Assembly (NCBI GenBank): GCA_017306415.1
Contig: JAFKIL010000001.1
Location: forward strand, 620,001 to 684,000
Direction of reading: 5' to 3'
DNA: 64,000 bases
Source: Microbacterium sp.
GTDB taxonomy: Bacteria > Actinomycetota > Actinomycetes > Actinomycetales > Microbacteriaceae
The notes below the pieces were generated by a model that worked only from the letters and a program-made list of their open reading frames with translations, searched no databases and was not told the DNA's origin. A program made the translations under genes and the position numbers. Numbering within the stretch: position 1 is the stretch's first letter; every line of letters starts with the position of its first letter. Of the stretch, positions 1-64,000 are shown piece after piece.

Positions 1-1812
1 AGCTGGTCGAACCTCTTCTTCGGCGCCTTCGATCCCGCGGGAACCGTGACGCTCGACAAGATCCCGGGCTCGTTCTGGATCCCTGCGCTGTTCGTCAGAC
101 TCTTCGGCTTCTCCACCTTCACCGTCATCCTTCCCAATGCCCTCGCCGCGGTGGCGGCGACCCTGATCACGGCGGTGACGGCGCGGCGGCTGGCGGGACC
201 CACCGCAGGTCTGCTCGCCGGTGCTGTCGTCGCGGTCACGCCGGTGCTCGTCGCGGTATCGCGATCGAACCAGCCCGAGACGTTCTTCGTGCTCGGCCTC
301 GCCCTCACCGCGTGGGCGGCCGCGAGGGCGCTGAAGCACCAGAGCTTCTGGTGGCTCATGGCGGCGGGCGGCTTCATCGCCCTGTCGTTCCAGACCTACA
401 TGCTCGAGGCTTGGGCGGTCTGGCCGGCCCTCGCCGCCGCGTACCTGTGCACGGCCCAGCCAGTGCTGCGCAAGCTGTGGCACACCGCGGTCGCCGGCGC
501 GACCAGCCTCGCGGCATCCGTTCTCTGGATCGTGATCGTCGCTCTCATCCCGGCCGGCAGCCGCCCGTACATCGGCAGCACCCTGCACAACGATCCGTGG
601 GAGATGGTCTTCGGCTACAACGGCCTCGGCCGCTTCGGCTCGAGCACCGCGGACGCGACGGCCTACAACTCCTTCACTCCCCCGTTCTCCGGCTCGGCCG
701 GCATCTTCCGGCTGTTCAACGAGCAGGTGGCGGGGCAGATCGCCTGGATGATCCCCGCGTCGATCCTGGCCGTGGCGGTGCTCGGAATGCTGCGCTTCCG
801 GCTGTCCGTGACGGTGTTCCTCGGGGTGTGGATCGCGACGTTCCTCGCGATGTTCTCCGCCGTCGCGGGGATGCACCAGTTCTACACCGCCGCCCTCGCG
901 GTCCCGATGGGTCTCGCCGTCGGCCTGGCGTTCGGCTGGGCCCGCTCGCGACGGGTTCCGTGGGCACAGATGGCGCTCATCGCGATCGCTGCGGTCACCG
1001 CGCTCGTGATCGGGTTCTCGTACGGCGGCTACTCCATCGTCGCCGCGTCCGTTCAGCTGGTCCTCGCGGCCGCCGCGATCGCCATGATCGCCTGGGAGAC
1101 CCGGCGCGTCGCGATGATCCGGACGTGGACTGCTCTCGTCGCCACAGGCGGGATGCTGCTGACGCCTGCGGTCTGGTCGGCGGTCACGATCGCGAACCCC
1201 AGTTCGACCAACCCGGTCGCCGGCGGTGTCGCCGACATGGGCGGGTTCGGTAGGCAGGCACCGGGCAGCCTCGGCGGCGGCCAAGGGGGACCGCAAGCCG
1301 GCGGGCAGGCATCCGGCGGCTTCGGCGGGCAAGCCGGCGGGCCGGGTGGGGCCGGGCAGGCGCCGGGCGGCCAGGGCGGCTTCCGCGGGCAGGGCAGCGC
1401 TGCCCAGGCGCCCAACGGCGGCCGCTTCGGCGGCGGCGTCACCGGCGCGGACTCGACGGCGCTTCTCACCTACCTGAAGGCGAACGCCGGTGATGCGAAG
1501 TACCTGGTCGCCGTCTTCGGCGCGCAGACCGCCGCGGGCCTCATCATCGAATCGGACGGCGGATCGGTGCTGCCGATCGGCGGGTTCAGCGGCAACGACC
1601 CGGTCCCCACGCTCGCGGAGTTCCAGGTCATGGTGGCCGCCGGGGACGTGAAGTACGTTCTGACCTCGGGTCGGGGCGGCGGCTTCGGCGGCGGCGGCGG
1701 AACGGGGGCCTCGAGCGAGATCATGTCCTGGGTGGAGGCGAACTGCACCTCTGTGACGGATGCCTCGGTGTCGGGCCTGTACCAGTGCTCCGCGTCGAGC
1801 GCGGGCTCCTGA
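1..1812 (+). CDS. Glycosyltransferase family 39 (mannosyltransferase-type) membrane protein, C-terminal part
   Basis: The frame is open from base 1, so the gene starts left of the window and about 603 residues are visible. The first residues (SWSNLFFGAFDPAG, then a DK and a G-S-F-W motif) match the luminal loop after the first membrane helix of ArnT/PMT-like GT39 enzymes, which move sugars from polyprenyl-phosphate carriers onto cell-wall or protein acceptors. Many hydrophobic helices follow to about residue 400. Residues 415-480 form a Gly/Gln/Ala-rich low-complexity stretch (repeated GGxG and GGQ). A soluble end of about 120 residues follows, with a second Gly run (GGGFGGGGG) near residue 565. 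Actinobacterial GT39 proteins often carry such Gly-rich extracytoplasmic insertions. The acceptor cannot be read from sequence. Family assignment is firm, the exact substrate is not. Confidence 0.88.
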   Translation, partial: SWSNLFFGAFDPAGTVTLDKIPGSFWIPALFVRLFGFSTFTVILPNALAAVAATLITAVTARRLAGPTAGLLAGAVVAVTPVLVAVSRSNQPETFFVLGLALTAWAAARALKHQSFWWLMAAGGFIALSFQTYMLEAWAVWPALAAAYLCTAQPVLRKLWHTAVAGATSLAASVLWIVIVALIPAGSRPYIGSTLHNDPWEMVFGYNGLGRFGSSTADATAYNSFTPPFSGSAGIFRLFNEQVAGQIAWMIPASILAVAVLGMLRFRLSVTVFLGVWIATFLAMFSAVAGMHQFYTAALAVPMGLAVGLAFGWARSRRVPWAQMALIAIAAVTALVIGFSYGGYSIVAASVQLVLAAAAIAMIAWETRRVAMIRTWTALVATGGMLLTPAVWSAVTIANPSSTNPVAGGVADMGGFGRQAPGSLGGGQGGPQAGGQASGGFGGQAGGPGGAGQAPGGQGGFRGQGSAAQAPNGGRFGGGVTGADSTALLTYLKANAGDAKYLVAVFGAQTAAGLIIESDGGSVLPIGGFSGNDPVPTLAEFQVMVAAGDVKYVLTSGRGGGFGGGGGTGASSEIMSWVEANCTSVTDASVSGLYQCSASSAGS

Positions 1813-1842
1813 GGATCAGCGCCTCTGCGGACGGCCGGGCCG

Positions 1843-3483
1843 TCAGGGAGAGGCGGCGGCGCGACGGACGTGGCTGCGCGCGTGTTCGATCGCGGATGGC
1901 AGGTCGGCGAAGAGGTGGTTCTGGTGCCGGAGGGCTGCGATCACGCCCACCCGGGTCGCGACGCGGAGATGGCGGTCCTGGACGCCTTTGATGAGCACGG
2001 TGATGCCCCGGCGCTCCAGCGAGTGGACGAGCTCCGTGATCACCCGCGCGCCCGTGGCATCCAGGATCTGGAGTTGCGACAGACGCAGGATGACCACCCT
2101 GATGTTCGTGACGCGGTTGATCTCGTCCGTCATCCGGTCCGCTGCACCGAAGAAGAGCGCCCCATCCAGCCGGAAGACGACAATGTCCTGATCCCCCGGG
2201 AGCGCAGGTCCGTCGATCGTCTCGCGATGCACGCCGCCGGATGCCGCGAGCGAGCGCAGCGCGAAGAACGCGGCGACCGCGATCCCGATCCCGACCGCGA
2301 CGATGAGGTCGAACGACACGGTGATGACGGCGGTGGCGATGAAGACGATCGCGTCCGATCTGCTCGCGGCGACGACGCTGCGCACGGTGGGCACCGAGAT
2401 CATCCGCACGGCCGTCACCAGCAGCACTCCCGCGAGGGCCGCGAGGGGGATCTGCGCCACGGCCGTCGACGCCAGGTACACGACGGCGAGAAGCACGAGC
2501 GAGTGCGTGATCGCGGCGACCCGGGTCTGCGCGCCGGAACGGACGTTCACCGCCGTCCGGGCGATCGCACCCGTCGCCGGCATTCCACCGAACAGACCCG
2601 AGGCGAGCGACGCCATGCCCTGCCCGACGAGTTCCCGGTCGGCGTCGTACGGTCCGGTGTCCGCGAGGGATGCGGCCACCCGCGCCGACAGCAGCGACTC
2701 GATCGCCGCGAGGGCGGCGACGGTGAGCGCGGGTCCGCTGAGCGTGACGAGCAGGTCGAGGGTCACGTGCGGAATCGCCGGCGCGGGCAGAGTCGCGGGA
2801 AGCTCGCCGATGCGCGTGACGGGCCCGTGCGCGACGGCGTACGCGACCGACACGACAGCGATCGCGATGAGCGACGCCGGCAGGTGACGGTTGAGTCGCG
2901 GCAGCACGATCATGATGCCCGCGACGGCAGCTGCGGCGCCGGCCGCCCAGGCCGACTGCGGCCAGGAGACCGCGGGCAGCGCGTCGATCGCCGCGATGAG
3001 GGCATTGCTGCTCTTCCCCGCGGGAACGCCGAGCGCGGCGGGCACCTGCTGCAGGAAGATGATCACCGCGATGCCCAGCGTGAAGCCCTCGATGACCGGC
3101 CAGGGGATGAACGAGACGACGCGACCGATCTTCAGGATGCCTGCCGCCAGCACGAACAGCCCGGCGAGAAGGCTCAGCAGCGGAACGACGCCCGCGCCGT
3201 GGGCGGTGACGATCGGCGCCAGCACGACGACCATTGCGCCCGTCGGTCCGGAGACCTGCACGTTCGAGCCGCCGAAGACCGCCGCGACGACTCCCGCGAT
3301 GATCGCAGTCACGAGGCCGGCCTCGGGGCCGGCTCCCGAGCTGACGCCGAACGCGAGTGCGAGCGGGAGCGCCACGATGCCGACCGTGACCCCGGCGACG
3401 AGGTCACCGCGCCAGCTGCGCGGCACGCGGCGATAGTCGGCCGCACTCGGGAGCAGCGGGGTCAGGAAGGAGCGCGCCGTCAT
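1843..3483 (-). CDS. SulP-family anion transporter with STAS domain
   Basis: The 546-residue protein has the SulP transport core (LPLALAFG near residue 40, VSGPTGAM near 78) with about 10-14 membrane segments, then a cytoplasmic STAS domain from about residue 430. The STAS phosphoacceptor-type motif reads LDATGA, near residue 475. Bacterial SulP proteins import sulfate, bicarbonate or dicarboxylates, and the substrate cannot be read from sequence. The start overlaps the stop of the upstream ArsR regulator by 4 bp (ATGA), so the two are almost certainly cotranscribed and translationally coupled. This suggests the ArsR protein controls anion uptake. It converges on the glycosyltransferase with 30 bp between stops. 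Confidence 0.9.
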   Translation of the reverse strand: MTARSFLTPLLPSAADYRRVPRSWRGDLVAGVTVGIVALPLALAFGVSSGAGPEAGLVTAIIAGVVAAVFGGSNVQVSGPTGAMVVVLAPIVTAHGAGVVPLLSLLAGLFVLAAGILKIGRVVSFIPWPVIEGFTLGIAVIIFLQQVPAALGVPAGKSSNALIAAIDALPAVSWPQSAWAAGAAAAVAGIMIVLPRLNRHLPASLIAIAVVSVAYAVAHGPVTRIGELPATLPAPAIPHVTLDLLVTLSGPALTVAALAAIESLLSARVAASLADTGPYDADRELVGQGMASLASGLFGGMPATGAIARTAVNVRSGAQTRVAAITHSLVLLAVVYLASTAVAQIPLAALAGVLLVTAVRMISVPTVRSVVAASRSDAIVFIATAVITVSFDLIVAVGIGIAVAAFFALRSLAASGGVHRETIDGPALPGDQDIVVFRLDGALFFGAADRMTDEINRVTNIRVVILRLSQLQILDATGARVITELVHSLERRGITVLIKGVQDRHLRVATRVGVIAALRHQNHLFADLPSAIEHARSHVRRAAASP

Positions 3484-3860
3484 CGAACGTCGACCATCGG
3501 CTGAGCGAGCTCGGGGAGATTGCCCGTGCTCTCCAGCCGGTCCTGCGCCTGACTCAGGATGTCGACGAGGAGACTCCGCGCGACCCTCAGCAGATCGGCA
3601 ACCTCGGGGAACGCGGGACGATAGAACACCTGACTCCCGCGCCGCTCGGACACGACCAGGCTGTGGCGGCGGAGCACCGCGAGGTGCTGCGACAGGTGGG
3701 ATGCCTCGATGTGCAGGTCGTCCATCAATGCGCCGACGCCCACCTCTCCCCCGGCGGTGACGATCTCCAGGATCCGCACGCGCACGGGATGGGCCAGTCC
3801 CTTGAAGAGATTGGCCTTCACCTCGTAGAGGGGGCGATCCTCGCCCAGGAGGACATCCAT
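3480..3860 (-). CDS. ArsR-family HTH transcriptional regulator
   Basis: A 126-residue winged-helix protein. The motif FKGLAHPVRVRILEIV (about residues 19-34) is the classic ArsR/SmtB N-terminal signature, and HIEASHLSQHLAVLRRHSLV (about 50-69) is the recognition helix region. No CxC or histidine metal site is obvious, so it is probably not a metal sensor. The start is preceded by GGGAG at ribosome-binding distance. It is first in an operon with the SulP transporter (4-bp overlap) and diverges from the DUF2156 gene. An imperfect 12-2-12 palindrome lies just upstream, so autoregulation and cross-regulation of the divergent gene are likely. Confidence 0.87.
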   Translation of the reverse strand: MDVLLGEDRPLYEVKANLFKGLAHPVRVRILEIVTAGGEVGVGALMDDLHIEASHLSQHLAVLRRHSLVVSERRGSQVFYRPAFPEVADLLRVARSLLVDILSQAQDRLESTGNLPELAQPMVDVR

Positions 3861-3874
3861 GACTGCTCCCGCCG

Positions 3875-3900
3875 ATGACTTGACGGTTTCATCATGTCAT
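3875..3900. promoter_or_regulatory. Candidate ArsR operator (imperfect inverted repeat)
   Basis: The arms ATGACTTGACGG (3875-3886) and TCATCATGTCAT (3889-3900) are separated by TT. Nine of twelve positions pair as an inverted repeat. The site begins 15 bp upstream of the ArsR start codon in the divergent intergenic region, the normal place for an ArsR operator of 12-2-12 form. Confidence 0.6.
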
Positions 3901-3981
3901 ACAGCCATGAGTAGTCGCGTCACCGCTGTCGCTCGGCGGCACCCAGCGTTCGTGCGGCGTTCGGTCCTAGGGTTGCTCTTC

Positions 3982-6096
3982 GTGACGAGCACCGAGACCC
4001 TCCGAGGCGTCGCCGTCCCGGTCCGTGCGCGCGTGTGGCAGTCCATCGCCCGCCTGCCGTTCACGGCCGCGCTGCTCGGAGCCACTCTCGTGGCGGGCGT
4101 GCTCACCGGCGGACTCTGGTCTCCCCTCCACCGCACAGCGGTGTGGCCGTGGCTCGCACCGGGGCTCCCCGCGTTCGCGGAGGGGCATTGGTGGACCATC
4201 GTCACAGGAGCATTCGTGATCGCAGCACCTGGAGGGCTCGCGCTGGCCCTCGCCGCGCTGGTTCCCATCGGCCTTCTCGAGTGGAGCTGCGGCTGGCGTC
4301 GAACCGCGTTCTATTTCTCGGTGGCGCAGGCCTGCGGCGTGCTCGCCTCGGCGGCCACGCTCTGGCTCCTGACGTTCACGCCGTGGCAATGGGGCCACCT
4401 GCATGCCGCCGCGCTCGTGGGCGGCTTCTCGGCGGGCTCTCTGGGCTGCCTCGCGGCGATGATCGGACGTCTGTCGTCGCCGTGGCGGACGCGCGCGTGG
4501 CTCGTTCTCCTGTCCGCGCTCTTCCTGCTGCTGCTGTTCTGGGGGACTGCCGGCGACATCGCCCGCACCGCCGCGGTCCTCAGCGTGCTGTGCATAGACA
4601 GGTCACTGCACATCCAGCGCAGCACCCTCCGCGAGCAGCGACTGATCGCCTTCGTGGCCCTCGTCTCGCTGGGAGCCACCGAGATCGTGGTCCTGCTTGC
4701 ACCGACGAGCGGACCCTTCGGCCCGACCGAGACGCAGAGCGGCTCACTGCCGGACATCCTGTCCGATATCGCGATCATCCTCTTCGTGTCCCATGGGCTG
4801 CGCCTCGGTCGGCGCTGGGCCTGGTTGGCGACAGTTGCACTGGCGATCTTCAATCTGGCGGGCGCCGCGCTCCTTCTCATCCTGATCGGGAATCTCGGAT
4901 GGGGCCCCGTTCAAGAGCTGATCGAGGGCTCCCCCTCGCTGTCTCTCGCGACCGCTGCACTCTGGCTCGCGCTGCTGGTGTACATGGTGTTCGTCCGCGG
5001 CGCGTTCCACGCGCACCGGCGCCGGAGGCTCGGCCGCCACCCCTATCCGCGGGTCGACGAGGTGAAGGATGCCATCCGATCCTTCGGAGGCGGTGCGATC
5101 TCGTGGATGGCTTCCTGGGACGACAACTCCTACGCACGCACGACGACGGGGCTCGTCGCCTATCAACGCAGAGCGGGCGTCGCGATCGCTCTCGGCGACC
5201 CGCTCGGAGCTGCCGAGGGCCGGGCCCAGTCCGTCCGCGACTTCATCGCGGACGCCGAGGATCTGGGTCTGATTCCGTGCTTCTTCAGCGCAACGGCCAC
5301 GACCAGGGAGGCGCTCCCGGACGGATGGCGGAGCCTCGTCATCGCCGACGACACCATCGTCGACCTCACCGACCTGGAGTTTCGCGGAAAGAGCTGGAAT
5401 TCGGTGCGCACGACACTGAACAAGGCCGCACGCGAGGAGATCGGCTTTCGCCTCACACATCTGACGCAGGAGTCGAAGGGCATCCAGGCGCAGGTGCGCG
5501 CGATATCGGAGATCTGGGCGGGCGATCGCGGCCTGCCGGAGATGGGATTCACCCTGGGCACGCTCGTGGAAGCCGAGGACCCGGAGGTGCGACTGGCGGT
5601 GGCCCTGTCACGCGAGGGCGACGTCGACGGGTTCCTGTCCTGGCTCCCCGTCTACGGAGAGGGTGGCGTCATCCGCAGCTGGACTCTTGACCTCATGCGC
5701 CGACGCGAAGGCGGCTTCGGTCCTGTCATCGAGTTCCTGATCGCGAGTTCCGCCATGACCTTCCGAGACGAGGGCATCGCTGAGATCTCCCTCTCCGGAG
5801 CTCCGCTTGCGCGCGACTACACGCCCGATGACGGAAGGATCGCGGACCTCGGTGCCCGACTGTCGCGAGCGCTCGAGCCGACGTACGGGTTCCGCTCGTT
5901 GCGTCGCTTCAAGGAGAAGTTCCACCCGCGCTACGACACGATGTTCCTTCTGTATCGCGACGAGAGCGACCTCGGGCGCATCGCTGCGGGCCTCACTCGC
6001 GCCTTCCTCCCCCAAGCCACGTGGCGCCAGTTCGCGGGCGCAGGGGTGGGCCTCCTCCGAGCCGACCGCGCACCGGCCGAGACCCGGTCCGGCTGA
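3982..6096 (+). CDS. Membrane protein with DUF2156 (MprF-like aminoacyl-phosphatidylglycerol synthase) domain
   Basis: The first about 200 residues form a rhomboid-like membrane bundle (GHWWTIVTGAFV, ALVPIGLLEWSCGWRR), then more helices. The C-terminal about 330 residues (from HPYPRVDEVKDAIRSFGG) are a DUF2156 fold with the MprF-like signatures SWMASWDDNSY, ALGDPLG and a late FRSLRRFKEKFHPRYDTMFL. DUF2156 enzymes transfer Lys, Ala or other residues from aminoacyl-tRNA to phosphatidylglycerol or diacylglycerol, lowering envelope negative charge. I chose the GTG at 3982, giving 704 residues, because the stretch before it uses rare codons and TAGGGT at 3968-3973 is a good -10 element. ATG 3907 is the alternative, giving 729 residues. 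An esterase gene follows 78 bp downstream. The amino acid and lipid are unknown. No rhomboid GxSG/His dyad is recognisable. Confidence 0.8.
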   Translation: MTSTETLRGVAVPVRARVWQSIARLPFTAALLGATLVAGVLTGGLWSPLHRTAVWPWLAPGLPAFAEGHWWTIVTGAFVIAAPGGLALALAALVPIGLLEWSCGWRRTAFYFSVAQACGVLASAATLWLLTFTPWQWGHLHAAALVGGFSAGSLGCLAAMIGRLSSPWRTRAWLVLLSALFLLLLFWGTAGDIARTAAVLSVLCIDRSLHIQRSTLREQRLIAFVALVSLGATEIVVLLAPTSGPFGPTETQSGSLPDILSDIAIILFVSHGLRLGRRWAWLATVALAIFNLAGAALLLILIGNLGWGPVQELIEGSPSLSLATAALWLALLVYMVFVRGAFHAHRRRRLGRHPYPRVDEVKDAIRSFGGGAISWMASWDDNSYARTTTGLVAYQRRAGVAIALGDPLGAAEGRAQSVRDFIADAEDLGLIPCFFSATATTREALPDGWRSLVIADDTIVDLTDLEFRGKSWNSVRTTLNKAAREEIGFRLTHLTQESKGIQAQVRAISEIWAGDRGLPEMGFTLGTLVEAEDPEVRLAVALSREGDVDGFLSWLPVYGEGGVIRSWTLDLMRRREGGFGPVIEFLIASSAMTFRDEGIAEISLSGAPLARDYTPDDGRIADLGARLSRALEPTYGFRSLRRFKEKFHPRYDTMFLLYRDESDLGRIAAGLTRAFLPQATWRQFAGAGVGLLRADRAPAETRSG

Positions 6097-6174
6097 GCGC
6101 GAGGCCGCGACGACGACCCCCGGCGTCTCCGGGATCACCCTCTTTTCCGTGACCGACCCGCCCGAGAGGCATCC

Positions 6175-7515
6175 GTGGACGCACTGCTATCCCTTCAGAT
6201 CATCGGCGGGCCTGTGCCGATCGTCCTCCAGGTCGTCTCGCTCGTCCTGATCGCGATCCTCCTCTGCCGTCACGCGACCCTGCGCTGGACGCTCACTGCA
6301 GCCATCGCCGTCCTCGTGGGCCTCGTCGTCGCACTTGCGCTGTTCTGCTACGTCGACCTCGCCCGCAGCTTCCAGATCACCCTGCCCGCGCAGGTCGGGT
6401 GGTGGATGGCTGCCACTCTCGGAGGGGTCGGTCTTGCGATCGCGAGCTTCTGGAACAGTCGCTGGTGGCGGAAGGTCCTCGCGAGTGTCGCCATCGTCGT
6501 GTTCGCCGCGACCGGCGCCGTGCAGGTGAACGACGCGTTCGGCTTGGACACCACGGTGGCCGACGTGCTCGGGATCACGGTTCCGCACCCGATCGCGCTC
6601 CCTCTCGTCTCGCCCACTCCGACGGCGTCCATGCCTGCTCCGGAGACCGACCTGCCTCTCTCCGCCACCTGGACGCCGCCGCCCGGCATGCCCTCGGTGG
6701 GAAAGCGCGGCACGGTCACGATACCCGGGACGATCTCCGGGTTCGATGCCCGCCCGGCCGGGCTGTACCTGCCGCCGGCCGCGCTCGTGAAGAAGCCGCC
6801 CACGCTGCCCCTGATCGTCATGATGATGGGATTCCCCGGAAACCCCGATCCCTCGCGCATCGCTCAGGTCATGGATGGCTTCGCCGCTCGGCATCGCGGT
6901 CTCGCGCCCATCGTCGTCGTCGCCGATCAGATCGGCCCGGGCCACGACCCTGCGTGCGCGGACTCACGCGCCCGCGGCCACGCTCAGACCTACATCACGC
7001 GGGATGTGGTCGCCTGGGCGCTCGCCCATCTCAACGTGAGCAGAGATCCGGCGCTGCACGTGATCGCGGGATACTCCAACGGCGCAACGTGCGCCCTGAA
7101 GTACGCCGCCGAGGAGCCGACGGTGTTCCGCAACGTGCTGTCGGTGTCCCCCGAGCTCTTCCCGGGCAGCAACTACGCGCAGAGCGTCATCGCTTCCGTC
7201 TACGGCGGTGATCGAGCGGCGTGGCAGGCGGCGAAGCCCGTCACCATCCTCGAGGCCCATCGCGGGGATGCCGCCTACCGCGACGTCACAGCGGTCATCA
7301 CGACCGGAGCTCTCGACACCGAGTTCGGGCCCGGCTCGCGCACTCTGGCGGCGACGGCGAGAAGCGCCGGCATGAATGTCAGCCTTCTCACGATCCCCGG
7401 CGTCGCGCACGTCGGCGACAATCTCCACGACGGCCTCACCGCCGGGTTCGCGGAGCTGGCGGCAAGGCTCGGTCTGACGACCCCCGGCGGCTCGGGGATG
7501 GCGCTCGTCCCCTGA
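6175..7515 (+). CDS. Membrane-anchored alpha/beta-hydrolase (esterase-D-like)
   Basis: A 446-residue protein with a GTG start and GAGAGG upstream. About four N-terminal membrane helices (residues 10-115) are followed by a Pro-rich linker and an extracytoplasmic hydrolase domain from about residue 180. The catalytic triad is visible: Ser301 in GYSNG, Asp381 in GALDTEF, and His412 in GVAHVG. The fold is that of PF00756 esterases, which include mycolyltransferases and enterochelin esterases. It follows the DUF2156 gene in the same direction. Lipid aminoacylation genes are known to be paired with hydrolases that remove the amino acid from aminoacyl-phosphatidylglycerol, so the same role is a reasonable inference here. 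The substrate is untested. Confidence 0.82.
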   Translation: MDALLSLQIIGGPVPIVLQVVSLVLIAILLCRHATLRWTLTAAIAVLVGLVVALALFCYVDLARSFQITLPAQVGWWMAATLGGVGLAIASFWNSRWWRKVLASVAIVVFAATGAVQVNDAFGLDTTVADVLGITVPHPIALPLVSPTPTASMPAPETDLPLSATWTPPPGMPSVGKRGTVTIPGTISGFDARPAGLYLPPAALVKKPPTLPLIVMMMGFPGNPDPSRIAQVMDGFAARHRGLAPIVVVADQIGPGHDPACADSRARGHAQTYITRDVVAWALAHLNVSRDPALHVIAGYSNGATCALKYAAEEPTVFRNVLSVSPELFPGSNYAQSVIASVYGGDRAAWQAAKPVTILEAHRGDAAYRDVTAVITTGALDTEFGPGSRTLAATARSAGMNVSLLTIPGVAHVGDNLHDGLTAGFAELAARLGLTTPGGSGMALVP

Positions 7516-7638
7516 CCGAAGCGCTGCCACCGTGTCCGACAGGGGCAGGGCGGGCATGAACCCTCGGCGGAACGACTCGCTCCGTTGCTCGTGCGACCTG
7601 GGCGCTGGCGACGTCCGGAGGTCTGCGATGTCCCCCGG

Positions 7639-7644
7639 TACCGT
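7639..7644 (+). promoter_or_regulatory. -10 element TACCGT, leaderless start at 7651
   Basis: TACCGT is followed by exactly six bases and then ATG at 7651. No Shine-Dalgarno sequence is present, so transcription should begin at the start codon. Confidence 0.5.
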
Positions 7645-7650
7645 CGAGTG

Positions 7651-8151
7651 ATGGAACCTTCGCACCGCACCGTCCCGCACACCCGTCGCATCGCCCTGCT
7701 GCTGCTCGCGGCCGGCTCCACTCTCGTGATGGCCGGATGCTCCTCCGGCTCCGTCACGATCAGCAACGGACCGTGCTCCGGGCGCTCCTTCACGGTCAGC
7801 GACGACGGGGCACAGCTTGCGCTGGACGGCCCGTGCGGCGACGTGGTCGTCGACGCCGATCACGTGACACTGAACATCGACAGCGCCACCTCGCTCGTCA
7901 TCCACGGCGACGATGCCACCGTCATCGCGAACAAGCGACTGGACGAGCTGACCGTGCACGGCGAGACCGACAAGGTCAACGGGGCGGAGATGGGTCGCGT
8001 CACCGTCAAAGGCAACCGTGGCGAAGTCATCGCGAGCCGCATCGACAGGCTCGCCGTCTCGGGTCGGCAGAACACCGTCAACTGGGACTCGGGGGCGGAT
8101 GCCGGCACCGACACCGGCACGGACAACACGCTCATCTACAACGGCGGCTGA
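7651..8151 (+). CDS. DUF3060-like lipoprotein
   Basis: A 166-residue secreted lipoprotein. A signal peptide with RR near its start and a hydrophobic core ends in a lipobox (LVMAGC), so the mature protein begins at the Cys with SSGSVTISNGPCSG. The rest is a run of short beta repeats rich in V, T, N and D (GDVVVDADHVTLNID, KVNGAEMGRVTVKGNRGEV, RLAVSGRQNTVNWDSG), the pattern of DUF3060 proteins of actinobacteria that probably fold as a small right-handed beta-helix. Function is unknown. The ATG at 7651 is chosen because the upstream part of the frame lacks a signal peptide and a -10 element sits six bases before this ATG. Confidence 0.75.
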   Translation: MEPSHRTVPHTRRIALLLLAAGSTLVMAGCSSGSVTISNGPCSGRSFTVSDDGAQLALDGPCGDVVVDADHVTLNIDSATSLVIHGDDATVIANKRLDELTVHGETDKVNGAEMGRVTVKGNRGEVIASRIDRLAVSGRQNTVNWDSGADAGTDTGTDNTLIYNGG

Positions 8152-8179
8152 TCAGGCGGGCCGACGGTCCAGAAACATG

Positions 8180-8205
8180 AAACCCCCCGGGTTGACCGGG
8201 GGTTT
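8180..8205. terminator. Bidirectional intrinsic terminator
   Basis: AAACCCCCC-GG pairs with CCGGGGGTTTT across a short GTTGA loop. The plus strand ends in TTTT (for the lipoprotein gene) and the minus strand in GGTTTC (for gltX-tRNA-Gln), so it can end both convergent units. Confidence 0.75.
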
Positions 8206-8213
8206 TCGTGAAG

Positions 8214-8285
8214 CTGGGGTACCTGGACTCGAACCAAGAACAACTGAACCAGAATCAGCCGTGTTGCCAATTACACCATACCCCA
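8214..8285 (-). tRNA. tRNA-Gln (anticodon CTG)
   Basis: On the minus strand the 72-nt sequence folds as a tRNA. The acceptor stem is TGGGGTA/TACCCCA with discriminator G, and the T-loop is GGTTCGAGTCC. The anticodon stem GCTGA/TCAGT encloses the loop TTCTGGT, with CTG at positions 34-36 reading CAG. CCA is not encoded. It lies 69 bp downstream of gltX in the same direction. Most actinobacteria lack GlnRS and make Gln-tRNA by first charging it with Glu, so this position next to gltX is functionally coherent. Confidence 0.96.
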
Positions 8286-8354
8286 AGGCGTTCGACCGAA
8301 GCCGTGCCGAGGGTCAAGTCTAGACGACCGGCACAGCCCCGCCAAACCGAGCGG

Positions 8355-9872
8355 CTATGCGGCGAGTCGTACCACGAGCGCGCCGAGTCGACGGATGGTC
8401 TCGGCCTTGCCGAGCAGTTCCATCGACTCGAACAGCGGTGGCGACACACGCCGCCCGCTCACGGCCACCCGCAGCGGGCCGTACGCGACCCTGGGCTTCA
8501 GCCCGAGGCCATCGATGAGCGCCGAAGCGAGGGCCTCCTGGACGGCGGCCGCCGTGAACTCGGTGTCGGGCACCAGCTCGAGCGCACCGACCGATGCGAC
8601 GAGGATCTCCCCCGCGTTCGCCGGGAGTCCCGCCAGCGCGTCGTCCGCGTAGGCGACCTCGTCCGCGAAGAGGAACCCGAGGAGGCCCGGCGCCTCGCCC
8701 AGCAGCTGCATGCGCTCCTGCACGAGGGGCGCGGCCGCCGCGATGAGCGCGCGCTGCTCGTCGGTCGGCTCCGGCCCGATGACACCCGCCTGCGCGAGGT
8801 ACGGCACGAGGCGCCCCGCGAAGTCGGCGGACTCCAGCATCCGGATGTGGTCGCCGTTGATCGACTCGGCCTTCTTCTGGTCGAAGCGCGCCGGATTGGG
8901 GTTCACGTTGACGATGTCGAACGCGTCGATCAGCTCGGCGCGCGAGAAGACGTCGCGATCGGGAGCGATCGACCAGCCGAGCAGCGACAGGTAGTTCAGC
9001 AGCCCTTCGTGGATGAAGCCGCCGTCACGCAGGAGGAACAGGTCGGCCTTCGGGTCGCGCTTGGAGAGCTTCTTCGTGCCGGTCTCGCCCAGCACGAGCG
9101 GCATGTGCGCGAAGCGCGGGACGAATGTGGCCACACCCGCCTTGATGAGGGCGTCGTACAGGGCGAGCTGACGTGCCGTCGACGGCATCAGGTCCTCACC
9201 GCGGATGACGTGCGTGACGCCCATCAGTGCGTCGTCGACGGGGTTCGTGAACGGATAGAGCGGCACTCCCCCGGCGCGCACAAGCACGAAGTCCGGGAAC
9301 GAGCCGGCCGGGAAGGTGACCTCGCCACGGATCAGGTCGACGAAGGTGAGGTCCTCGTCGGGCACGCGCAGTCGCCACGCCGGCTCGCGCCCCTCGGCAC
9401 GGAAGGCCTCTCGCTGATCGTCGCTCAGGTCACGGTCGAAGTTGTCGTAGCCGAGCTGCTTCGCACGGCCCTTCGCCTCGTTGCGGGCGTCGATCTCCTC
9501 CGCCGTGGAATAGCTCTCGTACACGAGACCCGCGTCCACGAGCTTCGTCAGCACGTCCCGGTAGATGTCGTGCCGCTGCGACTGGCGGTAGGGGCCGTGC
9601 GGGCCGCCCTTCTCCACGCCCTCGTCCCAGTCGATCTCGAGCCACGTGAGCGCGTCGACGAGCTGCCGGTAGCTCTCCTCGCTGTCGCGGGCGGCGTCGG
9701 TGTCTTCCACCCGGAAGACCATCGATCCGCCGGTGTGCCGTGCGTACGCCCAGTTGAACAGCGCCGTGCGGACCATGCCGACGTGCGGAAGGCCGGTCGG
9801 CGACGGGCAGAAACGGACCCGGACATCGCTGCCGGATGCGGTCGTGGTCAGGGGATGCGGGAGAGCAGGCAC
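8355..9872 (-). CDS. gltX: Glutamyl-tRNA synthetase
   Basis: A class I aminoacyl-tRNA synthetase of 505 residues that charges tRNA-Glu, and probably tRNA-Gln as well (non-discriminating, feeding GatCAB). The nucleotide-binding signature [13 protein letters not shown] (HIGH-type) is near residue 25 and the KMSKR-type loop is KLSKRD near residue 268. The GTG at 9872 is chosen because the protein then begins about ten residues before the conserved [17 protein letters not shown] sits seven bases upstream as a possible leaderless -10. The open frame extends further upstream but that part overlaps the LysR gene and is not conserved. tRNA-Gln follows. Confidence 0.96.
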
Positions 9873-9882
9873 GCTTTCCAGC

Positions 9883-10851
9883 TTAGTTGCCAGGGCGATC
9901 CGCGCCCTCCGCCTGCCGCTCCGCCAGGATCGCCCCGAGGGCCGCGACCGTCGCGCGGACGGACGGCACCCGATCAGCCCCGCGCGCCGTGACCACGTGC
10001 ACCGTGCGCGCCTCACTCCGCGGCAGTGGAGCGGTCACGACGCCGGCGAGCTGCGGGAACGAGGCCACCGCCATCCGGGGAAGCGTCGCGACCCCGATCC
10101 CCTGCGCGACGAGGCCCTCGACGGCGACGAAGTTGTCCGTCTCGAACCGGATGCGCGGCTCGAACCCGGCCCGGCCGCACAGTTCCAGCAGGTGGCCCCG
10201 GCAGCGCGGGCATCCGGCGATCCAGTCCTCCGCGTCGAGCACCGCGATGTCGACGGGGTCGGACCCTGCAGCCGCGTGCCCTGCGGGAAGCACGAGCAGC
10301 AGGTCGTCGTGCCCGATCGTGCGCACCGAAAGTCCACGGGCGCTCGCCCCGTGCGGGTCGTCCCGGTCCCCCGGGTAGGAGAACGTCAGCGCGATGTCCG
10401 CCCGATCCTGACGGACCGCCTCCACCGCCTCGGGGGGCTCCGCCTCGACGTACGTCACCGAGATGCCGGGATGGGATGCCGCCAGCTCGGCGAGCAGCCG
10501 CGGAACGACCGTCGGCGACGCCGACGGGAACCCGATGAGACGCACGTGGCCGGACCGCAGGCCCCGCAGCTCTGCGAGCTCCCCCGCAGCCGCGTCGAGG
10601 GCTGTCGTGACCGCCGGCGCGTGACGAGCAAGCACCCGACCCGCCTCGGTGAGGCGGACTCCGCGTCCGACGCGCTCGAGGAGTGCGAGGCCGGCGCGTT
10701 CCTCGAGGCGGCGTACCTGCTGGCTGATCGCCGGTTGGCTGTACCCGAGCGCGGCGGCCGCCGCCGTGATCGAGCCCTCGTCCGCGATCGCCTTGATGAC
10801 ACGGAGCGACTGGACGTCCAGCTCGGGCTCGTCGAGGGCATCTTCGGTCAT
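9883..10851 (-). CDS. LysR-family transcriptional regulator
   Basis: A 322-residue protein with an N-terminal winged HTH ([22 protein letters not shown], then the recognition helix [15 protein letters not shown]) and a periplasmic-binding-like effector domain (about residues 95-300) containing a CPRC pair near residue 215 in [10 protein letters not shown]. LysR proteins usually activate the divergent neighbour, here the PLP-dependent enzyme at 10933. The ATG at 10851 is chosen because TATGCT lies exactly six bases upstream. An ATG 24 bases further upstream is possible. The effector is unknown. Confidence 0.9.
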
Positions 10852-10857
10852 GTCGGA

Positions 10858-10863
10858 AGCATA
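10858..10863 (-). promoter_or_regulatory. -10 element TATGCT of the LysR gene
   Basis: On the minus strand TATGCT is followed by six bases (TCCGAC) and ATG at 10851, giving a leaderless transcript. On the plus strand CAGGCT (10921-10926), also six bases before ATG 10933, could serve the divergent gene. Confidence 0.5.
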
Positions 10864-10932
10864 AGCCAGTGGCATGTGATTCATCCATGACTTGCCGTAG
10901 ACGAATGCGGCAGGGGCGACCAGGCTCTGAGC

Positions 10933-12012
10933 ATGACCCATCGCACCCTCGACCCGGCGCCCCACGCAGCGGCTGAGGCCGAGGTCGCGCGGCTGCACGA
11001 GCATTTCATCGACGCGCGGGGCTACCTGGCGGCCTGCACCTCGGGCCTTCCGACGCGGGGCTCCCGTGCCGCCGTGCTCGCTGACCTGGATCGGCGACCC
11101 GATCCCGCCTTCTACACGGGCGTCGTGGATCGCACGCGCGCCGCGTTCGCCCGGCTCGTCGGCACGAGCGAGGCACGCATCGCGATCGGCTCGCAGGCAT
11201 CGACCCAGATCGCACTCGTCGCCACGGCACTCCCCGACGGCGCGGAGGTGCTGTGCGCGGACGGCGACTTCTCGTCGGTCGTCATGCCGTTCGTGTACGC
11301 GGGTCGCGGCATCCGGGTGCGCACCGTTCCCCTGGACGCCCTCGCCGACGAGATCGGCCCCACGACCGCACTCGTCGCGTTCTCGCTCGTCCAGTCGGCC
11401 ACGGGTGCCGTGGCGGATGCCGCCGCCATCGTCGCCGCGGCGGCGCGCCACGGAACCTGGACGCTCTGCGACGCCACGCAGGCCGCGGGGTGGATGCCCG
11501 TCCGCGCGGAGTTGTTCGACGCCCTGGTCTGCCACGCCTACAAGTGGCTGTGCGCACCGCGAGGCGTGTCCTTCGTCGCCCTGTCGGAGCGGCTCGCGGC
11601 GCGGATGCGTCCGGTCCAGGCCGGCTGGTACGCGGGAGCGGACCCGTGGGCGTCCTGTTACGGCGGCGCCTCACCGCTCGCCGAGGACGCCCGCCGGTTC
11701 GACGTGTCGCCCGCGTGGCAGGCGTTCGTCGGCGCCGAGCCCGCGATCGACCTCTTCGCCGGGGTGGATGCCGCGGGGGTTCACGCCTACACGACGCGGC
11801 TCGCCACGACGTTCCGCGAGCGGCGGGGGCTCCCGGCATCCGCGCGAGCGAGTGCGATCGTCACCTGGGACGATCCCGACGGATGCGACCTCGCGCGGCT
11901 CAGCGCTGCGGGCATCGTGGCATCGGGGCGCGCGGGCAGAGCGCGCGTCGCGTTCCATGTCTTCAACGACGACGAGGACGTCGAGCTCGCGGTGCGTGCC
12001 CTCACGCCGTGA
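10933..12012 (+). CDS. Class V aminotransferase-fold PLP-dependent enzyme
   Basis: A 359-residue fold-type I PLP enzyme resembling cysteine desulfurases and kynureninases. The Schiff-base lysine is in CHAYKWLCAPRG near residue 202, and the cofactor-contact motif TLCDATQAAGWMPV lies near residue 177. It lacks the catalytic Cys loop that would mark a desulfurase, so aminotransferase, lyase or isomerase activity is equally possible. It diverges from the LysR gene and its end overlaps the convergent MFS gene by 11 bp. It is probably LysR-controlled. No pathway can be assigned. Confidence 0.85.
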   Translation: MTHRTLDPAPHAAAEAEVARLHEHFIDARGYLAACTSGLPTRGSRAAVLADLDRRPDPAFYTGVVDRTRAAFARLVGTSEARIAIGSQASTQIALVATALPDGAEVLCADGDFSSVVMPFVYAGRGIRVRTVPLDALADEIGPTTALVAFSLVQSATGAVADAAAIVAAAARHGTWTLCDATQAAGWMPVRAELFDALVCHAYKWLCAPRGVSFVALSERLAARMRPVQAGWYAGADPWASCYGGASPLAEDARRFDVSPAWQAFVGAEPAIDLFAGVDAAGVHAYTTRLATTFRERRGLPASARASAIVTWDDPDGCDLARLSAAGIVASGRAGRARVAFHVFNDDEDVELAVRALTP

Positions 12013-13252
12013 CCGACGCCGGCGCATCCCGCCTGCCGAGGGGTGACAGCGCCACCACCGCGCCGGCGACCACCAGGCCGCACAGGGAGAGACCGCCGTA
12101 TCCGATCCACGACAGCGCGATCCCGGCGAGGATCGCGCCGAGCGCGGCGACGAGGTTCATGGTCAGATCGCTGCGGCCCTGACGCCTCGTGCGTCGCGCT
12201 TCGGCGGATGCCTCGGTCAGCAGGGCCGCACCCGCGACCGTCGACGCGCTCCACCCGAGGCCGAGCAGGATCAGCGCCACGATCACCGCGGTCGAGGACT
12301 CCTGGCCGAGCGCGGCAGTGAGCAGGGCTGCGGCGAGGAGGGCCTGGCCCACGAGCACGGTCGGCGTGCGTCCCAGCCGATCCGCGAGGATGCCGAAGAC
12401 CGGTGAGAGGGCGTACATACCCGCGATGTGGAGGCTGATCGTGAGGCCGATGATCTCCACGGTCGCGCCGTGGTGGAGGAGGTGGACCGGGGTCATCGCC
12501 ATGACGGACACCATCACGGCGTGAGCTCCCGCGATGGTGAAGACGGCGTATCGCGCTGCCGTGGGTCGATCCGCCCGCGCGATCGCACCTGCTCCCGAGA
12601 GGATCCGCGCGGCTGCCACCCGCTGGGCGAGCAGCAGCGGATCCGGACGCAGTGCGATGAGGTACAGCGCCATGCCGAGGAGCTGGGCGACGACGGTGAA
12701 CAGGTACGGGCCGGTCAGCGGCGGCATCCCGAGGGCCGCCCCGAGCACCTGCCCCGGGCCCACCAGGTTCGGGCCGAGCACCGCGCCGATCGTCGTCGCC
12801 CACACCACCACCGAGAGATCACGGGCGCGCGAGCGGTCCGTTGCGAGATCGGCCGCCGCGAATCGGGACTGCAGGTTGGCCGCCTGCCCCGCGCCGATCA
12901 GCACGAAGCCGACCAGGAGGAGCGGGAAGGAACGCCCGGCAGCGGCCAGCACCACGACGACCACACCGACCAGGGCCACCGCCATCCCCGAGGTGAGCGA
13001 CGGCCGTCGGCCACGACGCCGAGCGAGGGCCGCCAGTGGCACCGCGGCGGCCGCCGCACCGAGTGTGACCGATGCCGTGGCGAGGCCGGACAGCGATTCA
13101 TCCCCGGAGATGTCGGCGGCCAGCACGGCGCCGAGCGAGATCGTCGCGCCGAATGCGAGTCCGCCGAGGATCTGACCGAGCGACAGCACCCACACCGTCC
13201 GGGTCCGCGCCCGGCGCAGAGCGGCGTCGTCGAGGGCGAACTCGCTAGGCAT
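12002..13252 (-). CDS. MFS transporter (12-TM)
   Basis: A 416-residue major facilitator. The hydrophobic pattern fits 12 helices, and the cytoplasmic loop motifs [11 protein letters not shown] (after TM2) and [10 protein letters not shown] (after TM8) match the A-motif of the family. The start overlaps the end of the FAH-hydrolase gene upstream by 8 bp, so the two form a unit. As I recall, M. tuberculosis also has an MFS gene beside the FAH and gltX genes, so the position may be ancestral. The substrate is unknown. Confidence 0.88.
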
Positions 13253-14009
13253 CGCGTGCGGAATTGCGCAGAATACCCAGCCCGCTGATCTCCACCTCGA
13301 CGACATCCCCCGCGACGAACGGACCGACGCCGGCGGGTGTTCCCGTGAGCAGCACATCGCCGGGCAGCAGCGTGAACGCGGCGGACGCATAGGCGATGAT
13401 GTCGGCGACCGAGTGGACCATGTCGCTCAGCGGGGCTTGCTGCTTCACCTCGCCGTTGAGCCGCGTCGTGAGGACGGCCGACGTCGGATCGAAATCGGTC
13501 TCGACGGCGGGGCCCAGCGGGCAGAACGTGTCGAACCCCTTGGCGCGGGCCCACTGTCCGTCGGTGCGCTGCAGGTCGCGAGCCGACACGTCGTTGCCGA
13601 TCGTGTAGCCGAACACGTGATCGAGCGCCGCCGCGGGCGAGACGTTCTTCGTGATACGACCGATCACCACGGCGAGCTCGCCCTCGAAGTCGGTCTGCTG
13701 CGACTGGCGCGGACGCACGATCGCATCGTTCGGCCCGATCACCGCGGTGTTCGGCTTGAAGAAGAGCATCGGCTCGGCGGGGACCTCGTTGCCGAACTCC
13801 GCCGCGTGGTCGCGGTAGTTGCGCCCCACGGCCACGATCTTCGAACGCGGGATCACCGGCGCGAGGAGCACGACGTCCTTCAGGGGCACACGCTCACCCG
13901 TCGTGTCGAATCCGGCGAACATCGGATCGCCGTCGAGCACGACCAGCTCGTTCTCGTCGACGATGCCGTAGCGGATGGCGTCCTGGTGGCTGAAGCGGGC
14001 GATCCTCAC
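13245..14009 (-). CDS. Fumarylacetoacetate hydrolase family protein
   Basis: A 254-residue FAH-fold protein. The metal-binding residues are recognisable in the [11 protein letters not shown] region, with the family motifs [25 protein letters not shown] and [12 protein letters not shown]. Relatives are annotated as acylpyruvases, oxaloacetate decarboxylases or 2-hydroxyhepta-2,4-diene-1,7-dioate isomerases, and the true substrate is not readable. The GTG start has TAGGCT exactly six bases upstream (leaderless). Its place between gltX and leuB recalls the mycobacterial arrangement. A housekeeping role in metabolite repair is more plausible than aromatic degradation here. Confidence 0.9.
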
Positions 14010-14015
14010 CCGCCC

Positions 14016-14021
14016 AGCCTA
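14016..14021 (-). promoter_or_regulatory. -10 element TAGGCT of the FAH-family gene
   Basis: On the minus strand TAGGCT is followed by six bases (GGGCGG) and GTG at 14009, predicting a leaderless transcript. Confidence 0.5.
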
Positions 14022-14036
14022 CTCAGGGGCCGGGCC

Positions 14037-15137
14037 TCAGCCGTCGAGCCGGACGAGCCAGTCGTGGCGGTCGGCGACCCGGCCGTACTGGATGTCGGTC
14101 AGCTCCTCGCGCAGCGAGAGCGCGAGCGGCCCGACGGGCTGCTCCTGGAAGAAGTCCCTGCCCTTGAGCACGCCGATCGGAGCGACGACAGCGGCGGTCC
14201 CGCACGCGAACACCTCGACGATGTCACCGGAGTCGACGCCGGTGCGCCACTCGTCGATCGAGACGTCACGGCCGACGACCTTGTGCCCGCGATCGACGGC
14301 GAGCTGCAGGAGCGAGTCGCGCGTGACGCCCTCGAGGATCGAATCCGACTGCGGGGTGACCAGCGTCCCGTCCTTCATCACGAAGACGATGTTCATCCCG
14401 CCGAGCTCCTCGACGTTGCGGTCCTGGTCGAGGAAGACGACCTGATCACAGCCCTGCTCGTACGCCTCGGCCTGCGGGAGCAGGCTCGCCGCGTAGTTGC
14501 CTCCGGTCTTGGCCGCCCCGGTGCCGCCCTTGCCCGCGCGGGCGTAGTCCTCGCTCAACCAGATCGAGACGGGCTTCGCACCGCCCTTGAAGTAGGCGCC
14601 GACCGGGCTGGCGATGACGTAGTAGCCGACCTTGTTCGCCGGCCGGACGCCCAGGAACGCTTCCTTGGCGAACATGAACGGCCGCAGGTACAGACTCTGG
14701 TCGGCCCCATCCGGCACCCAGTCGCCGTCGACCGAGATCAGGGCCTTGAGGGACTGGATGAAGTAGTCGACGGGCAGCTCGGGCAGGGCGAGCCGGCGCG
14801 CACTGCGCTGCAGCCGCAGGCCGTTCTGGCGCGGACGGAAGGTGTGGATCGATCCGTCCTGGTGCCGGTAGGCCTTGATCCCCTCGAAGATCTCCTGACC
14901 GTAGTGCAGGACGGCGGCCGCCGGGTCCAGCGAGAGCGGGCCGTACGGCTGCACGCGCGGCCGGTGCCAGCCGCCCCCGACGGACCAGCAGATGTCGACC
15001 ATGTGGTCGGTGAACGCGGTGCCGAAGGCCGGGTCGCGCAGCAGTTCGGCGCGTTCGGCCGGCGACTTGGCGGCCAGGTTCTTGGTGACGGCGAATTCCA
15101 GTTCCGGAAGGCCGGTCTCGATGTCGATGAGGGTCAT
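14037..15137 (-). CDS. ilvE: Branched-chain amino acid aminotransferase
   Basis: A 366-residue fold-type IV PLP enzyme catalysing the last step of Val, Leu and Ile synthesis. The characteristic ALHYGQEIFEGIKAY-type motif reads LHYGQEIFEGIKAYR near residue 80, the PLP lysine is in GTGAAKTGGNYAAS near residue 208, and the substrate loop contains EELGGMN. The length matches actinobacterial IlvE. ATG 15137 is preceded by AGGACG. It lies between the FAH gene and leuB in the same direction, among the other branched-chain genes. Confidence 0.96.
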   Translation of the reverse strand: MTLIDIETGLPELEFAVTKNLAAKSPAERAELLRDPAFGTAFTDHMVDICWSVGGGWHRPRVQPYGPLSLDPAAAVLHYGQEIFEGIKAYRHQDGSIHTFRPRQNGLRLQRSARRLALPELPVDYFIQSLKALISVDGDWVPDGADQSLYLRPFMFAKEAFLGVRPANKVGYYVIASPVGAYFKGGAKPVSIWLSEDYARAGKGGTGAAKTGGNYAASLLPQAEAYEQGCDQVVFLDQDRNVEELGGMNIVFVMKDGTLVTPQSDSILEGVTRDSLLQLAVDRGHKVVGRDVSIDEWRTGVDSGDIVEVFACGTAAVVAPIGVLKGRDFFQEQPVGPLALSLREELTDIQYGRVADRHDWLVRLDG

Positions 15138-15189
15138 GTCACGTCCTGTGCGTCTGATCGGCGGGCGACGAAGCTCGCGTGGGTCCAGG

Positions 15190-16242
15190 TTACGCCTGGA
15201 GCCGGGCGGCGATGGCGTCGCCCACCTGTGCGGTGGTGCGGTCACCGGCCCCGCGGTCGGCGATGTCCTCCTCCACCGCGCGGGTCACGCGGGTGGCCTC
15301 GTCGCGGAGCCCGAGGTGATCGAGGAGCAGGGCGACGGAGAGGATCGCGGCCGTGGGATCGGCCTTCTGCTGCCCCGCGATGTCGGGCGCCGAACCGTGG
15401 ACGGGCTCGAACATCGAGGGGAAGGTGCCGTCCGGGTTGATGTTGCCGGATGCGGCGAGGCCGATGCCACCGGTGACGGCGCCTGCCAGGTCAGTCAGGA
15501 TGTCGCCGAAGAGGTTGTCGGTGACGATCACATCGAAGCGGCCCGGGTTCGTGACCAGGAAGATCGTCGCCGCGTCGACGTGCAGATAGTCTACGGCCAC
15601 GTCGGGGTGCTCGAGCGCCACGGCATCCACGATCCGCTTCCAGAGTCCGCCGGCGTGGACGAGCACGTTGGTCTTGTGCACGAGGGTCAGGGTGCGCCGG
15701 CGCCGCTCCGCCAGCGCGAACGCGTAGCGCACGACGCGCTCCACGCCGAACGCCGTGTTGACGGAGGTCTCGTTCGCGACCTCGTGCGGGGTGCCCCGCC
15801 GGATCGCGCCGCCGTTGCCGACGTACGGACCCTCGGTGCCCTCGCGCACGACGACGAAGTCCACGTCGCCCGGGTTCGCGAGCGGGCCGGGCGCGCCCGG
15901 GTAGAGCTTCGACGGGCGCAGGTTGACGTAGTGGTCGAGCTCGAACCGGAGCTTCAGGAGCAGCCCGCGTTCGATGTTCGCGTCCTTGAGCCGCGGGTCG
16001 CCCGGCACTCCCCCGACCGCGCCGAGCAGGATGGCGTCGTGCGTCGCGATCGCAGCGAGGTCCTCGTCGGTGAGGGTGTCGCCCGTGTCGAGGTACCGCC
16101 CGGCGCCGAGCGAGAACCGCGTCTTCTCGAATGAGACTCCGCTCGTGGCGGTCGCGGCATCCAGCACCTTCTCCGCCTCGGCGACGACCTCGGGACCGAT
16201 GCCGTCACCCGGGATGACAGCCAGCTTCACGACGCGCGACAT
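15190..16242 (-). CDS. leuB: 3-isopropylmalate dehydrogenase
   Basis: A 350-residue NAD-dependent beta-decarboxylating dehydrogenase of the leucine pathway. It starts [20 protein letters not shown]. The substrate region [24 protein letters not shown] and the metal/cofactor motif [11 protein letters not shown], then [12 protein letters not shown], are intact. ATG 16242 has GGAGAG at ribosome-binding distance. The reading frame is open much further upstream but that part overlaps the MFS gene in another frame and is not a fusion. Position next to serA and ilvE fits the conserved amino-acid cluster. Confidence 0.96.
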
Positions 16243-16274
16243 TGCTCTCCTCGCTCGATGGCGCGCCCGAGGAC

Positions 16275-17831
16275 TCAGCGGTCGAGCGCGGGCGCGCGAT
16301 GGGATGATCTCAGCGTAACGGCCGCGACGATCGCCGCCGCGACGACCAGCAGAGCGCCGATCAGCGAGGTCACCCCGACGCCCGCGTCGAACGCCGCGGC
16401 CGCGGCGTCCCGGAGCGCGGCACCGGTCGCACCCCCGATCTGCTCGGCCGCATGCATGGCGCCGGCGAGCGTCTCTCGTGCTGCCGACGCGACCTCGCCC
16501 GAGACTCCGGTGGGCAGCACGAGCGACGTCCGGTAGATGGCGGTCAGGATGCCGCCGAGCACGGCCGTGCCGAGCACCGCGCCGAGCTCGTACGCGGTCT
16601 CCGACACGGCGCTCGCCGCTCCTGCCTTCTCCGGCGGCGCGGACGAGAGGATGAGCTCGTTCGACACTGTCTCCGCCGCCCCGATGCCGATTCCGAGCAG
16701 GATCGAGGCGAGCACGATGCTGCCGAGGCTGTCGGGCCCGGTGGTCGCCGCGATCGTGAGATAGCCCGCGATCGAGAACAGCAGCGCGGTGGGGATGACG
16801 ATCCGCGGCGAGACGCGCGCGGAGATCGGCACCACGAGGAGGCCGGCCGCGATCATGATCGCCAGGCACGGCACGAGCGCGACGCCCGATTCCATCGGGC
16901 TCAGTCCCACGATCAGCTGCAGGTGCTGGGCGACGAAATAGAGGAAGCCGACCAGCGCGACGACGCTCAGAAGGTTGACGAGCAGTGCGCCGGTGAAGGT
17001 TCCCCGGCGGAACAGGCGCATGTCGAGCATCGGCGTCGGAAGGCGCAGCTGGCGGCGCACGAAGAGGATGCCGAAGCCGACCCCGACCACCATCAGCAGG
17101 GGCGCGGCACTCGCCACGCCCTCGACGGCGAGCTCCTTGATGGCGTAGACCACCGGGATCATCGCGGCGAGCGACAGCACGATGCTGAGCGGGTCGATCC
17201 GGCCGGGGGCCGGGTCCCGGCTCTCTGGCACGAACAGCGGAGCGAGCACGAGCAGCGGAATGAGCACGGGCACGGCCATGAGGAAGACGGAACCCCACGC
17301 GAAGTGCTCCAGGAGGAAGCCGCCCACGATCGGACCGAGCGCCGCACCGGCCGAGAACATCGAGGCCCACACCGCGATGGCGAGCCGGCGCTGATCGCGA
17401 TCGGTGAAGATGCTGCGGATGAGCGACAGCGTCGAGGGCATCAGCATCGCTCCGAACACGCCCATCGCCGCACGCCCGGCGATCAGGAAGGCCGCCGTGG
17501 GCGCGAATGCCGAGAGACCGGATACCACGGCGAATCCGCTCGCGCCGATCAGCAGCATCCGGCGGCGGCCGAATCGGTCGCCGAGCGTCCCCATCGTGAC
17601 GAGCAGTCCCGCCAGCACGAGCGGATATGCGTCGATGATCCACAGCTGCTGGATGCTGGTGGGCTCGAGGTCGAGCGAGATCTGGGGCAGCGCGAAGCTC
17701 AGGACCGTGTTGTCGACCGAGACCAGCAGGACCGGGAGCATGAGGGCGATCAGCGCCGCCCAGCCGCGCCATCCGACGCGGACTCCCGTGTCGGTGACGA
17801 CCGGAAGGGTCAGGGTGTCCGTGGTACTCAT
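16275..17831 (-). CDS. MFS drug-efflux transporter (14-TM, DHA2-like)
   Basis: A 518-residue DHA2-type exporter. The QacA/EmrB-like signatures are present: [17 protein letters not shown] in TM1, a [13 protein letters not shown] loop after TM2, and an antiporter-like motif in TM5 ([17 protein letters not shown]). GAGGCGGAG precedes the ATG at 17831. It diverges from a TetR gene across 76 bp that hold a strong promoter with a palindrome inside it, so drug- or metabolite-induced efflux under TetR repression is the clear model. The inducer is unknown. Confidence 0.92.
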
Positions 17832-17844
17832 CTCCGCCTCGATT

Positions 17845-17873
17845 TCTAAACCGGCCAGTCGGTATAGTATCAA
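17845..17873 (-). promoter_or_regulatory. Efflux-gene promoter with embedded TetR operator
   Basis: On the minus strand -35 TTGATA (17868-17873) and -10 TTTAGA (17845-17850) are 17 bp apart, close to the ideal sigma-70 form. A palindrome with arms TAAACCG (17847-17853) and CGGTATA (17860-17866) lies between and over these elements, so a bound TetR dimer would block polymerase. Confidence 0.7.
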
Positions 17874-17907
17874 ACCGCCGGCGGCCCGCGCAGCTACGAT
17901 CGACCCC

Positions 17908-18450
17908 ATGAGTCGTCCCCCGCGCGCGCGAGAGAGCGTGCTCGACGCGTTCGAGGCGATCCTCGTCGCAGACGGCGAGCGAGCCGCGACGATGGACGCG
18001 ACGGCTCGCGCCGCCGGCGTCTCCAAGGGCGGACTCCTTTACCACTTCGCGTCGAAGGATGCGCTCGAAGGCGGCCTCATCCAGCGCCTGGCGGGACTCG
18101 TCGACGCCGACGTCGAGGCCATCGTCTCCGCCCCCGACGGTCCCGTCCGCTACTTCCTGCGATCGTCCGTGATGGCCGACGATCCGCTCGACCGCGCGAT
18201 CGTCGCGGTCTCCCGACTGGCGCAGGGCGGCAGCGACGCCGCGAGTCGCGCGCTCCACGAGATGCGACAGCGGTGGGTCGACGCGCTGAGTCCCCACGTG
18301 CGCGACACCACGGCTCTCGACCTCGTGCTGCTCGTGAGCGACGGCCTGTACTTCAACAACGCCCTCGGCGGGGATGCCGCAGCCCCCGTCCCGACGGGAG
18401 CGGCGCTCGACGCCCTGATCGACCTCGTCCAGGAGGCCTCACGCCCGTGA
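17908..18450 (+). CDS. TetR-family transcriptional repressor
   Basis: A 180-residue protein. The N-terminal HTH reads [47 protein letters not shown] (split here: recognition helix [10 protein letters not shown]), a typical TetR DNA-binding region. The C-terminal ligand domain is generic. ATG 17908 follows TACGAT by seven bases, so a leaderless transcript is possible. It diverges from the 14-TM efflux gene and probably represses it and itself through the palindrome at 17847-17866. Confidence 0.9.
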
Positions 18451-18464
18451 CCGCCCCGGCGGTC
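18449..18464. terminator. Short hairpin between convergent tetR and serA
   Basis: GACCGC and GCGGTC pair around a CCCG loop, starting in the tetR stop codon. There is no T-tract, so termination is only a possibility. Confidence 0.3.
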
Positions 18465-18483
18465 GCCTCGTGATGGCCGGCCG

Positions 18484-20088
18484 TCAGTCCTCGGTGATCT
18501 CGATCTGGTGGAAGAGGTCGGCGCCCACGGCCTCGCGCATCTCGTCGAGGAGCGCGTCCGGCACGGGCGAGTCCACCGTCAGGACCGACAGCGCGCGGCC
18601 GCTCGCGTCGGGGTGCGCGACCTGCAGGCTCTCGATGTTGATGCCCGCGTCGCCGAGCCGCTTGCCGTAGATCGCGACGATGCCCGGGCGGTCGGCGTAG
18701 CGCATCACGATGTGGTGCCGCTCGAACGAGACCTCGATCTCGTAGTCGTTGATGCCGACGACCTTGGGGACCATGCGCGTGCCGGCGAGCGTGCCGGCCA
18801 CCGTGAGCGTCGACCCGTCCGAGAGCGTGCCGCGCAGGATCGTGATGTTGCGGTACAGCGGGCTCTCCGGCTCGACGATCAGCCGGGTCTCGATTCCGCG
18901 CTGCTCCGCGAACAGCGGCGCGTTCACGTAGGACACGTTCTCGCTGACGATGTTCGCCAGGACGCCCTTGAGCGCCGCCAGCCGATACACGCTGACGTCG
19001 TACGCCGCGAGCTCACCGCGCACCTCGATGTCGAGGCTCGTCAGGGCGGCTTGGGCGAGACCCGTGAAGAACTGGCCCAGCTTCTCGACGAGCGCGATGC
19101 CGGGGCGGACGAACGGATCGATGATGCCGCCCGCGACGTTCACGGCATCCGGCACCAGGTCGCCTTCCAGCGCGAGGCGCACCGACCTCGCGACGGACAC
19201 GCCCGCCTTCTCCTGCGCCTCCTCGGTGCTCGCGCCGAGGTGCGGCGTGACGACGACGTTCGGTAGCGAGACCAGGCGCGCCGCTGCGGAGTCGGGGGCG
19301 GGGGGCTCGGCGGAGAACACATCGAGCCCGGCGCCGGCGATCTCGCCCGTGGTCAGCGCGGCATAGAGCGCCTCCTCGTCGATGAGACCCCCGCGGGCGA
19401 CGTTGATGACGTACGCGGTGTCCTTCATCGCGGCCAGCTGCTCCGTACCGATCATGCCGGTCGTCTCGGGCGTCTTGGGCATGTGCACCGTGACGAAGTC
19501 GCTCTGGCGCAGCAGCTCGTCCAGTGGGAGGAGCTCGACCTGGAGCTGCTGCGCACGAGAGGGCGTCACGTAGGGATCGAAGCCGACGACACGCACGCCG
19601 AAGGCGCGGAGGCGCTCCGCGATCAGAGCGCCGATGCGCCCGAGGCCGACGATGCCGACCGTCTTCTCGAAGAGCTCGACGCCGCTGAACGAGCTGCGCT
19701 TCCACTGCCCCTGCGCCAGCGAGGCGTGCGCGGCCGGGATGCGCCGGGCCAGGCTCAGGATGTGGCCGATCGTGAGCTCGGCCGCCGAGATGATATTGGA
19801 GGTCGGCGCATTCACGACCATGACGCCCGCGGTCGTCGCGGCCTTGATGTCGACGTTGTCGAGGCCGACACCCGCGCGCGCGATCACCTTCAGCACGGGA
19901 GCCGCACCGATCGCCTCGACGTCCATCTTCGTGGCTGAGCGGATCAGGACCGCGTTCGCGTCCGTCAGCGCCGCCAGCAGCGCGCCACGATCCGTCCCGT
20001 CGACCTGACGGATCTCGAAGTCGGGGCCGAGCGCGTCGACGGTCGCGGGTGAGAGTTCTTCGGCGATGAGGACGACGGGCTTGGTCAC
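18484..20088 (-). CDS. serA: D-3-phosphoglycerate dehydrogenase
   Basis: First enzyme of serine synthesis, 534 residues, the long actinobacterial type with an extra intervening domain and a C-terminal ACT domain for serine feedback. The NAD-binding motif VGIVGLGRIGALIAERL is near residue 147, followed by the catalytic Arg and His regions (NVARGGLIDEEAL; TPHLGASTEEAQ). The C-terminal ACT starts near YADRPGIVAIYG. The GTG at 20088 is chosen because AAGGAA precedes it and the protein then starts TKPVVLIAEELSP. It matches the length of the M. tuberculosis enzyme closely. Confidence 0.96.
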   Translation of the reverse strand: MTKPVVLIAEELSPATVDALGPDFEIRQVDGTDRGALLAALTDANAVLIRSATKMDVEAIGAAPVLKVIARAGVGLDNVDIKAATTAGVMVVNAPTSNIISAAELTIGHILSLARRIPAAHASLAQGQWKRSSFSGVELFEKTVGIVGLGRIGALIAERLRAFGVRVVGFDPYVTPSRAQQLQVELLPLDELLRQSDFVTVHMPKTPETTGMIGTEQLAAMKDTAYVINVARGGLIDEEALYAALTTGEIAGAGLDVFSAEPPAPDSAAARLVSLPNVVVTPHLGASTEEAQEKAGVSVARSVRLALEGDLVPDAVNVAGGIIDPFVRPGIALVEKLGQFFTGLAQAALTSLDIEVRGELAAYDVSVYRLAALKGVLANIVSENVSYVNAPLFAEQRGIETRLIVEPESPLYRNITILRGTLSDGSTLTVAGTLAGTRMVPKVVGINDYEIEVSFERHHIVMRYADRPGIVAIYGKRLGDAGINIESLQVAHPDASGRALSVLTVDSPVPDALLDEMREAVGADLFHQIEITED

Positions 20089-20214
20089 AAGCAGTTCCTT
20101 CGGCGGTGCCGCCGCGCATGACGGCACGGCGAGGGAGCGGGGGCTGCCGCGCCACACATCGGGGCGGGCTCCGCCAGCCTATCGCGGGCAGGCACGCCCG
20201 CCCGACCGTGTGAC

Positions 20215-20231
20215 GTCCCGAACGCCGGGAC
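20215..20231. terminator. Hairpin after the small membrane-protein pair
   Basis: GTCCCG and CGGGAC form a perfect 6-bp stem around AACGC, 12 bp beyond the stop of the minus-strand gene at 20244. No U-tract follows, so it is a weak terminator candidate. Confidence 0.35.
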
Positions 20232-20243
20232 CGGCTCGACGGA

Positions 20244-20597
20244 TCAGCCGAGCAGCGACGCGCCCTGCGCGAAGGCGTAGGCCAGGATGTTGAGCCAGAA
20301 GACGCCGACGATCGTGAGGCCCGTGAACAGGACGGCCGCGAAGACGACGACGCGGCGCCGCCAGCCGACCCCGAACGCGATGGCGAACACGATCAGCGGG
20401 AACACCGCGGCGAAGAGCAGCACGAACCAGCCCAGCCCGTTCAGGCCGAGGCGCCCGCTCGCCTGGTACGAGAGCAGCGTCACCGCGTTCCACACGAAGT
20501 AGGCGTAGAGGAGCCCGAACACGCCGGCGATCGTCGCCACGATCCAGACGGGCGTGCGCGGCGGGGCCACGCCGACAGGGGTCTGATCGGCGCTCAT
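20244..20597 (-). CDS. Small integral membrane protein, unknown function
   Basis: A 117-residue protein with about three membrane helices (VWIVATIAGVFGLLYAYFVWNAV; GWFVLLFAAVFPLIVFAIAFGVGW; VVVFAAVLFTGLTIVGVFWLNILAYAF, described in pieces). It is not a family I recognise. The start overlaps the stop of the upstream 185-residue membrane protein by 4 bp (ATGA), so the two are translationally coupled and probably work together. It is not obviously linked to serine or branched-chain synthesis despite lying between serA and ilvC. Confidence 0.75.
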   Translation of the reverse strand: MSADQTPVGVAPPRTPVWIVATIAGVFGLLYAYFVWNAVTLLSYQASGRLGLNGLGWFVLLFAAVFPLIVFAIAFGVGWRRRVVVFAAVLFTGLTIVGVFWLNILAYAFAQGASLLG

Positions 20598-21151
20598 GAG
20601 CCGGACGCTCCGATCATGACGAAGGGCCAGGGGACGAGGAGGATGACGCCCAGCGCGAGGAACGCCCACCGCAGCCACGACCGCGCCCGCCGCGTGAGCG
20701 CGTAGACGAGCGCGAACCAGACCACCGGAGCGAGCGCGGCGAGACCGAGGGCGACCGCGTTGCCGATCGTCCACGCCGGCGACGCGTTGCCGTTCGCGTC
20801 CACGAGGAACCCGGCACTCCCCTGCAGCCGCAGTCCGCCCACGATCCACCCGATCACGTAGAGCAGGTAGATCCCGCCGAGCACGCCGATCCCGATCAGT
20901 GCGGCGTTGCCCATCGACGACGATGTCTCCCCGGATGCGGCTGGGTGCTCCGCGGCATCCGCCTCGCTCTGCGCGACGACGCGGTCGGCACCCTTGCCTA
21001 CCGCCGTGAAGCCGTCCGCCAGGGGAACGGCGGCATCGGGCTCCCGGTCTCGCGACGCGCTCGACGACGCGGGCTTCGCGGGCCCCGTGTCGAGCGTCGG
21101 GTCGTCGTCGCCGCCCCACGACAGCGCGTCATCGTCCAGCCGTGCGTTCAC
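20594..21151 (-). CDS. Membrane protein with acidic N-terminal tail, unknown function
   Basis: A 185-residue protein. Residues 1-80 are a polar acidic tail (DDDALSWGGDDDPTLD) predicted cytoplasmic, followed by about three helices between residues 82 and 180. Family not recognised. The GTG start has TAGCCT exactly six bases upstream, giving a leaderless start. The 4-bp overlap with the downstream 117-residue membrane protein suggests a two-subunit membrane unit. Confidence 0.75.
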   Translation of the reverse strand: MNARLDDDALSWGGDDDPTLDTGPAKPASSSASRDREPDAAVPLADGFTAVGKGADRVVAQSEADAAEHPAASGETSSSMGNAALIGIGVLGGIYLLYVIGWIVGGLRLQGSAGFLVDANGNASPAWTIGNAVALGLAALAPVVWFALVYALTRRARSWLRWAFLALGVILLVPWPFVMIGASGS

Positions 21152-21157
21152 CCTGTC

Positions 21158-21163
21158 AGGCTA
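21158..21163 (-). promoter_or_regulatory. -10 element TAGCCT of the membrane-protein pair
   Basis: On the minus strand TAGCCT, six bases (GACAGG), then GTG at 21151. Confidence 0.5.
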
Positions 21164-21205
21164 CCCGCACGGACGACCCCGGCACGTGCCACCGGCTCGG
21201 CGCCG

Positions 21206-21610
21206 TCAGATCGCGCGGACGCGGTTGCCCCGCTTCTCGTGCGTCAGCTCGACGAACCCGAGCTCCTCGAGCAGCGGGGGGAGGTACATCCCGAACCGCC
21301 CGCGGTAGCCCTTCCGCTGGCCGTACCAGCCACCGACCGGATTCCCCTCATCGCGGCCCCAGGCCTCGACCGTGCCGGGAGCCGCGGGCTTCTGCTCGTC
21401 GGCGGCGCCCAGGTCGACCCAGTCGCCCTGCTCCCGCAGCCACGACACGAGATCGTCGACGGCCGCGGCGAGATACGTGAGCCGGGTCGCGCCGACCTGG
21501 CAGACCAGGAGCGGCGGATGCGCCTGCTCGTCGCGGTACATCGTGTAGCTCGACGATCCCGGCGCCGTCGTCAGCTGCCACGGATCGTCCTTCGTGCCCG
21601 CTCCGGTCAT
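21206..21610 (-). CDS. Conserved hypothetical protein
   Basis: A 134-residue soluble protein beginning MTGAGTKDDPWQLTT. Features include YTMYRDEQAHPPLLVCQVG, a predicted helix YLAAAVDDLVSWLREQGDWV, and a C-terminal basic region GGWYGQRKGYRGRFGMYLPPLLEELG. I recall similar proteins as an uncharacterised actinobacterial family, possibly nucleic-acid binding given the RK-rich GxYGxRxGxRGR segment, but that is speculation. The ATG at 21610 has AAGG at ribosome-binding distance. A GTG nine bases upstream is possible. Confidence 0.75.
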   Translation of the reverse strand: MTGAGTKDDPWQLTTAPGSSSYTMYRDEQAHPPLLVCQVGATRLTYLAAAVDDLVSWLREQGDWVDLGAADEQKPAAPGTVEAWGRDEGNPVGGWYGQRKGYRGRFGMYLPPLLEELGFVELTHEKRGNRVRAI

Positions 21611-21673
21611 GTCGCCCACCTTCCGTCGGGAACAGCGCCCAGCGTAGCGCTCAGGGGCCCGAGTGCATGCAGA

Positions 21674-21702
21674 AGGCCCGGCCTCTTGTGGAGACCGGGC
21701 CT
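21674..21702. terminator. Hairpin between ilvC and the hypothetical gene
   Basis: AGGCCCGG and CCGGGCCT form an 8-bp perfect stem, 44 bp beyond the ilvC stop on the minus strand. No T-run follows. It is the likely 3' end of the ilv transcript. Confidence 0.5.
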
Positions 21703-21745
21703 CGGTGGCTTCCCGCGGATCAGCGCGTGAAGTGTACGACGGACG

Positions 21746-22783
<1,038 letters not shown>

Positions 22784-22823
22784 CTAGTTTCTGCGTTCGA
22801 GAGTCTGGTGCCCGGAGGCGATG

Positions 22824-23333
22824 TCAGCCGCGGAGGACGCGCTCGGTGATGCTCTTGCCGCCGCGCCCGATGGCCACGAGGCCGGACTGCGCGAGCTCCT
22901 TGATGCCGAAGGGCTCGACGGCGCGCAGGAACGCCTCGACCTTCCCCTTGTCGCCCGTGATCTCGATCACGATCGCGTCGGGCGCGTAGTCGACGACGGC
23001 CGCACGGAACAAGGTGACGACCTCGAGCACGTTCGAGCGCGACGCGTTGTCGGCCCGGACCTTCACGAGCATGTGCTCGCGCTGCACGGATGCCGCCGCT
23101 TCGAGCTCGACGATCTTGATCACGTTGATCAGCTTGTTCAGCTGTTTGGTGACCTGCTCGAGCGGCTGCTCGTCGACGTCGACCACCACCGTGATGCGGG
23201 ACAGGCCCGGCACCTCGGTGACGCCCACGGCGAGCGATTCGATGTTGAAGCCGCGACGGGCGAACAGCCCGGCGACGCGGGTCAGCAGACCCGGCTTGTC
23301 CTCCACCAGGAGGCTCAGCACGTGTGTGGACAT
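22824..23333 (-). CDS. ilvN: Acetolactate synthase small (regulatory) subunit
   Basis: A 169-residue regulatory subunit with an N-terminal ACT domain (HVLSLLVEDKPGLLTRVAGLFARRGFNIESL, residues 3-33, described in part) that binds valine for feedback inhibition, and the second ACT-like C-terminal domain (AFLRAVEPFGIKELAQSG). ATG 23333 is chosen over an upstream in-frame ATG because the conserved N-terminus begins there and GGGGAG precedes it. It is 13 bp downstream of ilvB. Confidence 0.97.
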   Translation of the reverse strand: MSTHVLSLLVEDKPGLLTRVAGLFARRGFNIESLAVGVTEVPGLSRITVVVDVDEQPLEQVTKQLNKLINVIKIVELEAAASVQREHMLVKVRADNASRSNVLEVVTLFRAAVVDYAPDAIVIEITGDKGKVEAFLRAVEPFGIKELAQSGLVAIGRGGKSITERVLRG

Positions 23334-23346
23334 GTCCCGCTCCCCC

Positions 23347-25149
23347 TCAGTCTTCCTGCTCGAACGCCGGCGCGTGGTCACGGGCGTACTGGACGTAGCT
23401 GTTGCTGACGCCCTGCGGCACCATCGGCCACACCATCGCGTCCGCGCTCACCACGAAGTCGATGACGACCGGGCGGTCGTTCGTCTCCAGGGCGAGCTTG
23501 ATGGCTGCGTCGACGTCCTCTTCCTTCTCGACCCGGATCGCGAGGCACCCATACGCCTCGGCGAGCTTCACGAAATCCGGGATGCGCGCCGTGCCGTGGC
23601 CGGTGTTGAGACTCGTGTGGGAGTGGCGGCCGTCGTAGAAGAGCGTCTGCCACTGGCGCACCATGCCCAGCGACGAGTTGTTGATGATCGCGACCTTGAT
23701 CGGGATGTCGTTGATCGTGCAGGTGGCGAGCTCCTGATTGGTCATCTGGAAGCAGCCGTCGCCGTCGATCGCCCACACGACGCGGTCGGGCTCCGCGACC
23801 TTCGCGCCCATCGCGGCCGGCACGGCGTAGCCCATGGTGCCCGCGCCGCCGGAGTTCAGCCACGAGTTCGGCCGCTCGTACTTGATGAACTGCGCCGCCC
23901 ACATCTGGTGCTGCCCGACACCCGCGGCGTACACGCCCTCGGGGCCGGTCAGCTCGCCGATGCGCGAGATGACGTACTGCGGGGACATGAGTCCGTCGCT
24001 GGGCTGCGAGTACCCGAGCGGGAACTCGTCGCGCAGACCGTCGAGGAACGACCACCACTCCTCGATGTCCGGCTGCGCACCGGCGACCGCGGCACGGTAC
24101 GCCGCATCGAGGTCGACGAGCACGTCCTTGACATCTCCCACGATCGGCACGTCCGCGATGCGGATCTTGGAGATCTCGGCGGGATCGATGTCGACGTGCA
24201 CCACCTGCGCGTGCGGCGCGAAGAGCTCCGCCTTGCCGGTGACGCGGTCGTCGAACCGCGCGCCGAGGGCGACGATAAGGTCGGCCTCCTGCAGCGCGAG
24301 CACCGCGGGCACCGTCCCGTGCATGCCGGGCATGCCCAGGTGCTGCCGATGCGAGTCGGGGAACGCGCCCCGCGCCATGAGAGTCGTCACGACCGGTGCC
24401 GTGGTGGACTCCGCCAAGGTCAGCAGTTCGTCCGACGCACGGGCGCGGATCACTCCGCCGCCCACGTAGAGGACGGGCTTCTTCGCCTGGGCGAGAAGCT
24501 GCGCCGCCGCCTGGATCTGCTTGCCGTGGGCCTTGGTCACGGGCCGGTAGCCGGGGAGGTCGATCTTCGGCGGCCAGACGAACGGCGCCTCGGCCTGCTG
24601 CGCGTCCTTCGTGATGTCGACGAGCACGGGGCCGGGGCGTCCGGTGCCGGCGATCTCGTACGCAGCCGCGATTGCGCCCGGGATGTCTTCGGCCCGCTTG
24701 ACCAGGAACGAGTGCTTCGTGATCGGCATCGTGATGCCGACGATGTCCGCCTCCTGGAAGGCGTCGGTGCCCATGAGCTGGCTGAACACCTGACCGGTGA
24801 TCGCCACGACGGGCACGGAGTCCATGTAGGCGTCGGCGATGGCCGTGACGAGGTTCGTCGCCCCGGGGCCGGACGTGGCGATGGCGACGCCGACCTTGTT
24901 GGACGCCGCGGCGTAGCCCTCGGCGGCGTGGCCGGCGCCCTGCTCGTGACGGACCAGAACGTGGCGCAGCTCCGAGCTGTCCATGAGCGGGTCGTACACG
25001 GGCAGGATGGCGCCGCCCGGGAGACCGAAGACGTCGGTCACGCCGAGCAGCTCGAGCGAGCGGACGACCGCCTGGGCACCCGTGAGCACGGGCGCAGACG
25101 CGGTGCGGGCGGGCGGCCGGGGCACGGCCGCTGTGGTTTCGGCGGGCAT
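23347..25149 (-). CDS. ilvB: Acetolactate synthase large (catalytic) subunit
   Basis: A 600-residue TPP-dependent enzyme making acetolactate and acetohydroxybutyrate, the committed step of branched-chain synthesis. The catalytic glutamate is in [15 protein letters not shown] near residue 72, the FAD region follows, and the TPP-Mg motif [15 protein letters not shown] with its distal Asn (IINN) is near residue 465-490. Length and motifs fit the anabolic, FAD-containing class. It lies 42 bp downstream of ilvD and 13 bp upstream of ilvN. Confidence 0.98.
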
Positions 25150-25191
25150 GGTGGATTTCCTTGTCTCAGGAGACGGACTGTCGGGTAGCCG

Positions 25192-26898
25192 TTATCCCGT
25201 GACAGCACCTTCCGAGGCGGAGTGCACGAGACGGGAGTACTTGGCGAGGACGCCACGGGTATAGCGCGGAGGAAGCGGCTCCCAGCCTTCGCGGCGGGAG
25301 CTCAGCTCGGTCTCATCGACGAGTAGGTCGAGAGTGCGAGCCGCGATATCGACCCGTATCAGATCACCATCGCGCACGAATGCGATGGGACCTGCGTCCA
25401 CCGCCTCGGGTGCTATGTGGCCGATGCACAGTCCGGTTGTGCCGCCTGAGAATCGACCGTCCGTCAAGAGTAGTACATCTTTTCCGAGCCCGGCGCCCTT
25501 GATGGCCGCCGTGATGGCGAGCATCTCACGCATCCCCGGTCCGCCCTTGGGGCCTTCGTAGCGGATCACGACGACGTCGCCGGCGCCGATCTGGCCGGCC
25601 TCGAGCGCGTCCATCGCGGCGCGCTCCCTCTCGAAGACCCGCGCGGGCCCCTCGAACACGGCGGCGTCGAAACCGGCCGTCTTCACGACCGCGCCCTCGG
25701 GCGCCAGCGAACCGTGCAGGATCGTGATGCCGCCGGTGGCGTGGATCGGGTCGTCGAACGTGTGGATCACGGTTCCGTCGACCGGACGCGGGTTGAGCTC
25801 GGCGAGGTTCTCCGCCAGCGTCTTGCCCGTCACCGTGAGCGCGTCTCCGTGCAGGAGGCCCTCGTCGAGCATCGCCTTCATGATCACGGGGATGCCGCCG
25901 TGCCGGTCGACGTCGTTCATGACGAACTGGCCGAACGGCTTCATGTCCGCGACGTGGGGGACCTTGTCGCCGATGCGGTTGAAGTCGTGGAGGGTCAGGT
26001 CGACATCCGCCTCGCGGGCGATGGCGAGGAGGTGCAGGACGACGTTGGTCGAGCCGCCGAGCGCCATGGCCAGCGCCACCGCGTTCTCGAACGCCTCCTT
26101 GGTGAGGATGTCGCGCGTCGTGATGCCGTGGCGGAGGAGGTTCACCACCGCCTCACCCGAGCGGTGCGCGAAGTAGTCGCGCCGACGGTCGGCCGAGGGC
26201 GGCGCGGCGGAGCCGGGGAGGCTCAGTCCGAGCGCCTCGGCGACGGACGCCATCGTGTTGGCGGTGTACATGCCGCCGCAGGCGCCCTCACCGGGGGCGA
26301 ACGCGCACTCGATGCGCTTCAGATCCTCTTCGCTCATGCGACCCGCGAGGCACGCACCGACGCCCTCGAACGAGTCGATGATCGTGATGTCCTTCTCGGT
26401 GCCGTCGGAGAGCTTGACCCACCCGGGCGCGATCGATCCGGCGTACAGGAAGACGCTCGACAGGTCGAGGCGCGCGCTCGCCATCAGCATCCCGGGGATC
26501 GACTTGTCGCAGCCCGCCAGCAACACGGTGCCGTCGAGGCGCTCGGCCATCACCACGGTCTCGACGGAGTCGGCGATCACCTCGCGCGAGACGAGGGAGA
26601 AGTGCATGCCCTCGTGGCCCATCGAGATGCCGTCCGACACGGAGATCGTGCCGAACTGGAGCGGATACCCGCCACCGGCGTGCACGCCCTCCTTCGCGCC
26701 TTGCGCGAGGCGGTCGAGGCTCAGGTTGCAGGGCGTGATCTCGTTCCAGCTGGACGCGATGCCGATCTGGGGCTTCTCCCAGTCCTCGTCGCCCATGCCG
26801 ACGCCGCGCAGCATTCCGCGGGATGTGGTGGCCTCGATGCCGTCGGTGACGACGCGACTGCGAGGCTTGATGTCGATCGAAGTGCCGGAGTCAGACAT
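25192..26898 (-). CDS. ilvD: Dihydroxy-acid dehydratase
   Basis: A 568-residue Fe-S dehydratase of Val/Ile synthesis. The three cluster cysteines are in [21 protein letters not shown] and [12 protein letters not shown], and the C-terminal substrate serine region [16 protein letters not shown] is intact. Length fits the actinobacterial type. ATG 26898 has TAGACT exactly six bases upstream. The TAG in this hexamer is the stop codon of otsAB, so ilvD has its own leaderless promoter despite the 9-bp gap. The stretch 25320-25490, which encodes the conserved C-terminal core, uses rare codons unlike the rest of the gene. Confidence 0.97.
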
Positions 26899-26904
26899 TC
26901 TCGA

Positions 26905-26910
26905 AGTCTA
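26905..26910 (-). promoter_or_regulatory. -10 element TAGACT of ilvD, containing the otsAB stop codon
   Basis: On the minus strand TAGACT is followed by six bases (TCGAGA) and the ilvD ATG. The first three bases are the otsAB stop. Confidence 0.55.
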
Positions 26911-29100
26911 TTCCCGGCGGACCGACCGGAGTTCCGCCACCCGGGCGAGAAGCGCCGCGAGGGCCGGGATGTCGGGGACTCTGACCTTTGCGGCGGTCTG
27001 CCTCCCACCCACGTGGACGCCCAGGTCGCCCGCGCCGAGGGACACGAGTGCGTCCTCGTCGGTCACATCGTCCCCGGCGAACAGCACGGCGGTGGCGCCG
27101 GTGCGGTCGCGGAGCGCGGCGACGGCGGAGTCCTTCCCCTCGTCGCGGAAGGCGTACTCGACGATGTTGTGGCCCGTCCGGCGACGCCAGTGCGGCGCCT
27201 CCGCCGCGACGATCTCGTCGACCGCCAGATCTGCCGACGCGGAGGTCGCGGCATCCGCGCGCCGCGTGTGGACGCCGAACCCGAAGGTCTTCGGCTCGAT
27301 CCACACGCCCTTCATCTGCGCCGTGGCCGCCTCGGCCCGCTCCCGCAGCCGATCTCGGAGCTCCGCGTCCGCGGGATCCTCGTGCGGCTCGATCGCACCG
27401 ATGCCCGGCGCCCAGAACTCCGCTCCGTGCGAGCCGGCGAGGAAGATCCGCGAGTCGTCGGTGTGCTCGGCGATCTCGCGGAGATCCGCGAGGCTGCGCC
27501 CCGACACCAGCGCCACGACCGTGTCAGGGGCGTCCAGCAGCGCGTCCACCGCCTCGCGCGCCGTCGGGAGCATGCGGGCGTTCATCGGCTCGTCCTCGAG
27601 CGGCGCGAGCGTGCCGTCGAAGTCGAGCGCGACGAGCAGGCGGCCGGTGCGCGCGATGCGCGCGAGCGCCGCTTCCGCCTCCGCAGGCAGCGAGAATCCG
27701 GTGCGGCCGTCCTTCGCCCGTCCGAGTGCCTCCAGGAAGTCCGCCGACCACGCCTCGACGTCGTGCTCCTGCACACGCTTGCGGAGCGCCCGCATCCGCC
27801 TGCCCTGCTCCCCCGCGGACATCTCGACCGCGCGCATCATCGCGTCCTTGAGACCTTCGATGTCGTGCGGATTCACGCGCACGGCACTGCCGAGCTCGTC
27901 GGCGGCGCCGGCGAACTCGCTCAGCAGCAGGACGCCGCGGTTGTCCACGCGCGATGCCACGTACTCCTTCGCGACGAGGTTCATCCCGTCCCGCAGCGCC
28001 GTCACCAGCATCACGTCGGCGGCGAGGAACAGCGCCACCATCTCCTCGCGCGGATACGCCTGATGCAGATACCGGACCGCAGTGTGCCCCATCGTGTCGT
28101 AGTCGCCGTCGATCCGGCCGACCGTCTGCTCGATCTCGTCGCGCAGCTGCACGTACGCCTCGACCCGCTCGCGACTGGGGCTCGCCACCTGGACCAGCGT
28201 CACGTCGTCCACGCTGAGGCGGCCCTCCTGCAGCAGCTCCCCGTAGGCCTTCAGGCGGTGGCGGATGCCCTTCGTGTAGTCGAGCCGGTCGACGCCGAGC
28301 AGGATGCGCTTCGGATTGCCGAGACTCTCGCGGATCTCCGCGGCTCTCGCCTGGATGTCCGGGCGCTCGGCGAGGGCGACGTAGGAAGCGGCGTCGATCG
28401 AGATCGGGAAGGCCTTGGCGAGCGCGATCCTCGTCGTGCCGTTCTGCTCCGGGACGCGGATGCCGCTCGACTTCGTCTCGAAGCGGAGCTGCCGACGAAC
28501 GGCGCGGGCGAAGTTGCCCGCGTCGGCGACGCGCTGGAAGCCGATGACGTCGGCACCGAGCAGGCCCTCCAGAACCTGCCGCCGCCACGGCAGCTGCGAG
28601 AACAAGCCGTATGCCGGGAACGGAATGTGATGGAAGTAGCCGATGGTGAGATCTGGTCGCGCGTCACGCAGGAGCCGTGGCACGAGCTGGAGCTGGTAGT
28701 CCTGGACCCACACTGTGCCGCCCTTCGCCGCGACGTCCGCGGCGGCGTCGGCGAAGCGCTTGTTGACCCGCATGTACGCGTTCCACCACTCGCGGCGATA
28801 CCGGGGCGGCGAGATCACGTCGTGGTAGAGCGGCCAGATCGTATCGTTCGAGAAGCCCTCGTAGTAGAGCTCGACCTCTTCCGCACTCAGCGTGACGGGC
28901 ACGAGATGCGTCCCCTCGAACTCGAACGGCTCCACGTCCACGTCGGGCTTGCCGGGCCACCCCACCCACGCGCCCTCGGTCTTGCGCATCACCGGGTCGA
29001 GGGCCGTGACGAGCCCGCCGGGCGACGTGCGCCATCCGCCGTCCGGGTCGCGGTCGACGGGGAGGCGGTTGGCGACGACGACGAGTTCGGCTTCAGACAC
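26908..29100 (-). CDS. otsAB: Fused trehalose-6-phosphate synthase / phosphatase
   Basis: A 730-residue fusion making trehalose from UDP-glucose and glucose-6-phosphate. Residues 1-465 are a GT20 synthase: VVANRLPVD at the start, the WVQDYQLQLVP and GYFHHIPFP substrate motifs, GVDRLDYTKGI and the DGMNLVAKEY nucleotide-sugar loop. Residues about 485-725 are a HAD-type OtsB phosphatase with DFDGTLAP near 493, SGRSLADL and the GDDVTDEDAL metal loop. Both active sites look intact. GTG start preceded by AGGAG. Many actinobacteria keep the two genes separate, so the fusion is notable but not unique. ilvD follows after 9 bp but has its own promoter. Confidence 0.94.
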   Translation of the reverse strand: MSEAELVVVANRLPVDRDPDGGWRTSPGGLVTALDPVMRKTEGAWVGWPGKPDVDVEPFEFEGTHLVPVTLSAEEVELYYEGFSNDTIWPLYHDVISPPRYRREWWNAYMRVNKRFADAAADVAAKGGTVWVQDYQLQLVPRLLRDARPDLTIGYFHHIPFPAYGLFSQLPWRRQVLEGLLGADVIGFQRVADAGNFARAVRRQLRFETKSSGIRVPEQNGTTRIALAKAFPISIDAASYVALAERPDIQARAAEIRESLGNPKRILLGVDRLDYTKGIRHRLKAYGELLQEGRLSVDDVTLVQVASPSRERVEAYVQLRDEIEQTVGRIDGDYDTMGHTAVRYLHQAYPREEMVALFLAADVMLVTALRDGMNLVAKEYVASRVDNRGVLLLSEFAGAADELGSAVRVNPHDIEGLKDAMMRAVEMSAGEQGRRMRALRKRVQEHDVEAWSADFLEALGRAKDGRTGFSLPAEAEAALARIARTGRLLVALDFDGTLAPLEDEPMNARMLPTAREAVDALLDAPDTVVALVSGRSLADLREIAEHTDDSRIFLAGSHGAEFWAPGIGAIEPHEDPADAELRDRLRERAEAATAQMKGVWIEPKTFGFGVHTRRADAATSASADLAVDEIVAAEAPHWRRRTGHNIVEYAFRDEGKDSAVAALRDRTGATAVLFAGDDVTDEDALVSLGAGDLGVHVGGRQTAAKVRVPDIPALAALLARVAELRSVRRE

Positions 29101-29169
29101 GCGGGCTCCTGGCGACAGCGAGGTGTGGGGGACGCTGTCGTTTCAGGCTAACAGCGCGACGGGGACGGG

Positions 29170-29175
29170 TAGCGT
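29170..29175 (+). promoter_or_regulatory. -10 element TAGCGT, leaderless start at 29182
   Basis: TAGCGT, six bases (GGACGC), ATG at 29182, with no ribosome-binding site. Confidence 0.5.
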
Positions 29176-29181
29176 GGACGC

Positions 29182-29436
29182 ATGCGCAAGTATCTCTTCG
29201 GAACCGGAATCATCAGCGCAGTCGTCGGCGGTGTGACGCTGCTGCGGGGTCTGCGGGAGAACGAACCCTTCACTTGGCGCACGGCCCTCGCGTGGCTCAG
29301 CTGGGCGATCACCTTCGCCCTCGCCGTCGGGGCCATCGTGGACACGCGGCGGGCGACCAGGGGCCACCTCGTCGCCGGGGACTCGCCCGTCTCGGGCAAG
29401 GAGCAGCGGCTCCTCAAGCGCAGGCTCGACGGCTGA
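29182..29436 (+). CDS. Small two-helix membrane protein, unknown function
   Basis: An 84-residue protein with two predicted membrane helices (about residues 6-24 and 36-55) and a basic C-terminal tail ending KEQRLLKRRLDG. The first helix has YLFGTGIISAVVGGVTLL. No family recognised. It starts leaderless after TAGCGT and converges on the GNAT gene with a 2-bp gap. The tail charge suggests a cytoplasmic C-terminus. Confidence 0.7.
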   Translation: MRKYLFGTGIISAVVGGVTLLRGLRENEPFTWRTALAWLSWAITFALAVGAIVDTRRATRGHLVAGDSPVSGKEQRLLKRRLDG

Positions 29437-29438
29437 GC

Positions 29439-29888
29439 TCAGACGCCGCGCAGCGGCATCTCGTAATGCACGAAGCCGGTCGACTGCGCGACGCGATCGT
29501 AGAGTGCCCGGGCCGTCGTGTTCGCGGATTGCGTCAGCCAGTACACCTTCTCGCACCCGGCCGCGTCCGCCCAGTCCCGCACGTGGGCGATCAGTGCGGC
29601 GCCGACGCCGCCGCCGCGAGCTCCCGGGGAGACGAACAGGTCCTCCAGGTAGCAGTAGCCGTCCGTGCTCCACGTGGACGGGTGCACCAGCCAGTGCACG
29701 AACCCGAGCGGATGGCCCGCGTCGTCGCGGGCGATCGCCCCGTGCAGCCCGTCGTTCGCCACGATGCGTGCGAACACGTCGTCTGTCACGGCGTCGGGGA
29801 GCGCGCTCTCATAGAAGACGAGGTACGCGTGCCACAGCGGCAGCCAGTCGTCGCGGTCGGCGGCGTTCAGCGGATCGATGGAGACCAT
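29439..29888 (-). CDS. GNAT-family N-acetyltransferase
   Basis: A 149-residue GCN5-like acetyltransferase. The acetyl-CoA binding motif is VSPGARGGGVGAALIAHV (about residues 88-105), preceded by the beta4 strand YLEDLFV, and the C-terminal motif has ARALYDRVAQSTGFVHYEM. The acceptor is unknown; amino-group donors in this subfamily include polyamines and aminoglycosides but nothing here decides. ATG 29888 has TAGCGT six bases upstream, separating it from the thiolase operon. Confidence 0.88.
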   Translation of the reverse strand: MVSIDPLNAADRDDWLPLWHAYLVFYESALPDAVTDDVFARIVANDGLHGAIARDDAGHPLGFVHWLVHPSTWSTDGYCYLEDLFVSPGARGGGVGAALIAHVRDWADAAGCEKVYWLTQSANTTARALYDRVAQSTGFVHYEMPLRGV

Positions 29889-29894
29889 ACCCGC

Positions 29895-29900
29895 ACGCTA
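29895..29900 (-). promoter_or_regulatory. -10 element TAGCGT of the GNAT gene
   Basis: On the minus strand TAGCGT, six bases (GCGGGT), ATG at 29888. Confidence 0.5.
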
Positions 29901-29928
29901 CCGCGCGCATCCCACCTGTACGTCGCGG

Positions 29929-31113
29929 TCAGCGGGTGAGGATGAGCGCGTCGCCCTGACCGCCGCCCCCGCACAGCGCCACCGCGGCTGTCCCGCCGCC
30001 ACGGCGCACGAGCTCGTGCACCATGTGCACGACCAGGCGATTCCCGGAGGCGCCGATCGGATGCCCGATTGCGATGCCGCCGCCGTGGATGTTGACGACG
30101 TCGTCAGCGAGACCCAACTCGCGCTGCGACCGCGCCACGACGGCGCCGAAGGCCTCGTTGATCTCCACGACATCGAGGGCGGAGGGGGCGATCCCCTGCT
30201 TCGCGCACGCCTTCTCGATCGCCCGCGCGGGCTGCGCGTGGAGCGAGTTGTCGGGACCGGCGACCTGCCCGGAGGCACCGACCACGGCGAGGACCTCCCA
30301 CCCGTTCTCATCGGCGTGGGAACGGCTCGTGAGCACGACGGCGGAGGCGCCGTCGGAGATCTGAGACGAGTTGCCTGCGGTGATGGAGCCGCCTTCGGCG
30401 AAGGCGGGCCGGAGGCCCGCGAGGGTCTCCACCGTCGTCTCCGGCCGGATCCCCTCGTCCGCCGTGACGATCTTCGGGTCGCCCTTGCGCTGCGGAATCT
30501 CGACGGGAACGATCTCCGCATCGAAGACGCCGGACTCCTGCGCGGCAGCGGCGCGCTGGTGCGAGCGCGCGGCCACCGCATCCTGCTGCTCACGCGTCAC
30601 CTCGTACTTCGCATTCAGACGCTCCGTCGACGCGCCCATGCTCTCGCGGTCGTACACGTCGGTGAGCCCGTCGTACGCCATGTGGTCGAGCACCTCGACC
30701 GTGCCGTACGACCACCCCTCGCGCGAGCCCATGAGGAGGTGCGGTGCCCGCGTCATGGACTCCATCCCGGCGGCGACCACGACCTTCGCGTCGCCCAGCG
30801 CGATCATGCGCGCGGCGTCGATGACGGCGGTCAGCCCGGAGAGGCACACCTTGTTGACGCCGCTCGCATGCGCCGTCCAGGGGATCCCCGCTCCTACGGC
30901 CGCCTGACGAGCCGGGTTCTGCCCCGCCCCCGCGGGAAGGACCTGACCCACGAGTACGGCGTCGACCGCGTCAGCCGGGATCCCGCCCCCCGACAGGGCA
31001 CCCGCGATGGCGATGCTCCCGAGCCGGGTCGCGGGCAGCGATGCGAGCTGCCCCTTCAGACGGCCCTGCGGAGTGCGGGCCGCGGCCACGATCACGACGT
31101 CGTCGGCGTTCAT
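29929..31113 (-). CDS. Acetyl-CoA C-acetyltransferase (thiolase)
   Basis: A 394-residue degradative-type thiolase. The nucleophilic Cys is in [11 protein letters not shown] near residue 88, the catalytic His in [14 protein letters not shown] near 350 and the second Cys in [11 protein letters not shown] near 380. It cleaves acetoacetyl-CoA to two acetyl-CoA, or beta-ketoadipyl-CoA in the protocatechuate pathway. Its start overlaps the scoB stop by 4 bp, so the operon is scoA-scoB-thiolase. With a 3-hydroxybutyrate dehydrogenase nearby, acetoacetyl-CoA is the best substrate guess. Confidence 0.94.
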
Positions 31114-31763
31114 GCTTCCACCCTAAGCTCGGGCGCGACGGCGAGCGGCGGCTCGGTCGCGGCGATCACCTCGTCGACGGTCACACCGGGTGCCGTCTCC
31201 ACCAGGACGAGACCCTTCGGCGTGACGTCGATGACCGCGAGGTCGGTGATGATGCGATCGACCACGCCGCGTCCGGTGAGCGGCAGGGAGCAGTGGTCGA
31301 CGATCTTGGCGGAGCCGTCACGGGCGACGTGCTCCATCAGAACGATGACGGTGCCGGCCCCGTGGACGAGGTCCATCGCCCCACCCGGGCCCTTCACCAT
31401 CTTCCCGGGGATCATCCAGTTCGCGATGTCTCCGCCCGCCGACACCTGCATCGCGCCGAGGATCGCGGCGTCGATCTTGCCGCCCCGGATCATCCCGAAG
31501 CTCATCGCCGAGTCGAAGAACGCGGCGCCCGGGAGCACCGTCACCGTCTCCTTGCCCGCGTTGATGAGATCGGGGTCGACGTCGGCCTCGAGCGGGTAGG
31601 GCCCGACACCCAGGATGCCGTTCTCCGACTGCAGGACCACGGTCACGCCGTCCGGCACGTGGTTGGGGACGAGCGTCGGCAGTCCGATGCCCAGGTTGAC
31701 GTAGGAGCCGTCGGCGAGCTCGCGTGCGGCGCGCGCCGCCATCTCGTTGCGTGTGAGGGCCAT
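31110..31763 (-). CDS. scoB: 3-oxoacid CoA-transferase subunit B
   Basis: A 217-residue class I CoA-transferase beta subunit. The catalytic glutamate is in [12 protein letters not shown] near residue 47, with [15 protein letters not shown] and [10 protein letters not shown] also conserved. It moves CoA from succinyl-CoA to acetoacetate (or 3-oxoadipate). One base separates the scoA stop from this ATG, and its own stop overlaps the thiolase start. The pathway assignment rests on the neighbouring dehydrogenase. Confidence 0.92.
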
Positions 31764-31764
31764 G

Positions 31765-32550
31765 TCATGCTCCTTCCGTGGACGCGGGGCTGGAGACCGT
31801 GCGGCGCTCGATGCGCTTCTCGATGTCGGACCCCACCTCGACGATGCGGTGGACGTACACGCCGGGGAGGTGCACAGCGTCTGGGTCGATCTCTCCCGGC
31901 TCGACGAGCTCCTCCACCTGCGCGATGCAGATCCGCCCCGACATCGCCGCCAGCGGGTTGAAGTTGCGCGCCGCCTTGCTGAAGACGAGGTTGCCGTGCC
32001 GGTCGCCCCTGGCGGCGTGCACGAGCGCGTAGTCGGCGACGATGGCCTCCTCGAGCACGAACTCGTGCGCGCGCCCCGCGACCTCGAAGGTCCGGACGTC
32101 CTTGGCAGGGGATGCCACGGCCACACCCCCGGAGCCGTCGTACCTGCGTGGCAGTCCGCCCTCAGCCACCTGCGTCCCGACGCCGGTCTGCGTATAGAAC
32201 GCCGCGATGCCGGCCCCGCCCGCGCGCAGCTTCTCGGCCAGAGTGCCCTGCGGGGTGAGCTCGAGCTCGAGCTCGCCGGAGAGGAACTGCCGCTCGAACT
32301 CCTTGTTCTCGCCGACGTAGGACGACGTCATCTTGCGGATGCGCTTGTCGGCGAGCAGGATGCCCAGCCCCCAGTCGTCCACGCCGCAGTTGTTGGAGAC
32401 GACCGACAGGTCCGCGGTGCCCTGGGCGTGCAGCGCCTCGATCAGCTTCATCGGATTGCCCGAAAGTCCGAACCCGCCCACCGCGAGAATCGCGCCGTCC
32501 GGGATGTCGGCCACCGCCTCCGCGGGGCTCGCCACCTGTTTGTCGATCAC
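31765..32550 (-). CDS. scoA: 3-oxoacid CoA-transferase subunit A
   Basis: A 261-residue class I CoA-transferase alpha subunit with the glycine-rich [14 protein letters not shown] loop near residue 20 and the later [13 protein letters not shown] and [15 protein letters not shown] motifs. The GTG at 32550 is chosen because the protein then begins [19 protein letters not shown], the usual N-terminus of the family, and GAGGGAG precedes it. It is first of the scoA-scoB-thiolase operon and diverges from an IclR gene. Confidence 0.93.
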
Positions 32551-32660
32551 GCGCACTCCCTCGTCCCACGTCGGCCTGCGTTCGCACACCTGCGTCCATC
32601 ATCGTCCTCCGTCGCCGGCGCGGCGCCGACGGCGTTTGCGATGTGGATGAACGCGCGCTT

Positions 32661-32666
32661 AGTGTC
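32661..32666 (+). promoter_or_regulatory. -10 element TAGTGT of the IclR gene
   Basis: TAGTGT, six bases (CCATAT is part of the palindrome), then GTG at 32673; the promoter overlaps the operator. Confidence 0.45.
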
Positions 32667-32680
32667 CATATCGTGGACAC
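32662..32680. promoter_or_regulatory. Candidate IclR operator (perfect 7-5-7 palindrome)
   Basis: GTGTCCA (32662-32668), five bases TATCG, TGGACAC (32674-32680): perfect inverted repeat, of the GTCCA...TGGAC form seen for several IclR regulators. It covers the -10 element and the predicted start codon of the IclR gene and lies about 112 bp upstream of scoA, so autorepression is the simplest reading. Confidence 0.7.
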
Positions 32681-33458
32681 CACGACGAACGTTCCCGGCG
32701 CGCAGGCGATCGCGCGCGCCGCATCCCTCCTCCGCCTGGTGACGGCTGCGGGGCAGGACGGCGTGTCGGCCGGGGAGCTCGCGCGCCGCGCCGATCTCAC
32801 CCGCCCGACGGCTCACCGGCTCCTCACCGCCCTCCGGCGCGAGGGTCTCGTCGACCAGGACGAGGGCTCAGGGCGCTGGATGCCTGGTCCGGAGCTGTTC
32901 CTCATGGGCACCGTCGCCGCGGCACGATATGACATCACGGAGCTCGCGCGCGACATCGTCCGGTCGCTCGCCGTGCGCACGGAGGAGAGCGCCTTCCTCT
33001 CGGTGCGTCGCGGAGACGAGACGGTGTGTCTCCTGCGCGAGGAAGGCAGCTTCCCCATCCGCTCGTTCGTGCTGTCCGAGGGGGTGCGCTTCCCGTTGGG
33101 CGTCGCATCGGCGGGCCTGGCCATCCTCGCATTCCTGCCGCCTCACGATGTGGACGCCTACTTCGCGCGCCACGACGAGCTGCCTCGCCTCTGGGGCGCC
33201 GCGCACGGCGAGGCGCGGCTGCGGGCACGACTGCGCGACACGCACGAACGCGGGTACGCCGTCAACCCGGGCCTGATCGTGGAGGGGAGCTACGGCCTCG
33301 GCGCCGCCGTCTTCACGCGGGAAGGTCACCCCCAGTGGGCGCTGAGCCTCACCGGAGTGGAGTTCCGGTTCGCCCCCGACCGACTGCCCGAGCTCGGCCG
33401 GACCCTCCTCGCCCACGCGCACCAGCTGACGTCGCGCATCGCCTCCGCGCGGCGGTGA
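32673..33458 (+). CDS. IclR-family transcriptional regulator
   Basis: A 261-residue protein with an N-terminal winged HTH (AGELARRADLTRPTAHRLLTALRREGLV, about residues 30-57) and a C-terminal effector domain (about 85-255, with GLAILAFLPPHDVDAYF and SYGLGAAVFTREG). It diverges from the scoAB-thiolase operon and converges on the dehydrogenase operon, so it probably controls ketone-body use. The GTG at 32673 is preferred because a -10 element sits six bases upstream. A GTG at 32643 would add ten residues. Confidence 0.9.
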   Translation: MDTTTNVPGAQAIARAASLLRLVTAAGQDGVSAGELARRADLTRPTAHRLLTALRREGLVDQDEGSGRWMPGPELFLMGTVAAARYDITELARDIVRSLAVRTEESAFLSVRRGDETVCLLREEGSFPIRSFVLSEGVRFPLGVASAGLAILAFLPPHDVDAYFARHDELPRLWGAAHGEARLRARLRDTHERGYAVNPGLIVEGSYGLGAAVFTREGHPQWALSLTGVEFRFAPDRLPELGRTLLAHAHQLTSRIASARR

Positions 33459-33513
33459 GCCGACCGCGTCGAGCGTCCCCATCCGATCTGTGCTGTCGCT
33501 CCCCCTCCGGCCT

Positions 33514-33611
33514 GTACCGTTCTCAGGAGAAGCGGGGGCAGCATCGGGACTCGGGCGTGACATTCCGAGACGCCGCCCTCGGTGGCGAGTAGGCGATCCT
33601 GAGAACGGTAC
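33514..33611. repeat. 98-bp element bounded by a perfect 15-bp inverted repeat
   Basis: GTACCGTTCTCAGGA (33514-33528) and its exact reverse complement TCCTGAGAACGGTAC (33597-33611) enclose 68 bp in the only gene-free gap between the convergent IclR and hydrolase genes. The interior contains a smaller CTCGG/CCGAG pair. It has no coding frame. Options are a miniature inverted-repeat element, a cruciform-forming terminator, or two operator half-sites. Confidence 0.6.
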
Positions 33612-33645
33612 GCGGGGCGGCGGTGAGCGCGGCCCGGGCCGCGTG

Positions 33646-34545
33646 TCAGCCCCGGGCGGCGAGCTCCTCGCGGAGCGCCTGCGCGACGACGTCGGCCCCG
33701 GCATCCGACATCACGATCCGGTAGTGGTTGACGCCGTCGATGCGCTCGTGCCGGATGCCGGGATACGTCGGCAGCACCCGGTCGAGGTACCCCGGGCTGT
33801 ACATCCCCGGCTCCTCGTTCTGCAAGCCGCGGGAGACGGTGATCAGGCGCGCGGGATGGCGCAGCTGGGCGAGCGCCGCGGGGAGGGTCGCGCCGCCGTT
33901 CATGTCGGCGACGTCGGCCACAACGGTCTCGTACGCGGTCGCCGGGCGCAGCGCCCCTGCGCCGTCGTCGACGAGATCGTACGCGAAGTACTCGTCGAGC
34001 CGCGTCGACCAGTCGTCGGCGAAGGCCGGGTGCCGATGCCAGAACGCGAGGTAGTCGTCGAGGGACGCGAACTGCATCGCGAGTCGCGCGGCGGTGGGCC
34101 CGAGCACCCCGCTGATCACGTCGTCCGTCGAAAGCCTCGGATCGACGTCGAGGGGAAGCCCGCCGTCCACGAGGAGCAGGCGCGACACGCGCTCCGGGTA
34201 GAGGTGCGCGAACACGACGGCGACGAACCCGCCCATGGAGTGACCGACCACCACCGTCTGCTCGATCCCGAGCCGGTCCAGCGTCGCCGCGAGGTCCGCG
34301 GCATGGGCGGCGAGCCCCGCGGGGCCCGCGACGGTCCGGCTCATCCCCCGGCCGCGGAGGTCGGGGGCGATCAGGGTCACATCGGGCAGACGCTCCGCGA
34401 CGAAGTCCCACGCGAGGTGGGACGAGGTGATCCCGTGCACGAGCAGGGCTGCGGAGGCATCGCGCGACGAGCCCGGGTCACCGCCCCTGACCCCGACCCG
34501 GAGCGTCCCGCCCGCGACGGGCACGTCGACGGTTCCCTCGCTCAC
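33646..34545 (-). CDS. Alpha/beta-hydrolase, coupled to 3-hydroxybutyrate dehydrogenase
   Basis: A 299-residue alpha/beta-hydrolase with the oxyanion motif LLVHGITSSHLAW near residue 36, the nucleophile elbow GHSMGG near residue 100 and a C-terminal His in GVNHYRIVMS. The GTG at 34545 is chosen because it overlaps the stop of the upstream dehydrogenase by 4 bp (GTGA). A GTG 12 bases upstream is possible. The coupling implies a linked substrate, perhaps an ester or oligomer of 3-hydroxybutyrate, but that is inference. Enol-lactonase activity is an alternative given the CoA-transferase nearby. Confidence 0.85.
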   Translation of the reverse strand: MSEGTVDVPVAGGTLRVGVRGGDPGSSRDASAALLVHGITSSHLAWDFVAERLPDVTLIAPDLRGRGMSRTVAGPAGLAAHAADLAATLDRLGIEQTVVVGHSMGGFVAVVFAHLYPERVSRLLLVDGGLPLDVDPRLSTDDVISGVLGPTAARLAMQFASLDDYLAFWHRHPAFADDWSTRLDEYFAYDLVDDGAGALRPATAYETVVADVADMNGGATLPAALAQLRHPARLITVSRGLQNEEPGMYSPGYLDRVLPTYPGIRHERIDGVNHYRIVMSDAGADVVAQALREELAARG

Positions 34546-35294
34546 CGTGCCGTCCACCCGCCGTCCATCGTGTAGGACGCGCCGGTGACCATCCCCGCCT
34601 TGTCGGAGACGAGCCAGCCCGCGAGCGACGCCACCTCATCGGCCTCGACGAGACGTTTGATGGCCGTCTCGGTGAGCATGATCTTCTCCACGACCTCGCT
34701 CTCGGGGATGCCGTGGACGCGCGCCTGGTCGGCGATCTGCTTCTCCACGAGCGGCGTCCGCACGTAGGCGGGATCGATGCAGTTGCTCGTCACGCCGTGC
34801 TCGGCGCCCTCGAGGGCGGTCACCTTCGACAGTCCCTCGAGGGCGTGCTTCGCGGTCACGTACGCCGACTTGAAGGGACTCGCTCTCAGTCCGTGCGCGC
34901 TCGAGATGTTGACGATGCGCCCCCAGCCACGCGAGTACATCCGGGGAAGGGCCGCGCGGATCAGGAGGAACGGCGACTCCACCATGAGTCGCTGGATGAG
35001 CCGGAACGTGTCGGGATCGTAGGTCTCGATGGGGCCGACGCGCTGGATGCCCGCGTTGTTCACGAGGATGTCGATGTCGAGGGTCAGGTCGTCGAGGGCA
35101 GCTGTGTCCGACAGATCGACCGTCCACGCCTCGCCGTCGACCTCGGACGCCGCGGCGTCGGCCGCCTCGCGGTCCCGGTCGGCAACGATCACGTGCGCGC
35201 CGCGCGCGGCGAACTCCCGCACGCAGGCGAGGCCGATCCCGCTTGCTCCCCCGGTGACGAGCGCCCGGCGCCCTTCGAGATCCCGCTCCGCCAT
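34542..35294 (-). CDS. 3-hydroxybutyrate dehydrogenase
   Basis: A 250-residue SDR oxidising D-3-hydroxybutyrate to acetoacetate with NAD. The Rossmann motif is VTGGASGIG (residues 13-21), the NNAG motif is at 79-82 and the catalytic Ser132, Tyr145 and Lys149 are present. All residues known to hold the substrate carboxylate in this family are in place: Gln84 (AGIQR), His134 (SSAHG), Lys142 (SPFKS), Gln186 (VEKQI) and Trp247 (GGWTAR). ATG 35294 has GGGAG upstream. It leads an operon with the hydrolase. Confidence 0.93.
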   Translation of the reverse strand: MAERDLEGRRALVTGGASGIGLACVREFAARGAHVIVADRDREAADAAASEVDGEAWTVDLSDTAALDDLTLDIDILVNNAGIQRVGPIETYDPDTFRLIQRLMVESPFLLIRAALPRMYSRGWGRIVNISSAHGLRASPFKSAYVTAKHALEGLSKVTALEGAEHGVTSNCIDPAYVRTPLVEKQIADQARVHGIPESEVVEKIMLTETAIKRLVEADEVASLAGWLVSDKAGMVTGASYTMDGGWTAR

Positions 35295-35398
35295 CGCTCT
35301 CCCGCTTCCGTCGACCATGGCGAGCGTAGGAACCCGCCTCGGCAGTGTCAAGGAGCGCCCCGGGTGCCCCTCGGCGATTCCGACGTGCGCAGAGTTGA

Positions 35399-35419
35399 TA
35401 TATACATTCAGTATATACT
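35399..35419. promoter_or_regulatory. MarR operator with overlapping -10 element
   Basis: TATATAC (35399-35405), ATTCA, GTATATA (35411-35417): perfect 7-5-7 palindrome in an AT-rich island. TATACT (35414-35419) lies six bases before the MarR ATG at 35426, so the operator covers the promoter of a leaderless transcript. The site could also govern the divergent dehydrogenase operon. Confidence 0.7.
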
Positions 35420-35425
35420 TCCGGT

Positions 35426-35857
35426 ATGAGTAGAGCCGAAGACATCGCGGAGATCGTCACGGCCGCGCACACGCTCACGCGACTCGCGGCACTCGAGACC
35501 AGGAACGACGCCCCCGCCGCCCAGTGGCGGGCGCTCAGCGTCCTGCAGACCGAGGGCCCGCTGCGTGTCGGCGCCCTCGCGACGATGACGCGGACGACGC
35601 AGCCCGGGATGACGCGCCTGGTGGGCCAGCTCACCGAGAGCGGCCTCGTCGCACGGGAGAGCGACCCGGACGACTCACGAGCGACCGTCGTCACGATCAC
35701 CCCCGCCGGCGTCACCGCCCTCGCCGAGTGGCGCGTGGAGCTGCGTGCCGCGCTCGAACCGTTCTTCGCCGACCTGGACGACGACGACTGGAAGGCCCTG
35801 TCGCGCGTCGCCCGCATCCTGTCCGCCCGCACCACTCCCGTAGGAGCCGCACGATGA
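35426..35857 (+). CDS. MarR-family transcriptional regulator
   Basis: A 143-residue winged-helix protein: helix-turn-helix around VGALATMTRTTQPGMTRLVGQLTESGLV, wing DPDDSRATVVTITPAG, then dimer helices. No conserved Cys redox sensor is evident. Its stop overlaps the MFS start (ATGA), so the pair is a MarR-controlled exporter operon, with autorepression through the AT-rich palindrome upstream. The ligand is unknown. Confidence 0.92.
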   Translation: MSRAEDIAEIVTAAHTLTRLAALETRNDAPAAQWRALSVLQTEGPLRVGALATMTRTTQPGMTRLVGQLTESGLVARESDPDDSRATVVTITPAGVTALAEWRVELRAALEPFFADLDDDDWKALSRVARILSARTTPVGAAR

Positions 35858-37083
35858 ATGCCCACGCACCCGCCCGATCGATCTGGCGTCAGCCCGCGCA
35901 GGTGTGGGCCGTCGCCTTCGCGTGCGTCGTCGCGTTCATGGGCATCGGTCTCGTGGACCCGATCCTGCCCGCCATCGCCGCCTCGCTGCAGGCCGATCCC
36001 GTGCAGACCGAGCTGCTGTTCACGAGCTACCTTCTCGTGACCGGCGCGGCCATGCTGATCACCAGCTGGATCTCGAGCCGCATCGGCGCGAAGGCGACGC
36101 TCCTGATCGGCCTCGGGTTCATCGTCGTGTTCGCGCTGCTGTGCGCGCTGAGCGGGAGTGTCGACGCGATCATCGGATTCCGCGCGGGGTGGGGCCTCGG
36201 CAACGCCCTGTTCATCTCCACCGCGCTCGCGACGATCGTCGGCGCCGCGACCGGCGGGAGCGGTGCCGCGATCATCCTCTACGAGGCCGCCCTCGGTCTG
36301 GGGATCGCCGTCGGCCCGCTGCTGGGCGGACTGCTCGGAGAGATCAGCTGGCGCGGTCCCTTCTTCGGCGTCGTCGTGCTCATGGCGATCGCGTTCGTGG
36401 CCGTGCTGGTGCTCCTGCGCGGTCCGTCCGAGAAGCGTGCGCCCGTACCGCTGTCCGCGCCGTTCAAGGCGCTTCGGATTCCGGCCCTCGCCGTCCTCGC
36501 CGTCGCCGCGCTGTTCTACAACATCGGCTTCTTCGTGCTGCTCGCCTTCTCGCCCTTTCCGCTCGGCTTCGGCGCGATGGGGATCGGCGTCACCTTCTTC
36601 GGGTGGGGTCTGGCGCTCGCGATCACGAGCGTGTGGGTCGCACCCCTCCTGCTGCGGCGGATGACCCGGACAACCGTCATCCTCATCGTGCTGCCGCTCC
36701 TGGCCGCGGACCTCATCGTCGCCGGCATCCTCGTCGCCAGCGCGACTGCGCTCGTGGTCTGCATCGTCGTCGGCGGACTTCTGCTCGGCATCATGAACAC
36801 GGTGCTCACCGAGTCCGTGATGGAGGCGACCGATCTCCCGCGTGCGGTCGCGTCGTCGTCCTACTCCGCGGTCCGGTTCCTCGGAGGCGCGGCGGCCCCG
36901 CCGATCGCGGCGGCGCTGTGGCACTCGTTCAACGCGACCGTGCCCTACCTCTTCGCGGCCGCCGCGGTGCTCATCGCCGCCGCCACGATCGCGATCGGGC
37001 GCAGGTTCCTCGCGCGCGTCGACGGCCGGGAAGCGGATGCCGCAGACGAGGGCGCGGCGATCCTCGTCGGCGACGCGGCCTGA
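35854..37083 (+). CDS. MFS transporter (efflux type)
   Basis: A 409-residue 12-TM major facilitator. TM1 contains GIGLVDPILPAIAASL, typical of multidrug and sugar-efflux members, and the TM2-3 loop reads SSRIGAKATLL. ATG 35854 has TAGGAG at ideal distance and overlaps the MarR stop by 4 bp. A role exporting the MarR inducer is the usual arrangement. Confidence 0.92.
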   Translation: MNAHAPARSIWRQPAQVWAVAFACVVAFMGIGLVDPILPAIAASLQADPVQTELLFTSYLLVTGAAMLITSWISSRIGAKATLLIGLGFIVVFALLCALSGSVDAIIGFRAGWGLGNALFISTALATIVGAATGGSGAAIILYEAALGLGIAVGPLLGGLLGEISWRGPFFGVVVLMAIAFVAVLVLLRGPSEKRAPVPLSAPFKALRIPALAVLAVAALFYNIGFFVLLAFSPFPLGFGAMGIGVTFFGWGLALAITSVWVAPLLLRRMTRTTVILIVLPLLAADLIVAGILVASATALVVCIVVGGLLLGIMNTVLTESVMEATDLPRAVASSSYSAVRFLGGAAAPPIAAALWHSFNATVPYLFAAAAVLIAAATIAIGRRFLARVDGREADAADEGAAILVGDAA

Positions 37084-37116
37084 GTCCCCGCTCCGCGCGG
37101 CACCCGAAGACCACGA

Positions 37117-37151
37117 AACGCCCGGGAGAAGGCGAGTTCTCATCGGGCGTT
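37117..37151. terminator. Hairpin between MFS and tRNA-Lys
   Basis: AACGCCCG (37117-37124) pairs with CGGGCGTT (37144-37151), with an inner AGAA/TTCT pairing. On the minus strand the stem ends GTTTCG, fitting termination after tRNA-Lys. It may also stop the MFS transcript. Confidence 0.6.
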
Positions 37152-37160
37152 CCGCGGTTG

Positions 37161-37233
37161 TGCACCCCCTGGGACTCGAACCCAGAACCCACTGATTAAG
37201 AGTCAGTTGCTCTGCCGATTGAGCTAGAGGTGC
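37161..37233 (-). tRNA. tRNA-Lys (anticodon CTT)
   Basis: The 73-nt minus-strand sequence folds as a tRNA: acceptor GCACCTC/GGGGTGC with one G-U pair and discriminator A, D-arm TAGCTCAATCGGCAGAGC, anticodon arm ACTGA-CTCTTAA-TCAGT with CTT at 34-36, and T-arm TGGGTTCGAGTCCCA. It reads AAG. CCA is not encoded. Confidence 0.97.
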
Positions 37234-37313
37234 GTGGTTCCCGCGGGGGGAACCGAGGGTCAACACTATCATCACGATCGCGGCTCTCGGAAATCCGCCA
37301 GGGAGCCGCACAC

Positions 37314-37319
37314 TATCCT
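37314..37319 (+). promoter_or_regulatory. -10 element TATCCT, leaderless start at 37326
   Basis: TATCCT, six bases (GGAGCA), GTG at 37326. The GGAG is too close to act as a ribosome-binding site. Confidence 0.5.
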
Positions 37320-37325
37320 GGAGCA

Positions 37326-38162
37326 GTGACCCCGGCCCCCTCCCCCACGGCCTCATCCACGCCCGCAGACGACGACCTGACGGGTGATCTCGCGCTCGCG
37401 CTGCGGCTTGCGGATGCGGCGGATGCCGCGTCGATGAGCCGCTTCGATGCCCCCGATCTCGACGTGAGCACGAAGGCCGACGCCACGCATGTGACCGAGG
37501 CGGATCTCGCCACCGAGCGCGCGATGCGCGCCATCCTCTCGTCCGAGCGTCCGGGCGACGGCGTGTTCGGCGAGGAGTTCGGCCGCTCGGGATCCTCGTC
37601 CCGGCAATGGATCCTCGATCCGATCGACGGGACCGCGAACTACCTCAAGGGAATCCCGATGTGGGCGACGCTCATCGCGCTCGCCGTCGACGGCGTCCCG
37701 CGCGTGGGTGTCGTGAGCCAGCCCGCCATCGGCCGGCGCTGGTGGGCGGTCACGGGTCACGGCGCGTGGACCAGCGAAGCGGGCGCGACACGACGGATCA
37801 GGGTGTCCGGCGTCGATGAGGTGGCGCGCGCGAGCGCCAGCTTCCAGAGCATCGCGCAGTGGGACGAGTCCGGCCACCTCGACGCACTGCTCCGCCTCTC
37901 GCGCGCGGTGTGGCGGGACCGCGGCTACGGGGACGCGTGGCCGTACATGCTGCTCGCCGAGGGCCGGCTGGAGTTCGTGGCCGAGTTCGGCGTCAAGGAG
38001 TACGACATCGCCTCCCACGTCCCGATCATCGCCGAAGCCGGCGGCCGACTCACGTCGTTCGACGGCGACGACGCGATCGACACGCTCTCTGCGCTCGCGA
38101 CCAACGGCGTCCTCCACGACGACTTCCTGCGCCTTCTGCACCCGCCGCAGGACGCCTCGTGA
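37326..38162 (+). CDS. hisN: Inositol-monophosphatase-family enzyme, probably histidinol-phosphatase
   Basis: A 278-residue Mg-dependent phosphatase. The metal motif GEEFGRSG (near residue 80) and WILDPIDGTANYLKGIPMW (near 97) are intact, as is the C-terminal Asp in KEYDIASHVPIIAEAGG. Actinobacteria use an IMPase-family HisN for the penultimate step of histidine synthesis, and length and motifs fit. An inositol or fructose-bisphosphate phosphatase role cannot be excluded because no his gene is nearby. GTG start with TATCCT six bases upstream. The stop overlaps the next gene (GTGA). Confidence 0.82.
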   Translation: MTPAPSPTASSTPADDDLTGDLALALRLADAADAASMSRFDAPDLDVSTKADATHVTEADLATERAMRAILSSERPGDGVFGEEFGRSGSSSRQWILDPIDGTANYLKGIPMWATLIALAVDGVPRVGVVSQPAIGRRWWAVTGHGAWTSEAGATRRIRVSGVDEVARASASFQSIAQWDESGHLDALLRLSRAVWRDRGYGDAWPYMLLAEGRLEFVAEFGVKEYDIASHVPIIAEAGGRLTSFDGDDAIDTLSALATNGVLHDDFLRLLHPPQDAS

Positions 38163-38752
38163 CCGTGCGGGCCGGCAGCGTGACGGTCCGCGGCGTCGCC
38201 GTCATCGCCGTGCTGGCGCTGGCCGTCACCGGTCTGGCGGCCTGCACCGGCTCCACCTCACCGCGTGACTCCTCCTCGCCCACCTCGACCGCGCGCCCGT
38301 CGTCGCCGGTCGCGACGCCCGACACCACGCCTGCGTCGACACCCGCCGCGGATCCGACGTGCGACACGATCATCCCGTCCACCACGGTCGCATCGCTCGA
38401 GAACGCCGGCTGGACCTCGCAGCAGGATCCGTTCTACATCGGCGAGACCAAGGTCGACGGGGGGATGCAGTGCACGTGGGGCGACGCGAGCGTGGCCAGC
38501 GACCACGTCCAGATCTACGGGTGGGCGCCGATCGGCGCGGACCAGGCGGCGGCCGCGAAGAAGGATCTCCTCAGCCAGGGCTGGCGCGAGGTCGACGCCG
38601 ACGGCTCCGTGTACATCACCGCGGGCAAGGACATGATCATGGACCCCGACGACCAGGGCTACGGGATGACGTACCGCTTCGGCGACGGCTGGGTCACCGT
38701 CGCCGACACGAAGCAGGGCCTCGTTCTCGTGGAGTGGCCCCCCGCGCATTGA
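38159..38752 (+). CDS. Secreted lipoprotein, unknown function
   Basis: A 197-residue lipoprotein. The N-terminal helix ends in a lipobox LAAC near residue 29, followed by a Ser/Thr/Pro-rich linker to about residue 65 and a globular domain with two Cys (PTCDTI and MQCTWGD) that may form a disulfide. Its GTG start overlaps the hisN-like stop by 4 bp, giving translational coupling although the products act in different compartments. Family not recognised. Confidence 0.8.
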   Translation: MTVRAGSVTVRGVAVIAVLALAVTGLAACTGSTSPRDSSSPTSTARPSSPVATPDTTPASTPAADPTCDTIIPSTTVASLENAGWTSQQDPFYIGETKVDGGMQCTWGDASVASDHVQIYGWAPIGADQAAAAKKDLLSQGWREVDADGSVYITAGKDMIMDPDDQGYGMTYRFGDGWVTVADTKQGLVLVEWPPAH

Positions 38753-38840
38753 CCCTCGGCTCCTCGGCAATGGGGAATTCACCCCATCGCGCGAACCACG
38801 GAGGCCCGCCTAGGGTGAGAGCGAGCCGAGGGGAGACGGC

Positions 38841-39911
38841 ATGGCGTTCGAGGGCATGGACATCGCCGAGGTCCGCTCGTTCGCTTCCGCCGTGGCGGCC
38901 GCCGCGGATGCGCTCGACGCGGCGGCCGATCGACTCGACGGCGAACTCGTGCGCAGCCCGTGGATGGGGCCGGATGCCGCGCGCTTCCGCTCCGAGTGGA
39001 CGGGCTCCCACCGCGGGGCGCTGCGCAGCACGGCCACGAGACTCCGCGCCGTGCAGCGCCTCCTGATCGCACAGGCTGACGATCAGGAGCGCACGTCAGG
39101 CACGGGCGGTGGGAGCACGCTCGCCGACCACGGGGTTGGTCGCCTCGGCGCGTCCCGCGGGGGTGGAGGGGTCCCGGCCACCGTCGGCGGAGGCACCGAC
39201 ATCTGGGGCTCGCTGGCGCCGGTGCCGCGGACGCTCACCGGCTTGATCCCGGGGCTGCAGGGCGCCGTCGGCGACGCCGCCGATCTGGCGATGGGCGCTC
39301 CCCTCCTCGGCGGCCTCATCTCCGCGGGCTTCGGCTTCCAGTACGTCAAGGGCCAGGACTTCTACACCACGAACCAGACGTCGATCCAGAGCCACCTCGG
39401 CTTCATGGATGCGTTCGATCAGGCCGGGTTCGCCGGGGGCATGGATCTCGACGACTCCACGAGCGAATTCAGCTACGGCGGCCGCGACTACCGCCTGGAG
39501 TTGTGGAAGGGCAGCTACGGGGCCGGATCGGCCTTCGGCGGCGAGGTGGGACTCTACATCCGCGATCCGTCGAAGGACCTCCTCCAATCACCGGGTCAGG
39601 CGATCGACGGCTTCTACCCGGCGGCCGACCCGGCCGACCGCATCCGGATCGTCCAATCGATCTACGACGTGCACACCGGCGAGACCTACTTCACGAGCGA
39701 CGGTCATCAGACGCTCGGAGAGGACCAGTACTGGAACGCGGCGATCCGCACGACCCCCGGGCTCGACAAGAGCGACCTCGGTCAGCGCGGAACCCTCTAC
39801 GTCGACGATCCCGGACTCCGGCAGGCGATGGGCGCAGCGATGGCACGCGAGGGCGTTGCGGTCCGCATCGACGACGCGGCCGGGACCGTCGTCTACGACT
39901 GGGGTCGATAG
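38841..39911 (+). CDS. WXG100-like protein with DUF4474-like C-terminal domain
   Basis: A 356-residue protein. Residues 1-95 form a helical hairpin with the WXG signature W41-M42-G43 in SPWMGPDAARFRSEW, which fits the W-x-G...A..F...W pattern of WXG100 proteins exported by type VII systems. A Gly-rich linker (residues 90-115) and a hydrophobic stretch (MGAPLLGGLISAGFGF, near 160) follow. The C-terminal domain from about 170 contains FSYGGRDYRLELWKGSYG and GGEVGLYIRDPS, resembling what I remember of DUF4474. No secretion signal peptide. GAGGGGAGA precedes the ATG. It could be a type VII substrate or a cell-surface effector. No partner WXG gene or EccC-type ATPase is in the window. Confidence 0.78.
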   Translation: MAFEGMDIAEVRSFASAVAAAADALDAAADRLDGELVRSPWMGPDAARFRSEWTGSHRGALRSTATRLRAVQRLLIAQADDQERTSGTGGGSTLADHGVGRLGASRGGGGVPATVGGGTDIWGSLAPVPRTLTGLIPGLQGAVGDAADLAMGAPLLGGLISAGFGFQYVKGQDFYTTNQTSIQSHLGFMDAFDQAGFAGGMDLDDSTSEFSYGGRDYRLELWKGSYGAGSAFGGEVGLYIRDPSKDLLQSPGQAIDGFYPAADPADRIRIVQSIYDVHTGETYFTSDGHQTLGEDQYWNAAIRTTPGLDKSDLGQRGTLYVDDPGLRQAMGAAMAREGVAVRIDDAAGTVVYDWGR

Positions 39912-39938
39912 TTCGCCCGAGGGTGGGACAATGCACGC

Positions 39939-40160
39939 ATGTCCAGCGCAGAGCCCCTCATGCCCCCGCACCCGCAGCCCGCGGTGACACCCGCCGACAT
40001 CGACGACGACCACGACGTGGACATCCTGCCCGATGGCCCCGCGGAGACAAACCCGGCGGAAGAGGCACCCGGGCGGTTCCCCGCCAATCCCGCGTTCCAC
40101 ACACCCGTCCCGGGCGAGGTCCTCACCGAGGACGAGCTCGAGGAGGACCTCGGAGCGTAG
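39939..40160 (+). CDS. Small acidic protein, unknown function
   Basis: A 73-residue protein with Asp/Glu-rich composition (DIDDDHDVDILPDG near residue 20; LTEDELEEDLGA at the end) and many prolines, predicted disordered, with no helix or membrane segment. GACAAT sits six bases before the ATG. It follows the WXG-like gene by 27 bp in the same direction. An immunity or chaperone role is conceivable but nothing in the sequence shows it. It is too short for firm proof that it is coding, though codon usage is normal. Confidence 0.6.
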   Translation: MSSAEPLMPPHPQPAVTPADIDDDHDVDILPDGPAETNPAEEAPGRFPANPAFHTPVPGEVLTEDELEEDLGA

Positions 40161-40200
40161 CAAGCGCCGCCTGCGACGCCGGGCGTGACAAGATCGCCGG

Positions 40201-41052
40201 ATGACCCATCGCCTCCCCCGCACGATCGTCCTCACGGGCGCCTCCGACGGCATCGGCGCCGCAGCCGCCCGTCAGCTCGCCGGAAACGGCGACCGGCTGC
40301 TCCTCGTCGGGCGTTCCCGCGAGAAGACCGCGGCAGTGGCGAAGGAGGTCGCGTCGGAGTATTTCGTCGCGGATTTCGCCGAGCTGGACCAGGTCCGCGA
40401 CCTGGCGGATCGGCTCATCACCGCGACCGACGGGATCGACGTCCTCGCCAACAACGCCGGCGGGATCTTCGGCCGCCGTGCGGTGACGGTCGACGGCCAC
40501 GAGAAGACGCTGCAGGTGAACCACCTGGCGCCGTTCCTGCTCACCACCCTGCTCCTGGACCCGCTTCGCTCCGGTCAGGGTGTCGTCGTCAACACCGCCA
40601 GCTCCGCGGCCAGGAGGCTGGCGCGATTCGACATCGCAGACCTCGAGGCCGAGCATTCGTACAGCCCGAACACCGCGTACGGCAATGCGAAGCTGGCCGA
40701 CATCCTTTTCACGCGCGGACTGCATGCACGCCACGGCGGTGACGGCATCCGCACCGTCGCATTCGATCCGGGCAATGTACGGACGAACTTCGCGTCCGAC
40801 AGCACCAGCATCCTGAGGCTCGCCTACCGGACGCCCCTCAGCCGCCTGTTTCTCATCTCACCCGAGAAGGGCGGCGCGAATCTCGTGTTCTTCGTCGACG
40901 GCGAACCCGGTATCACCTGGCAGCCCGACACGTTCTACACCGAGACCGCGCCTGCGGGCCCCCATCGCACCAACCCGCTCGTCCACGACGACGCGCTCGT
41001 CGACGAGCTCTGGCACCGCAGCGCGGAGATGGTGGGCCTCCCCGCCGACTAG
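40201..41052 (+). CDS. SDR-family oxidoreductase
   Basis: A 283-residue short-chain dehydrogenase. The cofactor motif is TGASDGIG near residue 13, NNAG near 85 and the catalytic Tyr-Lys pair in SPNTAYGNAKLAD near 160. The absence of an acidic residue after beta2 (VGRSREK) suggests NADP. It resembles retinol-dehydrogenase-like members that act on hydrophobic alcohols, but the substrate is open. It converges with the hydrolase gene, overlapping it by 4 bp. Confidence 0.88.
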   Translation: MTHRLPRTIVLTGASDGIGAAAARQLAGNGDRLLLVGRSREKTAAVAKEVASEYFVADFAELDQVRDLADRLITATDGIDVLANNAGGIFGRRAVTVDGHEKTLQVNHLAPFLLTTLLLDPLRSGQGVVVNTASSAARRLARFDIADLEAEHSYSPNTAYGNAKLADILFTRGLHARHGGDGIRTVAFDPGNVRTNFASDSTSILRLAYRTPLSRLFLISPEKGGANLVFFVDGEPGITWQPDTFYTETAPAGPHRTNPLVHDDALVDELWHRSAEMVGLPAD

Positions 41053-41873
41053 GACTCGGCGAGCTCCGGCTCGCGCTCCGCGATCCACTGCAGCGCGAGG
41101 TCGGCGACGTCCGTCCAGCCGGAGTCCATGGTCAGCGAGTGCCCGCGGCCCTCGACCTCCAGGAAGTCCGTGCGCGACGGGTTGTCGGCGTATAGCTTCA
41201 CGACAGCCTGGGTGACCTTGAGCGGCACCACGTGATCTTCGGTGCCGGACATCAGCAGCAGCGGCCCGCGCACCGCGTGGTGCGTGTCGACCGCGGCCGG
41301 CGACTCGCGCACGAAGGTCGCGGTGGCGTCCTCGAACAGGGGGCGGCCCGGTCCGGGGATCGTCCACCGCGCGAACAGCTCGTCGGACTCCTCCTGGCTG
41401 ACGGCGTTGCCGAAGCTGTACCGGAACTGCTCCGCGGTGAGCGCCACCGTCCGCTTGCGGTTCGCGGGGTTGCCGAGGACCGGCAGGGCGGAGCGCAACT
41501 GGGCGAACGGCAGGATCTTCACGCCCTTCACGGGTGCCGGGTCGATCGCCACGGCGGCGACGGCGAAGCCCTTCGCGAGGAGCTCCTGGGCGATCAGGCC
41601 GCCGAATGAATGGCCGATCACGATCGGCTTCACCGGCATGGCGTCGACGATGTCGGCGTAGTGACGGCAGATGGCCGCGATCCCCACATCGTCGAGGCCC
41701 GACGGATCGTCGCGGGTCGCCTGGACGGTGTCGCCGTCACCCGGCCAGCCAGGGGCGCTCGTGGTGTAGCCGTGCTCCTCGAAGAGGTCCTGCCATGCGC
41801 GCCACGCGCTCGAGTGGATCCACAGGCCGTGGATGAAGAGGACGGGGTATCGCTGGGGACCGTGCTCGGACAT
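41049..41873 (-). CDS. Alpha/beta-hydrolase
   Basis: A 274-residue alpha/beta-hydrolase. The oxyanion motif is VLFIHGLWIHSSAW near residue 11, the nucleophile elbow GHSFGG near residue 87, Asp in SGTEDHVVP near 218 and His in EGRGHSLTMD near 248. AAGGAG precedes the ATG. It is 19 bp downstream of an SDR gene in the same direction, so they form an operon, probably under the nearby TetR gene. Confidence 0.88.
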   Translation of the reverse strand: MSEHGPQRYPVLFIHGLWIHSSAWRAWQDLFEEHGYTTSAPGWPGDGDTVQATRDDPSGLDDVGIAAICRHYADIVDAMPVKPIVIGHSFGGLIAQELLAKGFAVAAVAIDPAPVKGVKILPFAQLRSALPVLGNPANRKRTVALTAEQFRYSFGNAVSQEESDELFARWTIPGPGRPLFEDATATFVRESPAAVDTHHAVRGPLLLMSGTEDHVVPLKVTQAVVKLYADNPSRTDFLEVEGRGHSLTMDSGWTDVADLALQWIAEREPELAES

Positions 41874-41892
41874 GGTGTGCTCCTTGCGTTTC

Positions 41893-42678
41893 TCAGAGGG
41901 TGGGGATGAGGCCGCCGTCGATGCGGAAGTCGGCGCCCGTGACGTTTCCGAACCGGTCGCTCGCGAGGACGAGCACGAGATCCGCGACCTCCTCGGGTCG
42001 CGTGAAGCGTCCGGTCACCGCCGCGGCGGCGGCTCCTGCCGCGACCTCGTCCGGCGAACCGCCGCCCGCGCGCGCGACCGACTGCGCCACGCCGTTCTCG
42101 CCGAGCCACAGGTCGGTCGCGACGGGCCCCGGGCTGATCGTGTTCACGCGGATGCCGTGCGCGCCGAGCTCCTTCGACAGCGACTTGCTCAGATTGCTCA
42201 GCGCCGCCTTGGCCGCCGAGTAGTCGATGACGAGGGGATCGGGCAGCGCCGCGTTCACGGAGCTCACGGTGACGATGCTCCCCCCACCGCGCCGCGTCAG
42301 CTCGGGGATCGCGGCGCGGATCGTGCGCACGGCAGCGATCAGCGTGAGGGTGAGGGAATCGTCCCAGTCCGCGTCCGACACGCTCGCGAAGCCGTCCGGC
42401 CTCGGCGACACCGCGCCGACGTTGTTCACGACGATGTCGATCCCTCCCCCGGCCGCCGCACGATCGACGAGGGCTGCGGGGCCTGCGGCCGTGGCGAGAT
42501 CGACGGCGACGAAGTCGACCTCGCCCGCCTCCGTCAGGGCCGCCAGCTCCGGGCTGAGCGATCGCGCGGCCGCGACGACGTGGGCACCTTCGGCGACGAG
42601 CGCGCGGACGGTCGCGAGGCCGATGCCCTTGCTCGCTCCGGTGACCACCGCGCGCTTGCCGTTGAGGTGGAGATCCAT
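41893..42678 (-). CDS. SDR-family oxidoreductase
   Basis: A 261-residue SDR with TGASKGIG near residue 12, NNVG (a common variant of NNAG) near 88, and catalytic Ser/Tyr/Lys in SSVNAALPDPLVIDYSAAK near 145-160. The C-terminus reads NVTGADFRIDGGLIPTL, typical of glucose- and 3-oxoacyl-reductase-like members. ATG 42678 is used; an ATG 15 bases upstream is possible. It leads an operon with the hydrolase and diverges from TetR across a NemR-like box. Confidence 0.88.
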   Translation of the reverse strand: MDLHLNGKRAVVTGASKGIGLATVRALVAEGAHVVAAARSLSPELAALTEAGEVDFVAVDLATAAGPAALVDRAAAGGGIDIVVNNVGAVSPRPDGFASVSDADWDDSLTLTLIAAVRTIRAAIPELTRRGGGSIVTVSSVNAALPDPLVIDYSAAKAALSNLSKSLSKELGAHGIRVNTISPGPVATDLWLGENGVAQSVARAGGGSPDEVAAGAAAAAVTGRFTRPEEVADLVLVLASDRFGNVTGADFRIDGGLIPTL

Positions 42679-42728
42679 CGGGTGCCGTCCCATCGCCGGA
42701 GTGAACACGTTCGAGAGTCACCGCGAGG

Positions 42729-42744
42729 TAGACGGACCGGTCTA
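42729..42744. promoter_or_regulatory. TetR operator resembling a NemR box
   Basis: TAGACGGACCGGTCTA: outer arms TAGAC and GTCTA are a perfect inverted repeat around a six-base centre. The form TAGAC-N6-GTCTA is shared by NemR/AcuR-type TetR regulators. It lies between the divergent SDR and TetR genes. Confidence 0.65.
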
Positions 42745-42799
42745 TCCGCGTCGTGTGAGAGTATGGCGCAGGAAGGCGATCGAGGGCAAGGGGGCGGCG

Positions 42800-43360
42800 G
42801 TGACGGATTCTCCGGCGAGGGAGCGGATCCTCCGCACGGCGACGGCGCTCTTCATCTCGACCGGCATCCGCGTCGTCGGCGTCGACCGCCTGATCGCCGA
42901 ATCCGGCGTGGCGCGCGCCACCTTCTTCCGCCACTTCCCCACCAAGGACGACCTCGTGGTGGCCTTCCTCGAGTCGCAGGCGGCCGACGCCCGGCGCGAG
43001 CTCACGCGCATCCGCTCGGAGCGTCCCGGCGGCGCACGCGCGCTGCTCGCCGAGATCGCGACCGGCGCGAAGATGGGCATGGAATGCACCGGTTTCCGCG
43101 GGTGCGAGTTCATCAACACGGCGGCCGAGTACAGCGATCCCGACCACATCACCCGCGTCGTCGTCGACCGGCACCGCGCATGGGTCCGCGACATCATGGT
43201 GGACGCACTCGAGGAGCTGGGACATCCCACACCGTTCGCGACAGCCGAGGTGCTGTTCACGATGCGCACGGGTGCGATCGTGGCATCGTCGCTCGAGGGC
43301 TTCCACGACCCGGACGGGGCGTTCGATCGCGCCTGGTGGGCCCTCGTGGACCAGTCCTGA
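42800..43360 (+). CDS. TetR-family transcriptional regulator
   Basis: A 186-residue TetR protein with N-terminal HTH (ARERILRTATALFISTGIRVVGVDRLIAESGVARATFFRHF, shown here only as the motif RATFFRHFPTKDDLV for the recognition helix). The effector domain contains MECTGFRGCEF with two Cys, reminiscent of reactive-electrophile sensors. The GTG at 42800 has GGGG at ribosome distance. It diverges from the SDR-hydrolase operon and precedes the amine oxidase. Electrophile or aldehyde sensing is a guess based on the NemR-like box and the cysteines. Confidence 0.9.
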   Translation: MTDSPARERILRTATALFISTGIRVVGVDRLIAESGVARATFFRHFPTKDDLVVAFLESQAADARRELTRIRSERPGGARALLAEIATGAKMGMECTGFRGCEFINTAAEYSDPDHITRVVVDRHRAWVRDIMVDALEELGHPTPFATAEVLFTMRTGAIVASSLEGFHDPDGAFDRAWWALVDQS

Positions 43361-43390
43361 CCCGGGTCGCGCGACCGCGAGCCGCTTCGG

Positions 43391-43396
43391 TAGCGT
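43391..43396 (+). promoter_or_regulatory. -10 element TAGCGT, leaderless start at 43403
   Basis: TAGCGT, six bases (CGGACC), ATG at 43403. Confidence 0.5.
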
Positions 43397-43402
43397 CGGA
43401 CC

Positions 43403-44740
43403 ATGGAGCACTTCGACACGATCATCGTCGGTGCGGGCGTGTCGGGCCTCACCGCCGCGCGCCTGCTCATGCGATCCGGGCGCCGTGTGGTCGTCGTCGA
43501 GGCCCGGGATCGGGTCGGCGGACGGGTGCACACCGATCGGACGGACGGACTCGCCACCGACCTCGGCGCCTCCTGGATCCACGGCGTCGACGGCAGCCCC
43601 GTCGCGGCGGCGGCGGAGGCGTTCGGGATGCGGACGGTCGAGTTCACCGTCGGGGGCTATCAGCCCGACAGCCGCCCGATCGCCCACTACGGCCCGGACG
43701 GCGTGCGGCTGAGCGCGGACGTCGCACGGCGCTACGTCGAGGACATCCACGCCGTCGACGCGACGCTCGCCGGCGTGATCGCGTCCTCGGCTCCGGACGC
43801 CTCCTACCGCGACGTCACCGAGGAGGCGCTCGCCCGACAGGGGTGGGACGCGAACCGGACCCAGCGCGTGCGCGAGTACCTCGAGCACCGCTCGGAGGAG
43901 CAGTACGGCGCGTGGATCGACGACCTCGCCGCACACGGGCTCGACGACGACGTCGTGGACGGCGACGAAGTGGTCTTCCCTGACGGCTACGACCGCCTGC
44001 CCGTCGCCCTCGCAGAGGGGCTCGACGTCCGTCTCGGCCAGGTCGTCTCGCGCGTGGCATGGTCGGCGGATGGCGTCGTCGTCACGACCGATCGCGGTGA
44101 CTTCGCCGCGCGGGACGCGGTCGTGACGGTGCCCGTCGGCGTCCTGCGGTCCGAGGACTTCGTCATCGACCCGCCGTTGCCCGAGCCGAACGCGGGTGCG
44201 CTCGGCCGGCTCACGATGAACGCGTTCGAGAAGGTGTTCCTCCGGTTCCCGACCCGGTTCTGGGACGACGACGTCTATGCCATCCGCCAGCAGGGTTCCG
44301 AGGGGGCCTGGTGGCACTCCTGGTACGACCTCACCGCGCTGCACGGCGTCCCGACCCTGCTGACCTTCGCCGCGGGACCGGCCGCGCTCGCGACACGCGA
44401 CTGGGACGACGATCGGGCCGCCGCCTCCGTCCTGGCGCAGCTGCGGCGCCTCTACGGCGACCGCGTCGTGGCGCCCACCCGGGTCGATGTCACCCACTGG
44501 CAGGACGACCCGTTCGCACGCGGCTCCTACGCCTACATGACCGTCGGCTCGACCACCCGCGACCACGACGACCTCGCGACGCCCGTGGGCGGCGTGCTGC
44601 ACCTGGCCGGCGAGGCGACGTGGACCGACGACCCCGCGACCGTGACGGCGGCGCTGTGCTCGGGCCACCGCGCCGCGGAGAGCATCGTCGGTCGCGACAT
44701 CCCGATCGACGAGCTGTGGAGCGGCACGCGCCTCAGCTGA
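43403..44740 (+). CDS. Flavin-containing amine oxidase
   Basis: A 445-residue FAD-dependent amine oxidase. The dinucleotide motif [11 protein letters not shown] starts near residue 9, with the second GG motif [10 protein letters not shown] near 38 and ASWIHG near 55. The C-terminal motif [23 protein letters not shown] is the FAD-contact region of polyamine and monoamine oxidases. There is no signal peptide, so it is cytoplasmic. A leaderless TAGCGT promoter separates it from TetR. It converges on the amino-acid transporter (8-bp overlap), and amine or polyamine catabolism would fit that neighbour. Confidence 0.9.
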
Positions 44741-46697
44741 CGTGGATGATGGGCCGCCGCCGCGGGTCCTTCTCCGCCTCCCGGAGCACTTCGCGGGCCA
44801 CCGGGGCGATCTCCCCATTCCCGAACAGCAGGAACCGGAGCATGTTCGAGACCGGATTGCCCTCGTTCCACTCGAAGTAGGCCTCGGGCACGACGCCCGT
44901 CTCGTCGCGGATCTTCAGCAGGACCGCCGCCAGCGTGTTCGGGATGCTGGCACTGCGGACGCGCAGCACCCGGTAGCCGTCGACCTCGACGCCGCGGACG
45001 TCGAGGTCCTCCTCGAACTCCGACGAGTCGGTGGGGTAGACCTCGAGGAAGAGCACCCGCGACTCCCGCGGGATGTGCGAGTACTTCCGCTCGTCCTCGC
45101 TCTTTTTGCGGTACTCGTACTCGCTGCCGTCCTCCGGCTCGTGCGCGATCACCCGGATGACGCCGTGCGCGGCATCGTCGACGACGAAGGTGCGGGCCGC
45201 GTCGTCGAGGTCCACGACGGTCGCGCGGATCTCGAACGCCCGCCCGATCCGCGACACGGCCGAGACGACGAGGATCGCCACGATGAAGATCGCCGCGATG
45301 CGGATGCCGTCCGGCCGCTCGACGACGTTGACGACGGTCGTGTACAGAAAGACCACCGAGATGACCGCGAACCCGATCATCGCCGCGCGCTGCCCCTTGC
45401 GCCATGCCGACAGCGTGACCGCGACGGAGGCCGACGTGATCAGGACCAGCACGCCGGTGGCGTAGGCGCCCCCCTGGGCGTCGACGTTCGCGTCGAACAC
45501 CAGGGTGATGATGAACGCGATCCCGGTGAGCACGAGCACGAGCGGTCGGACCGCCTTCGTCCACTGCGGCGCCATCCCATACCGCGGCAGGTACCGCGGG
45601 ATGATGTTCAGCAGGCCCGCCATCGCGGAGGCGCCGGCGAACCACAGGATGCAGATCGTGCTGAGGTCGTAGACGGTGCCGAACCCGGCGCCCAGGTACT
45701 CATGGGCCAGGTAGGCGATCGCGCGGCCGTTCGCGCTGCCGCCCGGCTGGAACTCCTTCTGCGGGATGAGCACCGTCGTGACGAAGCTCGAGGTGATCAG
45801 GAATGCGCTCATGATGAGCGCCGCGGTGGTGAGGAGCTTCTTCGCGCCGGCGATCCGCCCCCTGGGCTCCGCTGCGGTGTCGTCGGCGCGGCCGCGGATC
45901 TGCGGCATGACGGCGACGCCGGTCTCGAATCCGGACAGGCCCAGCGCGAGCTTCGGGAAGACCAGCAGGGCGATGCCCACGATCAGCGCGGGGTTTCCGT
46001 GCTGCGTCATGAGGGCCGCCCCCCAGTCGGTGACGACGGCGGGGTGCCCCACGACGTGGAACATGGCCACCACGATGACGATGAGGTTGAGGGCGAGGTA
46101 GACCGCCACCAGCACGACGGCGATGCCGATCGCCTCGCGGAACCCGCGCAGGAACACGATCCCGAGGAGCGCGATCAGAGCCAGCGTGATCGGGACTTCG
46201 TTGCCGTGGAACCACGCGGGCGCGAAGGGGTTCTCCACGGCGTGGGCGGTGGCATCCGCCGCCGACAGGGTGATCGTGATCATGAAGTCGGTCGCGGCGA
46301 ACCCGAGGAGGACGAGGACGAAGAGCTTCCCCGCCCACCACGGCAGCGAATGCTCCAGCATCGCGATCGAGCCGGAGCCCTTGAAGCTCTCGCGAGCGAC
46401 GCGCCGGTACACGGGCAGCGCGCCGAACAGCGTGATGGCGACGAGGACGAGGGTGGCGATCGGCGAGATGAGCCCCGCCGCGAGCGCCGCGATGGCGGGC
46501 TGGTAGCCGAGCGTAGAGAAGTAGTCGACGCCGGTCAGGCACATCACGCGCCACCACGAATGGGTCTTCTCCGAGCCCTGCCCGTGCGGCCCCTGGTGGG
46601 AGCCTCGCGCGTCGACGAGGCCCTCGAGCATCCACCGCCGCAGCCGGTGGGTGGGAACGGGAGCGGTGTCGCTCGAGACGGCTTCCAACGAGGACAT
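44733..46697 (-). CDS. APC-superfamily amino-acid transporter with large C-terminal domain
   Basis: A 654-residue protein with about 12 membrane helices from residue 45 to 480. Conserved features include [16 protein letters not shown] in TM1 and [12 protein letters not shown] in the TM6 region. A cytoplasmic domain of about 170 residues follows, with [20 protein letters not shown] and [19 protein letters not shown]. This long form is a known actinobacterial APC subfamily of unclear substrate. AGGGATC precedes the ATG. The C-terminal domain may be regulatory. It ends inside the amine oxidase gene on the other strand. Confidence 0.88.
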
Positions 46698-46776
46698 CGG
46701 TCCGATCCCTTCGACGCGGCGAGCGGCGGCTCGCACTCGGATTATGCCGCCCGCAGCGTCGCAACGAGAAACCGGA

Positions 46777-47787
46777 TCAGTATTCGAACACGAGTCGCGC
46801 GAGCACCTTGCCGGACAGCACCTCGGCGATGGCGTCGTTGACCTGGTCCAGCCGGCGGGGCTCGGCGATGATCTTCGTGCGGCCTGCCGCGTGGAGCGCG
46901 AACACCTCGGCGAGATCCTGACGGGTGCCGACGATCGACCCGATGATGGAGATCCCCTTCAGGACCGTCTCGAAGATCGAGACCGTCATCTCCTGGTCCG
47001 CTGGGAGCGCCACGCAGATGAGCCGGCCCCCGCGGTTGAGCGAGGCGAAGGCCTGCTCGAAGACGCGCGGCGACGCGGCCAGCACGAGGGCGACGTCCGC
47101 GCCGCCGAGCGCGCGGATCGCGGCGACCGGGTCGACGGTGGCGGCGTTCACGGTGTGCTCCGCGCCGAGGTCCATGGCGAGGTCGAGCTTCGCGTCCTCC
47201 ACGTCGACGGCGATCACCGATCCGCCCATGATCCGCGCGTATTGGACGGCCAGGTGGCCGAGTCCCCCGATCCCGAAGACCGCCACGCGCTCCGTGGGGA
47301 CGATGGCGGCGACCTTGAGCGCCTTGTAGGTCGTCACGCCGGCGCACGTCAGCGGCGCCGCGTCGAGGGACGAGATCCCGTCGGGGACGGGGACCACGAA
47401 GCGCGCCGCCGCGACCGCGTACTCCGCGAACGCGCCGTCGACCGAGTACCCGCTGTTGTGCTGCTTCTCACAGAGCGTCTCGCGCCCGTCGATGCAGTAG
47501 CGGCACTCGCCGCACGCGTAGCCGAGCCACGGGATCGCCACCCTCTCGCCGACCGTGCGGTCGGTCACGCCGTCGCCGAGCTTCTCGACGATGCCCACGC
47601 CCTCGTGCCCCGGGACGAACGGCGGGTGCGGCTTGACGGGCCAGTCGCCGTGCGCGGCGTGGATGTCGGTGTGACACAGCCCGCAGGTCTCCAGTCGGAT
47701 CAGCACCTCGCCGTGCCCCGGTTCGGGGACCGCGCGGTCCAGGACCTCCAGCGGTGCGGTGAACGACGTGACGACGGCGGCTTTCAT
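46777..47787 (-). CDS. adhP: Zinc-dependent alcohol dehydrogenase (AdhP-like)
   Basis: A 336-residue medium-chain dehydrogenase. Catalytic zinc ligands are in [15 protein letters not shown] (Cys, near residue 38) and PGHEGVG, and the structural zinc cysteines in [15 protein letters not shown] near 95. The NAD motif is [14 protein letters not shown] near 170. It oxidises primary alcohols or reduces aldehydes, as in fermentative or low-oxygen redox balancing. ATG 47787 has a perfect AAGGAG. A GGGAC motif lies 100 bp upstream and an OmpR-type regulator diverges from it. Confidence 0.93.
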
Positions 47788-47887
47788 GACGACTCCTTCG
47801 AGATGGCCCGTGCAGGACTCGATCAGGGGCAGGTCGCACGGGATGCCCGCCACGACCCGACTCTCCTCCGCCCGACGCCACGGCGAC

Positions 47888-47901
47888 GGGCCCAAGGTCC
47901 C
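47888..47901 (-). promoter_or_regulatory. GGGAC-type (DevR-like) motif upstream of adhP
   Basis: On the minus strand GGGACCTTGGGCCC, identical base for base to the site between mgtA and the metal ATPase gene (60511-60524). The element is 100 bp upstream of adhP. A weaker second copy on the plus strand, GGGACGAATCTTGG (47918-47931), lies 34 bp before the response-regulator start. Confidence 0.55.
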
Positions 47902-47925
47902 GCGCCGCCCGCGTCCTGGGACGAA

Positions 47926-47958
47926 TCTTGGTGACGTCTTGGCGACCCTCTGGTTGAC
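47926..47958 (+). repeat. Three tandem 11-bp repeats, candidate OmpR-type operator
   Basis: TCTTGGTGACG, TCTTGGCGACC and CTCTGGTTGAC follow each other without a gap. OmpR/PhoB-type regulators bind direct repeats at 11-bp spacing. The array lies 7 bp before the response-regulator start and overlaps its probable -10 region (TTGACT, 47954-47959). Confidence 0.6.
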
Positions 47959-47965
47959 TCGGAGC

Positions 47966-48643
47966 GTGGTCTCTCCGGCTGGTGCGCTCCCCCGTGTGCT
48001 GTACGTCGAAGACGACCCCGCGATCGCGGACATGACCATCGAGGTGCTCTCGGAGGTCTACGACGTCGTCCACGTCTCCGACGGCCGCACCGCCGTGACC
48101 CGGGCGCTCGGCGACCGCTTCGACGTCATGGTGATCGACCGGCGGCTGCCGGGTCTGGACGGGATCCAGGTGGTCGAGGCGGTGCGGACGGCGAAAATCA
48201 CCACCCCGATCCTGCTCCTCACCGCGCTCGGCGCGGTCGACGACCGGATCGAGGGCCTGGATGCGGGAGCCAACGACTACCTGGTGAAGCCCTTCGACTA
48301 CGGCGAGCTCCTCGCGCGCATGCGGGCGCTCGTCCGTGGATTCCGCGCCGAAGGACGCCGCCGCGCGCTCGGACAGTGGACCTTCGTGGCGGAGTCGTCG
48401 GCGCTCTTCGGGCCTTCCGGCGAGCGTGTTGCCCTCACCGTCACCGAGACGCGGATGCTGGACGTGCTCGCGGCCAGTCCGGACCACGTCTTCTCGCGCG
48501 ACGAGCTCATGCGCGCGGTCTTCGCGTCCGAGGACGCCCTGAGCTCCGTGGACACGTACGTCCACTACATCCGCCGGAAGACGTCGCCGGAGGTCATCGA
48601 GACCGTTCGCGGTCGGGGCTACCGCGCCGGAGCACCCGCGTGA
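47966..48643 (+). CDS. OmpR/PhoB-family response regulator
   Basis: A 225-residue protein with an N-terminal receiver domain and a C-terminal winged HTH. The acidic pocket (VEDDPA), phosphoacceptor Asp58 in MVIDRRLPG, Thr in LLLTALGA and Lys in YLVKPFDYGEL are all present. The effector domain ends with the usual VDTYVHYIRRKTSPEVIETVRGRGYR. The GTG at 47966 is the best start. Its stop overlaps the kinase start (GTGA). Three 11-bp repeats upstream suggest autoregulation. Confidence 0.93.
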   Translation: MVSPAGALPRVLYVEDDPAIADMTIEVLSEVYDVVHVSDGRTAVTRALGDRFDVMVIDRRLPGLDGIQVVEAVRTAKITTPILLLTALGAVDDRIEGLDAGANDYLVKPFDYGELLARMRALVRGFRAEGRRRALGQWTFVAESSALFGPSGERVALTVTETRMLDVLAASPDHVFSRDELMRAVFASEDALSSVDTYVHYIRRKTSPEVIETVRGRGYRAGAPA

Positions 48644-49623
48644 CCGCCGATCCGCGCGGCAGCCGTGCGAGTCTCGACCGCAGGCGCGTGCAGCGCTCGG
48701 CGATGCGGGTCGGGCTCCTCGTGGGCGCGGCGTCGGCGATCGTGATCACCGCCGGCGTGCTCATCCTCGTCGCGGTGCTGGTGCTCACCGCACGGCCCGA
48801 CGGACGGCCGCGCGGTCCCGGCGACCTCGACGGCGATCGCGTCGTCGTCGACGTCGACCACATCCTGCCCTGGGTGATCGGGCTGGGGATCCTCGGCGTG
48901 GTGCTCCTGGGACTGATCGCGTGGCTCGCTGCCCGGTGGGCGGTACGCCCGCTCACCGCGGCGCTCCAGCTGCAGCGGAACTTCGTCTCGGACGCCGGCC
49001 ACGAGCTGCGCACGCCCCTCACCGCGCTGACGAGCCGCATCCAGATCGTGCAGCGACGGCTCGCGAGGGGCGAGCCGGTCGCGGATGCCATCGTCGAGCT
49101 GCGCCGGGACGCGAAGACGCTCGATGACGTGCTGGCCGACATGCTCCTCACGGCGGAAGGCGGCAGCGCGCCGGACGAGCGCGCCGACGTGGGTGCGTGC
49201 GTGACCGCGGCCGTGCAGACACTGGCCTCGCTCGCGGCGGAGAACCACGTGACCGTCGAGACCCACGTCAGCGGCGGACCGGAAGCACGCATCCCCGCGG
49301 TGACCCTCACGCGGCTGTGCGTCGCACTCCTCGACAACGCGATCGGACATACCCGCACGGGGACCCGGGTCGCGGTGCGCGCGCACCGCAGCGGCCACGT
49401 CGTGGAGATCCGGGTCGTCGATTCCGGTGACGGCATCTCCGCACGGGACGCCGACCGGATCTTCGAGCGGTTCGCCCGCGGTGCGGAATCCGGCAAGCGC
49501 CGCGGCTTCGGGCTCGGGCTCGCACTCGTGCGGGAGGCGGCAACCCGCTACGGCGGCTCCGTGCGCATCGAGGAGACGTCGACGTCGGGGACGACCTTCC
49601 TGCTCGCGCTCCCCGCGGCGTGA
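48640..49623 (+). CDS. Sensor histidine kinase
   Basis: A 327-residue membrane kinase. Two helices (about residues 23-48 and 72-98) flank a short extracytoplasmic loop of about 23 residues rich in Arg and Asp, too small for a classical sensor fold. The catalytic His121 is in SDAGHELRTPLTAL, N-box LLDNAIGHT near 236, G1 DSGDGI, F-box IFERFARG and G2 GFGLGLAL. The small loop suggests sensing in or near the membrane. It converges on the electron-transfer module with a 2-bp gap. Confidence 0.93.
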   Translation: MTADPRGSRASLDRRRVQRSAMRVGLLVGAASAIVITAGVLILVAVLVLTARPDGRPRGPGDLDGDRVVVDVDHILPWVIGLGILGVVLLGLIAWLAARWAVRPLTAALQLQRNFVSDAGHELRTPLTALTSRIQIVQRRLARGEPVADAIVELRRDAKTLDDVLADMLLTAEGGSAPDERADVGACVTAAVQTLASLAAENHVTVETHVSGGPEARIPAVTLTRLCVALLDNAIGHTRTGTRVAVRAHRSGHVVEIRVVDSGDGISARDADRIFERFARGAESGKRRGFGLGLALVREAATRYGGSVRIEETSTSGTTFLLALPAA

Positions 49624-49625
49624 CG

Positions 49626-50420
49626 TCAGGCCGCCGTGGCCACCGCGACCTCGACACCCGAGATCCAGCGCCGCACCGCGCCCTCCCCGGTCACGAGCAG
49701 ACCCGAGGTGACCGGCGCGGCCGAGATCCAGGACAGGTCGCGGCCCGCCACGACCGCGGCCGTCGCCCAGACGTCCGCCGCGGTGAGATCCGGCGCGATG
49801 ACGGTGGCGCTGCGCACGCCGCGGGCGGGGACGCCCATCCGCGGGTCGACGATGTGCGCGCCGCGCTCCGCGGTGCCGGAGGTCGCGACGGCGCCGTCGC
49901 GCACGTCCACGGTGGCGAGCACCTCTCCGGGGTGGTCCGGGTCGGCGATGCCGACGTGCCAGGTCCACTCCGACCCCGGCGCCGTGCGCAGGCGCATGTC
50001 GCCCCCCACTCCGATGCCGACGGCGACGATGCCGGGCACCTCCATGAGCGGCGCAAGGTGATGCGCGCTGGCCCGCTCGACGGCCCAGCCCTTCACGTAC
50101 CCGGTGGGATCGAACCAGCCGCGCCAGTGGGCGGAGAACATCCCCCGCGTCGCGAGGGCCGCTTCTTCGCACGCGCGCGCGACCTCGCCGACCCACGGGT
50201 CGGCCGCGTCGATGGCGAGCTCGCCCCGGCGGATCCGCGAGACGTCCGAGTCGTCGCGGAATGGGGAGAAGACGCGCTCCACCTCACGGAGCTCGGCGAA
50301 GCAGGCGGCGACCGCGGCCTCCGCCTCGCCCGAGTCGCAGGACGCGCCGACGACGTGGATGCTGGCCGCCGTCCCCATCAGGTGCTCGACCCAGGCGCGG
50401 CGCGCGTGTCCGGCGCTCAT
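49626..50420 (-). CDS. apbE: FAD:protein FMN transferase
   Basis: A 264-residue ApbE that attaches FMN covalently to Thr in FMN-binding proteins using FAD. Conserved features are VFSPFRDDSDVSRI near 50, the GYVKGWAVERA motif near 115, TSGTAER near 175 and HIVDPRMG near 188, with a late ADVWATAAVV. No signal peptide or lipobox is seen, so it may act inside the cell or be exported by an unseen signal. Its start overlaps the stop of the FMN-binding protein (ATGA), which is its evident substrate. Confidence 0.9.
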   Translation of the reverse strand: MSAGHARRAWVEHLMGTAASIHVVGASCDSGEAEAAVAACFAELREVERVFSPFRDDSDVSRIRRGELAIDAADPWVGEVARACEEAALATRGMFSAHWRGWFDPTGYVKGWAVERASAHHLAPLMEVPGIVAVGIGVGGDMRLRTAPGSEWTWHVGIADPDHPGEVLATVDVRDGAVATSGTAERGAHIVDPRMGVPARGVRSATVIAPDLTAADVWATAAVVAGRDLSWISAAPVTSGLLVTGEGAVRRWISGVEVAVATAA

Positions 50421-50950
50421 TGCGCGGCCTGATCCAGCGCGGACTGAAGGGACTGGAGATATCCGCCGCTCGTGTAGGTGGCTCCCGAGATCATGTCGAT
50501 CTGGGCGCTCTGAGCCGAGATCGTCTCGGACACCAGCTGCGGGAGAGCCTGCTGGTTGATCTCGGCGTCCCGGCCGCTGCCGTTGGGATACTGCGGCACG
50601 TCGACCGCCGTGATCTTCCCGCCGCTGACCGTGACCTTGACCTGCACAGCGCCGTACGCGGTATCGACGGCCTGACCGGTGTAGGCGCCGTCCTTGAGCC
50701 CCGACGAGTTGCCGGAGGTGCCGGTGCTGCCGCCCGTCGTGCCGGTGCTGGCCCCGGACCCGCTCGTACCCTGGGTCGTCGTCCCGCTCGTCCCGGTCGT
50801 GCCGCTGGTGCCGCCGGTGCCGCTGGACGTCGTGCCGGTCCCCGTCGCTGTCGACGACAGCGGGACCGCCTCGCCGAGCGAGGTGCGGTAGCTGAACAGC
50901 AGGACGAGCCCGCTCAGGGTGGCGAGTGCGCCGTAGACGATCTTCTTCAT
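50417..50950 (-). CDS. FMN-binding domain protein (flavinylation target)
   Basis: A 177-residue protein with one N-terminal membrane helix (residues 5-20), a Ser/Thr/Gly-rich linker of about 55 residues (positions about 35-87), and a C-terminal FMN-binding domain. The flavinylation site is D-M-I-S-G-A-T, with Thr158 as the acceptor, exactly the D-x-x-(S/T)-G-A-T consensus used by ApbE. CAGGAGCC precedes the ATG. It sits between the ferric-reductase-like enzyme and apbE, so it should carry electrons on the outer face of the membrane. Confidence 0.92.
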   Translation of the reverse strand: MKKIVYGALATLSGLVLLFSYRTSLGEAVPLSSTATGTGTTSSGTGGTSGTTGTSGTTTQGTSGSGASTGTTGGSTGTSGNSSGLKDGAYTGQAVDTAYGAVQVKVTVSGGKITAVDVPQYPNGSGRDAEINQQALPQLVSETISAQSAQIDMISGATYTSGGYLQSLQSALDQAAQ

Positions 50951-50962
50951 GTCGGCTCCTGG

Positions 50963-52390
50963 CTAGACGGTGAATGCTTCGCTGTGGATGCGGCTGTCGT
51001 CGACGCCTGCCGCGCGCAGATCGGTGCGGACGGCGTCCATCCATGGGATCGGACCGCACAGGAAGACGTCGTACTCCTCGAGGTCGGGGGCCAGATGGCG
51101 GATCAGGTCGGGACCTGCCCACGCGCCGTGAGTCGCGGGCAGCCAGGTCGCGCCCGACCCGCCGCGCCGCCCGTTGAGCGTGAAGTGGCGCAGTCCCCGT
51201 TCGCGAGCGAGCCGCTGGATCTCTCGCAGCCGCATGCCGTCGCGATCGTCATGGTCGCGCGTGACGAGCGTGGCCTCACCCGGGCCGTATTCCTCGGACT
51301 CCAGCAGGGCGACCAGCGGGCCGACGCCTGCTCCTGCGCCCAGCATGAGGAGCTTGCGTCCGGTGCGGACGTCGCCGGTCATGTGGCCGTAGGGGCCTTC
51401 GAACAGCACGCGCGTGCCCCTGCGCAGCCGGCTCAGCCGGCGGGTGCCGTCGCCCACGATCCGGGCGGCGACCACCAGTTCATCGCCGATCGGGGCGCCG
51501 GCCAGCGAGAGCGGGTGGCCGCGGGTCCACCCCGGGCCGTCCAGGAAGCGCCACACGAAGAACTGTCCGGGCTTCGCATCCAGGCGGTGCAGTCCGCGGC
51601 CGCGCATCCGCACCGCCACGCCGCGCTTCCCGTCGGCCGACACCGACGTCACCCTGAGGTCGTGACGACGGGAGCGCCACAGCGGCACCACTACGCGGAA
51701 CACGACGACGGACGCCGCCACCACGGCCCACAGGGTCCACCAGTAGACGGTCGCGGCCGGGTTCGCGATGAAGTCCGCGCCCGTCCAGAGCATGTGCGGG
51801 ATCGCGAGGCCGACGCCGAGGTAGCCGTAGAGGTGCAGCAGGTGCCACGACTCGTAGCGCAGCTTGCGTCGCGCGCGCCGGATCGAGGTGACCACCACCA
51901 TGACGAGCAGGCCGGTCCCCGCGGTGGCCAGCAGCATCCCGGGGTAGTCCCACACGAACTGCCAGAGCTGCACGAAGGGGTTGATCGCGGCCTGCGCCGC
52001 ATAGCCGGCGACCAGCAGCACGATGTGCGCCATCAGCAGCCAGAAGGACCAGAATCCGACGAACCGGTGCAGCCGCGTGATGCCGTCGCGGCCGAAGCCC
52101 TTCTCGAACAGCGGGATGCGGGCCATCAGCAGCACCTGATACAGCAGCAGGTTCGCCGACACGAGGCCCGTGAGCCGGCCCAGGGTGTTGAGCGTGTCGG
52201 CGTTGAACGCGAACAGCGACTGGATGCCCGCACCGCCCACCCACAGCGCGACGACGAACAGGCTCGTGAGCCAGATGACGGCGGTCGCGGCGAGGCGCCA
52301 CGCTCCACGCCGCGACCGGGGACGGTCGACGGGCACGAGGGGCGCGGCGTCGCCTCGGGCGGGTGCGGTCCTCGCTGCGAGTGAGCTCAT
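50963..52390 (-). CDS. Ferric-reductase-like transmembrane oxidoreductase (FAD/NAD type)
   Basis: A 475-residue fusion of a six-helix ferric-reductase-like membrane domain (residues about 30-225) with an FNR-type FAD/NAD domain. Heme-ligand histidines are visible in LHRFVGFW, MAHIVLL, SWHLLHLYG and AIPHML. The FAD motif is HPLSLAG near 297, and NAD motifs are LGAGAGVGPLVALL near 350 and CGPIPWMD near 450. It should pass electrons from cytoplasmic NADH across the membrane to the flavinylated protein 12 bp downstream. A GGGAC half-site lies 30 bp upstream. Confidence 0.9.
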   Translation of the reverse strand: MSSLAARTAPARGDAAPLVPVDRPRSRRGAWRLAATAVIWLTSLFVVALWVGGAGIQSLFAFNADTLNTLGRLTGLVSANLLLYQVLLMARIPLFEKGFGRDGITRLHRFVGFWSFWLLMAHIVLLVAGYAAQAAINPFVQLWQFVWDYPGMLLATAGTGLLVMVVVTSIRRARRKLRYESWHLLHLYGYLGVGLAIPHMLWTGADFIANPAATVYWWTLWAVVAASVVVFRVVVPLWRSRRHDLRVTSVSADGKRGVAVRMRGRGLHRLDAKPGQFFVWRFLDGPGWTRGHPLSLAGAPIGDELVVAARIVGDGTRRLSRLRRGTRVLFEGPYGHMTGDVRTGRKLLMLGAGAGVGPLVALLESEEYGPGEATLVTRDHDDRDGMRLREIQRLARERGLRHFTLNGRRGGSGATWLPATHGAWAGPDLIRHLAPDLEEYDVFLCGPIPWMDAVRTDLRAAGVDDSRIHSEAFTV

Positions 52391-52420
52391 GACCCCATGG
52401 TGGGGTGGCCGCTTTGAGAT

Positions 52421-52434
52421 GGGACCAAGAATGC
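52421..52434 (+). promoter_or_regulatory. GGGAC-type motif (partial) upstream of the electron-transfer operon
   Basis: GGGACCAAGAATGC keeps the left half of the motif found elsewhere (GGGACCAA) but not the right half. It lies 30 bp before the reductase start. Confidence 0.35.
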
Positions 52435-52496
52435 GGCATCCTCAGCAATCGCATAGGAACCGCATCACTTTCCCCGCCGCCACGGAGCCGCGCCGA

Positions 52497-53744
52497 TCAC
52501 CGTCGCAGGCGCAGGGACACCAGCCGGACGGCCAGGCCGAGCGCCATCACCGCGACGCCCCCGACGACGGCCGTGACGGGCAATGCGGCGGCGAGCACGA
52601 CGCATCCGAGGGCACCGAGCGCATTCGCCCAGCGCGGCATCCTCCGGCGCGCACGGCTCTGCGTGATCGCGGCGGCGTTCGCCGTGAAGTAGTACAGCAG
52701 CACCCCGAAGGACGAGAACCCGATGGCGTTGCGGAGGTCGACCACGAGCACCAGGACGCAGACGACGGCGATGAGGACGTAGTGCGCGCAATGGGGCACC
52801 CGGTAGCGCGGATGCACGGCGGCGAACCAGTGCGGCAGATCGCGTTCGCGCGCCATGGCCAGGGTGGTCCGCCCGATTCCCGCCATGAGCGCCAGGAGCG
52901 CGCCGCTCGCGGCCAGCGCAGCACCGGCCGCGACGACGGGACCCGTCCACGCCCATCCGCCGGCCGCGGCCGTCTGCGCGAGCGGAGCGGACGCGGACGC
53001 GAGCGCCCGTGGCCCGAGGACGCCGAGCGTGAGGACCGCCACGCCGAGGTAGACGAGCAGGGCCACGCTCAGCGAGATCGTGATGGCGCGCGGGATCGTG
53101 CGCGCCGGCTCCCGCACCTCCTCCCCCATCGTCGCGATCCGCGCGTAGCCGGCGAAGGCGAAGAAGAGCAGTCCCGCCGCCTGCAGCACGCCGTACGGGC
53201 CGTGAGGCACCCATTCGAGAGGTGGGACCGCGGTGAATCGTCCCGACGCCGCGCCGGCGACCGCGACGAGGGCGAGCACCGCCAGCGAGCACGCCACGAT
53301 GATCCTGGTCGCGGTCGCCGTGCGCGACACGCCCAGCGCGTCGATCAGGCCAACGGCGAGCACGACGACGACCGCGACCGGCCGCGACCACCCGGCGGGC
53401 GCGACGTACACCGCGACGGTGGTCGCCATGGCCGCGCAGCTCGCGGTCTTCCCGAACACGAAGCCCCATCCGGCGAAGAACCCCCACCACGGGCCGAGGC
53501 GCTCCCTGCCGTAGACGTACGTGCCGCCCGACGTCGGGTACTGCGCGGCGAGCTGTGCCGAGGCCAGCGCGTTGCACCATGCCACGAGCGCAGCGATCGC
53601 GAGGGCCAGGACGAGAGCGCTGCCGGCAGCCCCGGCGGCGGGCGCGAAGACGCTGAAGACGCCCGCGCCGATCATCGATCCCAGCCCGATCGCGACCGCG
53701 TCGGTCGTTCCCAGCCGCCTCGCGAGGCGACCGTCGGATGTCAC
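52497..53744 (-). CDS. APC-family amino-acid permease
   Basis: A 415-residue transporter of about 12 helices. The TM1 motif AIGLGSMIGAGVFSVFAPAAG is the glycine-rich substrate-binding region of the APC family, and TM6 reads FFAFAGYARIATMGEEV. It resembles YjeH/CycA-type members. The GTG at 53744 is used. It has no close functional partner here. No GGGAC motif was found before it. Confidence 0.88.
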   Translation of the reverse strand: MTSDGRLARRLGTTDAVAIGLGSMIGAGVFSVFAPAAGAAGSALVLALAIAALVAWCNALASAQLAAQYPTSGGTYVYGRERLGPWWGFFAGWGFVFGKTASCAAMATTVAVYVAPAGWSRPVAVVVVLAVGLIDALGVSRTATATRIIVACSLAVLALVAVAGAASGRFTAVPPLEWVPHGPYGVLQAAGLLFFAFAGYARIATMGEEVREPARTIPRAITISLSVALLVYLGVAVLTLGVLGPRALASASAPLAQTAAAGGWAWTGPVVAAGAALAASGALLALMAGIGRTTLAMARERDLPHWFAAVHPRYRVPHCAHYVLIAVVCVLVLVVDLRNAIGFSSFGVLLYYFTANAAAITQSRARRRMPRWANALGALGCVVLAAALPVTAVVGGVAVMALGLAVRLVSLRLRR

Positions 53745-53855
53745 GCCGACACCGCGCTCGGCCGGTGGCGATGCTGGACGTGGGGGCAGCTCTTCTCGGC
53801 GCGCACGACGTCAACGCTAGGGGCAGTCGGAGACCGACCGCCAGGTCCGGATCGA

Positions 53856-54350
53856 CTACATCGCCGCCGGGACGGCGCTCTCGCGCTGGTCGGCTTTCTC
53901 CCGAGGCTCGTGCGCCACCGGATGCGGATGGACGATCAGCACCGGGCAATGGGCGTACTCGGCGCACGCGCTGCTGACCGATCCGAGGAGCAGGCCGGCG
54001 AATCCCCCGTGACCGCGACTGCCCAGCACGAGCATCGATGCGTGCGCACTCGCGGCGATCAGGCGCTTGGCGGCGGGACCGTTGGTGACCGAGATCGTGA
54101 GGTCGTCGGGGACCTCGTCGCCGAAGACGACCGTCACCGCGTCGTGGACGATCTGCCTCGCGTCCTCTTCGGGAGACCACCCCGCGACGCCGGCGTAGTC
54201 CATGAGTCCGGGATAGATCCAGGTGATCATGATCTCGATCGGCGCGCCCAGCGCTCCCGCGAGCCGCTTGGCGTAGGTGAGGGCGGCGATCGACGACGGC
54301 GAGCCGTCGATCCCGACGAGGATCGGTTCGTTCGATGTGAGGGTGTCCAT
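53856..54350 (-). CDS. Universal stress protein
   Basis: A 164-residue single-domain UspA protein. The ATP-binding loop GSRGHGGFAGLLLGSVS (near residue 110) matches G-x2-G-x9-G-S/T, and the N-terminus has PILVGIDGSPSS. ATP-binding USPs of this type are markers of hypoxia and growth arrest in actinobacteria. A GGGAC-type motif lies 34 bp upstream, sharing the gap with the BON gene. A second USP with an identical loop lies at the right edge. Confidence 0.94.
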   Translation of the reverse strand: MDTLTSNEPILVGIDGSPSSIAALTYAKRLAGALGAPIEIMITWIYPGLMDYAGVAGWSPEEDARQIVHDAVTVVFGDEVPDDLTISVTNGPAAKRLIAASAHASMLVLGSRGHGGFAGLLLGSVSSACAEYAHCPVLIVHPHPVAHEPREKADQRESAVPAAM

Positions 54351-54384
54351 GCCCTCATGGTCTCGTTGCGCCGATCGAGGGCGG

Positions 54385-54398
54385 GGGACGAAAGTCAC
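54385..54398. promoter_or_regulatory. GGGAC-type motif upstream of the USP gene
   Basis: GGGACGAAAGTCAC, the same 14 bases as at 57809-57822. On the minus strand it reads GTGACTTTCGTCCC, which closely follows the core of the DosR/DevR box. Confidence 0.6.
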
Positions 54399-54439
54399 AC
54401 GGGATCAGCCTGGGGCGCGCCGCGATCCCGCATGGCGAC

Positions 54440-54453
54440 GGGACCAAAGACCT
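54440..54453. promoter_or_regulatory. GGGAC-type motif upstream of the BON gene
   Basis: GGGACCAAAGACCT, 75 bp before the BON-protein start. Confidence 0.55.
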
Positions 54454-54528
54454 CGCCGGCGCGGCGCGATCCGCGCATCGTCGAGGTGAGCGCGCAGCGC
54501 GCGCGGAACGAGAGAAGCGAGGACGAAG

Positions 54529-55194
54529 ATGAGCATTGCAACAGACAGCGATCTGCAGATCCAGGCCGCCGTCCAGGCCGAGCTCGAGTGGACGCCGGAC
54601 GTGGATGCCGCCGGCATCGGCGTCGCCGTCGAGGACGGAGCGGTGACGCTCACGGGCGAGGTCGACAACTACGCGGAGCGCCTCGCTGCGAAGCACGCCG
54701 CGCTGCGCCTGCGCGGGGTGCGGGCCGTCGTCGACGCGATGTCCGTGCACCCGAGGTCGGCCGCCATCGCCACCGAGACGGACATCGCCAAGGAGGTCGA
54801 GCGCGCTCTGCGCACGGCCGTGAATGTTCCGGCGACCGTCCAGGCGACACTCGACGGTCATCACGTGACGCTGACGGGCGAGGTCCAGTGGGACTTCCAA
54901 AGGGTGGCGGCCAAGCGCGCCGTCCAGTACCTGCGCGGCGTGTACAGCGTGAACAACATGATCACGCTCACCGCGCGGCCGTCCGCGGAGGACGCCGAGG
55001 AGCGCATCAAGAAGGCGATCACCCGCAATGCGCAACTCGACGCGACGTCGATCGAGGTGTCCGCGAAGGGCAACACCGTGACCCTGACGGGCTCGGTCGC
55101 CTCGTGGGCGGAGCGCCGGCAGGCCGAGCGCGCCGCCTGGGCGTCGCCGCACGTCACGGATGTGGTGAACCGGATCCAGGTCCGGCCCTTCTGA
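54529..55194 (+). CDS. Three-BON-domain protein
   Basis: A 221-residue soluble protein made of three BON domains (about residues 5-73, 80-150, 153-221), each with the core VxLxGEVxxxxxRxxAxxAxxxxxGVxxVxNxI. No signal peptide or lipobox, so it is cytoplasmic or membrane-associated rather than the periplasmic OsmY kind. BON domains bind phospholipid. In actinobacteria such proteins accompany dormancy genes. AGCGAGGAC precedes the ATG. It diverges from the USP gene, both having GGGAC motifs. Confidence 0.92.
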   Translation: MSIATDSDLQIQAAVQAELEWTPDVDAAGIGVAVEDGAVTLTGEVDNYAERLAAKHAALRLRGVRAVVDAMSVHPRSAAIATETDIAKEVERALRTAVNVPATVQATLDGHHVTLTGEVQWDFQRVAAKRAVQYLRGVYSVNNMITLTARPSAEDAEERIKKAITRNAQLDATSIEVSAKGNTVTLTGSVASWAERRQAERAAWASPHVTDVVNRIQVRPF

Positions 55195-55220
55195 GTCCCG
55201 GGGGCGGGGGCGACCGGGAC
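55195..55220. terminator. Hairpin between convergent BON and erythromycin-esterase-family genes
   Basis: GTCCCGG and CCGGGAC are a perfect 7-bp stem around a G-rich loop, directly after the BON stop codon. There is no T-run. Confidence 0.45.
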
Positions 55221-55246
55221 TGTGCACCCGGGCGCCTCCGCCTTCG

Positions 55247-56545
55247 TCACATGCCGGTCGGGGCGGTCTCCCGCTCGGGCTCCTGCGGCTGCGGCTCGCC
55301 ACGGAGAGGCACCAGCGCCTCGGAGTGCTCGATCCAGATCAGCGCGTCGTAGCGGTCGCCCATCCTCGTCGGCACGTAGTTGCCGGCCTCCCGCTCGGGG
55401 TCGTACACCACTCCGATCGCGCGATGCCCCGCGGTCATCGACAGCCAGGGGCTGCCGCGGTCCGGGCCGAAGTCGATGACCGCGTCGCACCCGAGAGTCT
55501 GGTGCAGGATGTCCTCGTGGCTGCCGGCCCGCGCCGTCGGGACCGGCATCCGGAGTTCGGAGCGCCCCCACCCCTGCGCCGCGATCACCGACCCGCGGTG
55601 GGAGGCGAACCCGATGAGCAGGACCTGGGCCGAGCCGTGCCGCTCGCGAAGCAGCTGCCCGACGTTGAGCATCCCCGCATCCGACATCGACGTCCCGCGC
55701 GCATCGCCGACGTGGGTGTTGTGCTCCCACAGCACCCCGACCGAATCGCGTCCGAGGTGGCCGGCCAGGCGACCCACCGTGTCCGCCATGTGCTGATCGC
55801 GGAGGTTCCACGACAGCCGGTCGGCGCGGACCATGGCGCGGTAGTACTCCTCGGCGCCCGCCGCGACGATCGCGTTCTGCAGTGCGTCGAAGGCGTCGTC
55901 TCCATCCGAGGCGGCGCGCCGCCGCACGCGCGCGAGGAGCTCGACGACCTCCGCTTCGCACGTCTCGGGCACCAGCCGCGTGCTCCACGCGTACTGCTCC
56001 GGGTCTCCGCCGAAGGGCTCGAAGCAACGCCAGGCCCGCAGCGCGGCGGGGACGTCCTCCGGTGCGCGCTCGGCGAGCCACCCGATCGTGCGTGCGAGCG
56101 AGTCCCACAGTGAATAGATGTCGAGGCCGTAGAACCCCACGCGATGCTCGGCGGGCACCCGGCGGTTGTGATCGTGCAGCCAGTCGAGGAAGTCCGCGAC
56201 CTCCGCATTGGCCCACATCCACGTGGGCCAGCGCTGAAAGGACGCCAGGACGGCGCGCGCGTCCAGCTCCGCCGACTCGAAGCCACGGACCCAGCGATCG
56301 ATGCGCCAGCAGTCCGGCCAGTCCCCCTCGACCCCGATCCACGTGCAACGTCCGGCGACGATCAGCTGCCGCGTCAGCTCGGCGCGCCAGGAATAGAACT
56401 CGTGGGTGCCGTGGGACGCCTCTCCGATCGCGATGAACCGGCGGGAGCGCGCTCGTTCGACGAGCGGGTGGAGGTCGGCCGCCGCCTCCAGCCGTCCGGC
56501 TCGCTCGCGGATGTCCGTCCGCACGGCGTCGGATGCGGCCATCAT
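55247..56545 (-). CDS. Erythromycin-esterase-family protein
   Basis: A 432-residue EreA-like protein. The conserved GEASHGTHEFYSWRAEL (near residue 41, with the catalytic His and Glu), GVEGDWPDCWRIDRWV and GFYGLDIYSLWDSL are present, as is WEHNTHVGDARG near 270. The start overlaps the phosphoribosyltransferase stop by 4 bp, so they are one unit. In M. tuberculosis the same two domains are fused in one DosR-regulated protein (Rv2030c, as I recall), pointing to a dormancy or nucleotide-related role rather than macrolide resistance. Confidence 0.9.
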   Translation of the reverse strand: MMAASDAVRTDIRERAGRLEAAADLHPLVERARSRRFIAIGEASHGTHEFYSWRAELTRQLIVAGRCTWIGVEGDWPDCWRIDRWVRGFESAELDARAVLASFQRWPTWMWANAEVADFLDWLHDHNRRVPAEHRVGFYGLDIYSLWDSLARTIGWLAERAPEDVPAALRAWRCFEPFGGDPEQYAWSTRLVPETCEAEVVELLARVRRRAASDGDDAFDALQNAIVAAGAEEYYRAMVRADRLSWNLRDQHMADTVGRLAGHLGRDSVGVLWEHNTHVGDARGTSMSDAGMLNVGQLLRERHGSAQVLLIGFASHRGSVIAAQGWGRSELRMPVPTARAGSHEDILHQTLGCDAVIDFGPDRGSPWLSMTAGHRAIGVVYDPEREAGNYVPTRMGDRYDALIWIEHSEALVPLRGEPQPQEPERETAPTGM

Positions 56546-57204
56546 GAGCCGTGTCCCGCACGGGTCTGCGACGCACCGAGGAGACGCTCCACCTCTGCGT
56601 CCGAGGTCTGGTCGAAGTCGCGGTAGTACCGGCCGACGGCGTCGAAGTCCTCCGGCACGAGAAGGCAGAACACCCGATCGGCCACGTCGATGCGATCGAT
56701 GGCGGTCTGCGCGCCCACCGGCGCCGCAGCGTAGACGCGGGCGGCGTTCAGGCGCCGGGCGACACGGCAGGCGGCCGCCATCGTCGAACCGGTGGCGATG
56801 CCGTCGTCGACGATGACGACGTCGCGACCGTCCAGTTCGATCCGCGGACGATGCGCACGCAGGCGGGCGAGCCGGTCCCTGACGGCCGCGCGCTCGGCCG
56901 TCTCGACGGCGGCGAGCTGCTCCGGGGACACCCCGAGGCGCGCGATCAGATCGCGATCCACGACCTCGGTGCCGGATTCCCCGACGGCGCCCATGGCGAC
57001 CTCGGGATGACCCGGAACGCCGAGCTTGCGGACAACGATCACGTCGAGGGGTGCATGCAGCGCCGCGGCGACCTGTGCGGCCACCGGCACGCCGCCGCGC
57101 GGCAGACCGAGCACGACCACGTCGCCGAGTTCACGATGCGCGAGCATCCGCCCGAGCTGACGGCCGGCCTCGACCCGGTCGAGGAACCACCAGCGGTCGC
57201 CCAT
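56542..57204 (-). CDS. Phosphoribosyltransferase-family protein
   Basis: A 220-residue type I phosphoribosyltransferase-fold protein. The PRPP loop is DVVIVDDGIATGSTM near residue 127, preceded by the hood motif LGLPRGGVPVAAQVA near 33 and VRKLGVPGHPEVAMGAVGE near 58. Nucleobase specificity is not evident. ATG 57204 shares one base with the flavodoxin stop (TGATG), and its own stop overlaps the erythromycin-esterase start by 4 bp. Confidence 0.92.
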   Translation of the reverse strand: MGDRWWFLDRVEAGRQLGRMLAHRELGDVVVLGLPRGGVPVAAQVAAALHAPLDVIVVRKLGVPGHPEVAMGAVGESGTEVVDRDLIARLGVSPEQLAAVETAERAAVRDRLARLRAHRPRIELDGRDVVIVDDGIATGSTMAAACRVARRLNAARVYAAAPVGAQTAIDRIDVADRVFCLLVPEDFDAVGRYYRDFDQTSDAEVERLLGASQTRAGHGS

Positions 57205-57710
57205 CAGTGCACCGTCCGCCCCGACGCGAGCGCGCGCCCCCAGGTGCGCGCTCGGTCCCGCTCCCCCTCCACGAGCGGGCCCTCGTACCCCTCCACGAGG
57301 AAGCTCTCCGGGTCCGCGATGGTGAACCCCAGGCGTCGTGCCACCTTCGTGGCGCTGCGCGATGCCGCTCCGGGAAGGAGCGGGAAGTCGACGCGCGTGT
57401 CGAACGCGGCGAACACCTGCGGGTGCTCGCCGTGCGGAAGCGCTTCCAGCCACTCCCGGATGCCGAGGGGAACATCGCGCTCGGAGCCCCCGCGCCCCGC
57501 CGCCTCTCGCCGGCTGGCCGCGCGGGACATCGAGAACGTGTGCGTGGGTCCGCCGACGACCAGCAGGTCCACGTCGTCGGGAACGACCGGCGCCGCGTCT
57601 GCCACGTCGATCACATCCACGGTGCTCCCATTGGCCAGCCCCTCGCCGATCGCCTCCGCGATCGCCCGGGTGTTGCCGAACATGGTCTCGTAGATCACCA
57701 GCGATCTCAT
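57204..57710 (-). CDS. Flavodoxin-like protein
   Basis: A 168-residue flavodoxin-fold protein. The FMN phosphate loop is VIYETMFGNTRAIAEAI near residue 5, and the second contact GGPTHTFSMSR near 53 is typical of this group. It probably binds FMN and carries electrons in the cytoplasm. AAGGAGG precedes the ATG, the strongest ribosome-binding site in this block. It leads the flavodoxin-phosphoribosyltransferase-EreA operon, with a GGGAC motif 98 bp upstream. Confidence 0.88.
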   Translation of the reverse strand: MRSLVIYETMFGNTRAIAEAIGEGLANGSTVDVIDVADAAPVVPDDVDLLVVGGPTHTFSMSRAASRREAAGRGGSERDVPLGIREWLEALPHGEHPQVFAAFDTRVDFPLLPGAASRSATKVARRLGFTIADPESFLVEGYEGPLVEGERDRARTWGRALASGRTVH

Positions 57711-57808
57711 CGGTCCTCCTTCTCGGCGACGGTGTCGCCGGCGACGCAGGGCCGTCGCCGGCGTCCGCCCGCACGATTCGAGTGTCGGAGCAGCACGGCG
57801 CCCCGTGC

Positions 57809-57822
57809 GGGACGAAAGTCAC
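57809..57822. promoter_or_regulatory. GGGAC-type motif upstream of the flavodoxin operon
   Basis: GGGACGAAAGTCAC, identical to 54385-54398. It overlaps the stop codon of mgtA and lies 98 bp before the flavodoxin start. Confidence 0.6.
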
Positions 57823-60473
57823 TTCGCGCCGGGGCTGCGGGCGGAGAAGCGCGACGACCGCCGCAGCACCCGGTGCGAGTAGCCCCGGGTGCGCGGTCGG
57901 TGGACGTGCGGGATGCGCGGAGCGAGCGCACGGAAGAACCACGCCTTCGCGACCTCCACGCACACGAGATACGCGAGGACCATTCCGACCAGCGCGAGGA
58001 AGAACGGGGCCGGGAGCGGTCGGAAGCCCAGGAGGCCGGAGAGCGGGGAATAGGGCAGCCACACACCGATCGCGACGACGGCGAGCGACGCGGTCGTCAG
58101 GCCGAGCGAGGGCCGACTGCGCACGAAGGGCACGCGGCGCGTGCGGATGGCGAAGATGATCAGGGTCTGAGTCGCGATCGACTCGATGAACCAGCCCGCC
58201 TGGAACTCGCCCTCCGCGGCGTGGAAGACGAACAGCATGAGCCCGAAGGTCGCGAAGTCGAAGAGCGAGCTGATGGGGCCGAACACCAGCATGAACCGCC
58301 GGATGAAGCCGATGTCCCACCGCGACGGCGCCTCGAGCTGCTCGGGGTCCACGCGGTCGCCGGGGATCGCGAGCTGACCGCTGTCGTAGAGCAGATTGTT
58401 GAGGAGGATCTGCCCCGGCAGCATCGGCAGGAACGGCAGCACGACCGAGGCCACCGAGGCGCTCACCATGTTCCCGAAGTTGCTGGACGTCCCCATCAGC
58501 AGGTACTTGATGGTGTTCGCGAAGATCCGTCGCCCCTCGGTGACGCCGTCGGCGAGCACGCCGAGATCCTTGTCGAGGAGGAGCACGTCGGCAGCGTCCT
58601 TCGCCACGTCGGCGGCCGAGTCGACGGAGATGCCGATGTCGGCCTGGTGGAGGGCGAGCGCGTCGTTCACGCCGTCGCCGAGGAAGCCCACCGATCGCCC
58701 CTTGTGGCGCAGCAGCCGGATGATCCGCGCCTTCTGCTCCGGCGACACGCGGGCGAACACGGTGACGCGGGCCACGGCATCCTTCAGCTCCTCGTCGTCG
58801 AGGCGATCCACGTCCGCGCCGATGAGCGTTCCCCCCGATGCGACACCGAGATCGCTGAGCACCTTCTCGGCCACGGCCCCGTTGTCGCCGGTGGCGATCT
58901 TGACCGCGATGCCCAGCCGCGCCAGCTTCTCGAGCGACGCGCGCGCGTCGGCCTTGGGACGATCGACGAACACGAGGAAGCCGACGAGCGCGAACCCCGA
59001 CTCGCTCATCGGGGTGAGCGTCTCGCCGTCCGCTGCCGCTCTCGCCGCCACGGCGATCACCCGGGAACCGGCCGCGTACTGCGCCGCCAGGGCGTCGCTC
59101 GCCGCGGCGGGGATGTCGGCGCACCGGGCCATGACGTCCTCGGCGGCGCCCTTCATCACGACGCGCCGCGAGCCGTCATGCGCCTCGACGAGGACCGTCG
59201 TCCGCCGTCTCTCGTGGTCGAACGGCAGGATGTCGCGTCGGACATAGTCGCCGGGCCGCACATCCGTCGGACGCGGCGCCTCCCAAAGGGCGGCGTCGAG
59301 CGGATTGAGGCCCGGCACGGATCCCGGCGGCGTCGTGTAGTCCGTCTGCGTGGCGAGCAGTCCCAGCAGGAGCAGTTCGTCGGGCGCGGTGGTCCCGTCC
59401 GCCGCGAGAGCCCCGGCATAGCTGATCCGCCCGTCGGTGAGCGTGCCCGTCTTATCGGTCACGAGCACGTCCATGTCGCCGAGATCCTCGATGCAGACGA
59501 GCCGCTTCACCAGCACGCGCCGTCTCGCCAGCATCCGCGACCCGGTCGCGAGGCTCGCGCTGACGACCGCCGGCAGCAGCTGCGGGGTGATCCCCACCGC
59601 GATGGCCAGCGAGAAGAGAAGCGAGTCGAGCACGGGCCGACGGAGCAGGACGTTCGCCACGAAGATGAGGGTCGTCAGGATGAGAGCGACTTCGAGCAGC
59701 AGCACCGAGAATCTGCCCAGCCCGCGCTGGAACTCCGTCTGCGGCTGCGCTGTGCCCAGCCCCTGGGCGATCCGACCGAACTCGGTACGGGTGCCCGTCG
59801 CGACCACGACCGCGGTCGCCGACCCCGACTGCACCACCGTGCCCATGAGCGCACACGACGTCAGGTCTCCCGCGCCCGCGTCGGGCGCGACCGGTACCAC
59901 CGACTTCTCCACGGGCAGCGACTCGCCGGTGACGATGCCCTCGTCGCACGAGAGGCTGTGCGTCTCCAGCAGTCGCAGATCGGCGGGGACCACGTCGCCC
60001 GTGTCGACCTCGACGATGTCGCCGGGGACGAGGTCGGTGACATCGATCTCGTCCCTCGCACCATCCCGCAGCACGACCACCCTGTGGCGGAGCTGATCGT
60101 GCAGCGCATCCGCGGCCCGCTCCGCGCGGAACTCATTGACGAACCCGAGTCCGATGCTCGCCGCGAGGATCACCCCGATGATCACCGCGTTGGCGGCTTC
60201 ACCCAGGAAGACCGAGACTCCCGCGGTGACGAACAGGAGGATGAGGACGGGGCTGCGCAGTTGCCGACCCAGCACCCGCCATGGCCGGGCGCGGTGCGGT
60301 CGGAGCACGTTCGGCCCGCCAGCCGCCCGGCGCGTCGCCGCCTCCGCCGTCGACAGCCCCGCCGGACGCGCGCCGAGGCTCCGGAGGACTTCGTCGGCGT
60401 CCTGCGCGGCCGCGCCGCGCAGGGGCAGAGCGGGGGCGGACGAGAGGACGCGGGTGGGGCTGTGTTCGTCCAT
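57819..60473 (-). CDS. mgtA: Magnesium-translocating P-type ATPase (MgtA-like)
   Basis: An 884-residue P3B-type ATPase. The phosphorylation motif DKTGTLTDG is near residue 342, TGES near 220, the ATP-domain KGAAEDV near 440 and the hinge GDGVNDALALHQADIG near 600. About ten membrane helices, with GITPQLLPAVV in TM4 marking the Mg-type pump. The ATG at 60473 is used. MgtA imports Mg2+ when it is scarce. It diverges from a metal ATPase across an 85-bp gap with a GGGAC motif. Confidence 0.93.
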   Translation of the reverse strand: MDEHSPTRVLSSAPALPLRGAAAQDADEVLRSLGARPAGLSTAEAATRRAAGGPNVLRPHRARPWRVLGRQLRSPVLILLFVTAGVSVFLGEAANAVIIGVILAASIGLGFVNEFRAERAADALHDQLRHRVVVLRDGARDEIDVTDLVPGDIVEVDTGDVVPADLRLLETHSLSCDEGIVTGESLPVEKSVVPVAPDAGAGDLTSCALMGTVVQSGSATAVVVATGTRTEFGRIAQGLGTAQPQTEFQRGLGRFSVLLLEVALILTTLIFVANVLLRRPVLDSLLFSLAIAVGITPQLLPAVVSASLATGSRMLARRRVLVKRLVCIEDLGDMDVLVTDKTGTLTDGRISYAGALAADGTTAPDELLLLGLLATQTDYTTPPGSVPGLNPLDAALWEAPRPTDVRPGDYVRRDILPFDHERRRTTVLVEAHDGSRRVVMKGAAEDVMARCADIPAAASDALAAQYAAGSRVIAVAARAAADGETLTPMSESGFALVGFLVFVDRPKADARASLEKLARLGIAVKIATGDNGAVAEKVLSDLGVASGGTLIGADVDRLDDEELKDAVARVTVFARVSPEQKARIIRLLRHKGRSVGFLGDGVNDALALHQADIGISVDSAADVAKDAADVLLLDKDLGVLADGVTEGRRIFANTIKYLLMGTSSNFGNMVSASVASVVLPFLPMLPGQILLNNLLYDSGQLAIPGDRVDPEQLEAPSRWDIGFIRRFMLVFGPISSLFDFATFGLMLFVFHAAEGEFQAGWFIESIATQTLIIFAIRTRRVPFVRSRPSLGLTTASLAVVAIGVWLPYSPLSGLLGFRPLPAPFFLALVGMVLAYLVCVEVAKAWFFRALAPRIPHVHRPRTRGYSHRVLRRSSRFSARSPGAK

Positions 60474-60510
60474 GACGACACCAGTCGATACCCGCTCGCC
60501 GCCCGGAGAC

Positions 60511-60524
60511 GGGACCTTGGGCCC
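60511..60524. promoter_or_regulatory. GGGAC-type motif between the two P-type ATPases
   Basis: GGGACCTTGGGCCC, identical to the site upstream of adhP on the other strand. It is 37 bp before mgtA and centred about 42 bp before the GTG of the metal ATPase, which is consistent with activation of a leaderless promoter there (CATCCT, six bases before the GTG). Confidence 0.6.
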
Positions 60525-60558
60525 GCAGCGGCACGGTCGCGGCGGGCATCCTGACACC

Positions 60559-62484
60559 GTGCACCAGCCCCGTCGCACCGGTTCCGCTCCGTCTGCCCGA
60601 GCGGCGAGCGCGAGCCGCTATCCGGTCGTCGCAGCCCTCGCCCTCGTGCTCATCGCTGTCCTCGTCTGCGGGTGGATCGGGCAGCCGACGGTCGCGCGCG
60701 GGACGGCGGTCGTCGCCGTCGGGCTCTTCGTGCTGTGGACGCTGGCCGGTATGGTCCGCGATGTCCTGCACGGCCACGTGGGTCTCGACATCCTCGCGGT
60801 CGTCGCGATGGTCGCCACCCTGGCCGTCGATGAGTACGTCGCGGCGATCATCGTCGCGCTCATGCTCTCGGGAGGAGAGGCGTTGGAGGAGGTGGCCGCG
60901 CACCGGGCGAAGCGCGACCTGTCCGCCCTCCTGGACCGGTCGCCGCGCGTCGCGCACCGGCTCGCCGCGGACGAGCGGAGCGATGCGACCGGGGTGCAGG
61001 ACGTGGGAGTGGATGCGGTCGCCGTCGGCGACCTCCTCCTCGTCCGGCCGGCGGAGATCGTTCCGGTCGACGGGATCCTCGTCGCCGGCAGCGCGTCGTT
61101 CGACGAGTCGTCGCTCACCGGAGAGAGCATGCCGGTACACCGGTCGGCCGGCGAGGAGGTGCCGTCCGGCGCGATCAACGGCTCGCGGGCCGCCACGATC
61201 CGCGCCCTCCGCCCCGCCTCGGCCAGTCAGTATCAGCAGATCGTCGCGCTCGTCGCCGAGGCGCAGGACTCGAAGGCACCCGTGGTGCGCCTCGCGGACC
61301 GGTTCGCCGTGCCGTTCACGGCGGTCGCGCTCATCCTGGGAATCACGGCGTGGGCGCTCGCCGGCGACCCCCGGCGGTTCGCCGAGGTCCTCGTGCTCGC
61401 GACGCCGTGCCCGCTCCTGATCGCCGCCCCGGTGGCCTTCCTCGCCGGGCTGTCGCGCGCTGCGCGGTCAGGGGTCATCGTGAAGGGCGGGGCGATCGTC
61501 GAACGCCTGGCCCGGGTGAGGTCCGCGGCGTTCGACAAGACCGGCACGATCACGGTCGGAACCGCCCAGGTCGTCGGCGTCATCCCCGCCGCGGGTCAGG
61601 ATGCCGATGAGCTGCTCAGCCTCGCCGCGTCTGCGGAGCAGTACTCGACGCACGTCTTCGCCGAAGGCATCCGGCGGGCGGCCACCGGTCGCGGCCTCTC
61701 CCTGAAGCCCGCGTCGGCCGCCAGCGAAGGGGCGACGAACGGCGTGGTGGCGCGCATCGAGGGACGTGACGTCGTGGTCGGCAAGGAGTCGTTCGTTGCG
61801 TCCGTCGCGCCGGCGGTGGAGCCCGTGCCGGTCACGGCCGGGCAGGCCGTCGCCTATGTCGCGGTGGACGGCCGCTTCGCCGGCGCGCTCCTGCTGGCTG
61901 ACGATGCGCGGCGCGAGGCCTCCGATGTCATCGGCTGGCTCCGCCGCCACGGCGTCGAGCGGATCGCCATGCTCACCGGCGACGCACCCGCCACCGCGGA
62001 TTCCATCGCGCGCCGGGTCGGCATCGACGAGGTGCACAGCGCGCTCCGGCCGGCGGAGAAGGTGCAGCTGGCGGCGGACATGCAGCCGCGGCCCGTGCTG
62101 ATGGTGGGCGACGGGATCAACGACGCACCGGTCCTGGCCGCGGCCGACGTCGGCATCGCGATGGGGGCACGCGGGGGCACGGCGGCCGGCGACGCCGCCG
62201 ACGTCGTCGTTCTCGTCGACACGCTCACGGGAGTGGTGGATGCCGTCGCGATCGGGCGTCACACGGTGTCGGTGGCGCTCACGGCGATCTGGATCGGCAT
62301 GGCTCTGAGCGTCGCCCTCATGCTCGTCGCGATGACGGGGGTGATCCCGGCCGTCGCGGGCGCCCTCATCCAGGAAGGGGTCGACGTCGCCACGATCCTC
62401 TACGCCCTGCGAGCGCTCGGGCCGGGTCGCACCGAGCGGGCAGAGGCGGCCCGCGGCGTCACTCGCCGACCGCCATGTCGATGA
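60559..62484 (+). CDS. Heavy-metal-type P-type ATPase with TPC motif
   Basis: A 641-residue P1B-type ATPase with six to eight helices. DKTGT has Asp326, TGES is near 190 and GDGINDAPVLAAADVG near 515. The metal-site motif in the membrane is T282-P283-C284 (LATPCPLLIAAP), not the usual CPC or SPC, and there is no N-terminal metal-binding domain or CxxC. The transported ion is therefore unclear. GTG start. Its C-terminus overlaps the ADH gene on the other strand by 26 bp. Confidence 0.88.
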   Translation: MHQPRRTGSAPSARAASASRYPVVAALALVLIAVLVCGWIGQPTVARGTAVVAVGLFVLWTLAGMVRDVLHGHVGLDILAVVAMVATLAVDEYVAAIIVALMLSGGEALEEVAAHRAKRDLSALLDRSPRVAHRLAADERSDATGVQDVGVDAVAVGDLLLVRPAEIVPVDGILVAGSASFDESSLTGESMPVHRSAGEEVPSGAINGSRAATIRALRPASASQYQQIVALVAEAQDSKAPVVRLADRFAVPFTAVALILGITAWALAGDPRRFAEVLVLATPCPLLIAAPVAFLAGLSRAARSGVIVKGGAIVERLARVRSAAFDKTGTITVGTAQVVGVIPAAGQDADELLSLAASAEQYSTHVFAEGIRRAATGRGLSLKPASAASEGATNGVVARIEGRDVVVGKESFVASVAPAVEPVPVTAGQAVAYVAVDGRFAGALLLADDARREASDVIGWLRRHGVERIAMLTGDAPATADSIARRVGIDEVHSALRPAEKVQLAADMQPRPVLMVGDGINDAPVLAAADVGIAMGARGGTAAGDAADVVVLVDTLTGVVDAVAIGRHTVSVALTAIWIGMALSVALMLVAMTGVIPAVAGALIQEGVDVATILYALRALGPGRTERAEAARGVTRRPPCR

Positions 62485-63481
62485 CGAGCGACCCCGACGC
62501 GCGGCCGGCGCGAAGATCGTCGACGGCGTCGGCGGTCCGGGCGAAGGGATAGCGCGTCACGTGGGCGCGCAGTGCCAGATGCTCGGCCAGTCGAAGGAAG
62601 GCGGCACCGTCCTCCCGCGTGTTCGCGGTGACGGTGCGCAGGTCGCGCTCACGGAACAGATGATCGTCGTAGGTCATGGCGGGGATGTCGGTCATGTGGA
62701 TGCCTGCCAGCACCACCGTGCCGCCGGGCGCGGTGGCCGCCAACGCATCCTGCACGAGCTCACCCGCTGGCGCGAAGACGATGGCCGCGTCGAGCGGAAC
62801 GGGCGGGCGCTCGTGCTCCGACCCGACGAACGTCGCACCGACCGCGCGGGCGAGCGCCCGGTTCTCCTCGCCTCGGGTCATCGCGAACACCCGCGCCCCC
62901 GATGCCATCGCGACGGCGGCGGTGAGGTGACCGCTCGAGCCGAACCCGTAGATGCCGAGATCTCCGCCCGCCGGCAGGCGCGTACGGCTCAGGGCGCGGT
63001 AGCCGATGATGCCCGCGCACAGGAGCGGGGCCGTCGCGACAGCATCCGTGGATGCCGGGAGCGCGTAGGAGAACCGTTCGTCCGCGACAGCGTAGGGCGC
63101 GAAACCGCCGTCCCGATCCCATCCCGTGAAGGTCGCCGACTTGCAGAGGTTCTCGCGACCAGAGAGGCACCACGTGCACGCGCCGCAGGTGCGGCCGAGC
63201 CATGCGACGCCGACGAGCGCGCCCGGGCGGAAGCGCACGGCATCCGCCCCGCCGTCGACGACCTCGCCCACGATCTGGTGCCCGGGCACCAGAGGCGACC
63301 TGTGCGGAGGGATCTCGGCATCGATGACGTGGAGGTCGGTCCGGCACACTCCGCACGCGCGCACGCGCAGTAGGACGTCGTGTCCGGTCGGCCGCGGCAC
63401 CTCCATCGTCACGAGGCGGAGGTCACCGGTGGACGACGTCACCCACGCGGACATGTGAGGAGGGATCTCGGCGCCAGGCAT
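62459..63481 (-). CDS. Zinc-dependent alcohol dehydrogenase
   Basis: A 340-residue medium-chain dehydrogenase. Catalytic zinc ligands are in CGVCRTDLHVID and PGHQIVGEV, structural zinc cysteines in CGACTWCLSGRENLC near 105, and the NAD motif YGFGSSGHLTAAVAMA near 175. It is the second such enzyme in this block, with about the same ligand pattern as adhP but a different chain length and little other identity. ATG 63481 is chosen over 63538 because the GGGAC motif at 63516-63529 would otherwise fall inside the gene. ATG 63454 is a third option. Confidence 0.88.
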   Translation of the reverse strand: MPGAEIPPHMSAWVTSSTGDLRLVTMEVPRPTGHDVLLRVRACGVCRTDLHVIDAEIPPHRSPLVPGHQIVGEVVDGGADAVRFRPGALVGVAWLGRTCGACTWCLSGRENLCKSATFTGWDRDGGFAPYAVADERFSYALPASTDAVATAPLLCAGIIGYRALSRTRLPAGGDLGIYGFGSSGHLTAAVAMASGARVFAMTRGEENRALARAVGATFVGSEHERPPVPLDAAIVFAPAGELVQDALAATAPGGTVVLAGIHMTDIPAMTYDDHLFRERDLRTVTANTREDGAAFLRLAEHLALRAHVTRYPFARTADAVDDLRAGRASGSLVIDMAVGE

Positions 63482-63515
63482 AGCGCCATCCCAGCGGCGC
63501 CCGATCCCGGTGGGG

Positions 63516-63529
63516 AGGACGAAGGTCCC
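63516..63529 (-). promoter_or_regulatory. GGGAC-type motif upstream of the second alcohol dehydrogenase
   Basis: On the minus strand GGGACCTTCGTCCT, 34 bp before the chosen start codon, the same distance as at the USP gene. Confidence 0.6.
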
Positions 63530-63542
63530 CCGGGTCATGGAC

Positions 63543-63574
63543 GAGGGGCGTCGCCTTCACGGACGACGCCCCTC
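63543..63574. terminator. Strong hairpin downstream of the right-edge USP gene
   Basis: GAGGGGCGTCG and CGACGCCCCTC form a perfect 11-bp stem around a ten-base loop, about 70 bp beyond the USP stop on the minus strand. No T-run follows. Confidence 0.6.
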
Positions 63575-63642
63575 TCAACCCCCCCGGTGCGCGGTTCGCG
63601 GCCCCGATGCGACGCGCGCTGATCGGAACGGAGGGGGAACCA

Positions 63643-64000
63643 TCACGCTGCGACGGCGTCGCGGGGCGGGTGGTAGATCAGCACCGGACATCGCGCGTGC
63701 TCCGCGCATTGAGCGCTGACGGATCCGAGCAGGAGACCGGCGAACCCGCCATGCCCGCGGCTGCCGACGACCAGCAGGTCGGCCGCTGCACTCTGACGGA
63801 TCAGCACCTCGGCGGCGTCCCCCTCGTGGATCTCCGCTGTGATCCGGGCGGGCGGGTCGTTCGCGAACGCCCGCGTGATCGCCTCCTCGAGCCGGACCTC
63901 CGCCTCTTCGCGCAGGTCCGCGGGTCCGACCGGAAGCCCGATGTAGCCGGTCGGCGATGTCCAGGCGGTGACGGCGACGACTGTCGCCCCGAGGGTCTCG
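63643..64000 (-). CDS. Universal stress protein, cut by the window edge
   Basis: The minus strand is open from the right edge to a TGA at 63643-63645, giving 118 residues of C-terminal part. The ATP-binding loop GSRGHGGFAGLLLGSVS is identical to that of the USP at 53856-54350, and the end reads CPVLIYHPPRDAVAA. The start lies beyond the window. It is a full-length-looking USP domain from about its second helix onward. Confidence 0.9.
   Translation of the reverse strand, partial: ETLGATVVAVTAWTSPTGYIGLPVGPADLREEAEVRLEEAITRAFANDPPARITAEIHEGDAAEVLIRQSAAADLLVVGSRGHGGFAGLLLGSVSAQCAEHARCPVLIYHPPRDAVAA

Follow-up and report, generated by a model that had tools for sequence, protein, structure and literature searches.

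Does the right-hand part of this 64,000-nucleotide stretch of Microbacterium DNA (the window) hold the targets of a single regulator of the DevR/DosR type? An earlier note had proposed as much on the strength of a dispersed GGGAC motif, quoting eight copies, and each was found at its quoted position and, where a strand had been given, on that strand. The boxes and genes concerned are given below; coordinates beyond 64,000 continue the numbering of the window past its right edge, and adding 620000 gives the position on contig C1.

46777..47787, minus strand: alcohol dehydrogenase AdhP, assigned by NCBIfam NF006940 (above cut-off); box 47888 lies upstream of it
47888..47901, minus strand: box GGGACCTTGGGCCC, between adhP (minus) and the OmpR-type response regulator (plus)
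47918..47931, plus strand: weak copy GGGACGAATCTTGG
47996-48643, plus strand: OmpR-type response regulator, within the island of boxes described below
53856..54350, minus strand: universal stress protein whose ATG follows box 54385 by 34 nt, predicted to be leaderless
54385..54398, minus strand: box GTGACTTTCGTCCC, -10 GACCAT at offset 23
54440..54453, plus strand: box GGGACCAAAGACCT, ahead of the BON-protein gene, with CATCGT as the -10 (offset 23)
54529..55194, plus strand: triple BON-domain protein
55247..57710, minus strand: flavodoxin, phosphoribosyltransferase and erythromycin-esterase-like protein, a probable operon
57809..57822, minus strand: box GTGACTTTCGTCCC, before the flavodoxin operon, with GACACT as the -10 (offset 23) and a predicted leader of 64 nt
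57819..60473, minus strand: Mg-type P-type ATPase (TIGR01524, above cut-off)
60511..60524, plus strand: box GGGACCTTGGGCCC, common to the Mg-ATPase (minus) and the heavy-metal ATPase (plus)
60646..62484, plus strand: heavy-metal-type P-type ATPase (TIGR01525, above cut-off)
62459..63481, minus strand: zinc alcohol dehydrogenase (TIGR02822, above cut-off), start moved from 63538 to ATG 63481
63516..63529, minus strand: box GGGACCTTCGTCCT, 34 nt before ATG 63481
63643..64000, minus strand: universal stress protein whose gene (63643-64107 in full) runs across the right edge of the window
64143-64156: perfect box, 35 nt before the ATG of the universal stress protein 63643-64107 and 62 nt before devS
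64219-65970, plus strand: DevS/DosT-like kinase, beyond the right edge
65967-66599, plus strand: DevR-like regulator, adjoining the kinase

The box is a palindrome with the consensus GGGAC(C/G)WW(G/C)GTCCC. A loose pattern, GGGACNNNNGNCNC with 1 mismatch, showed no enrichment in the window (169 sites against 236 expected) and its counts were dropped as uninformative; the informative form is the palindromic pattern GGGACNWWNGTCCC, scanned with at most one mismatch. The latter has 15 sites in the 104 kb comprising the window and its right flank, all of them within 47888-84079. This single stretch of ~36 kb, about 1% of the genome, is referred to as the island, and extends about 20 kb beyond the right edge of the window. 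Genome-wide, the pattern has 51 sites, compared to 10 when it is read backwards, and the island holds 15 of the 51 where 0.49 would be expected (Poisson P about 1e-17). One further box (54440), with 2 mismatches to the scan pattern, was added by hand, giving 16 boxes in the island, nine of which lie beyond the 64143 box, from 66608 to 84079. Genes and gaps do not carry the motif at equal rates: 12 of the 15 palindromic sites touch a gap, while gaps make up only 8,253 of the 104,000 bases. Of the 5 palindromic sites in the window, 4 touch a gap; 63516 falls inside the long form of the alcohol dehydrogenase ORF. The three inside sites (63516, 76284 and 76318) each lie in the first part of an ORF, where the true start is probably further downstream than the one called. 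Gene starts were taken from a simple gene caller, and those at 63481 and 76249 were re-placed after the box had been seen.

The boxes are phased to a putative -10 element with single-base precision. In 15 of 23 promoter directions, a NANNNT hexamer starts exactly 23 bases past the box; none of the other 32 offsets tried reached more than 2. When three directions with the -10 inside a neighbouring box were set aside, the count was 12 of 20 (P about 8e-13, corrected for 33 offsets); start codons served solely to choose the directions. The composite of box, N22 and NANNNT gave 10 genome matches without mismatch, 8 of them in the island (reversed control, 0), and 27 with one mismatch, 18 of them in the island (reversed control, 4). 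A -10 at offset 23 would place the box at about -41.5 (-48 to -35), and therefore overlapping the -35 position, with the predicted transcription start 35 nt after the box.

Box 47888 displays the spacing in both directions (GAGAGT and AATCTT), and box 60511 on the heavy-metal ATPase side (CATCCT). The A is lacking on the Mg-ATPase side of box 60511 (TCGACT) and at box 63516 (TGGGAT). The hexamer CCCGGT, at offset 23 from the perfect box 64143 in the direction of devS, is a poor -10, so that the regulator operon is at most a candidate for autoregulation. Both weak copies are present where they had been quoted, and neither was retained as an independent box: 47918 probably is not one since it contains AATCTT, the -10 of box 47888 in the plus direction, and 52421 amounts to no more than a half site whose -10-like CACCAT, at offset 19 (by eye), does not fit the rule.

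Distances from box to start codon had previously been sorted into two groups, of about 34 and about 98-100 bp. A single rule describes them better, namely a fixed spacing from box to -10 followed by leaders of variable length; the 34-bp group arises because those start codons fall on the predicted transcription start, consistent with leaderless mRNAs. The nearest start lies 34-35 nt away for 8 of the 16 boxes, or 6 of 14 without the two re-placed starts (63481 and 76249). The 34-bp distance holds for the universal stress protein behind box 54385 and for the second alcohol dehydrogenase (ATG 63481), but is 37 for mgtA, the Mg-ATPase gene, and for the response regulator it holds only from the weak copy 47918 to GTG 47966. 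For adhP the distance is 100 nt when measured from its probable start, ATG 47787. An upstream GTG of adhP (47853), 34 nt from the box, is itself one of the 34-35-nt starts.

The earlier note found no DevR-type regulator in the window, which is correct, and the regulator lies just beyond its edge. It adjoins a kinase of the DosT/DevS type, whose gene starts 219 bases past the edge and whose GAF and ATPase domains match DosT/DevS (best PDB match DosT 2vzw, E 3e-46). For the regulator, the best PDB match is M. tuberculosis DevR (3c3w, E 5.5e-69), followed by VraR (E 9.5e-42). It shares the recognition helix EKTVKNYV, residue for residue, with M. tuberculosis DevR, and its phospho-acceptor Asp is at position 54; no NCBIfam model exceeded its cut-off for this protein. 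The genome contains one DevS-type kinase match at E <= 1e-30, with no second. Residues His150 and Tyr172 of the kinase align with DosS His149 and Tyr171, described as the haem ligand and the distal Tyr, respectively (PMC4082495). Both are conserved throughout a set of 80 related kinases, in all of which the DosS Glu87 position is Gly, as in DosT.

These residues bear on the nature of the signal. The regulon could be of the DevR type and respond to something other than oxygen, such as redox state or another ligand, with the island serving as a general module for starvation or stress; this alternative overlaps our preferred reading, differing in the signal only. A Pfam scan of 30 proteins of the region, which contained no respiratory nitrate reductase, Hsp20 or nitroreductase domain, would fit it, as would the account in PMC5069765 that S. 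coelicolor OsdR also affects developmental genes. Against it stand the conserved haem ligand and distal Tyr positions, together with the Gly at the Glu87 position, a DosT-like state linked to stable O2 binding, in an interpretation that PMC4082495 presents as disputed. On balance we regard a non-oxygen signal as unlikely, albeit deserving of serious attention.

Presence of the box within the genus tracks the kinase. Among 35 same-genus genomes, zero-mismatch composites with a spacing of 23 or 24 occurred in 12 of 15 that bear the kinase and 2 of 20 that do not (Fisher P 5e-5, which is a guide only, since genomes of one genus are not independent). Kinase-bearing was defined as E < 1e-90, and G029 (E 1.4e-36) was counted as without. 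The three kinase-bearing genomes with no composite site were G010, G022 and G023. The reversed control gave one match in 2 of the 35 genomes at spacing 23, both kinase-less, and one match in 6 of the 35 at spacing 24, four of them with the kinase. The spacing recurs beyond the genus, in 80 devS loci that were split by hand into 46 from Microbacteriaceae and 34 others. Spacings 23 and 24 accounted for 34 and 49, respectively, of 192 directions in Microbacteriaceae (any other offset, at most 10), and for 2 and 27 of 110 in the other actinobacteria (at most 6). Box numbers in these loci exceeded those of the commonest control palindrome by a factor of only about two (96 vs 47, and 55 vs 24), three other control palindromes giving 8-24 and 6-10, and the ten zero-mismatch boxes outside Microbacteriaceae displayed no spacing preference (offset 18 in 5 of 20 directions, offset 24 in 1).

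Individual targets are conserved to varying degrees. In a second species (G017), too, the gene for the PEP-synthase-type enzyme is preceded by a box 34 nt away; no box was found at the second PEP-synthase-type copy in the genome under study, nor at the copy in any of 3 kinase-less genomes. Of 6 other kinase-bearing genomes of the genus with a PEP-synthase homologue, just 3 carry a box before it. Three of five beta-CASP homologues in kinase-bearing relatives were without a box; that of G017 has a 1-mismatch box lacking the -10 spacing, and that of G003 a 2-mismatch box with spacing 24.

These comparisons argue against the boxes serving another regulator, either the OmpR-type response regulator at 47996-48643 or a different NarL-type protein. 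Candidates exist, in that the OmpR-type pair has its own box within the island and the genome yields 19 GerE-domain matches, of which 18 pass the curated cut-off. OmpR-type proteins, however, usually bind direct repeats. Box presence follows the DevS-type kinase, and boxes with the -10 spacing surround devS in other genera as well. There is also a resemblance between the box and published OsdR sites, AGGGACCTTCGGCCCC for instance (PMC5069765). We therefore consider this alternative very improbable. That the motif is a chance palindrome or structural repeat with no regulatory role, as the unenriched loose form might suggest, can be practically dismissed given the clustering, the gap preference, the single-base phasing to the -10 and the co-occurrence with the kinase.

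Thirteen of the 36 sites outside the island were read in context, and 8 of these lie inside called genes (C11:298585, C1:121486, C1:443187, C1:452120, C1:1004487, C1:747953, C4:523843 and C4:773725). C10:108916, with the -10 spacing and 34 nt before a 214-aa ORF, is a plausible additional target. C13:91612 also has the -10 spacing, 110 nt before a 143-aa ORF, and C12:89362 has spacing 24, 213 nt before a DUF2202 gene; C13:18112 and C11:86049 are in gaps, without a full composite match. The island is rich in universal stress proteins, with 6 of the 11 Usp-domain matches of the genome.

Taken together, the clustering of the boxes, their phasing to the -10, the adjoining DevR/DosT-like pair and the tracking of the kinase by the boxes within the genus make it highly probable, as judged from sequence, that a DevR/OsdR-type dormancy regulon is gathered in one ~36-kb chromosomal island of this Microbacterium; the original DevR/DosR-like proposal was largely right. 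Under the oxygen-responsive form of this regulon, the haem-GAF sensor kinase (DosT-like) would lose O2, or bind NO or CO, autophosphorylate and then phosphorylate the adjacent DevR. DevR~P would bind the palindromes GGGAC(C/G)WW(G/C)GTCCC, most of them at about -48 to -35, where it would replace the -35 element and recruit RNA polymerase to the -10 (NANNNT) beginning 23 nt after the box. Genes with a start codon 34-35 nt from the box, among them those beginning at 54350, 63481, 70052, 70548, 76249 and 78209, would be transcribed without leaders.

More tentatively, and with somewhat less than even confidence, we suggest that in Microbacterium and its relatives DevR substitutes for the -35 element at one constant position, that a core set among its targets (the PEP-synthase-type enzyme, several universal stress proteins, a beta-CASP nuclease and an alcohol dehydrogenase) is leaderless, and that the module has been gained or lost within one genus. 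If so, dormancy genes would share a transcriptional switch together with a mode of translation suited to resting ribosomes. The exact spacing from box to -10 provides a sharp search rule for regulons of this kind in other actinobacteria, and the connection between this spacing and leaderless mRNAs is directly testable. Since only some species of the genus carry the module, closely related species with and without it are available for comparison outside the mycobacteria.

Among the open-licence papers that literature searches listed, no title or abstract opening reports a DevR/DosR regulon in Microbacterium or other Micrococcales. Our findings would extend to Microbacterium a DevR/DosR-type control of oxygen starvation best known from mycobacteria and Streptomyces. 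DevR and DosT of M. tuberculosis are the closest solved relatives of the pair described here. Universal stress proteins, EreA/phosphoribosyltransferase, PfkB and P-type ATPase are target types common to the mycobacterial DosR regulon and the island. The mycobacterial DosR consensus has T at box position 6, whereas in Microbacterium this position is mostly C or G. M. tuberculosis has two haem kinases, DosS and DosT, and Microbacterium one, with Gly at the Glu87 position. DosR control in M. tuberculosis includes HspX/Hsp20, whereas contig C3, which carries the only Hsp20 match of this genome (C3:53300), has no box among the matches listed. Most Microbacterium targets, unlike those of DosR, are in one island. 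The position predicted for the box in Microbacterium is like that in M. tuberculosis, whose TSP-proximal Dev box is described as overlapping the -35 (PMC3029386, PMC4082495).

The OsdR/OsdK pair of Streptomyces coelicolor (SCO0204/SCO0203), as described in PMC5069765, likewise lies inside its own target cluster and uses a palindrome of the same kind, with the consensus AGGGCCGATCGGCCCT compared to GGGAC(C/G)WW(G/C)GTCCC in Microbacterium. Table 1 of that paper gives a few positions of -47 to -53 (e.g. SCO0214) that would come close to the 34-nt distance were they to denote the 16-mer's 5' end, whereas most are farther from the start codon. The Streptomyces cluster includes nitrate reductase and nitroreductase (PMC5069765), in contrast to the P-type ATPases and the BON, EreA-like, beta-CASP and PfkB-type genes of the Microbacterium island. 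Target types common to both are universal stress proteins, a zinc alcohol dehydrogenase, a PNPOx protein and a PEP-forming enzyme of the dikinase family (PMC5069765), the last annotated in S. coelicolor as pyruvate phosphate dikinase (SCO0208) and named PEP synthase by NCBIfam in Microbacterium.

The earlier note proposed that a dispersed 14-bp motif marks a DevR/DosR-like regulon, and all eight of its copies were confirmed in position. In the window, the loose pattern GGGACNNNNGNCNC shows no enrichment (169 observed compared with 236 expected), and the claim therefore rests on the palindromic form. Scanning the whole genome with GGGACNWWNGTCCC, allowing up to 1 mismatch, returned 51 sites, compared with 10 for the backwards-read control. 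Fifteen of them fall within contig positions 667888-704079 (window-continued 47888-84079), where 0.49 would be expected. Twelve of these 15 touch a gap, while gaps make up 8% of the 104-kb window plus flank. Base counts over 16 boxes (the 15 scan sites plus a manually included one at 54440, which has 2 mismatches) gave the consensus GGGAC(C/G)WW(G/C)GTCCC, its outer positions favouring C/G. We regard the motif as real.

The window corresponds to C1:620001-684000 of the assembly, and its right edge cuts this island of boxes mid-way. The earlier observation that the window holds no DevR was correct, and reflects nothing more than the position of that edge: the expected regulator and GAF-type kinase lie side by side in the right flank.

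684219-685970, sensor kinase devS, with GAF, HisKA_3 and HATPase domains
685967-686599, NarL-family regulator devR, closest solved relative M. tuberculosis DevR (3c3w)

Among solved structures, the kinase is closest to DosT (2vzw, E 3e-46) and to the GAF domains of DevS/DosS, with DosT 3zxq as the match for its ATPase part. The regulator matches 3c3w at E 5.5e-69, with VraR second at 9.5e-42. Its recognition helix, EKTVKNYV, is identical to that of M. tuberculosis DevR. Of 69 related regulators read, 59 share this helix and ten differ from it by one residue. In DosS, His149 is the proximal haem ligand and Tyr171 the distal hydrogen-bonding residue, while a disputed proposal traces the DosS/DosT difference to Glu87 versus Gly (PMC4082495). 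In 80 of 80 related kinases (L072-L151, the best 80 of 573 loci), the ligand His and the distal Tyr were kept and the Glu87 position held a Gly. In this set, which was picked by similarity to the island kinase, the DosT-like state thus seems to be the usual one and Glu87 peculiar to DosS.

We next consider promoter geometry. In each direction from a box, the closest gene start was taken if it lay no more than 160 nt away (23 promoter directions), and the start of NANNNT was recorded. It lay at offset 23 from the box in 15 of 23 directions and in 0-2 at each of the 32 other offsets in the range 1-33, against a background NANNNT frequency in gaps of 0.028. Without three directions whose -10 falls inside a neighbouring box, the count was 12 of 20 (P ~8e-13, corrected for 33 offsets). 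Placing the -10 at -12 to -7 sets the box at -48 to -35, centred on -41.5; an overlap with the -35 element is described for the TSP-proximal DevR site of M. tuberculosis (PMC3029386). In M. marinum, the commonest -10 is YANNNT, and transcripts with 0-3 nt 5' leaders are functional leaderless transcripts (PMC8022548). Given the fixed spacing, genes ~34 bp from their box are thus predicted to be leaderless. The two distance groups described earlier share one promoter geometry, the 98-100 bp group having a predicted leader of ~65 nt. Boxes 76284 and 76318 (L056:12284-12331) lie 34 bp apart in a divergent pair, the GACCTT/GACTTT core of either falling exactly at the other's -10 position, so that occupancy of one box might shut off the opposing promoter.

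Within the window, the island comprises adhP, an OmpR-type regulator and kinase, USP (universal stress protein), BON, flavodoxin-phosphoribosyltransferase-EreA-like genes, Mg-type and heavy-metal P-type ATPases, and a zinc alcohol dehydrogenase. Past the edge follow USP, devS, devR, SDR, PNPOx-like, a 144-aa protein, a beta-CASP nuclease, a PEP-synthase-type enzyme (NCBIfam phosphoenolpyruvate synthase, above cut-off), CAAX-protease-like, USP, GyrI-like, a double USP, a PfkB-type hexose kinase, and 70-aa and 222-aa proteins, then an ArsR-type regulator. Farther out, box 84066 precedes a gene of weak bactofilin similarity and a flavodoxin gene. Of the genome's 11 Usp-domain matches, 6 are in the island. 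Directly right of its densest part, the ArsR-type regulator block (L056:14293-19343, window-continued 78293-83343) looks like an arsenic-response cluster, the regulator being its sole gene annotated by search. Window positions 49626-52390 (minus strand), adjoining the OmpR-type regulator pair, encode ApbE-type, FMN-binding and ferric-reductase-like proteins in a cassette of the flavinylation-based electron transfer type, preceded only by half site 52421 at unusual spacing. On another contig of this genome, C10:108916 (L062:5917-5930) carries a perfect palindrome, GGGACCATGGTCCC, with exact -10 spacing, 34 nt ahead of a 214-aa ORF without Pfam match; this gene is a likely additional regulon member.

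Among 35 same-genus genomes, including this one, 15 bear the kinase (E < 1e-90). Zero-mismatch composites of box and NANNNT at spacing 23/24 occurred in 12 of these 15 versus 2 of 20 others (Fisher 5e-5, uncorrected for shared ancestry), and at spacing 23 alone in 10 of 15 versus 1 of 20; the reversed composite matched in 2/35 genomes (spacing 23) and 6/35 (spacing 24). In the other same-genus genomes, the kinase is no more than 25 kb away from 20 of 27 spacing-23 sites. PEP-synthase homologues in other kinase-bearing species had a spacing-23 box in 3 of 6 cases, that of one of them (G017) lying 34 nt ahead of the ATG, as in the island; copies in kinase-less species had none (0/3). The genome's own second PEP-synthase-type gene (C4:373897-376263, on a further contig), 74% identical to the island copy, has no box ahead of it, so box-bearing and box-less copies coexist. 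Six of the 15 kinase-bearing genomes, versus 0 of the 20 others, have the beta-CASP gene. Boxes ahead of its homologues give a weaker picture than those of PEP-synthase, 3 of 5 homologues lacking one. The EreA-like gene is rare (3/58 genomes).

The best 80 of 573 kinase loci in named genomes comprise 46 from Microbacteriaceae (by title) and 34 others. Around them we counted 96 and 55 boxes (up to 1 mismatch), respectively, compared with 8-47 and 6-24 for four control palindromes. NANNNT lay at 23/24 in 83/192 and 29/110 directions, and at any other offset (range 1-39) in at most 10 and 6. Zero-mismatch boxes are few and less clear, with 6/14 directions at 23/24 in Microbacteriaceae, and 1/20 at 24 and 5/20 at offset 18 elsewhere. 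At the Microbacteriaceae loci, a box lay within 260 bp of homologues of USP1 (8/18), ADH2 (7/11), flavodoxin (6/14) and PNPOx (9/29), versus 117/4000 random windows; Mg-ATPase (0/7) and beta-CASP (1/7) homologues showed little or none, as did USP1 homologues at the other loci (0/9). The loci yielded no homologues of EreA, phosphoribosyltransferase or PfkB.

Taken together, the regulator pair, the spacing rule and the within-genus co-occurrence support the DevR-type reading of the boxes, from which we infer function under oxygen limitation. No report of a DevR/OsdR-type regulon in Microbacterium or Micrococcales was found in listings of the open-licence literature, and a search of that scope lends weak support to the view that it was not described before. 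The closest description is that of OsdR in S. coelicolor, for which 20 of the 22 genes in the stretch SCO0198-SCO0219, among them USP, zinc alcohol dehydrogenase, pyruvate phosphate dikinase and PNPOx genes, have been predicted to be under the control of sites around osdR (PMC5069765). Four elements are new: a regulator pair at the edge of the window, a spacing rule exact to a single base, targets that are predicted to be leaderless, and the co-occurrence of boxes with the kinase within the genus.
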